44,863 nucleotides of DNA, taken from positions 1-44,863 of the forward strand of contig ONGR01000016.1 in assembly GCA_900317425.1 (NCBI GenBank). Reading direction: 5' to 3'. The stretch is from an uncultured Eubacteriales bacterium (lineage in GTDB: Bacteria > Bacillota > Clostridia > Oscillospirales > Oscillospiraceae). The stretch's first letter is position 1; each line of letters starts with the position of its first letter. The notes below the pieces were generated by a model. It was given only the letters and a program-made list of their open reading frames with translations. It made no database searches and was not told the DNA's origin. The position numbers and the translations under genes are program-made. Shown here piece after piece: positions 1 through 44,863 of the stretch.

Positions 1-60
1 CTAAAACTAAAGGGCCTGACACCTGCTCAACACAGATCTCAGACCCTTCTGGTCGCTTAA
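1..60 (+). pseudogene. IS3-family transposase OrfB, C-terminal end (cut by window edge)
   Basis: Frame 1 from the first base reads LKLKGLTPAQHRSQTLLVA and then TAA at 58-60. The K-LKG-L/M-(S/T)P-x-Q/E-x-R pattern is the hallmark C-terminus of IS3-family (IS150/IS1223-like) OrfB DDE transposases. Only 19 codons lie inside the window, so it cannot be told whether the upstream gene is intact. The terminal inverted repeat follows 14 bases later, as usual in these elements. Confidence rests on the motif together with the IS end. Confidence 0.8.
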
Positions 61-93
61 TATTATAATATTTTGTCTAACTTTTGGGGTTCA
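1..93 (+). mobile_element. right end of an IS3-family insertion sequence
   Basis: Bases 75-93, read on the minus strand, give TGAACCCCAAAAGTTAGAC, the typical terminal inverted repeat of IS3/IS150-group elements. It sits just after the transposase stop codon. The element extends left, out of the window. Its end lies only 32 bases beyond the stop codon of the ABC permease gene on the opposite strand, so the IS landed in the 3' flank of that operon and may have removed its terminator. Confidence 0.75.
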
Positions 94-125
94 CTTCAGG
101 AAGGCGGGGTGCTTTTTGTTGCACG

Positions 126-932
126 TTACTGGAGGTTCAGCCGCTTTTTCAGGGTGAGAGAGGTGACCACGTAGAAGATGACGGCCACCACCAGCGAGGC
201 GACGGCGGCGCCGCCCAGGAGATAGTGGGAGAACAGGAACGGCGCGGGCGAAGCGAAGAAGTCGTTCTCGGCCATGCCCACGATGCCGTAGATGCCGGCG
301 AAGGAGCCCACGGTCTGCAGGCCGATGGAGAAGACGAAATAGAACACCACGGACAGCAGGATCTTGTGGTTGGCGAAGCTGTGGCCCAGGGCGATGGCGG
401 CGTAGAACATGAGATAGGAGCCCAGGGACGACAGGAGGAAGGTCAGCACCGTCTCCGCCGCGTAGCCGGCCAGATGTCCGGCGGGGACGTAGGTCATCAG
501 GTCGCTCCACATCTGGCGCAGGGAGGGCAGGAGGTCGATCCAGAAGTCCTGACCCAGCGTGGCCAGAACGACGGAGAGAAGGATGGCCGCGGCGGTGGCC
601 GCGGTCCACACCAGCGCCACGATCAGCTTGGACCAGATCAGCTGGGTGGTGGACACCGGCAGGGTGAACATCAGATAGCCCTCGTCGGTCATGTAGTTCT
701 TGTAGAACCGGTAGACCATCAGCACCAGCGTCAGGATCCCGGCGCCGACGACGGTGACGCCGAAGAGGAAGGCGGTGACGGCCCGGAAGATCTGCAGCGC
801 CCGGAGGTCATAGCTGTTTGCCAGGTGCATGAACAGATTGAACAGGCCCGCCGACAGAAACAGCACCAGATACAGCGGCAGCATAATGCGGCCGGTGGCG
901 CGGAATTCGTGCTTCAGCAGTTTACTCAGCAT
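126..932 (-). CDS. ABC transporter permease, six-helix ABC-2-like
   Basis: 268-residue integral membrane protein with about six hydrophobic segments, starting at residues 15-38 (PLYLVLFLSAGLFNLF region) and ending near the C-terminus (GGAAVASLVVAVIFYVV). It contains a cytoplasmic stretch of the type YLMFTLPVSTTQLIWSK, common in bacteriocin or peptide-resistance ABC-2 permeases of clostridia. The start codon lies 11 bases inside the 3' end of the ATPase gene, so translation is probably coupled. Together with the ATPase and the GntR regulator it resembles the YtrABC arrangement, which responds to cell-wall antibiotics in Bacillus; the substrate here is not known. The gene ends next to an IS end. 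Confidence 0.8.
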   Translation of the reverse strand: MLSKLLKHEFRATGRIMLPLYLVLFLSAGLFNLFMHLANSYDLRALQIFRAVTAFLFGVTVVGAGILTLVLMVYRFYKNYMTDEGYLMFTLPVSTTQLIWSKLIVALVWTAATAAAILLSVVLATLGQDFWIDLLPSLRQMWSDLMTYVPAGHLAGYAAETVLTFLLSSLGSYLMFYAAIALGHSFANHKILLSVVFYFVFSIGLQTVGSFAGIYGIVGMAENDFFASPAPFLFSHYLLGGAAVASLVVAVIFYVVTSLTLKKRLNLQ

Positions 933-1623
933 AGCGGAACACCTCCCGGAACAGTTCGTCCACGCTGCAGCCGCGCTCCTGGCGGATGTGATCCACGGAG
1001 GACTGCAGCACCACGCGGCCCCTGTTGATGAAGATCACGTCGTCGAGGATGTTCTCCACGTCGGCGATCAGGTGGGTGGAGATCACCACAGAGGCCTGCT
1101 CGTTGTAGTTGGTGAGAATGGTGCGGATGATGTAGTCCCGGGTGGCGGGATCCACGCCGCCGATGGGCTCATCCAGCAGGTACAGCCTGGTCTTGCGGCT
1201 CATCACCAGGATCAGCTGCACCTTCTCCCGGGTGCCCTTGCTCATCTGCTTGATGCGCAGCTTGGGGCTGATGGCCAGGGCCGTCAGCATGTGCTCGGCG
1301 GCGCTGCGGTCGAAGTCGGGATAGAAGTCGCAGAAGAAGTCCAGCAGCTGCACCACGTTCATCCAGTCGGAGAGATAGGTGCGCTCCGGCAGATAGGACA
1401 CCAGGCGCTTGGTCTCCGGGCCCGGCGTCATGCCGTCGATGGTCAGCGTGCCGGAGGACGGCACCAGCAGACCGTTGGCGATTTTGATGAGGGTGGTCTT
1501 GCCGCTGCCGTTGGGGCCCAGCAGACCCACGATGCGGCCCGGCTCCACCGTCAGATCCACGTGATCCAGAGCCGGGGCGCTGTCATAATACTTGGTCAGT
1601 TGATTGCACTGCAAAAGAGCCAT
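922..1623 (-). CDS. ABC transporter ATP-binding protein (YtrB-like)
   Basis: 233-residue ABC ATPase. Walker A GPNGSGKT lies at residues 36-43, the signature is the variant MSKGTREK, and Walker B reads YLLDEP followed by GGVD. The Q-loop position reads SYLPERTY, a variant common in this exporter type. I chose the ATG at 1621-1623 because it overlaps the regulator's stop codon (TGATG) and gives the usual N-terminus (MALLQCNQLTKYYD). A longer in-frame extension upstream would run inside the regulator gene. It powers the permease encoded next in the same operon; the transported molecule is unknown. Confidence 0.9.
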   Translation of the reverse strand: MALLQCNQLTKYYDSAPALDHVDLTVEPGRIVGLLGPNGSGKTTLIKIANGLLVPSSGTLTIDGMTPGPETKRLVSYLPERTYLSDWMNVVQLLDFFCDFYPDFDRSAAEHMLTALAISPKLRIKQMSKGTREKVQLILVMSRKTRLYLLDEPIGGVDPATRDYIIRTILTNYNEQASVVISTHLIADVENILDDVIFINRGRVVLQSSVDHIRQERGCSVDELFREVFRYAE

Positions 1624-1985
1624 CAGATCTCCTCCTTCTCCTGCAGGAGCTGCAGGACCTGTTCTTTTCGGTAGCCCAGCCGGGCCATGGCGTCCAGAAA
1701 GGCGGCTATCTCGCGCCGGGCCAGACTGCGCTTCGCCGTCTCGATGACGGCGGCATCCTCGGTGACGAACCGGCCGCTGGTGCGCTGGGCGAAGATCAGC
1801 CCGCTCTGCTCCAGCTCCGCCATGGCCCGCTGCATGGTGTTGGGGTTGACGCCGGCCCGGGCCGCCAGCTCCCGCACCGCCGGCAGCCGCTGGCCGGGGG
1901 CCAGGGCGCCGGACAGAATGGCCCGGGTCAGATGCCCCACCAGCTGGGTGTAGATGGGCTGGTCGCTGTGGAACGTCCATTCCAA
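1623..1985 (-). CDS. GntR-family (YtrA subfamily) transcriptional regulator
   Basis: 120-residue protein with an N-terminal winged helix typical of GntR (PIYTQLVGHLTRAILSG, LPAVRELAARAGVNPNT, TSGRFV), followed by only about 45 residues of helix, the short effector tail of the YtrA subfamily. The start is a TTG at 1983-1985, seven bases after AAGGAGGG; no in-frame ATG has comparable spacing. The stop overlaps the ATPase start, so regulator and transporter form one operon. A perfect 7-bp inverted repeat over the operon promoter is the likely binding site, so autorepression is probable. Confidence 0.88.
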   Translation of the reverse strand: MEWTFHSDQPIYTQLVGHLTRAILSGALAPGQRLPAVRELAARAGVNPNTMQRAMAELEQSGLIFAQRTSGRFVTEDAAVIETAKRSLARREIAAFLDAMARLGYRKEQVLQLLQEKEEI

Positions 1986-2003
1986 GGCAATCCCTCCTTG
2001 TGT

Positions 2004-2052
2004 TATTGTATTAGGTGATTAGTACAATAATACATTCATACCGTTTTGTCAA
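2004..2052 (-). promoter_or_regulatory. promoter and GntR operator of the ABC operon
   Basis: On the minus strand TTGACA (2047-2052), a 17-base spacer and TATTGT (2024-2029) form a sigma-A promoter. The -10 is one arm of a perfect 7-bp inverted repeat, TATTGTA-N12-TACAATA (2004-2029), whose inner bases TTAG...TTAG resemble YtrA-type operators. Binding there would block the start of transcription. Confidence 0.75.
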
Positions 2053-2096
2053 GAGGGTCGGGGGGATTTTTTTGAAACTGTCAGGGATGGGGGATC

Positions 2097-2174
2097 GTTT
2101 CGTGTCTGCGCCAGCCGGCGCCTGCGAAGTATGAGCAGCTGCGACGGCAAGTACCCTTGGGGTGCGGACACGAG
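2097..2174. repeat. 78-bp dispersed module A, copy 1
   Basis: This stretch recurs as a perfect reverse complement at 32399-32476. It contains the internal motif ACCCTTGGGGTG, which also occurs in the related tails at 14853-14921, 23071-23130 and 32571-32640. In both perfect copies it abuts the GGCAAA-type hairpin end of a MITE-like element. No coding function is visible. Confidence 0.8.
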
Positions 2175-2585
2175 GTCCTTTTGCCCGCGGCGGCAAAAGG
2201 ACCCAAAAACGCCGTTTAGAAACTACGTTTCTAAAGATTTCCTTGGCGCGTTCCGTACCGTGGCGGTTGTGGAAGTTTTCACCGCGCGGGACGGAACAAA
2301 CAGCAAAGGGCCCGAAATGTGGAATCGCCTCTGCTTCTTGGTTCGCTCATCCGCTGCGCTCGACTCTAAAACATAGGAGTACCCGCTCCTACCGTTTCAC
2401 CGGAGTGCGGCAGCGAAAAGAGGACGACAGGGGATCATATTTGCAGGAAAAACACAGTTTCTTCTGTGGTCGCGCGGCAAAAGGTTTCAACATCGGCAGC
2501 ACTCACGGCGCGCAAAGGAAGTTTTGAAACCATGGGTTTCAAATGGCGTCTTTGGTAACTTTCTTCGCTAATGAAGAAAGTTACC
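2174..2585 (-). mobile_element. MITE-like element with hairpin ends, copy R1 (412 bp)
   Basis: One end is the hairpin GGTCCTTTTGCC/GGCAAAAGGACC (2174-2203) and the other is GTAACTTTCTTC/GAAGAAAGTTAC (2555-2584). Inside each hairpin comes a related palindromic block (GCCGTTTAGAAACTACGTTTC at one end, GAAACCATGGGTTTC near the other), then TTCCTTGGCGCG-like sequence. The two ends therefore form imperfect terminal inverted repeats of about 75 bp. The middle carries CCCGAAATGTGGAA and TCATATTTG motifs shared with the other copies. It is in opposite orientation to the copies at 14443, 22759 and 31886. No open frame looks protein-coding. Confidence 0.7.
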
Positions 2586-2659
2586 CGCCGGAGGCATCCC
2601 CGCGCTCGCAAGCACGGAACCATCCCGCCGGAGACAACTTCACGTCCGGAAAAAGTAAA

Positions 2660-2692
2660 AAAACCGGGGAAGCGGACTTCCTCGGTTTTTCT
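2660..2692 (-). terminator. rho-independent terminator of the holB-ricT-HAD operon
   Basis: On the minus strand ACCGAGGAAG pairs with CTTCCCCGGT and is followed by TTTTTTTACTTTTT. It lies 16 bases past the phosphatase stop codon. Confidence 0.85.
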
Positions 2693-2707
2693 GTTCACGT
2701 ATGGGCC

Positions 2708-3553
2708 TCAATACAGCCTGTCCAGCTCCTCGATCATGGCGGCGATGGCCCCCTCCTGACAGTGGGGCAGGACGTGGACGCCGGGCACCTGACGGACGGA
2801 CTCGATGGCGTTGGCCGGGGCGAAGGGGATCCGGGCCCGGCGCAGCATGGGGATATCGTTGGCGTGGTCGCCGACGCAGTAGACGTGGCGCGGATCCGTC
2901 CCCAGCAGCTCCGTCAGCTTCTCCACCATGCCGCCCTTGTTGGCGCCGTGAGCCGTCAGCTCCAGGAGATTGGCGGCGGAGAGCACCACCTCGTAATCCG
3001 CGGCCCAGGGCTGGGCGGCGATGTAGTCCGTCAGCCGGCCCATGCGGGGCGGATTCTCCTCAAAGAGGATCTTGCTGACGGGAAAAGGCACCTGATCGAT
3101 ATCCTCCAGCACCACCGAGGGCAGATGGGTCAGGTGCAGGTGGTGGCGGGTGATCTCGTTGGGGTTCACGGCGTGGATGGAGTTGTCGTCGTGATAGATC
3201 TCCATGGTGACGCCGGGGACGGCGGCCAGGATCTCATGGAGATGGCCCAGAACGGTCTCCGGCAGAAAGGCGGTGTGGAGATAGCGCCCGGCGGCGAAAT
3301 CATAGATGGCCGCGCCGTTGAAGAGGATGGTGGGGCCGTTCATGGGGATGGTGGGGGCGATGGGGGCGAAGGCGGGCAGGGCCCGGCCGGTGGACACGGA
3401 GAACGTGCCGCCCTGGGCCATGAAGTACTCGATGGCCTGCCGGTTCTCCGGCGGGACGGGGGGCAGCTCCTCGCCCCGGAGGAGGGCGCCCTCGGTATAG
3501 GTGATGGTGTTGTCATAATCGCTGGCGATGAGAACGCCGTCAAACTTTCCCAT
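2708..3553 (-). CDS. HAD-superfamily phosphatase, Cof/subfamily IIB
   Basis: 281 residues with the four HAD motifs: nucleophile motif DYDNT (D12, D14), STGR at 54-57, conserved lysine K206 in ANKGG, and GDHAND at 228-233. The long cap between motifs II and III is typical of Cof-type sugar-phosphate or flavin phosphatases; the substrate cannot be read from sequence. The first motif reads DxDNT rather than the common DxDGT. The ATG is three bases after the ricT stop with GAGGGAT inside ricT, so the gene is probably coupled. A strong terminator follows. Confidence 0.88.
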   Translation of the reverse strand: MGKFDGVLIASDYDNTITYTEGALLRGEELPPVPPENRQAIEYFMAQGGTFSVSTGRALPAFAPIAPTIPMNGPTILFNGAAIYDFAAGRYLHTAFLPETVLGHLHEILAAVPGVTMEIYHDDNSIHAVNPNEITRHHLHLTHLPSVVLEDIDQVPFPVSKILFEENPPRMGRLTDYIAAQPWAADYEVVLSAANLLELTAHGANKGGMVEKLTELLGTDPRHVYCVGDHANDIPMLRRARIPFAPANAIESVRQVPGVHVLPHCQEGAIAAMIEELDRLY

Positions 3554-3556
3554 GGC

Positions 3557-4819
3557 TTATCCCTCGGTCTTGGGCTTGGCGCCGTGGTGGCGCCGTCCGC
3601 CCCGGTGGGTGCGCTTGCGGCGCACCTCCTCCCCGCCGGCGGCGGGCGCCGTTTTGGGGACGGGCTGCTCGGCCGCGGCGTGCTTCCGCCCGCCCCGGTG
3701 GTTGCGGCGGCGCTGGCCGTCGCCCTGGGGGGCGTTCTCCGTCTGGGGGACGTGCTTGGGCTCCGCCTTGGCGGGGAGCTTCACCTCCAGCCTGGGCTTG
3801 GCCTCGCCGCTCTTCCGTCCGCCCCGGTGGCCACGGCGGCGGCGGGACTTGCCGTCAGCCGGCTCGGCCGGGGTCTCGGCGGGGAGATCGGCCAGCAGGG
3901 GCCGGGGGGAGAAGTCGGAGATGATCTGGGGCACGGGGAACTCCTCCCGCTCCTCCACGTACCGCTCCGGCCGCTTGTCCGGAATCTGGATGCCATCCCG
4001 GCTGCCCTTGCCGTTGCGCAGGACGCAGACCTCGCAGTTGTGGTAGCAGCGGGGACCGTCGGTGCGGTCGTCCAGCCGGACGGTGACCTTCTCCTTCAGC
4101 ACGTTCACGTCGCTGACGTTGCCGGGCCCGTCGGGGGTCAGCACGAAGGAGTCGTTCTTGGGCAGACGCTTCAGGGCGTCCTCATAGGCGTCCTGCTCGT
4201 ATTTCAGGCAGCACATCAGCCGGCCGCAGGTGCCGGAGATCTTGGTGGGGTTCAGACTCAGATTCTGGGTCTTGGCCATCTTGATGGACACGGGCATGAA
4301 GTCGTCCATATACTCGGTGCAGCAGAAGGGCCGGCCGCAGATGCCCAGGCCGCCCAGCATCTTGGCCTCGTCCCGGACGCCGATCTGGCGCAGCTCGATC
4401 CGGGAGCGGAACACGCCGGCCAGATCCTTCACCAGCTCCCGGAAATCCACCCGGCCGTCGGCGGTGAAGAAGAAGAGGATCTTGCTGCCGTCGAAGCTGC
4501 ACTCCACCCGCACCAGCTTCATCTCCAGCTTGTGGGCGGCGATCTTCTTCTGGCAGATCTCGAAGGCCTCCTTCTCCCGGGTGCGGTTGTAGGCGTCGGT
4601 GTTGCGGTCGTTGGCGGTGGCCAGGCGCACCACCGGGCGCAGGGGCTGGATGACCCGGTCGTCGGCCACGCCGTGGTTGCCCTCGGTGCACTGGGCGAAC
4701 TCCAGGCCCTGGGCCGTCTCCACGATCACGTCGTCCCCGGCGGCCACCGTCAGGTCCCGGGGATCGAAATAATAGGTTTTTGTGCCGTTGCGAAAACGGA
4801 CGGAGATCACAGTTATCAT
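3557..4819 (-). CDS. ricT: PSP1-domain protein RicT (YaaT) with basic repeat tail
   Basis: The core, residues 1-285, has the RicT cysteines CGRPFCC (161-167), CGRLMCC (198-204) and C262/C265. In the family these take part in the Fe-S-containing RicA-RicF-RicT complex, which affects RNase Y maturation of mRNA and sporulation/biofilm control in Bacillus. The 130-residue C-terminal tail is Pro/Lys/Arg-rich with several HRGGRK-type blocks (GHRGGRK, NHRGGRK, THRGGRR) and is probably disordered and nucleic-acid-binding. I prefer the ATG at 4817-4819 (MITVISVRF). The upstream ATG at 4829-4831 sits directly against AAAGGA with no spacer, though it cannot be excluded. holB lies just upstream, a common arrangement in Firmicutes. 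Confidence 0.9.
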   Translation of the reverse strand: MITVISVRFRNGTKTYYFDPRDLTVAAGDDVIVETAQGLEFAQCTEGNHGVADDRVIQPLRPVVRLATANDRNTDAYNRTREKEAFEICQKKIAAHKLEMKLVRVECSFDGSKILFFFTADGRVDFRELVKDLAGVFRSRIELRQIGVRDEAKMLGGLGICGRPFCCTEYMDDFMPVSIKMAKTQNLSLNPTKISGTCGRLMCCLKYEQDAYEDALKRLPKNDSFVLTPDGPGNVSDVNVLKEKVTVRLDDRTDGPRCYHNCEVCVLRNGKGSRDGIQIPDKRPERYVEEREEFPVPQIISDFSPRPLLADLPAETPAEPADGKSRRRRGHRGGRKSGEAKPRLEVKLPAKAEPKHVPQTENAPQGDGQRRRNHRGGRKHAAAEQPVPKTAPAAGGEEVRRKRTHRGGRRHHGAKPKTEG

Positions 4820-4890
4820 GGATTGAAACATTCCTTTCGTCGGTCAGGAGGCACGTCGCCTCCGGGGAAAAATCGAAAAACGGGCGCCGG

Positions 4891-5748
4891 TCAGCCCAGG
4901 ATGGCCTCCCACTCGGCGGCCAGGGCGCCCAGGACGTGGCCCGGGCCCACGTTATAGCGGCACTCGGCGGCATAGCGGTGGAGGCAGTCGGTGAGCTTTT
5001 GCAGCCGGGACCGGGACAGACTCCGGCTCAAAGCGGCGGCCGCGTCGCCGGCGGGGCCGGGCAGCGGCGCCTTGCCGCACCCGAGCAGCAGCGCCTCGGC
5101 GGCGACGCGCCAGGCGTCCTCCAGCAGGGTCTGAACCTGCTCCCGCTTGAGGCGGCGGTTCTCCAGCGACACCAGCAGCTCCACCGCCGGCAGCACCTCG
5201 CCGCCGGCAAAGGCCCGGCACAGGGCCAGCGCCTGCTCCGACGCCGGGGCGTCCTCCTCCCCCCGCAGCTTCAGCTCCACGCAGCGGGAGCGGATGGTGG
5301 GCAGCAGGGCGGCGGCGCTGTCGGCGCAGAAAAGGAAGGCGGCGTAGGACGGCCCCTCCTCCACGATCTTCAGCAGCACGTTCTGGTCCCGCTCGTTGAG
5401 CTGGCCGCAGTCGGCGAAAATGCAGACCTTCCGGGCCCCCTCGTTGGGTCGGATATACACGTCCTGCCGCAGCTCCCGGACGGTGTCCACCGCCAGCTCT
5501 TTGCGCTCCGCGTCCTGCACCAGGCGCACGTCGGGGTGGATGCCCTCCGCCACCTTGCGGCAGGCGGCGCAGCGGAGACAGGGCCGGTCGCCCTCGCTCC
5601 GGCAGAGCATGGCCGCGGCGATATACCGGGCGGCGGAGAGCCGGTCCCCGGTGCCGGAGAGGATAATGGCGTGGGGCAGATTGCCGTGCTGCGCCAGCCG
5701 GCGCACGCGCCGGGCCAGCGGGTCCTTCTCCGACAGCAGCTGCGCCAT
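4891..5748 (-). CDS. holB: DNA polymerase III delta-prime subunit
   Basis: 285 residues, AAA+ clamp-loader subunit delta-prime. The N-terminal region has the zinc module C49-x7-C57-xx-C60-xx-C63, a degenerate P-loop (LSGTGDRLSAAR, lacking GKT, as expected for a subunit that does not hydrolyse ATP), and the SRC motif (TIRSRC). It acts in loading the beta clamp at the replication fork. ATG at 5746-5748 follows GGAGGAGGGG. It is the first gene of the holB-ricT-HAD operon, 59-71 bases upstream of ricT depending on the start used. Confidence 0.92.
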   Translation of the reverse strand: MAQLLSEKDPLARRVRRLAQHGNLPHAIILSGTGDRLSAARYIAAAMLCRSEGDRPCLRCAACRKVAEGIHPDVRLVQDAERKELAVDTVRELRQDVYIRPNEGARKVCIFADCGQLNERDQNVLLKIVEEGPSYAAFLFCADSAAALLPTIRSRCVELKLRGEEDAPASEQALALCRAFAGGEVLPAVELLVSLENRRLKREQVQTLLEDAWRVAAEALLLGCGKAPLPGPAGDAAAALSRSLSRSRLQKLTDCLHRYAAECRYNVGPGHVLGALAAEWEAILG

Positions 5749-5799
5749 ATCCGTCCCCTCCTCCTTCGGGCTGCAAATACCCAGTTTGAATTACAGTAT

Positions 5800-5829
5800 A
5801 GTATACCATAAAAATCGGATCGGCCGCAA
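5800..5829 (-). promoter_or_regulatory. promoter of holB operon
   Basis: Minus strand: TTGCGG (5824-5829), 18-base spacer, TATACT (5800-5805). A second overlapping TATACT lies at 5795-5800. The start of transcription is about 45-50 bases upstream of holB. Confidence 0.6.
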
Positions 5830-5929
5830 GGCTTGGACACCTGATTTGCGGAAAAATGTTTGCCGCGGCCGTTTCCCCGGAAAAAAGGCGAAATGAACCA
5901 AAAAAAGGGGTCGGATTTTCAAAATTGCC

Positions 5930-5958
5930 TTGCTTTTACCGGGAAAAATGACTATAAT
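5930..5958 (+). promoter_or_regulatory. promoter of ppdK
   Basis: TTGCTT (5930-5935), 17-base spacer, perfect TATAAT (5953-5958). The gene starts at 6008 after GGAGGGTAACAA, giving a leader of about 40 bases. Confidence 0.8.
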
Positions 5959-6007
5959 AAATTATTGTCAATCAATTTAATGCAAATCTTGATACGGAGG
6001 GTAACAA

Positions 6008-8893
<2,886 letters not shown>

Positions 8894-8910
8894 GGTTTCC
8901 CAATATACAG

Positions 8911-8956
8911 CAATGCCGCACCGATGGGTGCGGCATTGGTTTTTGCTGGTTTTTCG
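8911..8956 (+). terminator. ppdK terminator
   Basis: Hairpin CAATGCCGCACC-GATG-GGTGCGGCATTG (8911-8938) followed by two T-runs. Confidence 0.9.
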
Positions 8957-8964
8957 TCCAACCT

Positions 8965-9024
8965 GTGGTTGGAAAGCCCTTCCAACCACGAAAGGCTTGC
9001 ATTTTGCGTCCCGTGCCGTATACT
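8965..9024 (+). promoter_or_regulatory. palindrome and promoter upstream of the XRE-repeat gene
   Basis: A perfect 10-bp inverted repeat, GTGGTTGGAA-AGCCC-TTCCAACCAC (8965-8989), lies just upstream of the promoter TTGCAT (8997-9002), 16 bases, TATACT (9019-9024). The palindrome is a good candidate operator for the XRE protein encoded downstream. Confidence 0.65.
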
Positions 9025-9063
9025 GAAACCACAGTCGCGACAGAACAAGCGAGGAGGAGCCAC

Positions 9064-9852
9064 ATGGAACAGATCTATTTCGGCGAGCGGATCGCCGCGT
9101 ATCGTAAAGAGCAGGGGCTGACCCAGGAGGGCCTGGCTCAGATGCTGGGGGTCACCAACCAGGCGGTGAGCAAGTGGGAGAGCGACCAGTGCTGCCCGGA
9201 CATTATGCTGCTGCCGGCATTGGCCGACGTTTTCCACGTCACCATGGATGAGCTGTTTGGCCGGGCGGCGTCGGAGCAGCGGTTTGTACCGGCGGAAAAG
9301 CAGGAGGACACGGTGTACGTGGACGGTCTGCCCTGGCCGGATGACGAAGATCTGCGAGCGGTGTGCTACGTTGGTCACCGGCTGGTGGATCACGTCGACG
9401 TACCCGGCAGAAAAATGGGTCTGGGCGGTCTGTTGCATATCAATATAGGCGGAGGAGACGGCGTGGAGCTTCACTTCTCCGGCACCGTCCGGGATATCCA
9501 CTCCGCCTTCGGCGTGGTGGTGAAGGACAGCACCATCGCCGGTGACGTCCGGGCCGACGACGGCGTGGAATGCGGCGACGTGGGCGGCAGCGTGACAGCC
9601 GGGGACGGTGTGACATGCGGCGACGTGGGCGGCAGCGTAGCGGCCGGGGACGGCGTCAACTGCGGCAGCGTAGGAGGCAGCGTGCAGGCCGGGGACGGCG
9701 TCAACTGCGGCAACGTGGAGGGCAGCGTCCAAGCCGGTGACAGCATCCGCTGCGGCAATATCGGCGGCAACGCCCGTGCGGAGGACATCGTCTGCGCTGC
9801 CATCGGCGGAGACGCCCAGGCCGACCGGATCATCAGCGGTGGCAAGCGGTAA
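9064..9852 (+). CDS. XRE-family regulator fused to a 15-residue repeat domain
   Basis: 262 residues. The N-terminal HTH_XRE (residues 5-62) contains LTQEGLAQMLGVTNQAVSKWE. A linker of about 75 residues follows. Residues 155-255 are an imperfect repeat of 15 residues, consensus AGDGVxCGxVGGSVx, with cysteines at 170, 185, 200, 215 and 230 exactly 15 apart. Short Gly/Val repeats of this sort usually fold as a beta-helix or solenoid, as in bactofilins or head domains of adhesins. I do not know a named family for the fusion. ATG at 9064 follows GAGGAGGAG; an upstream in-frame extension has no ribosome site. No signal peptide or membrane segment is visible, so the repeat domain should be cytoplasmic and may oligomerise or sense a ligand. 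Confidence 0.8.
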   Translation: MEQIYFGERIAAYRKEQGLTQEGLAQMLGVTNQAVSKWESDQCCPDIMLLPALADVFHVTMDELFGRAASEQRFVPAEKQEDTVYVDGLPWPDDEDLRAVCYVGHRLVDHVDVPGRKMGLGGLLHINIGGGDGVELHFSGTVRDIHSAFGVVVKDSTIAGDVRADDGVECGDVGGSVTAGDGVTCGDVGGSVAAGDGVNCGSVGGSVQAGDGVNCGNVEGSVQAGDSIRCGNIGGNARAEDIVCAAIGGDAQADRIISGGKR

Positions 9853-9869
9853 TAGCAGAGCCGAAATGA

Positions 9870-9899
9870 AAAAGCGGAAGGACGTGTCCTTCCGCTTTT
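9870..9899 (+). terminator. terminator after the XRE-repeat gene
   Basis: Perfect hairpin AAAAGCGGAAGGAC-GT-GTCCTTCCGCTTTT followed by CTTGTTG. The flanking A/T runs would let it act in both directions. Confidence 0.85.
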
Positions 9900-9930
9900 C
9901 TTGTTGTGACGTGGGAATCCGTATCCCTGC

Positions 9931-10020
9931 CACCTCATCAGTCAGCCTTGCCTCTGACAGCTTCCCCTCAAGGGGAAGCCTTTGGAGCGTTCTCTGTAAG
10001 CCCTCCCCCAGAAGGAGGTG
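9931..10020. repeat. REP-like double hairpin of gut Firmicutes type
   Basis: Contains GTCAG...CTGAC and the hairpin CTTCCCCT-CA-AGGGGAAG (9961-9978) followed by CCCTCCCCCAGAAGGAGG. From memory, the SCCTTGAGGGGAAGG-type hairpin is a common dispersed intergenic sequence in Faecalibacterium/Flavonifractor relatives. It ends 14 bases before the lepA stop codon and may serve as its transcription end. Confidence 0.5.
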
Positions 10021-10033
10021 GTGCGAGTTTCGA

Positions 10034-11842
<1,809 letters not shown>

Positions 11843-11864
11843 ATCGTTACCTCAATAGATGGAT

Positions 11865-12542
11865 TTACAGCAGGGTCTCCAGGTGGCGTTTGGCCCGCTC
11901 GTCGGTGTTGTGGCACACCTGGGCGGCGCTCTGGCCCAGGCCGGGATAGTCGGCGGTCAGCGTCTCGCCGGAGATGGGCGGGAACGCGTCGGCGTCGCAG
12001 GCGTCCAGCGCCCGGAGATACCGGACCTTGGTGGCGCTCATGTCGGCGTTCACCAGACCCGCGTCAAAGAGGGCGCTGTCCAGGGCGAAATACTCCTCGT
12101 TGGCCCCGGCGCGGCGGTAGAGCTGGCGCAGCATCTGGTACAGGGCGGCGCTGAGATAGTCGCCGGCGGCGGTGATGGCCTCCCGGGAGTTCAGCTTGCC
12201 CAGCAGGTCGAAGAGGACGTTGGCGGTGTTCACCACCAGCTTCTTCTGCAAGGTGGCCAGGATGCTGCCCTTCAGCGTGCCCTTCTCGGCGGTGGAGTCG
12301 TAGAGATCGTCGGCCCCGATGATGGCCCCGTCCCGGCTCAGCGTCCGGCCCAGCAGATAGTCCGCCGATACGTGGTAGAAGTCGCAGGCCTTCACCACGA
12401 AGCCCAGACCCGGCTCACGGATGCCGTTTTCATAGTGGCTCAGCAGCGCCTGGCTGATGCCCAGTGCCGCCGCCGCCTTCCGCTGGGACAGGCCCTTCTC
12501 CTGCCGCAGCAGGCTCAGCGTGCGGGAAAAATCAGTTGACAT
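11865..12542 (-). CDS. XRE-family transcriptional regulator
   Basis: 225 residues. HTH at residues 5-60 (GLSQRKAAAALGISQALLSHYENG), then a helical region of about 160 residues without a recognised domain. The start follows AAGGA with eight bases spacing. It lies directly upstream of lepA and divergent from the M23 peptidase gene; the 167-base gap between them carries promoters in both directions. Its target is not evident from sequence; autoregulation or control of the divergent gene are both possible. Confidence 0.85.
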   Translation of the reverse strand: MSTDFSRTLSLLRQEKGLSQRKAAAALGISQALLSHYENGIREPGLGFVVKACDFYHVSADYLLGRTLSRDGAIIGADDLYDSTAEKGTLKGSILATLQKKLVVNTANVLFDLLGKLNSREAITAAGDYLSAALYQMLRQLYRRAGANEEYFALDSALFDAGLVNADMSATKVRYLRALDACDADAFPPISGETLTADYPGLGQSAAQVCHNTDERAKRHLETLL

Positions 12543-12579
12543 GTGTGGATTCCTTCTCTCTTACAAATACAGGGAGTAA

Positions 12580-12609
12580 ATTATAACCCATTTTATACGA
12601 AAAGTAAAT
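12580..12609 (-). promoter_or_regulatory. promoter of the XRE-lepA operon
   Basis: Minus strand: TTTACT (12604-12609), 18-base spacer, perfect TATAAT (12580-12585). Confidence 0.7.
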
Positions 12610-12639
12610 CAAAAAAGGGGAAAACGACAAAGTTTTACT

Positions 12640-12667
12640 TGACGGGGGCGAAAAAACACGGTATCAT
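12640..12667 (+). promoter_or_regulatory. promoter of the M23 peptidase gene
   Basis: TTGACG (12640-12645), 16-base spacer, TATCAT (12662-12667), 43 bases upstream of the start codon and back to back with the XRE-lepA promoter. Confidence 0.6.
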
Positions 12668-12709
12668 ACGATTTGTAACATTTTTGTAACTTTTGGATGG
12701 ATTTTTCCC

Positions 12710-14371
12710 ATGAATCTGGAACAGACGGAAACCACGCGCCGCCCTTCCCCGTGGCGGCGGTGGTGGAAAAAGTTGATAAAAGGCGTCAGCGGCGCGAGGG
12801 ACCGTGTGGCCCGCCGGGCCGGCTCCGTGGCCAGCGTGGGCCGGAGGGCCCGGGATCTGGCGGAGGAGAAGCGGAGCAACCGCTTCCCCGAGTCGGAGCA
12901 CGGCATCGTGCAGCTGGTGCTGTTCGTGTGGGGCTGCCTGCCGGCGCTGGGCTCCGCCTTCCGGGAGCGGATCCTGCGCCGCCACAAGCGTTCGGCCCGG
13001 TCCGGCGCCCGGGTCCGGGGCCGACTGGAGGAGCTGAGTCTCCATCCGGCGGCCTTCCTCGTCGGCGCCATGGTGATCGCGGCGGCGGCCGTCGCCCTGT
13101 CCCTCTACACCGTGGGGACGGCGGTGAGCTACGGCGGCACCGAGCTGGGAACGGTATCCGGACAGCGGACGGTGGACCAGGTGGTGAGCGCCATCGAGGT
13201 CACCACGCGCCGCACCATGGACGACAGAGACTACCAGGTGAACCGGGACCAGCTGACAACCGGCCGGAAGCTGGTGGCCCGGAAGGATCTGGTGGACAGG
13301 GACGAGCTGCAGCAGCGCATGACCGACGCCCTGGGTGTCATCGACTACGGCTACGTGCTGTACGTGGACGGCGAGCCGGTGGCGGCCACCCCCTTCGCCG
13401 GGGCGCTGGAGGAGCTGCTGGAGCAGATGAAGATCGGCTACGTCACCGAGAACACGGTGGAGTGCTACTTCGCGGAGGACGTGGAGGTCCGGGAGGAGTA
13501 CGTGAACCGGTCCTACGTGATGAATCTGGGCTATATCGCCGAGAAGCTCAACGAGACCAAGTCCGCCGAGGTGACCTACACCGTGGCGGACGGCGACACG
13601 TATTACGGCATCGCCGACAAGTACGACCTGACCCTGTCGGAGCTTTTGAACATGAACCCGGGCTACGACGCCATGTCCCTCCACACGGGGGACGTGCTCA
13701 CCGTGTCCCAGGCGGTGCCGTATCTGACGGTGGTGGACGTGGAGCGCCAGAGCTACGTCCAGGACGTGCCCTACGGCCTGCAGTACAAGGACGATCCCGA
13801 TATGTACAAGGGCGACTATGAGGTGGTCTCCGCCGGGACCTACGGCAAGGCGGACATCACCGCCAACGTCACCTATATCAACGGCGAGGAGACGGGCCGC
13901 CAGGTGGTGGCCACGGCCACCCTGGCCCAGCCGGTGGACGAGGTCCGCCTCCGGGGCACCAAGGAACGGCCCACCTGGTTCCCCACCGGCGTGTTCCGCT
14001 GGCCCTGCAACGGCGTGGTCACCTCCTATTTCGGCGGACGCTATACGGGCATCTACGGCGCCTCCACCTATCACGAGGGCATCGACATCGGCAACGGCTA
14101 CGGCACGCCCATCTATGCCTCCGACGGCGGCACCGTCAGCTACACCGGCTGGTACGGCGGCTACGGATACCTGGTGATCATCGACCACGGCAACGGCTAC
14201 AAGACCTATTACGGCCACAACAGCTCCATCATCGTCAGCGAGGGGGAGCACGTCTATCAGGGACAGGCCATCGCCTATATGGGCTCCACCGGCATCTCCA
14301 GCGGCAACCACTGCCACTTCGGCATCATGATCAACGGCACCTTCGTCAACCCGCTGAACTATCTGGCGTGA
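12710..14371 (+). CDS. membrane-anchored LysM-G5-M23 cell-wall peptidase
   Basis: 553 residues. A very basic cytoplasmic stretch of about 110 residues (many Arg/Lys, with a hydrophobic patch at 66-82) precedes one membrane segment at about 113-136. Outside are a region of unknown type, a LysM domain (about 289-338, YTVADGDTYYGIADKYDLTL), a G5-like domain (about 344-420) and a C-terminal LytM/M23 domain. The M23 zinc ligands are present: H455 and D459 in HEGID, and H534/H536 in HCHF, with YYGHNS between them. It should cut peptide cross-links in peptidoglycan while tethered to the membrane. The start codon has only a weak GGATGG ribosome site. The long cytoplasmic tail could contact division or regulatory proteins. 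Confidence 0.9.
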   Translation: MNLEQTETTRRPSPWRRWWKKLIKGVSGARDRVARRAGSVASVGRRARDLAEEKRSNRFPESEHGIVQLVLFVWGCLPALGSAFRERILRRHKRSARSGARVRGRLEELSLHPAAFLVGAMVIAAAAVALSLYTVGTAVSYGGTELGTVSGQRTVDQVVSAIEVTTRRTMDDRDYQVNRDQLTTGRKLVARKDLVDRDELQQRMTDALGVIDYGYVLYVDGEPVAATPFAGALEELLEQMKIGYVTENTVECYFAEDVEVREEYVNRSYVMNLGYIAEKLNETKSAEVTYTVADGDTYYGIADKYDLTLSELLNMNPGYDAMSLHTGDVLTVSQAVPYLTVVDVERQSYVQDVPYGLQYKDDPDMYKGDYEVVSAGTYGKADITANVTYINGEETGRQVVATATLAQPVDEVRLRGTKERPTWFPTGVFRWPCNGVVTSYFGGRYTGIYGASTYHEGIDIGNGYGTPIYASDGGTVSYTGWYGGYGYLVIIDHGNGYKTYYGHNSSIIVSEGEHVYQGQAIAYMGSTGISSGNHCHFGIMINGTFVNPLNYLA

Positions 14372-14380
14372 TATGGAAAA

Positions 14381-14415
14381 CTCCCGCTTCCGGAAGGAGG
14401 CGGGAGCTTTGTTGT
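14381..14415 (+). terminator. terminator of the M23 peptidase gene
   Basis: CTCCCGC (14381-14387) pairs with GCGGGAG (14400-14406) around TTCCGGAA; CTTTGTTGTTG follows. Confidence 0.75.
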
Positions 14416-14442
14416 TGTGGGGGGTGTTCCGTGTCTCCGACG

Positions 14443-14852
14443 GGTAACTTTCTTCATCAGCGAAGAAAGTTACCAAAGACGCCGCTTGAAACCCATGGTT
14501 TCAAGACTTCCTTGGCGCGCCCAGCACCGTGGCGGTTGTGGAAGTTTCCACCACGCGTCACGGAGTAACAGCAAGAGGCCCGAAATGTGGAACTGTCTCT
14601 GCTTCTTGGCTCCGCTGCCGCGCTGCTCTGAAATGTAGGAGTACCATTTCCTACCGTTGAGAGCAGAGCGCAGCGTCAGCGATAGCGAAAAGAGAAGCAA
14701 AGAGAATCATATTTGAATCGAACACGTCAGCACCTCCGCGATCGTGCGGCAGTCAGAGCCGACAACATAAAAGGTATAGCGCGAGAGGGAAATCCCAAAA
14801 CCGTAGGTTTGGGCGGCGTTTTGGTTACTTTGCCGCTGTTGGCAAAGTAACC
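14443..14852 (+). mobile_element. MITE-like element with hairpin ends, copy R2 (410 bp)
   Basis: Left hairpin GGTAACTTTCTTC/GAAGAAAGTTACC (14443-14474), right hairpin GGTTACTTTGCC/GGCAAAGTAACC (14823-14852). Inside each lies CAAAGACGCCGCTTGAAACC or its related reverse complement, then CTTCCTTGGCGCG or CGCGAGAGGGAAAT, so the two ends are imperfect inverted repeats of about 75 bp. The centre (14628-14694) is repeated inverted at 22921-22987 with one mismatch. There is no credible protein frame. It fills most of the gap between the M23 gene and the HAD gene. Confidence 0.75.
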
Positions 14853-14980
14853 CCGCGCCAGCCTTTGTCCGCGAGGAACGAGCGGAAACAAGGGCAAGCA
14901 CCCTTGGGGTGTGCCCGGACGCAGAGGAACGGATTGCCACAGCCAGTGTGCGCACTGGCTTCGCAATGACTTCTATTGGG
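14853..14980. repeat. repeat tail attached to R2
   Basis: 14853-14921 (GCGCCAGCCTTTGTCCGCGA ... ACCCTTGGGGTGTG) recurs at 32571-32640 and, inverted and diverged, at 23071-23130. It is followed by ACGGATTGCCACAG...CTGGCTTCGCAATGAC, another inverted-repeat sequence of a type dispersed in gut clostridia. No gene seen. Confidence 0.6.
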
Positions 14981-14991
14981 AGTGATTTCCC

Positions 14992-15867
14992 TCAATCGAA
15001 CAGCCCCACCTGGTTGGGCAGGTCGAATTTCCCGATCTGGCGGAACTGCCGGGCGTTCTCCTCGGTCAGCGCGTCGGTGATGGCCATCTTCCGGATGATG
15101 TTCTTCACCGTCTCGTCCAGGCCGGTGCCCTCCCGGTAGTCGGCCGGGAAGATGAAATCCACCCGGCGGCGGCTCAAAAGCTCCTCCACCGCCTGGCGGT
15201 TGCTGTCCTGATACACGGCGATGGCCTGGCCGCCGTAGGCCCGGGTCATCTTCATGCAGGGCACGTCGCTGAGCCCGTCGCCCACGTAGATCATGTTGGT
15301 GAAGGGGACGCGGCGGCTGTCGTCGGGCATGGAGCTGTTGAGCCGCCGGTCGTCGCTGACGTCCAGCACCCCCTTGTTGATCCGGTAGATGAACTGGGTC
15401 TTGTTGGTGAAGTTGACGTCCAGCTTGGGCCAGGAGGCCAGACCCGCCTCGTTATAGAGGAACTCGCAGGCGTAGACCTTCTTGAACTCGTGGAAGATGC
15501 CGGTGCCCTCGATGATCTCCGTCAGACCCGAGGAGAGGACGTAGTGCTCGATCTCCACGCCCAGACTCTCGCCGAAGGCGTTGATCCGGCCGAACCACTC
15601 CCGCACGCCGGGGAACAGCTCCACCGCCCGGCCGCAGCGGATGAGGAACTCCCGGTCCAGCCGGATGTCCCGCCTGCGGCACTCCTCGATCATGGTGTAC
15701 ATATAGGCCAGCAGGCCGTCCATGTGGTTCTCCCGGCCGAAGTCGTTGGCGATCTTCCAGAAAGCCGGGGGCGTCATGCCCAGGGCGGGGATGAAGGAGT
15801 AGTCCTCCATGTCGGTGGTGCAGAGGGTCTTGTCAAAATCGTACAGCAGGGCGATGATGGGCTTCAT
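14992..15867 (-). CDS. HAD-superfamily hydrolase (phosphoserine-phosphatase-like)
   Basis: 291 residues. Motif I is DFDKT (D10, D12), followed by a helical cap, a LSSG motif II, and motif IV GDGLSDVPCMK. The DxDKT form and LSSGL resemble the phosphoserine phosphatase/PHOSPHO branch of HAD enzymes. The substrate is not evident. ATG at 15865-15867 follows AAGGAG. It lies downstream of divIVA but is separated from it by a terminator hairpin, so expression may depend on read-through; I saw no separate promoter. Confidence 0.85.
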   Translation of the reverse strand: MKPIIALLYDFDKTLCTTDMEDYSFIPALGMTPPAFWKIANDFGRENHMDGLLAYMYTMIEECRRRDIRLDREFLIRCGRAVELFPGVREWFGRINAFGESLGVEIEHYVLSSGLTEIIEGTGIFHEFKKVYACEFLYNEAGLASWPKLDVNFTNKTQFIYRINKGVLDVSDDRRLNSSMPDDSRRVPFTNMIYVGDGLSDVPCMKMTRAYGGQAIAVYQDSNRQAVEELLSRRRVDFIFPADYREGTGLDETVKNIIRKMAITDALTEENARQFRQIGKFDLPNQVGLFD

Positions 15868-15886
15868 ACAGGTCTCCTTTTCAGGG

Positions 15887-15913
15887 AAAAAGCGGCTCCG
15901 CAGAGCCGCTTTT
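15887..15913 (-). terminator. terminator of the mutL-divIVA operon
   Basis: AAAGCGGCT/AGCCGCTTT hairpin with A- and T-runs on both sides, between the divIVA stop (15926) and the HAD start (15867). Confidence 0.85.
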
Positions 15914-15925
15914 CTTCTTGTTTCG

Positions 15926-16690
15926 TCAGTTTTCGCCGTTGTAGTTGCGGCCGAACTTCAGCTGATCCAGACTCAGCTTGAAATCGCTGGGGAACACGGT
16001 GGTGTCGCCGGAGGCGGGGGTCTCCTCCTTCTCCTCGGCGGGAGCGGGCTCGGCAACGGGGGTGGGCTCCTCAACGGGAACAGGCTCCACGGCGGGAGCG
16101 GGCTCCTCAGCGGGGGCGGGCTCCTCAACGGGGGCGGGCTCCTCGGCGGGGGCGTATTCCTTGATGATATCCTGCTCGATGGTGGCCACGTCCACGGCCG
16201 GCTCCTCGGGCTGGGCCTTGGGCTCCTCGGCCAGAGGCAGCTCCGGCAGGGTGCGCAGGAACTCGGCCTGCTGGACGCACAGCTCCCGGCTGTGGGCGAG
16301 GAACTCGCCCAGGCTCTGCTGGGCCATGGCCAGGCGCTTCTCCGCCTGGCGGGTCTGCTCGTCCAGATCGGCGATCTGGCGGGCGGCCTCGTCCCGGGCG
16401 TCGGAGAGGATCTGCTCCTTCTCGGTCTGGGCCTCCTGCACCAGCTTGGCAGCCATGCGCTGGGCCGTCAGCAGGGTGGAACGCATGGCGTCCTCGGTGG
16501 CCCGGTACTCCTCCACCTTCTCGGCCAGCACCTTCAGCTTGCCCTTGAGGGTGGCGTTCTCCTTGTAAAGGGCGGTGTAGTCATCGGTCAGCGTGTCCAG
16601 GAACTCGTCCACCGCGGCCATGTTGTAGCCGCTGCTGCCGAAGGAGGATTTGGGGAAACCTTTTCCGGAAACTTCCTGCGGTGTCAACAT
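15926..16690 (-). CDS. divIVA: DivIVA-domain protein with Pro/Glu/Ala tail
   Basis: 254 residues. The N-terminal DivIVA domain (residues 1-60: LTPQEVSGKGFPKSSFGSSG, then AAVDEFLDTL) binds negatively curved membrane. A coiled coil follows to about residue 150, then a low-complexity stretch (about 160-230) of EEPAPVEEPAPAEEPAP type, then a short conserved-looking end (LDQLKFGRNYNG). DivIVA marks poles and division sites and recruits partners. ATG follows GGAGGGATAGAT. It lies 30 bases behind sepF, the standard Firmicutes arrangement. The repeat tail is a likely site of length variation. Confidence 0.92.
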   Translation of the reverse strand: MLTPQEVSGKGFPKSSFGSSGYNMAAVDEFLDTLTDDYTALYKENATLKGKLKVLAEKVEEYRATEDAMRSTLLTAQRMAAKLVQEAQTEKEQILSDARDEAARQIADLDEQTRQAEKRLAMAQQSLGEFLAHSRELCVQQAEFLRTLPELPLAEEPKAQPEEPAVDVATIEQDIIKEYAPAEEPAPVEEPAPAEEPAPAVEPVPVEEPTPVAEPAPAEEKEETPASGDTTVFPSDFKLSLDQLKFGRNYNGEN

Positions 16691-16720
16691 ATCTATCCCT
16701 CCAATATCGTTCTCTATGTG

Positions 16721-17167
16721 TTACAGATACAGACCGTTGTTCTCCAGCTCGTCGATGAGATCACCCATGATGTCCACGGAGTAGGGGGTGATGATGTAGG
16801 TGTTGGCGGCCACCTTCTTGATCTTGCCCTCGCCGGCATAGGCCACGCCGGACAGGAAGTCCACCAGGCGGCGGGCGATGTCCTTGTTGGTGGACTCCAG
16901 ATTCAGCACCACGGTGCGCTTTTCCCGCAGGTGGTCGGCGATCTCGGAGGCGTTCTCGAAGCGCTCGGGCTTCACCAGCACCACCTTCAGCTGGGCGGTG
17001 GCGTGGATGTTCACCACCTTGTTGTGGCGGTCCTCTGCCTTGCGATCCTCCTTACGGTCGTCAAACAGGGACTTCTTGGGCTCGGGCTGCACAAAGCTCT
17101 CGTCCTCGTACTCGTCCTCGTCGTCGTAGGGGTGAATGATCTTCTTGAATTCGTCCATAAAGCTCAT
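16721..17167 (-). CDS. sepF: cell division protein SepF
   Basis: 148 residues. An N-terminal amphipathic membrane helix (MSFMDEFKKII) is followed by an acidic linker (DDEDEYEDE) and the SepF core (VVLVKPERFENASEIADHL, VVLNLESTNKDIARRLVDFL, GKIKKVAANTYIITP). SepF anchors FtsZ to the membrane. The ATG at 17165-17167 has AGGAGG eight bases upstream and is better than the internal ATG three codons on. It sits between yggS and divIVA in the conserved ylm-like cluster. Confidence 0.95.
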   Translation of the reverse strand: MSFMDEFKKIIHPYDDEDEYEDESFVQPEPKKSLFDDRKEDRKAEDRHNKVVNIHATAQLKVVLVKPERFENASEIADHLREKRTVVLNLESTNKDIARRLVDFLSGVAYAGEGKIKKVAANTYIITPYSVDIMGDLIDELENNGLYL

Positions 17168-17188
17168 AGCAGAGGCCTCCTGAAAAAA

Positions 17189-17884
<696 letters not shown>

Positions 17885-17916
17885 GAAATCGTCCCCCTTT
17901 CTTTTCTCTCTCTCCG

Positions 17917-19125
17917 TCACTGGACCACCACGCCGTTCTCCAGACGGTTGGCGGTGACGATGATCTCGTCGCCGGAGCGGAGGATGGCGGAGCCCTCGGC
18001 GTCCCGGGCGGGACGGACCAGGGTGTAGCCGTCCCCCTGATACACCACGGTGACGGGCTTGAACCGGGCGCTGACGCCCACCACGCAGTAGACGCCGGTG
18101 CTGCCGTCCTCGTCCAGCCGCAGGGCGGTGGTGGGGATGCGCAGGCCGGTATAGGAGCGGAGGATCAGCTCGGCGGCCTGGTGGCGCAGGAGGGTGATCT
18201 CGGCCATGTATTCGTCGCAGGAGAGGACCACGGCCACCTGGCCGTCCTCCTCGCGGCTGATGGACTCCACCCGGACGGGGGCGTCCTGGGTCATGCCCTT
18301 GGCCAGGCGCAGCGTGGCGGCCTGTCCCACGGTCAGGGAGGCGGCCCGGTCGGCGTCGATGGCGGCGGTGTAGTACCACCGGTCGCCGTAGATCAGCTTG
18401 CCCACGTTGCCGCTGTTCTCCCCGGCGGAGACGCCCCGGAGGGCCGAGGGGGTCACGCCGTCCAGAAAGGCCGGGGTGAGGACGCTCTCGTATCCGTCGC
18501 AGACGGCGGAATAGGTGCCGGGGCGCTGGGCGACGATGGCCTGGGCGCCGGTGAGGGAGGCGCGCAGATCGCTGATCTGCTGCTTCACCTGGCGGATGTT
18601 GGCCTGCACGTCCTCCGCCGACTCATAGGAGTGGCTGCTCTTGAGCACCGCCGCCTTCAGAGCGGAGATGTCGTCGGCGGCGGAGGAGTAGTCCCCGCCG
18701 GAGAGATTCTGCCGCAGGGTCAGGATGCTGCCGGTGATGGAGCTGTCCAGCTTCAAGGCCGCGTCGGCGTCCAGATAGGAGGTGAGGGCGAACTCCAGCT
18801 GCTGGAGCTGGAGCTCCAGCGTCTGGATCTCGGTCACGGTGTCCAGGGCCTGGGGGTTGTCATAGGCCATGGCGATGGTCTGGTGATAGCCCACCTTCTG
18901 CCCCTCGCCCAGGGCGTGGGTGACGGTGGCGGCGTCGGAGTGGAAGGTCTCCTCGTCCCGGACGATCCACCCGGTCATGGGGATGCTGTCCTCGGCGGTG
19001 GCCTGATAGGTCAGCGTGGTGGAGAAGGGGTTGGCGTAGTAGCGGTAGATCTGGATGCCGAAATACAGCACCACCGCCGCCAGAATGACGCCGGAGAGGA
19101 TCTTGAAGGCTGGGGATGATTTCAT
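17917..19125 (-). CDS. HlyD-like membrane-fusion / efflux adaptor protein
   Basis: 402 residues. One N-terminal membrane segment (residues 9-27, ILSGVILAAVVLYFGIQI) is followed by an extracytoplasmic part with a helical hairpin (TEIQTLELQLQQLEFAL; VQANIRQVKQQISDLRASL) and beta domains in which lipoyl/barrel-sandwich-like segments are split around the hairpin, ending in a barrel (SGDEIIVTANRLENGVVVQ). No ABC or RND partner is nearby. Homologous adaptors are common at this place in the sepF-yggS cluster of clostridia, so a role at the division site or envelope is more likely than dedicated drug export. ATG follows GAGGTACGCCT, 13 bases after hfq. Confidence 0.82.
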   Translation of the reverse strand: MKSSPAFKILSGVILAAVVLYFGIQIYRYYANPFSTTLTYQATAEDSIPMTGWIVRDEETFHSDAATVTHALGEGQKVGYHQTIAMAYDNPQALDTVTEIQTLELQLQQLEFALTSYLDADAALKLDSSITGSILTLRQNLSGGDYSSAADDISALKAAVLKSSHSYESAEDVQANIRQVKQQISDLRASLTGAQAIVAQRPGTYSAVCDGYESVLTPAFLDGVTPSALRGVSAGENSGNVGKLIYGDRWYYTAAIDADRAASLTVGQAATLRLAKGMTQDAPVRVESISREEDGQVAVVLSCDEYMAEITLLRHQAAELILRSYTGLRIPTTALRLDEDGSTGVYCVVGVSARFKPVTVVYQGDGYTLVRPARDAEGSAILRSGDEIIVTANRLENGVVVQ

Positions 19126-19138
19126 AGGCGTACCTCGC

Positions 19139-19372
19139 TCAGTTCTCCTCTGCCTCCGTCAGAGAGACCGGGTGCAGAGGGGCAATGGTGGAGATCGCGT
19201 GCTTATACACCACCTGCTGCCTGCCCTCGGTGTCCAACACCACCACGAAGCAGTCAAAGCCGGTGACCACGCCCCGCAGCTGGAAGCCGTTCACCAGAAA
19301 CAAGGTGACGGGCACCCCCTGCTTGCGGATGCGGGTGAGGAAGATCTCCTGCAGGTTGTTTGTCTTTTGCAT
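19139..19372 (-). CDS. hfq: RNA chaperone Hfq
   Basis: 77 residues, Sm-like protein. Sm1 contains [13 protein letters not shown] and Sm2 contains the signature YKHAISTI. It forms a hexameric ring that binds sRNA and A/U-rich mRNA. ATG follows AAAAGGAGCAGACGAT. It lies 60 bases downstream of miaA, the arrangement known from many bacteria. Confidence 0.97.
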
Positions 19373-19432
19373 ATCGTCTGCTCCTTTTTATCTTTGTGCA
19401 GGCGATATGGGTTGGTCCCTCGCCCGCCGAAA

Positions 19433-20377
19433 TCAGCATAACCCTTCGGCGGTGAGGATTTCTGTCGCTTTTTGGAAGGCGGCGGGGAAATCGGGGATTT
19501 TTCCCCAGATGAGCCAGTGGATACGGGGATTGCGCCTGAGCCACGTCAGCTGGCGCTTGGCGTACTGCCGGGACCGGAGCTTGACCTCCTCCACGGCCTC
19601 CGCCTCGGTGCGCTCCCCCCGCTCCACCGCCAGAAACTGCTTATAGCCGATGGCCTGGAGGGCGGTGGCGTCGGGGGAAAGGCCGGAAGAGAGAAGATCC
19701 CGCACCTCGCGGAGAAGTCCCTGCTCCACCATCACGTCCACACGGCGGTCGATCCGGTCACGGAGATCCTGCCGGTGGGCGAAGTCCAGGCCGATGGTGA
19801 CGGCGTCGTACCGGGGCGGCTGCTCCCGGGTGCGGCGGTCGTGGTCGGTGATGGTCTCCCCCGTCTCCTGCCAGACCTCCAGGGCCCGGATGATCCGCTT
19901 CTCGTCCTTCAGGTGGAGCTTTTCGGCGGCGGCGGGGTCGATTTGCCGCAATTCTTCCAGCAGCGCGGCGGCGCCCTCGGCGGCCATCCGCTTTTGCAGG
20001 GCTGTTCGGATCTCCCCGCCCTGACTGCCCTCGGCGAAGTCGGTGCCCCGGATCAGGGCGTCCAGCCACAGTCCGGTGCCCCCCACCAGCACGGGGAGCT
20101 TCCCCCGGCGGAGGATATCCTGCACGCATGGGTCGGCCTCACGGACGTACCGGGCCACGGACCAGCTCTCACTGGGGTCCGCCACGGCGATCATGTGGTG
20201 GGGGACGCCCTCCGTCTCCTCCGCCGTGGGGGCGGCGGTGCCGATGGTCATGCCCCGGTAGATCTGCATGGAGTCCGCCGAGACCACCTCGCCGCTGAAA
20301 GCTCGGGCGATGGCCACGCCCATCTTGGTTTTTCCGCTGGCCGTGGGGCCCACGACGCAGACGACTTTGGGTGTCAC
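19433..20377 (-). CDS. miaA: tRNA dimethylallyltransferase
   Basis: 314 residues. It transfers a dimethylallyl group to A37 of tRNAs reading UNN codons. P-loop GPTASGKT at 10-17, ADSMQIYRGMTIGTA and GGTGLWLDALIRG are family motifs. The start is GTG at 20375-20377, eight bases after AGGAG. It overlaps the stop of the upstream small gene as GTGA, so translation is probably coupled. An in-frame ATG further upstream would give an N-terminal extension reading the small gene in another frame and lacks family similarity. miaB, which acts next on the same base, is encoded 5 kb upstream. Confidence 0.95.
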   Translation of the reverse strand: MTPKVVCVVGPTASGKTKMGVAIARAFSGEVVSADSMQIYRGMTIGTAAPTAEETEGVPHHMIAVADPSESWSVARYVREADPCVQDILRRGKLPVLVGGTGLWLDALIRGTDFAEGSQGGEIRTALQKRMAAEGAAALLEELRQIDPAAAEKLHLKDEKRIIRALEVWQETGETITDHDRRTREQPPRYDAVTIGLDFAHRQDLRDRIDRRVDVMVEQGLLREVRDLLSSGLSPDATALQAIGYKQFLAVERGERTEAEAVEEVKLRSRQYAKRQLTWLRRNPRIHWLIWGKIPDFPAAFQKATEILTAEGLC

Positions 20378-20583
20378 GATTCGTCTCCTTTTTTTCTCTT
20401 GCGGTAGAGGACAAAGTTCATGGCGGCGCAGAGCATGAAACAGGCGCCGCAGAGGTATTGCATCGTGGAGGCCGTGCCGCTCCCGGCAAAGGCGGTCCAC
20501 AGATTCCATACGCCCACCGCCAGCTGGGCGACGGCCAGCCAGAGATAGACGGTGGGTGAGATGGGATGGTTCGTTTTCTTCAT
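20374..20583 (-). CDS. small two-helix membrane protein between mutL and miaA
   Basis: 69 residues with two hydrophobic segments (about 12-32, YLWLAVAQLAVGVWNLWTAF; about 40-60, MQYLCGACFMLCAAMNFVLY) and a basic end (YRKRKKGDES), so both ends are probably cytoplasmic. ATG 20581-20583 follows GAGGAGGAAG, 16 bases after mutL. Its stop overlaps the miaA start. I do not recognise a family. Its strong ribosome site and coupling argue that it is translated. Confidence 0.75.
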   Translation of the reverse strand: MKKTNHPISPTVYLWLAVAQLAVGVWNLWTAFAGSGTASTMQYLCGACFMLCAAMNFVLYRKRKKGDES

Positions 20584-20599
20584 GGCGCGCTTCCTCCTC

Positions 20600-22504
20600 T
20601 TATGCCCGCTTGAACAGCTTCTCGATCTCGTACTGGGTCAGCCTGTATTTCACCGGCCGGCCGTGGGGGCAGTACTGGATGGCCCCGGACTGGACCTTGT
20701 CCACCAGCGCCCGGAGCTCGGCGGGGCTTGTGTCCATGCCGGCCTTGATGGCGCTCTTGCAGGCCATGGTGTGCAGCAGCTCGTCCCGGGCGGCGGCGGG
20801 GTCGGCCCGGCCCAGCGCCAGCTTGCGGCACAGCTCCTCCAGGGTGGCGGGGGCGTCCTCCAGACGGATGTCCGCCGGCACCTCACGCACCAGCACGGTG
20901 CCGCCCCCGAAGTCCTCGCAGGCAAAGCCGAACTGACGCAGCAGGGCCAGATTCTGCAGCGCCGCGCCGTACTCGTCCGCCTCCAGCGTGACGGTCAGGG
21001 GCATCAGCAGGGTCTGGGCCATCAGGGGCTCCGTGTTCTCCTTCAGCGCGTCGAACCGGAGGCGCTCATGGGCGGCGTGCTTGTCGATGAGCCAGACGTT
21101 GCGGCTCCCGTCCTCGCAGATGATGTAGGTCTTCAGCACCTCGCCCACGATGCGCCACGGGGCCTCCCCTGCCGGCTCCATGGTCTGCTGCACCGGCTCG
21201 GGGGTTTGTGGGACAGGTTCGATGGCCTGCTGAACCGGCGCCTGCTCCGCCGGCTTCACCGGCGGCGGGGTGACGTGATAGGTGACCTCCCGGTCCCCCT
21301 TCCGAATGGCGGCGGTGAGGGGCTGATCCGGCCGCTCCGTCACGTCCCGGACGGTGAGCCGCCGGGAGTGATCCCCGGCGGGCGGCGCGGGCCGGGCGGT
21401 GTAGGAGCCCACCGGGGGCTTGGGGGCCGGGAAGGCGGGCTTATCGGCGGCTTTTTCCTTATATTGGGCCGCCGTCATGGTCCGGTAGAAGGTGTTTTCC
21501 TGCTTTGCCGGTTTATTTTGGGCGTTCAGGGCGTCCAGCACGGTGTAGTACACCGCGTCGAACACCGGCTTGTCCGCGGCGAACTTCACCACCGTCTTGG
21601 CCGGGTGGACGTTTACGTCCACCTGCTGCCGGGGCAGGGTGACGTGGAGGACGCAGCCGGGGAACTTGCCCTTCATGATCTGGTTGCGGTAGGCCTCCTC
21701 CAGGGCGGCGGAGAGCAGCTGGGACTTGACGAACCGGCCGTTGACGAAGAAGATCTGGCGGCCCCGGGTGCCGTGTCCGTTGAGGGGGGCGGTGACGAAG
21801 CCGTCCACGGTGACCTCGCCGCCGCTGCCCCGGATGGGCAGCAGGTGGAGGGCGAAGTCACGGCCCAGGGCGGCGTAGATGGCGCTCTGGAGCCGGCCGT
21901 CGCCGGGGGTGTGGAGCACCTCGGCCCCGGAGCGCAGGAGCTTGAAGGAGATATCCGGATGGCTCAGGGCCAGATGGGTGACGATGCCGGTGACGGCGGC
22001 GCCCTCGGCGCTGTCCTTCTTCATGAATTTCATCCGGGCGGGGGTGTTGTAGAAGAGGTCGCGGACCACGATGGTGGTGCCCTCCGGGCAGCCGTTGGGC
22101 CGCACCTCGCCGGGCACGCCCCCCTCCAGACGGAGCATGGCGCCGGCCTCGGCTCCCGCCGTGCGGGAGAAGATATCGACGCGGCTGACGGCGGCGATGG
22201 CGGCCAACGCCTCGCCCCGGAAGCCCAGGGTGCCGATGGCGGCCAGATCCTCCGCCGTGCGCAGCTTGCTGGTGGCGTGGCGCAGAAAGGCGGTGGGCAG
22301 CTGCTCCGGCGCGATGCCGCAGCCGTTGTCGGTGACGCGCAGGTAGGTGAGGCCGCCGCCCTCGATCTCCACCACGATGGCGGAGGCGCCGGCGTCCATG
22401 GCGTTTTCCAGCAGCTCCTTGGCCACGCTGGCGGGCCGCTCCACCACCTCGCCGGCGGCAATGAGATCCGCCACGTGGGCGGGGAGTTGTTTGATGTCAG
22501 GCAT
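20600..22504 (-). CDS. mutL: DNA mismatch repair protein MutL
   Basis: 634 residues. GHKL ATPase motifs: NAMDAGA, DNGCGI, GTLGFRGEAL. A proline-rich linker follows (about 350-440, with VQQAIEPVPQTPEPVQQT). The C-terminal domain has DKHAAHERLRFD, a variant of the DQHA(x)2E(x)4E metal site with Lys for Gln and Asp for the final Glu, and the CPHGRP motif of MutL proteins with intrinsic nicking endonuclease. ATG 22502-22504 follows AAAGGAG; an in-frame extension upstream runs into repeat sequence. It is the first gene of the operon mutL to divIVA. mutS is upstream but separated by a 0.7-kb repeat block. Confidence 0.95.
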   Translation of the reverse strand: MPDIKQLPAHVADLIAAGEVVERPASVAKELLENAMDAGASAIVVEIEGGGLTYLRVTDNGCGIAPEQLPTAFLRHATSKLRTAEDLAAIGTLGFRGEALAAIAAVSRVDIFSRTAGAEAGAMLRLEGGVPGEVRPNGCPEGTTIVVRDLFYNTPARMKFMKKDSAEGAAVTGIVTHLALSHPDISFKLLRSGAEVLHTPGDGRLQSAIYAALGRDFALHLLPIRGSGGEVTVDGFVTAPLNGHGTRGRQIFFVNGRFVKSQLLSAALEEAYRNQIMKGKFPGCVLHVTLPRQQVDVNVHPAKTVVKFAADKPVFDAVYYTVLDALNAQNKPAKQENTFYRTMTAAQYKEKAADKPAFPAPKPPVGSYTARPAPPAGDHSRRLTVRDVTERPDQPLTAAIRKGDREVTYHVTPPPVKPAEQAPVQQAIEPVPQTPEPVQQTMEPAGEAPWRIVGEVLKTYIICEDGSRNVWLIDKHAAHERLRFDALKENTEPLMAQTLLMPLTVTLEADEYGAALQNLALLRQFGFACEDFGGGTVLVREVPADIRLEDAPATLEELCRKLALGRADPAAARDELLHTMACKSAIKAGMDTSPAELRALVDKVQSGAIQYCPHGRPVKYRLTQYEIEKLFKRA

Positions 22505-22528
22505 GGAGATCACTCCTTTCTGGAAATC

Positions 22529-22690
22529 GCCGAAGCGCCGCCAGCGCCAGCGACACCCCGTGAGCGCAGCGAACGGTTGGTGGAGCAAGCACCCTTGGGG
22601 TGTGGCGGATACAGCGAGGCGGTTTCGAGGCAGCGCCCCGCTTGCCACGACCAACGGGACGTGGGAAGCGGCTGGCGCAACGGTGGGATG
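22529..22690. repeat. copy c of the ~105-nt nested element, itself interrupted
   Basis: Starts GCCGAAGCGCCGCCAGCG, continues after an interruption as GGCGGATACAGCGAGGCGG and TTTCGAGGCAGCG, and ends near GACGTGGGAAGCGGCTGG. Uninterrupted relatives are at 29269-29375 and 32234-32335. The interruption (about 22553-22606) includes the ACCCTTGGGGTG motif of module A. Confidence 0.55.
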
Positions 22691-22758
22691 TTCCGCGCCT
22701 CCGGGCGCGGTAAGGGGGTTGTTCCGCGTCTTCGGACGCGGAGGGCGCCCTCCGGGGG

Positions 22759-23144
22759 CCTACTTTCTCCATCAGCGGAGAAAGTAGGCAAAGACGCCGC
22801 TTGAAACCCATGGTTTCAAGGCTTCCTTTGCGCGGGGTACGGGCTGTGCTTATTGAGAGCTTGTACCGCGCGATGGCGGAGGTGCCGATGTGTTCGATTC
22901 AAATATGATGCGTTTCCGGTCTCTTTTCGCTGTCGCTGACGCTGCGCTCTGCTCTCAACGGTAGGAAATGGTACTCCTACATTTCAGATTAGCGCACCAG
23001 CGGATGAAAAAGCGTCGCAGACTTCGCCGCTCGCAAGCGGCGAAAAAGCTTGATCATTTTTTGCCGCGGCGTGTACCCCAAGGGCACTTGCCTTTGTTTC
23101 TGCTTCTTCGTCGCAGACAAAGGCTGGCGTACGTGGCAAAAAAT
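22759..23144 (+). mobile_element. MITE-like element with hairpin ends, copy R3 (about 386 bp)
   Basis: Left hairpin CCTACTTTCTCC/GGAGAAAGTAGG (22759-22788) followed by CAAAGACGCCGCTTGAAACC. The centre 22921-22987 matches 14628-14694 inverted, 66 of 67 bases. At the right, ATTTTTTGCC (23056-23065) and GGCAAAAAAT (23135-23144) form an end hairpin whose loop has been replaced by an ACCCTTGGGG-type tail (23071-23130). It separates mutS from mutL, genes that are adjacent in many relatives. Confidence 0.6.
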
Positions 23145-23205
23145 ACAGCTCGGTCTTCGCAGTGTGCGAACGCAGTGAGTGCGCGGAGAAGACCGCTATC
23201 CTTCT

Positions 23206-23230
23206 CGCATAAAATCGAAGATTTTATGCG
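23206..23230 (-). terminator. mutS terminator-like hairpin
   Basis: Perfect 11-bp stem CGCATAAAATC-GAA-GATTTTATGCG beginning one base past the mutS stop codon. The T-run afterwards is poor, so termination is probable rather than certain. Confidence 0.55.
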
Positions 23231-23231
23231 A

Positions 23232-25823
23232 CTATAGCTTCTGCTTCCATTCATACAGCAGGTTCAGCGCCTCCAGGGGACTGAGGGTGTCCACCTGGCA
23301 GCGGCGCAGGGCGTCGATGACCTCCCCCTCCGCCATGGCGGTGAAGGACACCTGGTCCTCCTCCGCCGCCGGCTCCGGCGCGGGGCGGCCCGCCTCGGCC
23401 TCCAGCTCCCCCAGGATCTTCCGGGCCCGGCTCACCACCTGCCCCGGCAGACCCGCCAGCTGGGCCACCTCGATGCCGTAGCTGCGGTCGGCCCCGCCGG
23501 GGATGATCTTCCGGAGGAAGATGATCTCCTCGCCCCGGGTGCGGACGGCGACGTTGTAGTTCTTCACGCCGGGGAGACTGTCCTCCAGGGCGGTCAGCTC
23601 GTGATAGTGTGTGGCGAACAGGGTCTTGGCCCCCAGCTTCCCGGCGCAGTATTCCAGCACCGCCCGGGCGATGGACATGCCGTCGAAGGTGGAGGTGCCC
23701 CGGCCGATCTCGTCGAGAATGAGAAGGCTGTTTGCCGTGGCGTGGTGCAGGATCTCGCTGACCTCCGTCATCTCCACCATGAAGGTGGACTGGCCGGCGC
23801 TCAGGTCGTCGCTGGCGCCGATGCGGGTGAAGATCCGGTCCACCACCCCCAGCCGGGCGGCCCGGGCCGGGACAAAGGAGCCGATCTGGGCCATCAGCGC
23901 GATCAGCGCCACCTGACGCATATAGGTGGATTTGCCCGCCATGTTGGGGCCGGTGATGATGGACACCCGGTCCTCGCTGCGGCCCATGTAGGTGTCGTTG
24001 GGCACGAACAGGGTGTCGGAGCGCATCTGCTCCACCACCGGGTGGCGGCCGTCATGGATCTCGATGACGCCGGACTCGTCCACGGCGGGGCAGCAGTAGT
24101 TGTTCTTCACCGCCACGGCCGCCAGGGAGCACAGCACGTCCACCTCCGCCACGGCGGCGGCGGTCTGCTGCACCCGGGCCACCTGTCCGGCCACGTCCAG
24201 GCGCAGCGCCGTGAACAGCTCATATTCCAGCGCGCTGAGTCGGTCGGCGGCGGAGAGGATGTCGCTCTCCAGATCCTTCAGCTCCTGGGTGACGTACCGC
24301 TCGCCGCTGACCAGCGTCTGCTTGCGGATATAGGTTTCCGGCACCTGATCCTTGAAGGAGTTGGAGACCTCGATATAGTAGCCGAAGACCTTGTTGTAGC
24401 CGATCTTCAGGGTGCGGATGCCGGTTTTCTCCTTCTCCTGGGCCTCCATTTTGGCGATGATGTCCTTGCCGCCGTGGAGGATGGAGCGGAGCCGGTCCAC
24501 CTCGGGATGGAAGCCCTCACGGATGAACTCCCCCTCCCGGACGGAGAAGGGCGGCTCGTCCACCAGGGTCTGGCCGATGAGGGCCGCCAGATCGTTGAGA
24601 TCGTCCAACTGCTCACAGAGCTCACGGAGCCGGCCCTTGGGGAAGGCGGCCAGCTGGGCCTTGACCTGGGGCAGCCGCTCCATGGCGGTGCGCAGGGACA
24701 CCAGATCCCGTCCTCCGGCGCTGCCGTAGACGATGCGGCCCATGAGCCGCTCCATGTCGGCGATGCCCTGGAGGGCCAGGATCAGCTCCTCGCGCTCCAT
24801 GGTGTGATCCACCAGGGCGGACACCGCGTCCAATCGCCGCTGGATGGCGGTGACGCTCAAAAGGGGCCGCTCCAGCCAGGAGCGGATCATCCGCCCGCCC
24901 ATGGCGGTCTTCGTCTTGTCCAGCACCCAGAGGAGCGAGCCCTTCTTCTCCTTGGAGCGGAGGGTCTCCGTCAGCTCCAGGTTGCGCCGGGCGGTGAGGT
25001 CCAGCTCCATGAACCGGCCCTGCTCGTAGTAGTCCAGCTGGTCGATGTGGCGCAGGTCCGTCTTCTGGGTCTCGTGGAGATAGCCCAGCAGGGCGCCCAG
25101 GGCCAGCACGGCGGCGTTGTTCCGGGGCAGGCGCGCCATGGCCTCGTCCCCGAACTGGGCCCGGACGGCCTTCTCCGCCGATTCCATCCGGAAGACGGAG
25201 GCGGGCAGCTTCTCCACGTGGCAGCGGAATTTATTCTCCAGCGTTGTATGGAGGGTCTCGTCAAAATAAGCGGTTTCGTTCAAGACGGCCTCGGCGGGGG
25301 AAAAACGGCCCAGCTCGTTGAGAAGATGGGTGAGCCGCTCCGGGCCGGAGAAGGCGGTGGCGTGGGTCTGGCCGGTGGAGACGTCGCAGGCGCACAGGGC
25401 GGCGTTGTCCTCGTCGAGGTAAATGCCGGCGCAGAAGTTGGACCGCCCCTCCTCCAGACACGCGCTGTCGATGACGGTGCCGGGGGTGACCACCCGGATG
25501 ATGTCCCGCTTCACCAGACCCTTGGCCGCGGCGGGATCCTCCGTCTGCTCGCAGATGGCCACCTTGTAGCCCTTGGCGATGAGCCGGGCGATGTAGGAGT
25601 CGGAGGCGTGGTAGGGGATGCCGCACATGGGGATCTTCTCGTCGAAGGACTTGGTCTTGTCCTTGTCCCGGGAGGTGAGGGTCAGGTCCAGCTCCCGGGA
25701 GGCGGTGCGGGCGTCGTCGCCGAACATCTCGTAAAAATCGCCCAGGCGGAAGAACAGGATGGAATCCTTGTTCTGCTTCTTGATCTCCAGATATTGGCGC
25801 ATCATGGGCGTCAGTTCAGACAT
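23232..25823 (-). CDS. mutS: DNA mismatch repair protein MutS
   Basis: 863 residues. The mismatch-reading motif FYE is at 30-32 (FFRLGDFYEMFGDDA). Connector, lever and clamp domains follow, then the ATPase with Walker A GPNMAGKSTYMRQ and Walker B ILDEIGRGTSTFDG, and a C-terminal HTH and tail. ATG 25821-25823 follows AGAGGAAG; a TTG six codons upstream is in frame but lacks a ribosome site. It is cotranscribed with miaB (48-base gap). Confidence 0.97.
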   Translation of the reverse strand: MSELTPMMRQYLEIKKQNKDSILFFRLGDFYEMFGDDARTASRELDLTLTSRDKDKTKSFDEKIPMCGIPYHASDSYIARLIAKGYKVAICEQTEDPAAAKGLVKRDIIRVVTPGTVIDSACLEEGRSNFCAGIYLDEDNAALCACDVSTGQTHATAFSGPERLTHLLNELGRFSPAEAVLNETAYFDETLHTTLENKFRCHVEKLPASVFRMESAEKAVRAQFGDEAMARLPRNNAAVLALGALLGYLHETQKTDLRHIDQLDYYEQGRFMELDLTARRNLELTETLRSKEKKGSLLWVLDKTKTAMGGRMIRSWLERPLLSVTAIQRRLDAVSALVDHTMEREELILALQGIADMERLMGRIVYGSAGGRDLVSLRTAMERLPQVKAQLAAFPKGRLRELCEQLDDLNDLAALIGQTLVDEPPFSVREGEFIREGFHPEVDRLRSILHGGKDIIAKMEAQEKEKTGIRTLKIGYNKVFGYYIEVSNSFKDQVPETYIRKQTLVSGERYVTQELKDLESDILSAADRLSALEYELFTALRLDVAGQVARVQQTAAAVAEVDVLCSLAAVAVKNNYCCPAVDESGVIEIHDGRHPVVEQMRSDTLFVPNDTYMGRSEDRVSIITGPNMAGKSTYMRQVALIALMAQIGSFVPARAARLGVVDRIFTRIGASDDLSAGQSTFMVEMTEVSEILHHATANSLLILDEIGRGTSTFDGMSIARAVLEYCAGKLGAKTLFATHYHELTALEDSLPGVKNYNVAVRTRGEEIIFLRKIIPGGADRSYGIEVAQLAGLPGQVVSRARKILGELEAEAGRPAPEPAAEEDQVSFTAMAEGEVIDALRRCQVDTLSPLEALNLLYEWKQKL

Positions 25824-25871
25824 AGTCAATCTTCCTCTCAAAAAGGGGTTGTGGGGTGTGCCTGCGGTGCA

Positions 25872-27284
25872 TCAAATGATCTCCCCAAACAGCGCCCAGG
25901 TGTTGCTGTCGGTGATCTTCGCCGTCTGGTACGTGCCCAGCAGGGCCTTGTCCCCGGTGAGATGCACCAGACGGCCCCCGGCGGTGCGGCCCTGGAGGGG
26001 CCAGCGGAGGTCGTCGGAGCTCTCGTCCACCAGGACGCGGACGGTCTCGCCCACGTATCCGGCGTGGATCTCCGCCGAGATGGCGTTTTGGGTGTCGCAG
26101 AGCTTATCGAACCACTTCTGCTTCTCGCTCCGGGGCACGGGGTCCTCCATTTTGGCGGCGGGGGTGCCGGGCCGGGGGGAGAAGATGAAGGTGAAGAGGG
26201 CGTCGAAGCGCACCTTTTCCACCAGCGCCACCGTCTCCATGGCCTCGGATTCCTGCTCGCCGGGGAAGCCGATGATCACGTCGGAGGTCAGCACCAGATC
26301 GGGCATGACGGTCCGGGCGTAGGTGATGAGATCCAGATATTTCGCCACGTCGTAGGGCCGGTTCATGGCCCGCAGCACCCGGTCGGAGCCGGACTGGACC
26401 GGCAGATGGAGCTGGTGGGCCACGTGGCGGCTTTTGGCCATGACGTCAAAGAGCTTGTAGCTTGCGTCCTTGGGCTGGGAGGACATGAAGCGGATCAGGT
26501 AATCGCCGGGGATCTTGTCGATCTCCGCCAGCAGATCGGCGAAGTCCCAGGGGGTGGGGAGACCCTTGCCGTAGGAGTTGACGTTCTGGCCCAGGAGGGT
26601 GATCTCCTTATAGCCGGCCTCCGCCAGCTCCCGGACCTCGGAGAGGATATGCTCCGGATCACGGCTCCGCTCCCGGCCCCGGACGTAGGGCACGATGCAG
26701 TAGGAGCAGAAGTTGTTGCAGCCGTACATGATGGAGACCCAGGCCCGGATCGAGCCCTCCCGCACCACCGGGATGCCCTCGGCGATTTGGCCCGGCTCGT
26801 CGGCCACGCTGAAGACACGGCGGCGGCGGCTGTAGACCTGGTGCAGCAGCTCCGGGAAGCGCCACAGGGCCTGGGGCCCGAACACCAGATCCACGTGGCG
26901 GTAGGACTTCCGCACCCGCTCGGCCACCTCCGGCCGCTGGGCCATGCAGCCGCACAGACAGATGATCTGGTCGGGGTTGGCCTTCTTGGTGTGGGTCAGG
27001 GCGCCCAGGTTGCCGTAGACGCGCTGCTCGGCGTGGTCCCGGATGGCGCAGGTGTTCAGCACCACGATGTCGGCCTCCTCGGCCTTGTCGGTGAAGGTGC
27101 AGCCCATGGCCTCCAGCATGCCCATGATGCGCTGGCTGTCCGCCACGTTCTGCTGGCAGCCGAAGGTGTCCACCAGCGCCAGGGGCTGTGCGGCACGCTG
27201 GGCGTGGATAGCCCGGATCTTCTCGGTAAATTCACGCTGACGGGACATCTGCTCCTCCGTCAGAACCACTTGCTTTCTCTCCAA
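25872..27284 (-). CDS. miaB: tRNA-i6A37 methylthiotransferase MiaB
   Basis: 470 residues, radical SAM enzyme that adds the methylthio group at position 2 of i6A37. N-terminal cluster cysteines C43, C79 and C113; radical SAM cluster C189-x3-C193-x2-C196 (CNNFCSYCIVPY); C-terminal TRAM domain. The start is TTG at 27282-27284, eight bases after GGGAGG. The next in-frame ATG is 12 codons on and would lose little. It is the first gene of the miaB-mutS unit. MiaA, which makes its substrate, is encoded downstream of mutL. Confidence 0.95.
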   Translation of the reverse strand: MERKQVVLTEEQMSRQREFTEKIRAIHAQRAAQPLALVDTFGCQQNVADSQRIMGMLEAMGCTFTDKAEEADIVVLNTCAIRDHAEQRVYGNLGALTHTKKANPDQIICLCGCMAQRPEVAERVRKSYRHVDLVFGPQALWRFPELLHQVYSRRRRVFSVADEPGQIAEGIPVVREGSIRAWVSIMYGCNNFCSYCIVPYVRGRERSRDPEHILSEVRELAEAGYKEITLLGQNVNSYGKGLPTPWDFADLLAEIDKIPGDYLIRFMSSQPKDASYKLFDVMAKSRHVAHQLHLPVQSGSDRVLRAMNRPYDVAKYLDLITYARTVMPDLVLTSDVIIGFPGEQESEAMETVALVEKVRFDALFTFIFSPRPGTPAAKMEDPVPRSEKQKWFDKLCDTQNAISAEIHAGYVGETVRVLVDESSDDLRWPLQGRTAGGRLVHLTGDKALLGTYQTAKITDSNTWALFGEII

Positions 27285-27344
27285 AATGAACCTCCCGGCG
27301 GGGCGACGGCGAAAATGCCGCTACTCCCCTACGATAATCGATTC

Positions 27345-27373
27345 ATTATACCACAAATCGCGGCCTGTGACAA
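27345..27373 (-). promoter_or_regulatory. promoter of miaB-mutS
   Basis: Minus strand: TTGTCA (27368-27373), 17-base spacer, perfect TATAAT (27345-27350). The leader of about 55 bases contains CGGC-ATTTTC-GCCG. Confidence 0.8.
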
Positions 27374-27403
27374 GGAAAGAGGGGGGAAACGGGGACAAAA
27401 AAA

Positions 27404-27435
27404 GAGGGCGGACGGCCCGTTGGCCGTCCGCCCTC
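27404..27435 (-). terminator. terminator left over from the short-chain dehydrogenase gene
   Basis: Perfect 14-bp stem GAGGGCGGACGGCC-CGTT-GGCCGTCCGCCCTC with TTTTTTTG after it on the minus strand, 17 bases past the stop of the dehydrogenase remnant. Confidence 0.9.
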
Positions 27436-27452
27436 CGGGGGCGGGGGAAGGA

Positions 27453-27560
27453 TCACATGGCGCACCAGCCGCCGTCCACCATCAGGATGTCGCCGCTGAT
27501 ATAGGCGGAGTCGTCGCTGGCCAGGAACAGGGCCGCGTTGGCGATGTCCCGGGGCGAAAA
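27453..27560 (-). pseudogene. C-terminal remnant of a short-chain dehydrogenase (FabG-like)
   Basis: The minus strand reads [20 protein letters not shown], then [14 protein letters not shown] and TGA at 27453-27455. [12 protein letters not shown] and the (T/S)G-x(3)-VDGG ending are the classical C-terminus of SDR/FabG-type oxidoreductases, which are about 245 residues long. Only about 35 codons remain. Upstream the frame breaks against the lspA promoter region, and the intact terminator survives. This is a deletion relic; the Rossmann domain and catalytic Ser-Tyr-Lys are gone. Confidence 0.8.
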
Positions 27561-27579
27561 AACCGGGGGACAATAGCCG

Positions 27580-27608
27580 TTGCAAATTCGCCCCGCTTGG
27601 GATATGAT
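27580..27608 (+). promoter_or_regulatory. promoter of lspA-rluD
   Basis: TTGCAA (27580-27585), 17-base spacer, TATGAT (27603-27608); the gene starts 28 bases later. Confidence 0.75.
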
Positions 27609-27636
27609 AAGAAAAACATGTTTTGAGGAGTATTTT

Positions 27637-28128
27637 ATGCTGTATGTGCTGATCGTATGCGCCCTGATCGCCGCGGATCAGGGGCTGAAATACTGGACGG
27701 TGACCCATCTGGCGGTGGGGCAGAGCACCCGCTTCCTGCCGGGGCTGATGCGCCTGACCCGGCTCCATAACGACGGCGCCGCCTGGTCCAGCTTCAGCGG
27801 CAGGACGGCCCTGCTCATCGCCGTCACCGCCGTGCTGCTCATCGGCGTCTTCACGCTGCTGGCGCGGAAGATCGTCCGCCATCCCCTGGGCGTGGCGGGC
27901 TGCCTGCTGATCCTGGGCGGCGGCATCGGCAACATCATCGACCGCATCGCCCACGGCTACGTGGTGGATATGTTCGACCTGGAGCTGTTCACCTACCCCA
28001 TCTTCAATCTGGCGGACTGCTTCGTGGTGGTGGGCGCCATTCTGGGCGGTATCTATTACCTGTTCCTCTACGACAAGACCGACGGGAAGGAGAAACGCCA
28101 TGACAAGGACGCTGACGGCGGCAAGTGA
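27637..28128 (+). CDS. lspA: lipoprotein signal peptidase
   Basis: 163 residues, four membrane helices. It cleaves the signal peptide of prolipoproteins after lipid attachment. The catalytic aspartates are D102 (GNIIDRI) and D127 (FNLADCF). ATG 27637 follows GAGGAG with six bases spacing; an earlier in-frame ATG would start inside the promoter. The last 29 bases overlap rluD. Confidence 0.95.
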
Positions 28129-29011
28129 ACACGCCGGGGAGCGGCTGGACAGCTTTCTGGCCGCCGGGCTGGCCGTCTCCCGCAGCGCCGCCGCCCGGCT
28201 CTGTGAGGAGGGCCGCGTCACGGTTGGCGGCAAGGCCCTGGCCAAGAACTATCGGCTGGTAGGCGGCGAAGAACTGACGGTGGAGATCCCCGAGCCGGAG
28301 GACACGGCCGTGGAGGCCCAGGACATCCCGCTGGACGTGGTGTATGAGGACGAGGACGTGATCGTGGTGAACAAGCCGGTGGGCATGGTGGTCCACCCCG
28401 CCCCGGGCCACAGGGACGGCACCCTGGTCAACGCCCTGCTCCACCACTGCGGGGAGAGCCTCTCCGGCATCGGCGGGGAGAAGCGGCCCGGCATCGTCCA
28501 CCGCATCGACCGGGATACCAGCGGCCTCATCATCGCCGCCAAGAACGACGCCGCCCATCTGGGCCTCTCCGCCCAGCTGGCGGACCACACCCTGGCCCGG
28601 ACGTATGAATGCCTGGTGGTGGGCAATCTCCGCCAGGACAGGGGCACCGTGGACGCCCCCATCGGCCGCCACCCCACGGACCGGAAGAAGATGGCGGTGG
28701 TGGCGAACGGCCGCCGGGCCGTGACCCACTGGGAGGTCATCGCCCGGTATCCCGGCGTTACCCACGTGCGCTGCCGTCTGGAGACGGGCCGGACCCATCA
28801 GATCCGGGTCCACATGGCCCACATCGGCCACCCCATCCTGGGGGACACGGTGTACGGGGCGAAAAAGCCGGTGCCCGGTCTCACGGGCCAGTGCCTCCAT
28901 GCGGTGGGCCTGCGGTTCCTCCATCCCCGCACCGGGGAGGCGGTGGAGCTCCGGTGCGAGCTGCCGGAGGAGTTCCAAGCCTACCTCCGGAAGCTGGAAA
29001 ACCGGGGATAG
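28100..29011 (+). CDS. rluD: RluD-type 23S rRNA pseudouridine synthase
   Basis: 303 residues. An N-terminal S4 RNA-binding domain (residues about 14-60) precedes the RluA-family catalytic domain with HRIDRDTSG at 134-142 (catalytic D137) and RTHQIRVHMAHIGHPI. The family makes pseudouridines in helix 69 of 23S rRNA; which uridines are modified here cannot be proven from sequence. The ATG lies inside lspA after GGAAGGAG, 29 bases of overlap, the usual lspA-rluD pairing in Firmicutes. Confidence 0.92.
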   Translation: MTRTLTAASEHAGERLDSFLAAGLAVSRSAAARLCEEGRVTVGGKALAKNYRLVGGEELTVEIPEPEDTAVEAQDIPLDVVYEDEDVIVVNKPVGMVVHPAPGHRDGTLVNALLHHCGESLSGIGGEKRPGIVHRIDRDTSGLIIAAKNDAAHLGLSAQLADHTLARTYECLVVGNLRQDRGTVDAPIGRHPTDRKKMAVVANGRRAVTHWEVIARYPGVTHVRCRLETGRTHQIRVHMAHIGHPILGDTVYGAKKPVPGLTGQCLHAVGLRFLHPRTGEAVELRCELPEEFQAYLRKLENRG

Positions 29012-29044
29012 GCCGGAATTTTTCGGAATTCGGGAAGAAAAGTG

Positions 29045-29073
29045 TTGACAATCGCGGCAACGTAGTGTACTAT
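29045..29073 (+). promoter_or_regulatory. tRNA-Val promoter
   Basis: Perfect TTGACA (29045-29050), 17-base spacer, TACTAT (29068-29073), with the tRNA starting 13 bases later. Confidence 0.8.
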
Positions 29074-29086
29074 ATTACCGTTGTCC

Positions 29087-29162
29087 GCGCGGTTAGCTCA
29101 GCTGGTAGAGCACATGCTTGACGTGCATGGGGTCACAGGTTCGAGTCCTGTACCGCGCACCA
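29087..29162 (+). tRNA. tRNA-Val (anticodon GAC)
   Basis: 76 nt with encoded CCA. Acceptor GCGCGGT/ACCGCGC, D-arm GCTC...GAGC, anticodon stem CATGC/GCATG around TTGACGT (anticodon GAC), T-arm ACAGG-TTCGAGT-CCTGT. All stems pair. Confidence 0.97.
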
Positions 29163-29199
29163 AAAATCGGCGTTGGCCTTTAGGCCGACGCCGATTTTT
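29163..29199 (+). terminator. tRNA-Val terminator
   Basis: AAAATCGGCG...CGCCGATTTTTT hairpin directly after the CCA end. Confidence 0.92.
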
Positions 29200-29242
29200 T
29201 ATGTACAGAGCACGACGCGAGCCTGCGGCTCTCTTTGTGCAT

Positions 29243-29403
29243 CAGGCATCGCTTGACGGCATGGGGTCTGCCGCCGAAGCGCCGCCAGCGGCGGATGAAG
29301 CGAGGCGGCAGAAAGGAAGCGGCCCGCCTGTCGCGCCCCATAAAGGGCGGGAGAGGCGGCTGCCGCGACGTGGACACAGGTTCGAGTCCTGTACCCGCCC
29401 ACC
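29243..29403 (+). pseudogene. degenerate second tRNA-Val copy split by an insertion
   Basis: 29251-29268 (GCTTGACG-GCATGGGGTC) matches the anticodon arm and variable loop of tRNA-Val with one base missing. 29376-29402 (ACAGGTTCGAGTCCTGTACCCGCCCACC) matches its T-arm and acceptor end with two changes. Between them lies the ~107-nt element at 29269-29375. The 5' half is not recognisable. It cannot be functional. An alternative reading is an attachment-site scar from an element that integrated at the tRNA 3' end. Confidence 0.6.
29269..29375 (+). mobile_element. ~107-nt nested element, copy a
   Basis: Begins TGCCGCCGAAGCGCCGCCAG, continues GGCGGATGAAGCGAGGCGG, and ends GCCGCGACGTGGAC. Related copies are at 32234-32335 (inside MITE-like element R4) and 22529-22690 (interrupted). 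Here it sits exactly between the variable loop and T-arm of the broken tRNA copy. GC-rich, with internal inverted repeats and no open frame. Confidence 0.55.
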
Positions 29404-29423
29404 GGCTCCCCGGAATGACCCCC

Positions 29424-30212
29424 TCACCCACCCCGGCACAGGGCCGCCAGCAGCTCCGGCCGCCGCCGGGGCACGGCCCCCTTCTCCACCTGCTCCATCA
29501 CCGCCGATATCTGACGGGCGTCCAGGGCCAGCAGCCGATCGCGCACCCGGTCCCGGCTGCGGATCTGTCCGTCCACCCGGAGATACGGGGAGGGATCGTC
29601 GCAGGCGTCTGCCATGATCTCCACCAGTTCCTCCAGAAGAGCGGGATCGGCGCCCTCACAGGCGGAAACATTCTTTTCTATGATCTGACGCGGCGCCATG
29701 GCCGACAAGGCGGCGCCTGCGTCCGGGTGTGAGAGAATAGACTCGTTCTTTCTGATCTCTTTCTTTCTCTCCTCAGTCTTTCTTGGTGTCGGTTTTTGCG
29801 ATTCCGGCGTGACGGTTTTCGGCGTACCGGAGGCCCCTTTTTTGACAGGCTTGACCCCATATTTCGCCATACCCTCCGGCGGACGGACGCAGATCCGGTC
29901 GGGCCGGCCCAGACCCTGCCGGGCCCGGCGGATGAGGCCGCAGCCCTCCAGCGCCCGGAGCAGGGCGGTGGCCTTGCCGGCGGAGCAGTGCAGCGTGCGG
30001 CAGATCTCGGCGTTGGTGAAGTAGAGGAAGATCTCCCCCGCCCCGTCCCGCCAGCCGTTGGCCGCCGAGAGGCTGATCCGGTTGAGCAGCAAGGTATAGA
30101 GGAGCTTGGCGTCGCCGGAGAGGGCGGCGTATTTTTCGTTTTCGATGATGGCCCGGGGCAGGCGGAAAAAGGTAAATTCCCCGGCGTCCCACCAGTCCGT
30201 TTTCCCGGCCAT
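29424..30212 (-). CDS. replication initiator RepA_N-domain protein (orphan)
   Basis: 262 residues. The N-terminal RepA_N winged-helix domain (residues about 8-100) has FFRLPRAIIENEKYAALSGD, AKLLYTLLLNRISLS and GLGRPDRICV. A Lys/Thr-rich linker follows, and a helical C-terminal domain (LEELVEIMADACDD...PYLRVDGQIRSRDRVRDRLLAL) of the type seen in clostridial replication initiators. Such proteins start replication of plasmids and circularised mobile elements. No relaxase, integrase or partition gene is nearby, so this looks like a domesticated or leftover copy. ATG 30210-30212 follows GGGGGTGATCCC. It lies behind a tRNA and its broken copy, a classic integration hot spot. Confidence 0.85.
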   Translation of the reverse strand: MAGKTDWWDAGEFTFFRLPRAIIENEKYAALSGDAKLLYTLLLNRISLSAANGWRDGAGEIFLYFTNAEICRTLHCSAGKATALLRALEGCGLIRRARQGLGRPDRICVRPPEGMAKYGVKPVKKGASGTPKTVTPESQKPTPRKTEERKKEIRKNESILSHPDAGAALSAMAPRQIIEKNVSACEGADPALLEELVEIMADACDDPSPYLRVDGQIRSRDRVRDRLLALDARQISAVMEQVEKGAVPRRRPELLAALCRGG

Positions 30213-30333
30213 GGGATCACCCCCTTTACTATGGGGGCGCACGGCCCGGTTTGTTGTCCGGCCTGTTGCCCGGCCCGGGGCAACTCCGGAAAATATTGGG
30301 GCGGCGGGCCCCTTTTTGTTACCGAACTGACAC

Positions 30334-30362
30334 TTGTATTCCCGGAAGGGCCGTGCTATGAT
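30334..30362 (+). promoter_or_regulatory. promoter of the 46-residue gene
   Basis: TTGTAT (30334-30339), 17-base spacer, TATGAT (30357-30362), 50 bases before the start codon. Confidence 0.65.
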
Positions 30363-30412
30363 GCACCCGAAGAGGGAGAAAACCGCCGTACGGGAGCAAA
30401 GGAGGTCGAACC

Positions 30413-30553
30413 ATGAGAGATCGAAAAGGTGAAATCGCCGCGGCGCTGGCGCTGCTGACCGCCGCCTCCGCCCTGTGCCTGAAGCTGATGAAGGCGGCCG
30501 GGGAATGGCTGGACCGGGAGCAGAAGAAGCTGGACGAGACGGAGGACGAATGA
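30413..30553 (+). CDS. 46-residue single-helix membrane peptide
   Basis: ATG 30413 follows GGAGG with six bases spacing. The protein has a charged start (MRDRKGE), one hydrophobic segment (about 8-26, IAAALALLTAASALCLKL) and a charged tail ending in EQKKLDETEDE. It has its own promoter and a strong terminator, so it is a complete transcription unit. No family recognised. The topology, one helix with an acidic/basic tail, resembles small membrane regulators or type-I-toxin-like peptides, but nothing in the sequence proves a role. Confidence 0.7.
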   Translation: MRDRKGEIAAALALLTAASALCLKLMKAAGEWLDREQKKLDETEDE

Positions 30554-30578
30554 TCGCCCGCCGGTGAACCGCAAATAG

Positions 30579-30612
30579 AAACAGGAGAGGCGTCTGCCTC
30601 TCCTGTTTTTTT
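30579..30612. terminator. shared bidirectional terminator
   Basis: Perfect 13-bp stem AAACAGGAGAGGC-GTCT-GCCTCTCCTGTTT with T7 on the plus side. It ends both the 46-residue gene (+) and the aldo/keto reductase gene (-). Confidence 0.9.
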
Positions 30613-30636
30613 GCGCTGTTTGCGCCGCCGCGTCCC

Positions 30637-31767
30637 TTACTTCTCCCCCTTCTCGAACTCCGCGGCCACGTCCTGCAGCAGCTGCCGGATGGGCAGGTGC
30701 TGGGGGCAGATGGCCTCGCACTGGCCGCACTGGACGCAGTCAGAGGCCTTGCCGGCGTTCCGGGTCATCACCTCGTAGTAGAAGTCGGCGTTCCAGTCCC
30801 GGAACCGCTTCTTGTTGTTCATGCAGGTGAACAGCCGGGGGATGCGGATGTTCATGGGACAGCCGTCGGTGCAGTAGTGGCAGGCGGTGCAAGGGATGAG
30901 ATCCATGCTGCGGAAGATCCGGCAGACCCGGTCCACCGCCGCCCGCTCATCGTCGTTGAGGGGCTTGAAATCCCGCATGAAGCCCACGTTGTCGGTGAGC
31001 TGGGCCATGTCGCTCATGCCGGAGAGCACCATGCACATCTGGGGGAAGCCGGCGGCGAAGCGGATGGCGTAGCTGGCGTTGCTGCCGCCGTGGAGGGCGT
31101 CGAAGACCGCCTGGGCCGCGTCGGGCAGATTCACCAGATTGCCGCCCTTCACCGGCTCCATCACGATCACCGGCTTGCCGAACTTCTCGCACACCTCATA
31201 GACCTTCCGGCTCTCCACCGACAGATCCTCATAGTCGGCGTAGTTGAACTGGATCTGCACCACCTCGATCTGGGGGTACTCGGTGAGGATCTGCTCGAGA
31301 ACGGTGGCCTTGTCGTGGAAGGAGATGCCCACGTGGCGGATGAGGCCCTGCTCCTTCAGGGCGAAGGCGGTCTCATAGGCCCGGCAGCTCTTGAACTTGG
31401 GGAAGTTGCCGCTGCCCTGGGCGTGCATCAGGTAGAAGTCGAAGTAGTCCACGCCGCAGGCGGCCAGCTGGCTGCGGAAGAAGGGCTCGATATCCGCCTC
31501 GGTCTGGAAATAGGAGTCGGTGAGCTTGTCGGTGAGGATGAATTTGTCCCGGGGATAGCGGCTGGTCAGCGCCTCCCGGATGGCCAGCTCGCTCTTGCCG
31601 CTGATGTAGCCGTGGGCGGTGTCGAAATAGTTGAAGCCGGCGTCCAGGAAGGCGTCCACCATCTCCTTGGTCTGCCGGATGTCCACCTCTTTTTCGATCA
31701 TGGGCAGGCGCATCATGCCGAAGCCGAAGTTGCCGTGGATCTCCGGAAAGAATTTGTTGGTCATCAT
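30637..31767 (-). CDS. aldo/keto reductase with C-terminal 2[4Fe-4S] domain
   Basis: 376 residues. The N-terminal AKR barrel has the tetrad D49, Y54, K81 and H115. The C-terminal part carries ferredoxin-type clusters, CTACHYCTDGCP and CVQCGQCEAICP. This fused family is common in anaerobes and probably moves electrons between NAD(P)H-linked substrates and ferredoxin-like carriers; the substrate is unknown. ATG 31765-31767 follows GGAGGAAACGCCT; a second ATG follows immediately. Single-gene unit. Confidence 0.92.
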   Translation of the reverse strand: MMTNKFFPEIHGNFGFGMMRLPMIEKEVDIRQTKEMVDAFLDAGFNYFDTAHGYISGKSELAIREALTSRYPRDKFILTDKLTDSYFQTEADIEPFFRSQLAACGVDYFDFYLMHAQGSGNFPKFKSCRAYETAFALKEQGLIRHVGISFHDKATVLEQILTEYPQIEVVQIQFNYADYEDLSVESRKVYEVCEKFGKPVIVMEPVKGGNLVNLPDAAQAVFDALHGGSNASYAIRFAAGFPQMCMVLSGMSDMAQLTDNVGFMRDFKPLNDDERAAVDRVCRIFRSMDLIPCTACHYCTDGCPMNIRIPRLFTCMNNKKRFRDWNADFYYEVMTRNAGKASDCVQCGQCEAICPQHLPIRQLLQDVAAEFEKGEK

Positions 31768-31798
31768 AGGCGTTTCCTCCGTTCGTTGATTCCCCTTT

Positions 31799-31828
31799 AT
31801 TGTAAAAGAGCGGAGGGGGAGCAGTCAA
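31799..31828 (-). promoter_or_regulatory. promoter of the aldo/keto reductase gene
   Basis: Minus strand: TTGACT (31823-31828), 18-base spacer, TACAAT (31799-31804). Confidence 0.65.
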
Positions 31829-31885
31829 CAGGAAAATATGGAGACGGGGATTCCGCGCTCCGGCGCGGGAAACGTGTCTCCGACG

Positions 31886-32398
31886 GGTGACTTTCTTCAC
31901 CAGCGAAGAAAGTCACCAAAGACGCCGCTTGAAACCCATGGTTTCAAGGCTTCCTTCGCGCGCTATACCCCCCTGTTATCGGCTGCCTATACCGCACGAT
32001 CACGGGAGTACGCCGATAATCGTTTCAAATATGATCCTTTTCTGTTCTCTTTTTGCTGCCGCACTCTGGCGCAACGGTAGAAGCCATTGCCCCAACATTT
32101 TTGGGCAGAGCGCAGCGGATGAGCGAACCGAGGAGCAGAGACCATTCCACATTTCGGGCCCCTTGCTGTCTCTTACGCTGCGCGTGGTAAAAACTTCCAC
32201 GACCGCCAAGGTGCGGAGCGCGCCGAGGAAATCGCCGAAGCGCCGCCTGTGGCGGATGAAGCGAGGCGGTTTCGAGGAAGTGTCCCGGTTTTCACGACCA
32301 ATGGGAGCGAAAACCGGTTGACACGACGGTGTTTGGTCTTAGAAACGTAGTTTCTAAACGGCGCTTTCGGTCACCTTTGCCGCCGTGGGCAAGGGTGA
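31886..32398 (+). mobile_element. MITE-like element with hairpin ends, copy R4 (513 bp, with nested insert)
   Basis: Left hairpin GGTGACTTTCTTC/GAAGAAAGTCACC (31886-31917), right hairpin GGTCACCTTTGCC/GGCAAGGGTGAC (about 32369-32398). It shares CAAAGACGCCGCTTGAAACC, CCACATTTCGGG and the TTAGAAACGTAGTTTCTAA palindrome with R1. Removing the nested ~105-nt element leaves about 410 bp, the length of R1 and R2. Confidence 0.7.
32234..32335 (+). mobile_element. ~105-nt nested element, copy b
   Basis: GCCGAAGCGCCGCCTGTGGC, GGATGAAGCGAGGCGG, then a GGTTTTCACGACC...GGGAGCGAAAACC dyad. It interrupts R4 between GCGCGCCGAGGAAAT and TTAGAAACG, which are adjacent in R1. Same family as 29269-29375. Confidence 0.55.
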
Positions 32399-32476
32399 CT
32401 CGTGTCCGCACCCCAAGGGTACTTGCCGTCGCAGCTGCTCATACTTCGCAGGCGCCGGCTGGCGCAGACACGAAAC
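32399..32476. repeat. 78-bp dispersed module A, copy 2 (inverted)
   Basis: Perfect reverse complement of 2097-2174, again abutting the GGCAA-type hairpin end of a MITE-like element. Confidence 0.8.
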
Positions 32477-32570
32477 ATCTCCGCTGATGGACAACTGACG
32501 CCCCAAATCTCTGATTTGGCTGGCGGAAGTTATGCACAGCTGAAAGTAGGCCGTCGGAGACACGTTCCCC

Positions 32571-32640
32571 GCGCCGGCCTTTGTCCGCGAGGAACGAGTG
32601 GAAACAAAGGCAAGCACCCTTGGGGTGTGTCCGCAGACAC
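32571..32640. repeat. ACCCTTGGGGTG repeat tail
   Basis: GCGCCGGCCTTTGTCCGCGA ... ACCCTTGGGGTGTGTCCGC, about 90% like 14853-14921 by eye. CCGTCGGAGACACG (32551-32564) is the inverse of the CGTGTCTCCGACGG that precedes R2 and R4. Confidence 0.6.
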
Positions 32641-32663
32641 GAAACATCCCCCCCACACAACAA

Positions 32664-32697
32664 CAGAAAAATGCCGCCCTTTCGGGCGGCATTTTCT
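32664..32697 (-). terminator. terminator of the GH2-GT-GPH operon
   Basis: Stem ATGCCGCCC-TTTC-GGGCGGCAT extended by A/T pairs on both sides, 32 bases past the transporter stop. Confidence 0.85.
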
Positions 32698-32728
32698 GTC
32701 TGACAGCAAAGCGCGGCGGGAAAAACCC

Positions 32729-34162
32729 TTACTCCTCCGCCTCGCCGGCGTGCTGGGCGCTCAGCTCCCGGCTGATCTGGTCCACCTTGGCGTCGGTGAG
32801 GACGAAGCGCTTGCGGAACCAGAACAGAGCCACGAACAGGCCCACGATGGGGATGATGGTCATGGTCATGCGCAAGCCGGCCTTCTGGGCCAGCACGACG
32901 CCGGCGGAGAAGTCGGTCACGGCGTCGGCGGCGCTGACGTCGGTGCCGCTCTGCAGGTGGTTGACGGCCAGGCAGATGGAGGCCGCCAGCGCGGCCACGC
33001 CGGAGGCCAGCTTCACCACGAAGGTCTGCATGGAGAAGATGACGGACTCGTCCCGGCGGCCGTTCTTCAGCTCGCCGTAGTCCACGGTGTTGGCCAGGAA
33101 CACGGTGGTGATGACCGTCAGCATGCCGTTGGCGGCGAAGATGCAGAAGGCGGGGATGAACAGCAGGAACACGCTGGACATGTTGATGAAGGCCAGGGCC
33201 AGCAGCACGGCGTAGCCCACGATGGCCATGCCCAGGCAGATGTAGAAGATCTGCAGGCTGGAGAACTTCTTGCGCAGCAGGGGATAGAAGGCCATCATGC
33301 TCAGCACCTGGATGGCGCCGCCGAACATATTGAAGAGGACGTAGGCGTTGTTCCAGCCGGTGCCGCCGAAGTCATACTTGAAGAAGTAGATGACCAGGTT
33401 GGAGGTGATGTAGATGGCGGTGTTGATGAGCACGATGGTGATGGTGACGGTCATGGCCTGGTCGTTCTGGACCAGGGCCTTGAACATCTGGCCCACGGAG
33501 ACGGTCTTCATCTCGGCGGTGGACTTCTCCTTCACGTTGACGCAGGTGAGCACGGTGAACAGGATGAACAGCACGGCCACGATCAGGGCGAACCACTTGA
33601 AGCCCACGATCTCGCCGGCGTTGCCCTCCACGCCGCCCAGCGCCCTGCCCAGCATGGGGACCAGCTTCATGGTGGCGATGGTGATGATGGCGCTGCCCAC
33701 GCCGGCACTGGTGCGGGCCAGGGTGGTCAGGTCCTCCCGCTCCTTGCCGCCCTCGGTGAAGGCGGGGATCATGGACCAGTAGGGGATGTCCATCATGGTG
33801 TAGGTGACGCCCCAGAGGATGTAGGTGATGGCGGCGTAGGCCACCAGCCCCTTGGCGTCCATGGCGGGGGGCGCCGCGAACATGATGAACAGCACCGCGG
33901 CGTTGGTGAGGGTGCCGATCAGCAGCCAGGGACGGAACTTGCCCCAGCGGGTCTTGGTCTTGGCCACGACGACGCCCATGATGGGGTCGTTGAAGGCGTC
34001 GAAGACGCGGGCGGCCATGAGGATGATGCCCATGGCGATGGCGCTGACGCCCAGCAGATCCTGGAAGTAGTACAGGACGTAGCTGGCGGACAGCATGTAG
34101 ACCATGTCCTTGCCCACCGCGCCCAGGGCGTAGGACAGCTTGGCTTTGCCGGAAAGTTTCAT
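32729..34162 (-). CDS. GPH-family sugar:cation symporter
   Basis: 477 residues, about 12 membrane helices. The N-terminal pattern KLSYALGAVGKDMVYML and the motif RVFDAFNDPIMG, followed by TKTRWGKFRPW, are those of the glycoside-pentoside-hexuronide family (MelB, LacS, UidB-like). No C-terminal IIA domain is present. It is last in the operon with a GH2 glycosidase, so it probably imports the glycoside, perhaps a beta-galactoside or beta-glucuronide. ATG follows a GGAGAG site, 19 bases behind the middle gene. Confidence 0.9.
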   Translation of the reverse strand: MKLSGKAKLSYALGAVGKDMVYMLSASYVLYYFQDLLGVSAIAMGIILMAARVFDAFNDPIMGVVVAKTKTRWGKFRPWLLIGTLTNAAVLFIMFAAPPAMDAKGLVAYAAITYILWGVTYTMMDIPYWSMIPAFTEGGKEREDLTTLARTSAGVGSAIITIATMKLVPMLGRALGGVEGNAGEIVGFKWFALIVAVLFILFTVLTCVNVKEKSTAEMKTVSVGQMFKALVQNDQAMTVTITIVLINTAIYITSNLVIYFFKYDFGGTGWNNAYVLFNMFGGAIQVLSMMAFYPLLRKKFSSLQIFYICLGMAIVGYAVLLALAFINMSSVFLLFIPAFCIFAANGMLTVITTVFLANTVDYGELKNGRRDESVIFSMQTFVVKLASGVAALAASICLAVNHLQSGTDVSAADAVTDFSAGVVLAQKAGLRMTMTIIPIVGLFVALFWFRKRFVLTDAKVDQISRELSAQHAGEAEE

Positions 34163-34181
34163 AGCGGTTCTCTCTCCTTTT

Positions 34182-35654
34182 TTATTTGTTCTGATTTTTC
34201 AAGGCCATGGCGGTCTGCACCACCTTGTAGGCACCGTCGTAGATGCCCATGGACTTGTTGCGCACGATGTTGTCGCACATATCCCGCAGGGTGACGCCGT
34301 CGGTGAGGAACAGCTCCATCATCTGCAGGGTGTGGGGGATGTCCCGGCACTCCAGGGTGCCGTCGCCGATCTCGGCGGAGTGGACGGCGCCCCACTGCTC
34401 GTGGCCGCCAATGCGGCGGATGAACAGCTTGGGCACGGGGTAGAAGGCCAGCTCGCTGGGCTTGGTCACCAGCACGTCGCACGAGCGCATGAGGAGGTTG
34501 GTGGCGTACACCGCCTGGAAGATGTTGGCGTGATAGAAGGCGTGGACGCCGGTCACCTCGGCGGTGAGGGCGCTCTCGGCAAAGGCCCGGGTCCCGGCCC
34601 AGTCGTCGAAATGCTCCGTGGACAGGCCGGAGAGGGCCGGGATCTCGCGCACCAGCTCGTCCCAGACGTTGCGGTAGTCGCCCACGTTGACGTACAGGGC
34701 GGCCTTGCCGGACTCGATCATGGGCAGCAGGTACCGGATGATGGCGGCGAAGATCTCCTTCTGGGCGCCGGCGCCGCCGATGGTCAGCAGGAAGCGCATG
34801 GGCTTGCCCTGCTCCTTCCGGGCCATGCGGGCGGCGCAGTCGGCCTCGATGTTCCGCACCAGCTCGTCGTCGATATAGTGGCCGGTGTAGAGGAGGCTGT
34901 CCTCCGGCATGGGCTTCAGGGTCTCGTCGCCCCGCATGCCGTTGAGGATGCGGTAGCCCTGATAGGCGTAGTGGGTCTGGACGGTGTGGACGCTGCCCTC
35001 GGCCAGATGGAGGGCCATGGGCCAGTTGTCGGGGATGGCGTTGACCACGTACTTCATGCCGGCGTGGATGGCGGCCTGGGCGGGCCAGACGTGGGTGCCG
35101 ATGACGGGGATGTCACGGGGCACGCTCTGGAACACGGGGGCCATCAGCTCGGCGTTCTTCTGGTCGGAGGCGTTGTAGCTCAGCTTCCGGAAGCCCTCGT
35201 AGTTCATGGGCTCCCAGACCAGCTTGTTGAAGAGCTTGCTCTTCTGGGAGATGCGGGAGCCCAGGGAGTAGAGGTCGTTCTGGGCGGAGATCACCTTGGT
35301 GCAGGTGGTGTCGGGATAGGAGTTCAGGTCCATCCAGTAGGGCTGATAGCCCAGGGCGTGGGCGGCGGAGGCCATGGCCATGGAGATGCGGTAGTGGCCG
35401 AAGCCCATGCGGATGTTGCCCACGATGACGCCCTTCTCCGTGTCGAAGGGGGCGTCGCCGGTGCCGGACTGGATGCGGATGTCCTTCACACCCAGGAGAT
35501 CGCCGATGTGGGGGTTGTTCACCACGATGGCGCCGTGGGGCGCGGCGGAGTCGTCGCCGAATTTTCTGGCGTACTTGGCCTTGGAGCTGACGGCCTTGCG
35601 GTAGTCGCCGTCGGAGATCACGTTGCCGAAGATGATTTTCGATTTGTCTTGCAT
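34182..35654 (-). CDS. unrecognised GT-B-like protein in a glycoside operon
   Basis: 490 residues. I do not recognise a named family. Residues 76-110 (VIVGNIRMGFGHYRISMAMA) have the GxGH pattern and spacing seen in MurG/MGDG-synthase-like GT-B glycosyltransferases. The C-terminal half has LLTIGGAGAQKE, and VTKPSELAFYPVPKLFIRRI followed by GGHEQWGAV, placed like the nucleotide-sugar-binding and acceptor regions of that fold. The first about 70 residues are extra. It has no signal peptide or membrane helix. It lies between GH2 and the GPH transporter with 10- and 19-base gaps, so it is part of the same job: it could glycosylate, phosphorolyse or epimerise the imported sugar, but the reaction is not known. 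Confidence 0.7.
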   Translation of the reverse strand: MQDKSKIIFGNVISDGDYRKAVSSKAKYARKFGDDSAAPHGAIVVNNPHIGDLLGVKDIRIQSGTGDAPFDTEKGVIVGNIRMGFGHYRISMAMASAAHALGYQPYWMDLNSYPDTTCTKVISAQNDLYSLGSRISQKSKLFNKLVWEPMNYEGFRKLSYNASDQKNAELMAPVFQSVPRDIPVIGTHVWPAQAAIHAGMKYVVNAIPDNWPMALHLAEGSVHTVQTHYAYQGYRILNGMRGDETLKPMPEDSLLYTGHYIDDELVRNIEADCAARMARKEQGKPMRFLLTIGGAGAQKEIFAAIIRYLLPMIESGKAALYVNVGDYRNVWDELVREIPALSGLSTEHFDDWAGTRAFAESALTAEVTGVHAFYHANIFQAVYATNLLMRSCDVLVTKPSELAFYPVPKLFIRRIGGHEQWGAVHSAEIGDGTLECRDIPHTLQMMELFLTDGVTLRDMCDNIVRNKSMGIYDGAYKVVQTAMALKNQNK

Positions 35655-35664
35655 AAGCCCTCCC

Positions 35665-38058
35665 TCATTCCTGAATGGTGATGTCGAATTGGATCTGCAC
35701 CGGCGCGGCCTGGTCGCTCTTGAGCGTCAGGGTCGCCCGACCCGCCTGCCCGGTGGTTTTCACGTAGGTGCCGCCGCAGCCGCCCCGCAGCTGGACGAGC
35801 CTGGGGCCGATGAGGTCGATGGGGCCCTCCGCCGCCAGCTCCACCGTGCCGCTATAGAAGGGGAGCCGGTTGCCGTTCTGATCACGGATGGTGAGGCGGA
35901 TGGCCGCGGCGTCGTAGGTGGCGGCCTCCCGGAGCTGGGTGTGGTCCGCCTTGGCGTCCAGCACCACCTGCCGGACGGGGGACTTCTCCACCACCTTCAC
36001 CACCCTGCCGTCCTTCACGGCCTCGAACCGGAAGGTGGGCACGGCGGCGCCCCAGTTGCCGATGTACTTGCCGTAGAGATCGTAGGCGTCCTGGAAGGTC
36101 ATGCGGTATTTGGTCATGGCGATGCCCGCCTTGGCCATGATCTTGGGCGGCAGCGCGGCAAAGCCGTGGATGGCGCTGTAGTTGAGGATGTCCTTCACCA
36201 GCCGGGCCTGCCTGGGGTCCATGCCCTCCTCCTGCTCCAGCCGGGGGCCGATGAAGTCGGTCACCAGGATGGGGCCCCGGCGCAGGTTTTTGAAGGGGCT
36301 GTCGGCGTGGGTGTACTCGTGGAGCAGCAGGCCGTTGCGGTACATCCGCACGCTGTCGGCGTTGGTGAGGAGATAGATCTTCCCCATGTTGCTGGCGGGA
36401 TGCTCACCGATGTCCATGGAGGAGCTGATCTCCAGCACCGGGATCTCGTCCTGCTCCACGGCGTAGACCGCCGCCGCCGGCTTGGGGTTGCGGTACATAT
36501 CCAGCACGCCGTGATAGCAGATCCGGTCGCCGCTGCCGAAGTCCTGGTGGGTGTTGTAGTCGAACATACACCAGCCGAAGCCGCCGGCGACGTCGCTCTC
36601 GCCCTCGATGGCGTTGCGGACGGCGGCGTGGCGCAGGGTGTGCTCCAACAGGTGCTGCTCGCTGTCGAACATCTTGGTGGGGAACATGTGGCCGTTGTAC
36701 TCGCTGACGAGATAGGCCCGGGTCATGTCGGAGGTGACGGCCTTCTTGGGCTCGCAGCCCGGGGTGGTGCCGTCGTGGAGGAAGTCGTTGTAGGTATAGA
36801 CGTCCTCGAACAGGTGGCTCTTCTTACTGCACCGCACGCCGCCGGTGGGCCGGGTGGGATCCAGCTCCCGGGCCAGCTCGTTGGTGCGGCGGTAGAGCTC
36901 GTCGTCGTCCTTGGACTCGTTGATCCGCACGCCCCAGAGGATAATGGAGGGGTGGTTGCGATACTGCTCCACCATCTCCCGCACGTTGTCCAGCGCCACG
37001 CTCTTCCAGGCGCCGTCGCCGATGTGCTGCCAGCCGGGGATCTCCGTGAACACCAGCAGTCCCAACTCGTCGCACCGGTCGATGAAGTGGGGGGACTGGG
37101 GATAGTGGGAGGTGCGGACGGCGTTGAGTCCCAGCTCACGCTTCAGGATGTCCGCGTCCAGCCGCTGGATAGAGGCGGGCATGGCGTAGCCCACGTAGGG
37201 ATAGCTCTGGTGGCGGTTGAGGCCCCGGAGCTTCACCTTGCGTCCGTTGAGATAGAACCCGTCGGCGCGGAAGTCGATCTCCCGGAAGCCGATGCGGTCG
37301 GTGCGGCTGTCCAGCACCTCGCCGCGGCGGAGCAGCTCCGTCACCAGCGTGTAGAGGTTGGGCTGGTCGACGTCCCACGGCCGCACCTCCGCTGCCCTCA
37401 GCGACACCGGAATGGCGGGGGCCATCAGATTGGCCCCGGCCAGAGGCGCGTCGGTCTCGGCCACGGTCTCGCCCTCATACAGCAGCCTCTGGCGGATGAC
37501 GCACTCGCCGTCCGCCTCGGCGCAGTGGACGTCGCTGTCCACCACGCCGCCGGGCCGAACCACCCGGGGCTTGGCGAACACGTCCACGATATGGGTGGGC
37601 TCCTTCACCTCCAGCCACACCTCCCGGTAGAGGCCGCCGTAGGTCATGTAGTCCACCACGAAGCCGAAGGGCGGCTGGTTCACCGTCTCCCGGCTGTCCA
37701 CCTGGATCACCAGCAGGTGCTCCCCCGGCCGGGCCCGGCTCAGATTCACCCGGAAGGCGGTGTAGCCGCTGCGGTGGATGGCCAGCATCTCCCCGTCCAG
37801 ATACACGGCGGCGCAGTGTCCCGCGGCGCCCACGGTGAGGATCAGCCGCTTCCCGGCCCACTCCTCCGGCACGGTCAGCGTCCGGCGGTAGCCGGACACC
37901 ATCTGGTAGACGGACTCGTCGAAGTAGTCGTAAGGGGTCTCGGCGCAGGTGTGGGGCAGGCGGACGGCGGTGACGTCCTCCCCGCCGCCGTGGAGAAATT
38001 CCTCGCTGAACTGCCGGGTGAACTCCCAGCCGTTGTTGAGATCGATGTGCCTGTTCAT
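35665..38058 (-). CDS. glycoside hydrolase family 2 enzyme (beta-galactosidase-like)
   Basis: 797 residues, cytoplasmic. Order: sugar-binding jelly roll (1-175, with GYRRTLTVPEEW), immunoglobulin-like domain, TIM barrel (about 275-560), C-terminal beta domains. The acid/base glutamate is E381 in WGVRINES and the nucleophile E453 in VSEYNGH. NRHQSYPYVG and RTSHYPQSPHF are GH2 signatures. The 'RINES' form of the acid/base motif differs from the usual GNE and marks a subgroup. The substrate could be a beta-galactoside or other beta-glycoside; sequence alone does not decide. First gene of the operon. Confidence 0.9.
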   Translation of the reverse strand: MNRHIDLNNGWEFTRQFSEEFLHGGGEDVTAVRLPHTCAETPYDYFDESVYQMVSGYRRTLTVPEEWAGKRLILTVGAAGHCAAVYLDGEMLAIHRSGYTAFRVNLSRARPGEHLLVIQVDSRETVNQPPFGFVVDYMTYGGLYREVWLEVKEPTHIVDVFAKPRVVRPGGVVDSDVHCAEADGECVIRQRLLYEGETVAETDAPLAGANLMAPAIPVSLRAAEVRPWDVDQPNLYTLVTELLRRGEVLDSRTDRIGFREIDFRADGFYLNGRKVKLRGLNRHQSYPYVGYAMPASIQRLDADILKRELGLNAVRTSHYPQSPHFIDRCDELGLLVFTEIPGWQHIGDGAWKSVALDNVREMVEQYRNHPSIILWGVRINESKDDDELYRRTNELARELDPTRPTGGVRCSKKSHLFEDVYTYNDFLHDGTTPGCEPKKAVTSDMTRAYLVSEYNGHMFPTKMFDSEQHLLEHTLRHAAVRNAIEGESDVAGGFGWCMFDYNTHQDFGSGDRICYHGVLDMYRNPKPAAAVYAVEQDEIPVLEISSSMDIGEHPASNMGKIYLLTNADSVRMYRNGLLLHEYTHADSPFKNLRRGPILVTDFIGPRLEQEEGMDPRQARLVKDILNYSAIHGFAALPPKIMAKAGIAMTKYRMTFQDAYDLYGKYIGNWGAAVPTFRFEAVKDGRVVKVVEKSPVRQVVLDAKADHTQLREAATYDAAAIRLTIRDQNGNRLPFYSGTVELAAEGPIDLIGPRLVQLRGGCGGTYVKTTGQAGRATLTLKSDQAAPVQIQFDITIQE

Positions 38059-38115
38059 GGGTGGTTCCCTCCTCCGGTGCGTCTGTCGCGCCGTCTATTT
38101 TCCCATAATATAATC

Positions 38116-38144
38116 AGTATACCATCCCCGGAGGGGGAAAACAA
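38116..38144 (-). promoter_or_regulatory. promoter of the GH2 operon
   Basis: Minus strand: TTGTTT (38139-38144), 17-base spacer, TATACT (38116-38121). The spacer contains CCCCCTCCGGGG, a dyad that could be an operator; no regulator gene is adjacent in the operon. Confidence 0.65.
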
Positions 38145-38192
38145 GAACGGATTGGGGCAAAATAGCCTTCCGGATATGGCATAACACGAAAT

Positions 38193-38236
38193 AACCCGCC
38201 CCTCGGTCATCAGACGCCGTGGGGGCGGGTTTTTTC
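38193..38236. terminator. hairpin between the XRE-S24 gene and the GH2 operon
   Basis: AACCCGCCCC (38193-38202) pairs with GGGGCGGGTT (38222-38231), with T6 on the plus side and TTATTT on the minus side. It most likely ends the XRE-S24 transcript. Confidence 0.6.
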
Positions 38237-38238
38237 AC

Positions 38239-38988
38239 TTATTCCGGCAGGGGCAGGCCGTGCATCATGACCCGTCCGAAGCAGGTGAGGCTCCGTCCGC
38301 CGTCCGGGTGGAACACCACGTCCATGTCGGCGCGGCGGCGGTTCAGGGAGAAGAGATACACCATGCCCAGGGGGTCCCGGTAATACTGCTTGCACAGCAT
38401 GTCCCCGTCCACGCAGAAGATGCCCACGTCGCCGCCGGAGAGGGGATCGTGGTTCACGTAGACGATGGACCCGTCGGCGATCCAGGGGGTCATGGAGTCG
38501 CCCTGGATCCGCACCGCCAGCTCCGCCCCGGCGGGCACGTCGCCGGTGACGGTCAGCATCTCGTAGTCCTCGCCGAACACCGGGGCGGCGAAGCCCGCCG
38601 CCGCCGGGGAGGCGTACAGGGGGATGACCCGGGGCTCCGCCGCCGCCGGACGGACGGCCTCCAGCTCCTCCTGCCACGCCCCCAGGGAGTTCACCAGGGT
38701 GTGGACCGTCTGCCGCCCGGTGAGGGGCAGGCGGCGGAGCTTCTCCAGCAATCGCTGCTCCTCCCGGGAGCAGGAGAAGGCCGCCGTGTGGAAGCTGTCC
38801 TGATAGAGATAGTTGGGGTCCACCTGCAGCGCGTCAAACAGCTGCAGCAGGATCTCCTCCTTGGGCGCGCTGATGCCGGTCTCATAGTTGCCCACCGCCG
38901 AGCGGGACACCCCCAGCCGCTCCGCCAGCTCCGCCCGGGTGAGACCCAGCTCCTCCCGCCGCCGGCGCAGTCGTTCGCCAAAACTCAT
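38239..38988 (-). CDS. XRE-S24 repressor (LexA/CI-like self-cleaving type)
   Basis: 249 residues. N-terminal XRE HTH (residues 4-60, LTRAELAERLGVSRSAVGNYE), a linker, and a C-terminal S24 peptidase domain. The serine-lysine dyad is S165 (QGDSM) and K200 (LCKQYY), and an Ala-Gly cleavage-site candidate lies at 131-132 (AAAGF). Such proteins repress genes until damage or stress triggers self-cleavage. ATG 38986-38988 follows AAGGAGGG. The upstream region holds its own promoter with an inverted repeat and three further operator-like sites, so autoregulation is likely. No phage genes are nearby. Confidence 0.9.
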   Translation of the reverse strand: MSFGERLRRRREELGLTRAELAERLGVSRSAVGNYETGISAPKEEILLQLFDALQVDPNYLYQDSFHTAAFSCSREEQRLLEKLRRLPLTGRQTVHTLVNSLGAWQEELEAVRPAAAEPRVIPLYASPAAAGFAAPVFGEDYEMLTVTGDVPAGAELAVRIQGDSMTPWIADGSIVYVNHDPLSGGDVGIFCVDGDMLCKQYYRDPLGMVYLFSLNRRRADMDVVFHPDGGRSLTCFGRVMMHGLPLPE

Positions 38989-39022
38989 GGACTGGCCCTC
39001 CTTGTCACGTTTTTCTGTTTCC

Positions 39023-39067
39023 AGTTTAATCCATTTTCTTGTGCCTGTCAAGATAAAGCACAAGAAA
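39023..39067 (-). promoter_or_regulatory. XRE-S24 promoter with 10-bp inverted repeat
   Basis: Minus strand: TTGACA (39046-39051), 17-base spacer, TAAACT (39023-39028). TTTCTTGTGC (39035-39044) and GCACAAGAAA (39058-39067) are perfect inverted arms on either side of the -35. Confidence 0.75.
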
Positions 39068-39134
39068 CTTGTAAATCTGTGCTTGACAGAACAAGAATAC
39101 TGTGATAGTATAGACACATGAACAAGAATCTTGG
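39060..39134. promoter_or_regulatory. three operator-like sites 31 bp apart
   Basis: ACAAG-AAA-CTTGT at 39060-39072 (perfect palindrome), ACAAG-AAT-ACTGT at 39091-39103, ACAAG-AAT-CTTGG at 39122-39134. The starts are exactly 31 bp apart, about three helical turns, so bound dimers would lie on one face of the DNA. They are the probable targets of the XRE-S24 repressor. Confidence 0.7.
39083..39111 (+). promoter_or_regulatory. divergent operator-covered promoter without an evident gene
   Basis: TTGACA (39083-39088), 17-base spacer, TAGTAT (39106-39111). An operator-like site sits in the spacer and another just past the start. The first ATG (39118-39120) lies at the expected transcription start, so the message would be leaderless. 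The reading frame from it overlaps dsdA in antisense and does not look like a protein. Confidence 0.6.
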
Positions 39135-39153
39135 TATTGTTTGGCGGCGGGAA

Positions 39154-39185
39154 CAAAAAAAGCCGCCGCCCGGAGGGGCGACGGC
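39154..39185 (-). terminator. dsdA terminator
   Basis: GCCGTCGCCCC/GGGCGGCGGC stem with one mismatch and T7 on the minus strand, 17 bases past the stop. Confidence 0.85.
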
Positions 39186-39201
39186 TGAGAAGGGGGGCGG
39201 A

Positions 39202-40527
39202 TCAAGGGGCGAGATGGGTCCGGAGGAAGATCTCCCGCTGCTCCGGGGGCACCAGACGGCCGCCGGTGGCCCAGGCCACGTGGGTGGCGTTCTCCATGGG
39301 CAGGTGATGGTCGGCGATATAGGCGGCCATCTCCGCCGATCTGGCGGCGTCCAGCACGCCCTGGAAGGCGGCGCAGGAGCTGGGCTCGATGAAGATCCCC
39401 TCGCTCTCCCACAGCCGGCGCAGGTAGTCGTAGAGCTTGCAGTCGGCCAGCGTCATCTCGCCGGAGAGCAGGTGCTCCATCACCCGGCCCACGAAGCCGG
39501 AGGGCCGGCCCACCGCCAGACCGTCGGCGTGGGTCAGGCCGGTGAGGCCCACGTCCTGGACGCAGATGCCGTTGTGGAGTCCGGTGGCCAGGCCCAGCAG
39601 CATGCAGGGGGCCTGGGTGGGCTCCACGAAGAAGACGTGGACGTTGTCGCCGTAGCGCTCCTTGAGGCCGTAGGCGATGCCGCCGGGGGCGCCGCCCACG
39701 CCGCAGGGGACGTACACAAAGAGGGGGTGCGCCTCGTCCACGGTGACGCAGTTGTCGGCGAGCTGTTTTTCCAGCCGCTCCGCCGCCACGGCGTAGCCCA
39801 GGAAGAGGTCGACGGAGTTCTCGTCGTCCACGAAGTAGCTCATGGGGTCGGCGTCGGACTCCGCCCTCCCCTGCTCCACGGCCCTGCCGTAGTCCCCGGC
39901 GTACTCCACCACGGTGACGCCGTGGGCGCGGAGATAGTCCTTCTTCCACTGCTTGGCGTCGGCGGACATATGGACGACGGCACGGTAGCCCAGGGCGGCG
40001 CTCATGATGCCGATGGACACGCCCAGGTTGCCGGTGGAGCCCACCTGCACCCTGTACCGGGCGAAGAAGGCCCGGGCCCGTGGGGAGGCCAGCTTGACGT
40101 AGTCGTCGTCACAGCCGGAGAGGAGGCCGGACTCCAGCGCCAGCTCCTCGCTGTGCTTGAGCACCTCGTAGATGCCGCCCCGGGCCTTCACCGATCCCGC
40201 CACCGGCAGGTCGCTGTCCCGCTTGAGGAACAGCCGTCCGCCCCCCAGGTCGGCGCCGTACGCCTCCGCCAGCAGGGCCTTCATCCGGGGGATCTCCGTC
40301 AGGGCGGATTCGATGATGCCGTCCCCCGTCTCCGGGAACAGGGTGCGGATCAGCGGCGCGAAGCGGCGCAGCCGGGCGGAGGCGTCAGCGACGTCGGCGG
40401 CGCTGACCGGCAAAGTGGGGCGCACCGAGTCGAAGGGTTGGAGGCCGGGGTTGATCCAGACCGTCTCCTCCGCCGCGGCGATCCGGGCGACGGCGGGATG
40501 CTCCGCCGTGAGCTGTTTGATATCCAT
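39202..40527 (-). CDS. dsdA: D-serine ammonia-lyase
   Basis: 441 residues, PLP enzyme of fold type II that converts D-serine to pyruvate and ammonia. The PLP lysine is K114 in LPVAGSVKARGG; the phosphate-binding loop is GSTGNLGVS; LKRDSDLP and the C-terminal SSCAAFQG stretch are family marks. ATG 40525-40527 follows AAAGGGGTCACACCT; a longer in-frame extension has no ribosome site. No dsdC regulator or D-serine transporter is beside it, so the role is probably detoxification or use of D-serine taken up by others. Confidence 0.93.
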   Translation of the reverse strand: MDIKQLTAEHPAVARIAAAEETVWINPGLQPFDSVRPTLPVSAADVADASARLRRFAPLIRTLFPETGDGIIESALTEIPRMKALLAEAYGADLGGGRLFLKRDSDLPVAGSVKARGGIYEVLKHSEELALESGLLSGCDDDYVKLASPRARAFFARYRVQVGSTGNLGVSIGIMSAALGYRAVVHMSADAKQWKKDYLRAHGVTVVEYAGDYGRAVEQGRAESDADPMSYFVDDENSVDLFLGYAVAAERLEKQLADNCVTVDEAHPLFVYVPCGVGGAPGGIAYGLKERYGDNVHVFFVEPTQAPCMLLGLATGLHNGICVQDVGLTGLTHADGLAVGRPSGFVGRVMEHLLSGEMTLADCKLYDYLRRLWESEGIFIEPSSCAAFQGVLDAARSAEMAAYIADHHLPMENATHVAWATGGRLVPPEQREIFLRTHLAP

Positions 40528-40579
40528 AGGTGTGACCCCTTTCCTGCCGGGAACGGCAAAGCGGTGACTTTCCACCTCC

Positions 40580-40608
40580 ATCATACAGGAAAACGGCCCC
40601 GGGGTCAA
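40580..40608 (-). promoter_or_regulatory. dsdA promoter
   Basis: Minus strand: TTGACC (40603-40608), 17-base spacer, TATGAT (40580-40585). Confidence 0.75.
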
Positions 40609-40641
40609 CGGACGGACGGGCGCCGGCGGGACATTTTTGGG

Positions 40642-40672
40642 CAAAAAAAGCGCCCCGCAAAAGCGGGGCGCT
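40642..40672 (-). terminator. hsp20 terminator
   Basis: Perfect stem AGCGCCCCGC-AAAA-GCGGGGCGCT with T7 on the minus strand, 15 bases past the hsp20 stop. Confidence 0.92.
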
Positions 40673-40686
40673 CCGTGAGTCGCTGT

Positions 40687-41133
40687 TTAGCCCTGGATCT
40701 GAATGGTGCGGCGCTCGGGCAGCTTCTTGGCCTCCCGCTTGGGGACGGTCAGGCTCAGCACGCCGTTTTCGAATTTGGCGGTGATATCCTCCTCCGTCAG
40801 CGCCTCGCCCACGTAGAAGCTGCGCTGCATGGCGCCGGCATAGCGCTCCTGGCGGATGATCTTGCCCTTGTGATTGGTCTTCTCCTGATCCAGCCCCTTG
40901 GCGGCGCTGACGGTCAGATAGCCGTTCTCCAGGCTCAGGGTGATCTCGTCCTTGGTGAAGCCGGGCAGGTCGATGTCCACCTCATAGTGGTCCTCGTGCT
41001 CGTGGACGTCGGTCCGCATCTCGCGGACGGCGTGTCTGCCGTACAGCTTGCGGTCGATGTCCTGAAAATCACGGAAGGCGGGGAAGCCAAACCAGTCATC
41101 AAACAAATTCTCTCCAAAAATACTCGGCAACAT
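40687..41133 (-). CDS. small heat-shock protein Hsp20
   Basis: 148 residues with an N-terminal phenylalanine-rich arm (FDDWFGFPAFRDF), an alpha-crystallin domain (about 38-135, EVDIDLPGFTKDEITLSLEN) and the C-terminal IxI motif (IQI). It binds unfolding proteins without ATP. ATG 41131-41133 follows GAGGAGGTATGACTT. A CIRCE element overlaps the promoter, so HrcA should repress it, with a leader of about 85 bases between start of transcription and gene. Confidence 0.94.
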   Translation of the reverse strand: MLPSIFGENLFDDWFGFPAFRDFQDIDRKLYGRHAVREMRTDVHEHEDHYEVDIDLPGFTKDEITLSLENGYLTVSAAKGLDQEKTNHKGKIIRQERYAGAMQRSFYVGEALTEEDITAKFENGVLSLTVPKREAKKLPERRTIQIQG

Positions 41134-41226
41134 AAGTCATACCTCCTCTTGAAATGTACACGTACTTGTTACCTGAGCATCGGGGACGGAGGTTGTTTGA
41201 AATCTCTGTTCCTATGTTCAAGTATT

Positions 41227-41268
41227 AGTATACCCCGATTTTTAGCACTGTCAAGGGGAGAGTGCTAA
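41227..41268 (-). promoter_or_regulatory. CIRCE element and hsp20 promoter
   Basis: TTAGCACTG-N9-GAGTGCTAA (41242-41268) differs from the CIRCE consensus TTAGCACTC-N9-GAGTGCTAA at one base. On the minus strand TTGACA (41249-41254), 16 bases, TATACT (41227-41232) form the promoter. The -35 lies within the CIRCE spacer and arm, so HrcA would exclude RNA polymerase. Confidence 0.92.
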
Positions 41269-41333
41269 AAATCCGTGAACGATCCGTGAACTTTCATGGG
41301 ATGGTTTGTGAACTTTGGAGGTTGCGGGGGATG

Positions 41334-41830
41334 GGGGGATGGTGGATTTACCCCTGCGGGGCATAAACTTCGACTCCACCGCCCCCACAGCAAAAAGGCG
41401 GAAGCGCACCGGGGGATGGTGAATTCTCTTCTCGCGAACGCGACATGCCACCGGCATGTCGCTCCCAAGGCCCGCTGCGCTAAGGCTTGCGGCCCTTGGA
41501 GCTCGTTTCGAATCCACCACCCAAACAAAAGAAATAGCGAGCCGAGCCTGAAGGCTCAACTCGCTATTTGGTGGGGGATGGTGGATTTACCCCTGCGGGG
41601 CATAAACTTCGACTCCACCGCCCCCACAGCAAAAAGGCGGCCCCGCCTGACGGCGGAACCGCTTTTTGGTGGGGGATGGTGGATTCTCTTCTCGCGAACG
41701 CGACATGCCACCGGCATGTCGCTCCCAAGGCCCGCTGCGCTAAGGCTTGCGGCCCTTGGAGCTCGTTTCGAATCCATCATCCAAACAAAAGAAATAGCGA
41801 GCCGAGCCTAAAGGCTCAACTCGCTATTTG
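41334..41830. repeat. two-copy tandem array of structured cassettes
   Basis: Copy 1 (41334-41570) and copy 2 (41572-41830) share three blocks: X (GTGGATTTACCCCTGCGGGG ... TCGACTCCAC), Y (GATTCTCTTCTCGCGAACGC ... TTTCGAATCCA, with inner hairpins CGACATGCC-ACC-GGCATGTCG and CCAAGGCC...GGCCCTTGG), and Z (AAATAGCGAG...CTCGCTATTT). Copy 2 carries about 21 extra bases (AAAAGGCGG...CCGCTTTTT region), so offsets are 239 for X and 260 for Y and Z. No coding frame is credible. Confidence 0.8.
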
Positions 41831-41917
41831 TCAATGGGGTACGAAAAAGATGGATTTGCGTTTTTGATAGATGGATTCGAACCCTCGAAGCCTTTTTCTT
41901 CCCGAGAAAAGGGATTT

Positions 41918-41955
41918 CCGCCCCGCCTTATGACTGCAGCCATAAGGCGGGGCGG
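41918..41955. terminator. perfect 15-bp hairpin at the mobile-element end
   Basis: CCGCCCCGCCTTATG (41918-41932) pairs fully with 41941-41955 around ACTGCAGC. It lies 28 bases past the stop of the recombinase chimera. The T-run is weak, so it may be a terminator or part of the element end. The T-arm-like sequence GGTTCGAATCC occurs (minus strand) at about 41872-41883. Confidence 0.5.
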
Positions 41956-41982
41956 TATGTGTGAAAGGAGGGTATGGAAGAA

Positions 41983-42885
41983 TCATATGGTTTGAGTTAC
42001 TTCGAGGCCGCCGACGAAGACCACCTTGATCTTCTCCTTGGATTCGACGATCACGCTTTCGAGAATTTGCCTCACGATCTGATCGTCATAGCTGATCGGG
42101 TGATTTGCCAGAGCTTCTATAATCGTGAAGATCTCATCGAGTCTGGATTTTGCATTCTCACGTTTTTGCTTTGTATCCGCAATCCGGTCAAGTTGAATCT
42201 GCAGTTTTGCCTTTTCATCCATGAGAGCCTTTGCTTTTTCCTCGTCGAAGGCTTCGACGTTGTCGGCGGCAATGGCTTTGAGCATCTTTTGGAATTCTGC
42301 CTCGATCTCTGCGATCCTGATCTGAAGGTCGAGGCTGTTGTCCTCAGTTGTTTCCGCTGATAAGCCCATGCCGATATGGAGTTTCAGTGTCTTGAGCACT
42401 TCGGCATTCTGCTTTGCGGTTTGCAGCACCGCGTTCATGATGGCTTCCTGCAGGACGCTTTCCTCAACACTCGGGGAGTCATGGCAGTATTTCTTGCCAT
42501 AGTCAAGCCGGTTGATGCACCGCCATACCACTTTCTTCTTGCCATTGGCTGCCCAGGTGCATCTGCGATAGTCCTCCTGAATCTTCTCTGCGATCATGTC
42601 CTTGATGAGCTGTGCTTCGTCCTTAGTCGGCTCGTAGTCAAAATACGAGGAGCTGTCCTGACGGCTGATCTCGCACTCGATCCGCAGGGTGTCATCGAAG
42701 GGATTGTAACGACCGTACATGTTCAGCCATGTGTCATCATCCGAAGCGGTGTCGATGTGGAACTTCTTGTCCACATCGAACCACGTTTCGATATACACGG
42801 CGATTTCGCGGCCTTCGTCGCAGTCGACTTCCATGTCATGGTCGATGGCGATATCATCCCGTGTCAGTTCATTGTTTTCTTTCAT
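41983..42885 (-). CDS. chimera: conjugative-element accessory protein + serine recombinase C-terminus
   Basis: 300 residues. Residues 1-104 (DIAIDHDMEVDCDEGREIAV ... DDTWLNMYGRYNPFDDTLRI) resemble a short acidic protein encoded after the TrbL-like gene in gut-clostridial conjugative elements (DUF6329-type, from memory). From about residue 105 the sequence switches to DYRRCTWAANGKKKVVWRCI, NRLDYGKKYCHDSPSVEE and a long coiled coil: the zinc-ribbon and C-terminal part of a large serine recombinase (TndX/TnpX type). The catalytic resolvase domain is absent, so it cannot integrate DNA. ATG 42883-42885 follows CGGAGG. The fusion probably arose by internal deletion; GC is lower than in the chromosome to the left. 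Confidence 0.7.
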   Translation of the reverse strand: MKENNELTRDDIAIDHDMEVDCDEGREIAVYIETWFDVDKKFHIDTASDDDTWLNMYGRYNPFDDTLRIECEISRQDSSSYFDYEPTKDEAQLIKDMIAEKIQEDYRRCTWAANGKKKVVWRCINRLDYGKKYCHDSPSVEESVLQEAIMNAVLQTAKQNAEVLKTLKLHIGMGLSAETTEDNSLDLQIRIAEIEAEFQKMLKAIAADNVEAFDEEKAKALMDEKAKLQIQLDRIADTKQKRENAKSRLDEIFTIIEALANHPISYDDQIVRQILESVIVESKEKIKVVFVGGLEVTQTI

Positions 42886-42898
42886 GTCGTACCTCCGA

Positions 42899-43834
42899 TT
42901 ACTTTCCGGTCGCTCTGGCTACGCTGCGCGTCAGATTGACGGCGGTGGTGGTCGCATGAACGACGCTCATCATGTTTACCTTGACGGAGCTGTCAAGGCC
43001 GAACTGCTGGGCGATACGGGGCACCTCATTGGCTGCGAGCATAATGCCGAGGCCAAGGAGCATGTGATCCGGGAAAGTGAGCAAACCGAGGAACAGCAGC
43101 GTTGTCTGCATGAACGCCGTCAGACAGATTGCCGCCACCTGTTTACACCACTGATTGAAGCCGTCGCTGTATCCACGGGGGACGCTGAACATATACAGGC
43201 TTCCGACCGCCATCTGCACGAGCAGGATGCCGCCGCGCTTGATATTCTGGAAGAATATCTTGATCACGCAGTAGGCAAAAGCAATCAGACACAGAAGGTT
43301 GAGAAGTCCGAAAGTTACTTGGGTTGACACGGCAAAGCTGCCTTCCAAGACGGATGTGCTTTGCCCTGCAAGGTCCAGGTTCTGACCGCCGGATACGATG
43401 CTGGTTAGGTCATGGGAGAAGGTGTTCTGCAGACTGATGCAGAACTTGTACAGCTCAACGGGAACCACGCCGATCAAGCTGCAGGCAAAGAAGCCCTTGA
43501 GGATATTGATGCTTGTGGTTTTGATGTTGGCTCTGCCGTTCTGATACTCAATCGCCACGTCGAAGATGGCTACAACCGTACCGGCCACAAACAGCGACCA
43601 TCCAAACAGCGTGAAAAGCCTGATGGTAGCCTGCACCCAGGACAAGTCGAAGATTTCAGCGCCCATGTTGCCCATCATGGTAAAGAAATCCGCAACGGCG
43701 CCGTAGATGATCTCATAGAACCATTGGAGGATGGCGTCAAAGATGGTGTTGGCAATCTGTGTGCCGAGATACTCAATGGTATCCCCAATGGCATTGCCGA
43801 TGCCAGAGAATATATCTCCAAGCCAGTCAAACAT
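42899..43834 (-). CDS. TrbL/VirB6-like conjugal transfer membrane protein
   Basis: 311 residues from MFDWLGDIFSG. It has an N-terminal amphipathic region (GNAIGDTIEYLGTQIANTIF), then about six membrane segments including LFTLFGWSLFVAGTVVAIFD, ILKGFFACSLIGVVPVELY and LLNLLCLIAFAYCVIKIFF. This is the inner-membrane channel component of clostridial conjugative elements. The same frame runs upstream without a stop into VaFE-repeat sequence, so the apparent protein is 365 residues with a GTG start. I placed the start where family similarity begins; no proper ribosome site precedes it, only GAGGAT two bases away. It is 13 bases upstream of the chimera. Confidence 0.75.
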   Translation of the reverse strand: MFDWLGDIFSGIGNAIGDTIEYLGTQIANTIFDAILQWFYEIIYGAVADFFTMMGNMGAEIFDLSWVQATIRLFTLFGWSLFVAGTVVAIFDVAIEYQNGRANIKTTSINILKGFFACSLIGVVPVELYKFCISLQNTFSHDLTSIVSGGQNLDLAGQSTSVLEGSFAVSTQVTFGLLNLLCLIAFAYCVIKIFFQNIKRGGILLVQMAVGSLYMFSVPRGYSDGFNQWCKQVAAICLTAFMQTTLLFLGLLTFPDHMLLGLGIMLAANEVPRIAQQFGLDSSVKVNMMSVVHATTTAVNLTRSVARATGK

Positions 43835-44863
43835 ATCCTCGATGGTGATCTCGCCGCCGATGGTCGTTTCTTTCTTTCCGTCGGTGGAAGCCTCGGTCTT
43901 GATCTCGGGGACAATGACGGTCACGGTCTGATCCTCGTCCTCAATGTCCGCATGAACAGTCAGCTCTTTGCTGTCGCTGTAGAGGCTCTCGAACACGACG
44001 ATGTTCGTATCAGCCTTTGCCGGAGGGAGCTTCAGGAACGAAGGTTACTTCGGAAGTGATCTGCTCTCCGTACTGGAGGAACGGTTCACCGGTGGCCTTA
44101 TCCATAAGAATGCCCTTAACGGTATACTCCTTGCCGGGGACAAGGTGCTTGTATTCAACCGTATCGGTCAGCGTGAAGACCTCAGTGGCGCAGACTTCCT
44201 TTTCCTCGTCGATGGTGGCAGTCGTACCGATTTCGGGGATCAGATCATTTACTACGGTGATCTCAACCACGTCGCCGTCCTTATCGACTGTCACGGCATA
44301 GACCGTTTCGTTTTCAAGATAGCCAGTCGCAGGGCGCAGCTCGCGCACGGTATAGCTGCCGTACACCACATTCTCAAAGGTGAATACACCATCCTCGCCG
44401 GATTCAGCAGTCAGCAGAGCGTTGTCTTCGATGAAGCTGGTTTCGTCGGCACGGAAGAGTCCGAACAGAGCGCCGGAGATCTTATCGCCGGTTTCACGGT
44501 TGACCTTATAACCCTTAATCGTGCCGTAGATCAGCTCGTTGGGGATTTCATTGCCGTCGTTCACGGTGATGTGAACAGTAGCAACTTCCTGGCCTGCGTA
44601 CTCGAATACGACAGGGTACTCCTTATCGGACAGGACATAGTGCTTATCGGTGCTGATTTCCTTGACATAGGTTTTAGCACCAACGGGAAGGTCGGTGCTG
44701 AAGGCTGCATAGCCGTTCTCGTTGCACTCAACGACTTCAAGCACCCAACCAGCGGGGATACTGCTGCCATCTGCCGCAACGATTTCCTCTGCGGCGAACA
44801 GGCCGAAGTTGACAGAGGTGATTTCGCCGTTGTTGCCAACGCCGAAGACCTCGTTCTGCTCCA
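43835..44863 (-). pseudogene. VaFE/SpaA-type surface protein, frameshifted and truncated (cut by window edge)
   Basis: The frame is open to the right edge with no start in the window. It holds Cna-B/SpaA-like modules (ITSVNFGLFAAEEIVAADGS; GYKVNRETGDKISGALFGLF; YGSYTVRELRPATGYL) that form isopeptide-stabilised surface fibres, then a VaFE repeat (FTLTDTVEYKHLVPGKEYTV, then KGILMDKATGEP). That repeat stops early at TGA 44010-44012 after PEAPSGKG. Removing one G near 44013-44016 restores SGKADTNIVVFESLYSD and HADIEDEDQTVTV, the second half of the same repeat, so a one-base frameshift broke the gene. The next repeat begins (IKTEASTDGKKETTIGGEIT) and is cut by the TrbL-like start. No LPxTG anchor remains. 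Confidence 0.75.

What the first reader, a model, noticed from the sequence alone, without database searches (positions are those of the whole stretch)
2174..32398. A family of ~400-bp MITE-like elements with hairpin ends fills four intergenic gaps
Copies at 2174-2585 (412 bp), 14443-14852 (410 bp), 22759-23144 (386 bp) and 31886-32398 (513 bp, about 410 without a nested insert) share one plan: a 30-nt hairpin at each end, then a GCCGCTTGAAACCCATGGTT-type palindromic block, then CTTCCTTGGCGCG, then a unique centre. The ends are imperfect inverted repeats of about 75 bp and there is no protein frame. The density, four in 45 kb, suggests an active or recently active non-autonomous element that I cannot name.
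Basis: seen in the sequence. Interest (0 to 1): 0.7.

Follow-up and report, generated by a model that had tools for sequence, protein, structure and literature searches.

The report
Mobile hairpin elements with knotted ends
Short, gene-free DNA elements scattered between genes of some gut bacteria and their viruses have ends whose sequences change in step so that they can still fold into the same knot, which suggests that the fold, more than the sequence, is what lets them move or act.

Summary
Three of the four window copies have two related, inverted ends; the third (22756 to about 23007) keeps only one. The genome has 22 such ends, on four of its 39 contigs as far as listed. Ends occur in 22 of 32 genomes of the genus, 37 of 300 of the family, 9 of 295 of an order sample, and in phage contigs. 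Copies in this genome are diverged (median identity 75%), so "recently active" is not supported here; two copies in one phage do have near-identical end modules.

The new finding is structural. Each end has a hairpin whose loop can pair with five bases just beyond an A-rich spacer: an H-type pseudoknot. In 65 of 72 distinct ends all five pairs form (re-paired controls: mean 31, maximum 41), with several compensating versions. Wobble pairs fit almost only on the strand read outward, at both ends, so the folded molecule is probably an outward RNA or the outward single DNA strand.

No target duplication, no transposase between ends, and no tracking by Y1 or IS110 transposases were found. Best reading: a non-autonomous, MITE-like element of a new structural type, moved in trans by an unknown enzyme.

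The parts
2171..2587 (.). Copy 1: complete element; end modules 2171-2250 (+) and 2508-2587 (-)
   Evidence: R1 matches 85.0 and 94.9 bits
2107..2166 (.). Module M1 in the loop of copy 1's outer stem (CGTGTC 2101-2106 / GACACG 2167-2172)
   Evidence: sequence, by eye; repeat family D5, 67% to its reference
14441..14855 (.). Copy 2: complete element; end modules 14441-14520 (+) and 14779-14855 (-)
   Evidence: R1 matches 95.8 and 76.4 bits
14851..14917 (.). Module M1 copy beside copy 2
   Evidence: repeat family D5
22756..23007 (.). Copy 3: incomplete; one end module 22756-22835 (+) plus inner part; second end not found
   Evidence: R1 95.3 bits, one end only; BLAST 22762-23007
31884..32402 (.). 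Copy 4: element with a nested insert; end modules 31884-31963 (+) and 32323-32402 (-)
   Evidence: R1 95.0 and 59.6 bits
32233..32335 (.). Module M2 nested in copy 4 (limits approximate)
   Evidence: repeat family D7, 32233-32302; rest by eye
32407..32466 (.). Module M1 in the loop of copy 4's outer stem (CGTGTC 32401-32406 / GACACG 32467-32472)
   Evidence: sequence, by eye
32567..32633 (.). Another M1 copy beyond copy 4
   Evidence: repeat family D5, 94%
14443..14484 (-). Example pseudoknot (copy 2, left end), read outward: CGGCG, UCUUU spacer, hairpin GGUAACUUUCUUC-GCUGAU-GAAGAAAGUUACC; CGGCG pairs with CGCUG formed by the last stem base and the loop

Best explanation
A family of non-autonomous, MITE-like mobile elements of Oscillospiraceae and their phages. 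Each end carries an H-type pseudoknot: a hairpin of about 9-15 bp whose loop pairs with five bases just beyond a spacer that is U-rich when read outward, with a second hairpin further inward. Shown by computation: multi-copy dispersal, presence and absence at the same site, compensating changes in the three helices, wobble almost only on the outward strand, two copies with near-identical end modules in one phage. Inferred: an enzyme supplied in trans binds the folded outward strand of each end (single-stranded DNA, or an RNA running out of the element) and moves the element; insertion may favour the apex of older hairpins of the same kind. The enzyme is unknown.
For: Copies: 22 ends in the genome, 22 of 32 genus genomes, 37 of 300 family genomes, IMG/VR contigs. 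Presence/absence: mutS-mutL gap and phage gaps. Pseudoknot: 65 of 72 combinations fully paired against control mean 31.3, maximum 41 in 2000 shuffles; 96.6% of 238 cells paired, 0 of 500 shuffles reach it, best slid control 81.2%; whole structure 97.7% of 1231 cells, 21 of 26 pairs with both-side changes. Strand: allowing G.U on the outward strand raises full pairing from 15 to 65 of 72; allowing it on the inward strand leaves 15. Spacer and hairpin arm vary together. Two copies in phage contig L162 with near-identical end modules and a centre that reads inverted. About 15 half-hairpins cut near the apex, 14 followed by another outer stem (by eye).
Against: No target duplication (longest direct match 6.00, control 5.84). 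No transposase found; Y1_Tnp in 9 of 22 carriers and 6 of 10 non-carriers, IS110 over cut-off in 3 of 22 and 2 of 10; only these two families were tested. Within the pseudoknot helix alone, the number of pairs with both-side changes (3) is reached by 66 of 500 shuffles and the number of pair types by 19, and related sequences can beat shuffles without structure, as the tool warns. Copies in this genome are diverged. The boundary is uncertain. The pseudoknot may serve an RNA function unrelated to movement. BLAST shows self-inverted matches in own-genome copies mostly at single hairpins, not along the whole element.
Confidence: 0.55

Rival explanations
1. The ends are orientation-independent RNA elements: a transcript leaving the element carries the pseudoknot, which stabilises the RNA or affects termination or processing. 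Spread is by rare recombination or by phages, and the fold is kept by RNA function.
For: Wobble almost only on the outward strand; spacer U-rich outward and matched to the hairpin's purine arm (the parallel with RNA triplexes is recalled); a predicted inner helix also has wobble outward, though only one-sided changes.
Against: Both ends carry it, one of them on the strand opposite to any given transcript; a solo outer hairpin without the partner strand occurs (G020); no Rfam match for the element over a gathering score; no transcript data.
Confidence: 0.28
2. No transposase at all: palindromes spread and exchange by replication slippage, hairpin-tip breakage and repair between copies.
For: Half-hairpins cut near the apex, ends of different type on one element, inverted centre in the phage pair.
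Against: Does not easily explain new sites such as mutS-mutL or two gene gaps in one phage.
Confidence: 0.1
3. REPIN-like element moved by a RAYT/Y1 transposase.
For: Paired inverted hairpin units; single-strand fold.
Against: No Y1_Tnp match in the own genome or in element-rich G020 and G027; present in 9 of 22 carriers and in 6 of 10 genomes without an end at the threshold used.
Confidence: 0.05
4. Chance similarity of unrelated hairpins.
For: Hairpins are common between genes.
Against: E-values to 9e-24 and 22 ends in one genome; in the class sample only the own genome matches, 1 of 291.
Confidence: 0.01

Closest known systems
MITEs of prokaryotes (review PMC10969869, passages seen)
   Same: small, no protein frame found, inverted ends, between genes, multi-copy
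   Different: no target duplication seen, no parent transposase found, ends fold as pseudoknots rather than being plain inverted repeats
REPINs / REP with RAYT (recalled; listings)
   Same: paired inverted hairpins, non-autonomous
   Different: about 410 bp, pseudoknotted, no Y1 transposase match in the own genome
IS200/IS605 ends (recalled)
   Same: ends recognised as folded single strands, with pairing between hairpin region and a nearby short strand
   Different: there the two ends differ and act on one strand; here both ends are inverted relatives and the outward strand appears to be the folded one
H-type pseudoknots with U-rich major-groove loops, as in telomerase RNA (recalled)
   Same: order of helices and loops, U-rich loop against an A-rich strand
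   Different: here at both ends of a repeated DNA element

Membership tests
MITE | terminal inverted repeats | tested here: met
   inverted pairs of end modules in 38 copies; inverted similarity of the outer flanks is carried mainly by two phage copies
MITE | short and without transposase gene | tested here: met
   374-599 bp among pairs within the 750-bp limit; longer copies of 724 and 927 bp in G240 not tested for genes; no Pfam match for 3 ORFs in the window
MITE | multi-copy, dispersed between genes | tested here: met
   mutS-mutL and phage gaps
MITE | target site duplication | tested here: inconclusive
   none detected in 40 elements, but the boundary is uncertain
MITE | shares ends with an autonomous element | tested here: inconclusive
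   none seen in the loci read; no systematic search beyond 750 bp
REPIN/RAYT | Y1 transposase in the same genome | tested here: not met
   own genome 0 matches; 15 of 32 genus genomes, not tracking the element
IS110 type | IS110 transposase in the same genome | tested here: not met
   own genome 0; over cut-off in 5 of 32
Known RNA family (Rfam 15) | match over the family's gathering score | tested here: not met
   window: only a tRNA; four loci at E up to 1: nothing over its cut-off, weak RefA5 matches (26 and 24 bits, cut-off 91) at two L128 ends

The most novel reading that the evidence does not exclude
A new class of mobile element defined by fold rather than sequence: both ends form a pseudoknot with a pyrimidine-rich strand in the hairpin's major groove, recognised as a single strand by an unknown enzyme, with insertion aimed at the apex of other hairpins so that elements nest, and with a centre that flips between copies.
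Probability: 0.25. Interest if true: 0.85.

Novelty: new variant of a known kind. Interest (0 to 1): 0.6.

Why it matters
If the pseudoknot is needed for movement, an element's ends are read by shape, which would explain how strongly diverged copies stay in one family and gives a clear mutational test. It also gives a search model for repeats that fill intergenic gaps, and probably break assemblies, in Oscillospiraceae, common gut bacteria (abundance recalled).

Tried and rejected
Y1/RAYT partner and IS110 partner: distributions do not match. Target duplications: none. Rfam: none for the element over a cut-off. Autonomous version: none seen, but pairing was limited to 750 bp; two ends 3.4 kb apart in L162 belong to two separate copies. 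Inward strand as the folded one: allowing G.T there does not raise full pairing. Mirror or direct match of spacer and hairpin arm: both slightly exceed controls (mirror exact 27 of 65, control mean 15.5, maximum 26; direct 33, mean 22.5, maximum 31), so a triplex is inference only. Few G.U cells in the inward alignment (one cell) first suggested a purely DNA-level palindrome; the outward alignment has wobble, so this was dropped. Contamination as a cause of the contig clustering: composition of sampled stretches does not separate the contigs, not excluded. Outer-flank inverted similarity (mean 9.95, control 7.23, maximum 7.87) rests mainly on the two phage copies (54 and 44 bases); without them the mean is about 7.9. 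One search parsed none of 30 loci because my pattern was wrong; one search repeated it corrected. Papers: searches were seen as listings with abstract starts; PMC10969869 as passages. I saw no description of this element in those listings; nothing wider is claimed.

Full report
Observation. The four window copies were read directly and by BLAST against the own genome: 17 matches, on contigs C20, C23, C31 and C39 only. A covariance model R1 of the 80-nt end was built from 24 ends. It finds both ends of copies 1, 2 and 4 and one end of copy 3. The own genome holds 22 ends; the 19 that the capped list shows lie on those four contigs, and one search finds 22, plus one weak match, in stretches of the same contigs.

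Range. At the thresholds used, ends occur in 22 of 32 genomes of the genus (8 of 14 of high quality), in 37 of 300 of the family, 18 of 106 genera (at most 15 scored a genome), in 9 of 295 of the order sample, five outside the family, and in 1 of 291 of the class sample, the own genome. A pattern scan of GTDB 220, which asks for the CTTGAAACC-like version only, gave 8 stretches, labelled Oscillospiraceae or Ruminococcaceae. IMG/VR contigs carry it too.

Anatomy. From outside in: an outer stem (CTCCGRCGG or a short CG-rich hairpin), a hairpin of about 9-15 bp (hp1), an A-rich spacer, CGCC or equivalent, a second palindrome, CTTCC, then the centre. Longer copies exist in G240 (724 and 927 bp) and phage L164. 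The two ends of one element are often of different type.

Pseudoknot. The loop of hp1 is complementary to the five bases after the spacer. Of 111 hits 101 were unique; 6 had no parsable hairpin; of 95 parsed, 7 weak or odd matches were dropped, leaving 88 ends and 72 distinct combinations. Allowing G.U on the outward strand, 65 of 72 form all five pairs, six form four and one forms two; re-paired controls, with the same choice of offset, average 31.3 full pairings, maximum 41 in 2000 shuffles. Watson-Crick only: 15 against 4.7, maximum 10. G.T on the inward strand: 15 against 9.0, maximum 16. On an outward alignment of 48 ends picked by me for diversity, the helix has 96.6% of 238 cells paired; no shuffle of 500 reaches this, and the best slid control is 81.2%; but its three pairs with both-side changes are reached by 66 of 500 shuffles and its number of pair types by 19. 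The whole structure has 97.7% of 1231 cells paired and 21 of 26 pairs with changes on both sides (0 of 500), while its number of pair types is reached by 122 of 500. At one pair 35 of 48 ends have G.U outward, which is A.C inward. Compensating versions include CAGTC/GACTG, CGGCC/GGCCG, CAGCT/AGCTG, TAGCG/CGCCA and GAGCG/CGCCC, the last two with the A.C (outward G.U) position. Further off, by eye: CCGCG/CGCGG in G121 of the family and TGTGC/GCACA at one end in G414 outside the family; other ends there pair over four bases only.

Spacer and hairpin. They vary together: of 21 distinct arm-spacer combinations with A3 then G in the arm, 19 have A3 then G in the spacer. Read outward the spacer is U-rich and runs parallel to the purine arm, as a major-groove third strand would; this is inference.

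Movement. The mutS-mutL gap was parsed in 22 of 30 fetched loci: 17 are 9-44 nt; G023 holds a complete element (528 nt), the own genome the incomplete copy 3 among other modules (727 nt), G020 a solo outer hairpin (129 nt), two hold other DNA (201 and 242 nt). Four loci had no parsable mutS end and four no recognised mutL start. The same end type lies on opposite sides in own and G023 (by eye). Phage contig L162 has two copies in inverted arrangement; BLAST between them gives 95.8% over 261 and 90.9% over 254 bases, their end modules have equal R1 scores, and by eye the centre of one is the reverse complement of the other. The terminase-portal gap is short in L170, L171 and L176 and the gap after the portal region is short in L170 and L174 (by eye); L171 has element ends elsewhere, one pair of them beyond its portal region. 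Ten elements of the own genome: 43 of 45 pairs comparable, median 75.0% identity.

Nesting. A pattern for outer stem plus hp1 5' arm gave 92 instances in 29 sources, 39 without the 3' arm. By eye three are duplicates, about 15 are real half-hairpins and the rest chance or unclear; 14 of the 15 are followed within 60 nt by another outer stem. Module M1 sits in the outer-stem loop of copies 1 and 4 (by eye). Insertion into hairpin apices is a reading of this, not shown.

What was not found. No target duplication. No transposase between ends, without a systematic search beyond 750 bp. Y1_Tnp: 15 of 32 genomes, none in the own genome; 9 of 22 carriers and 6 of 10 non-carriers. IS110: over cut-off in 5 of 32, none in the own genome. 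No Rfam match for the element over a cut-off. One partial match in the phage records.

Judgement. MITE-like in habit; membership in the MITE family stays open because duplication and parent enzyme are missing. The pseudoknotted ends, kept by compensation and with the outward strand as the likely folded one at both ends, are the new feature.

Noticed in passing
own genome contigs C20, C23, C31, C39: All ends listed for this genome lie on four of 39 contigs; regional clustering or a binning effect. Composition of sampled stretches does not separate them.
   Followed up: partly
window 2107-2166, 14851-14917, 32407-32466, 32567-32633, about 23070-23140: A second repeat module (CAGCCTTTGTCCGCG...CACCCTTGGGGTG type) in or beside outer stems; also in phage L162.
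   Followed up: partly
window 22586-22655, 29272-29341, 32233-32302: A third repeat module (GCCGAAGCGCCGCC type, family D7), nested in copy 4 and seen by eye in G001 and G030 loci.
   Followed up: no
L162 3205-3846 and 6316-6962: Centre of the element reads inverted between two copies in one phage contig.
   Followed up: partly
window 41334-41830: Direct repeats: 160 nt at 98% (41411, 41671) and 68 nt at 100% (41334, 41573).
   Followed up: no
G073, G213: Several end matches sit at contig ends, so the repeat probably breaks assemblies.
   Followed up: no
L130 203-442: T-box leader just below its gathering score (90.5 against 93) near an element.
   Followed up: no
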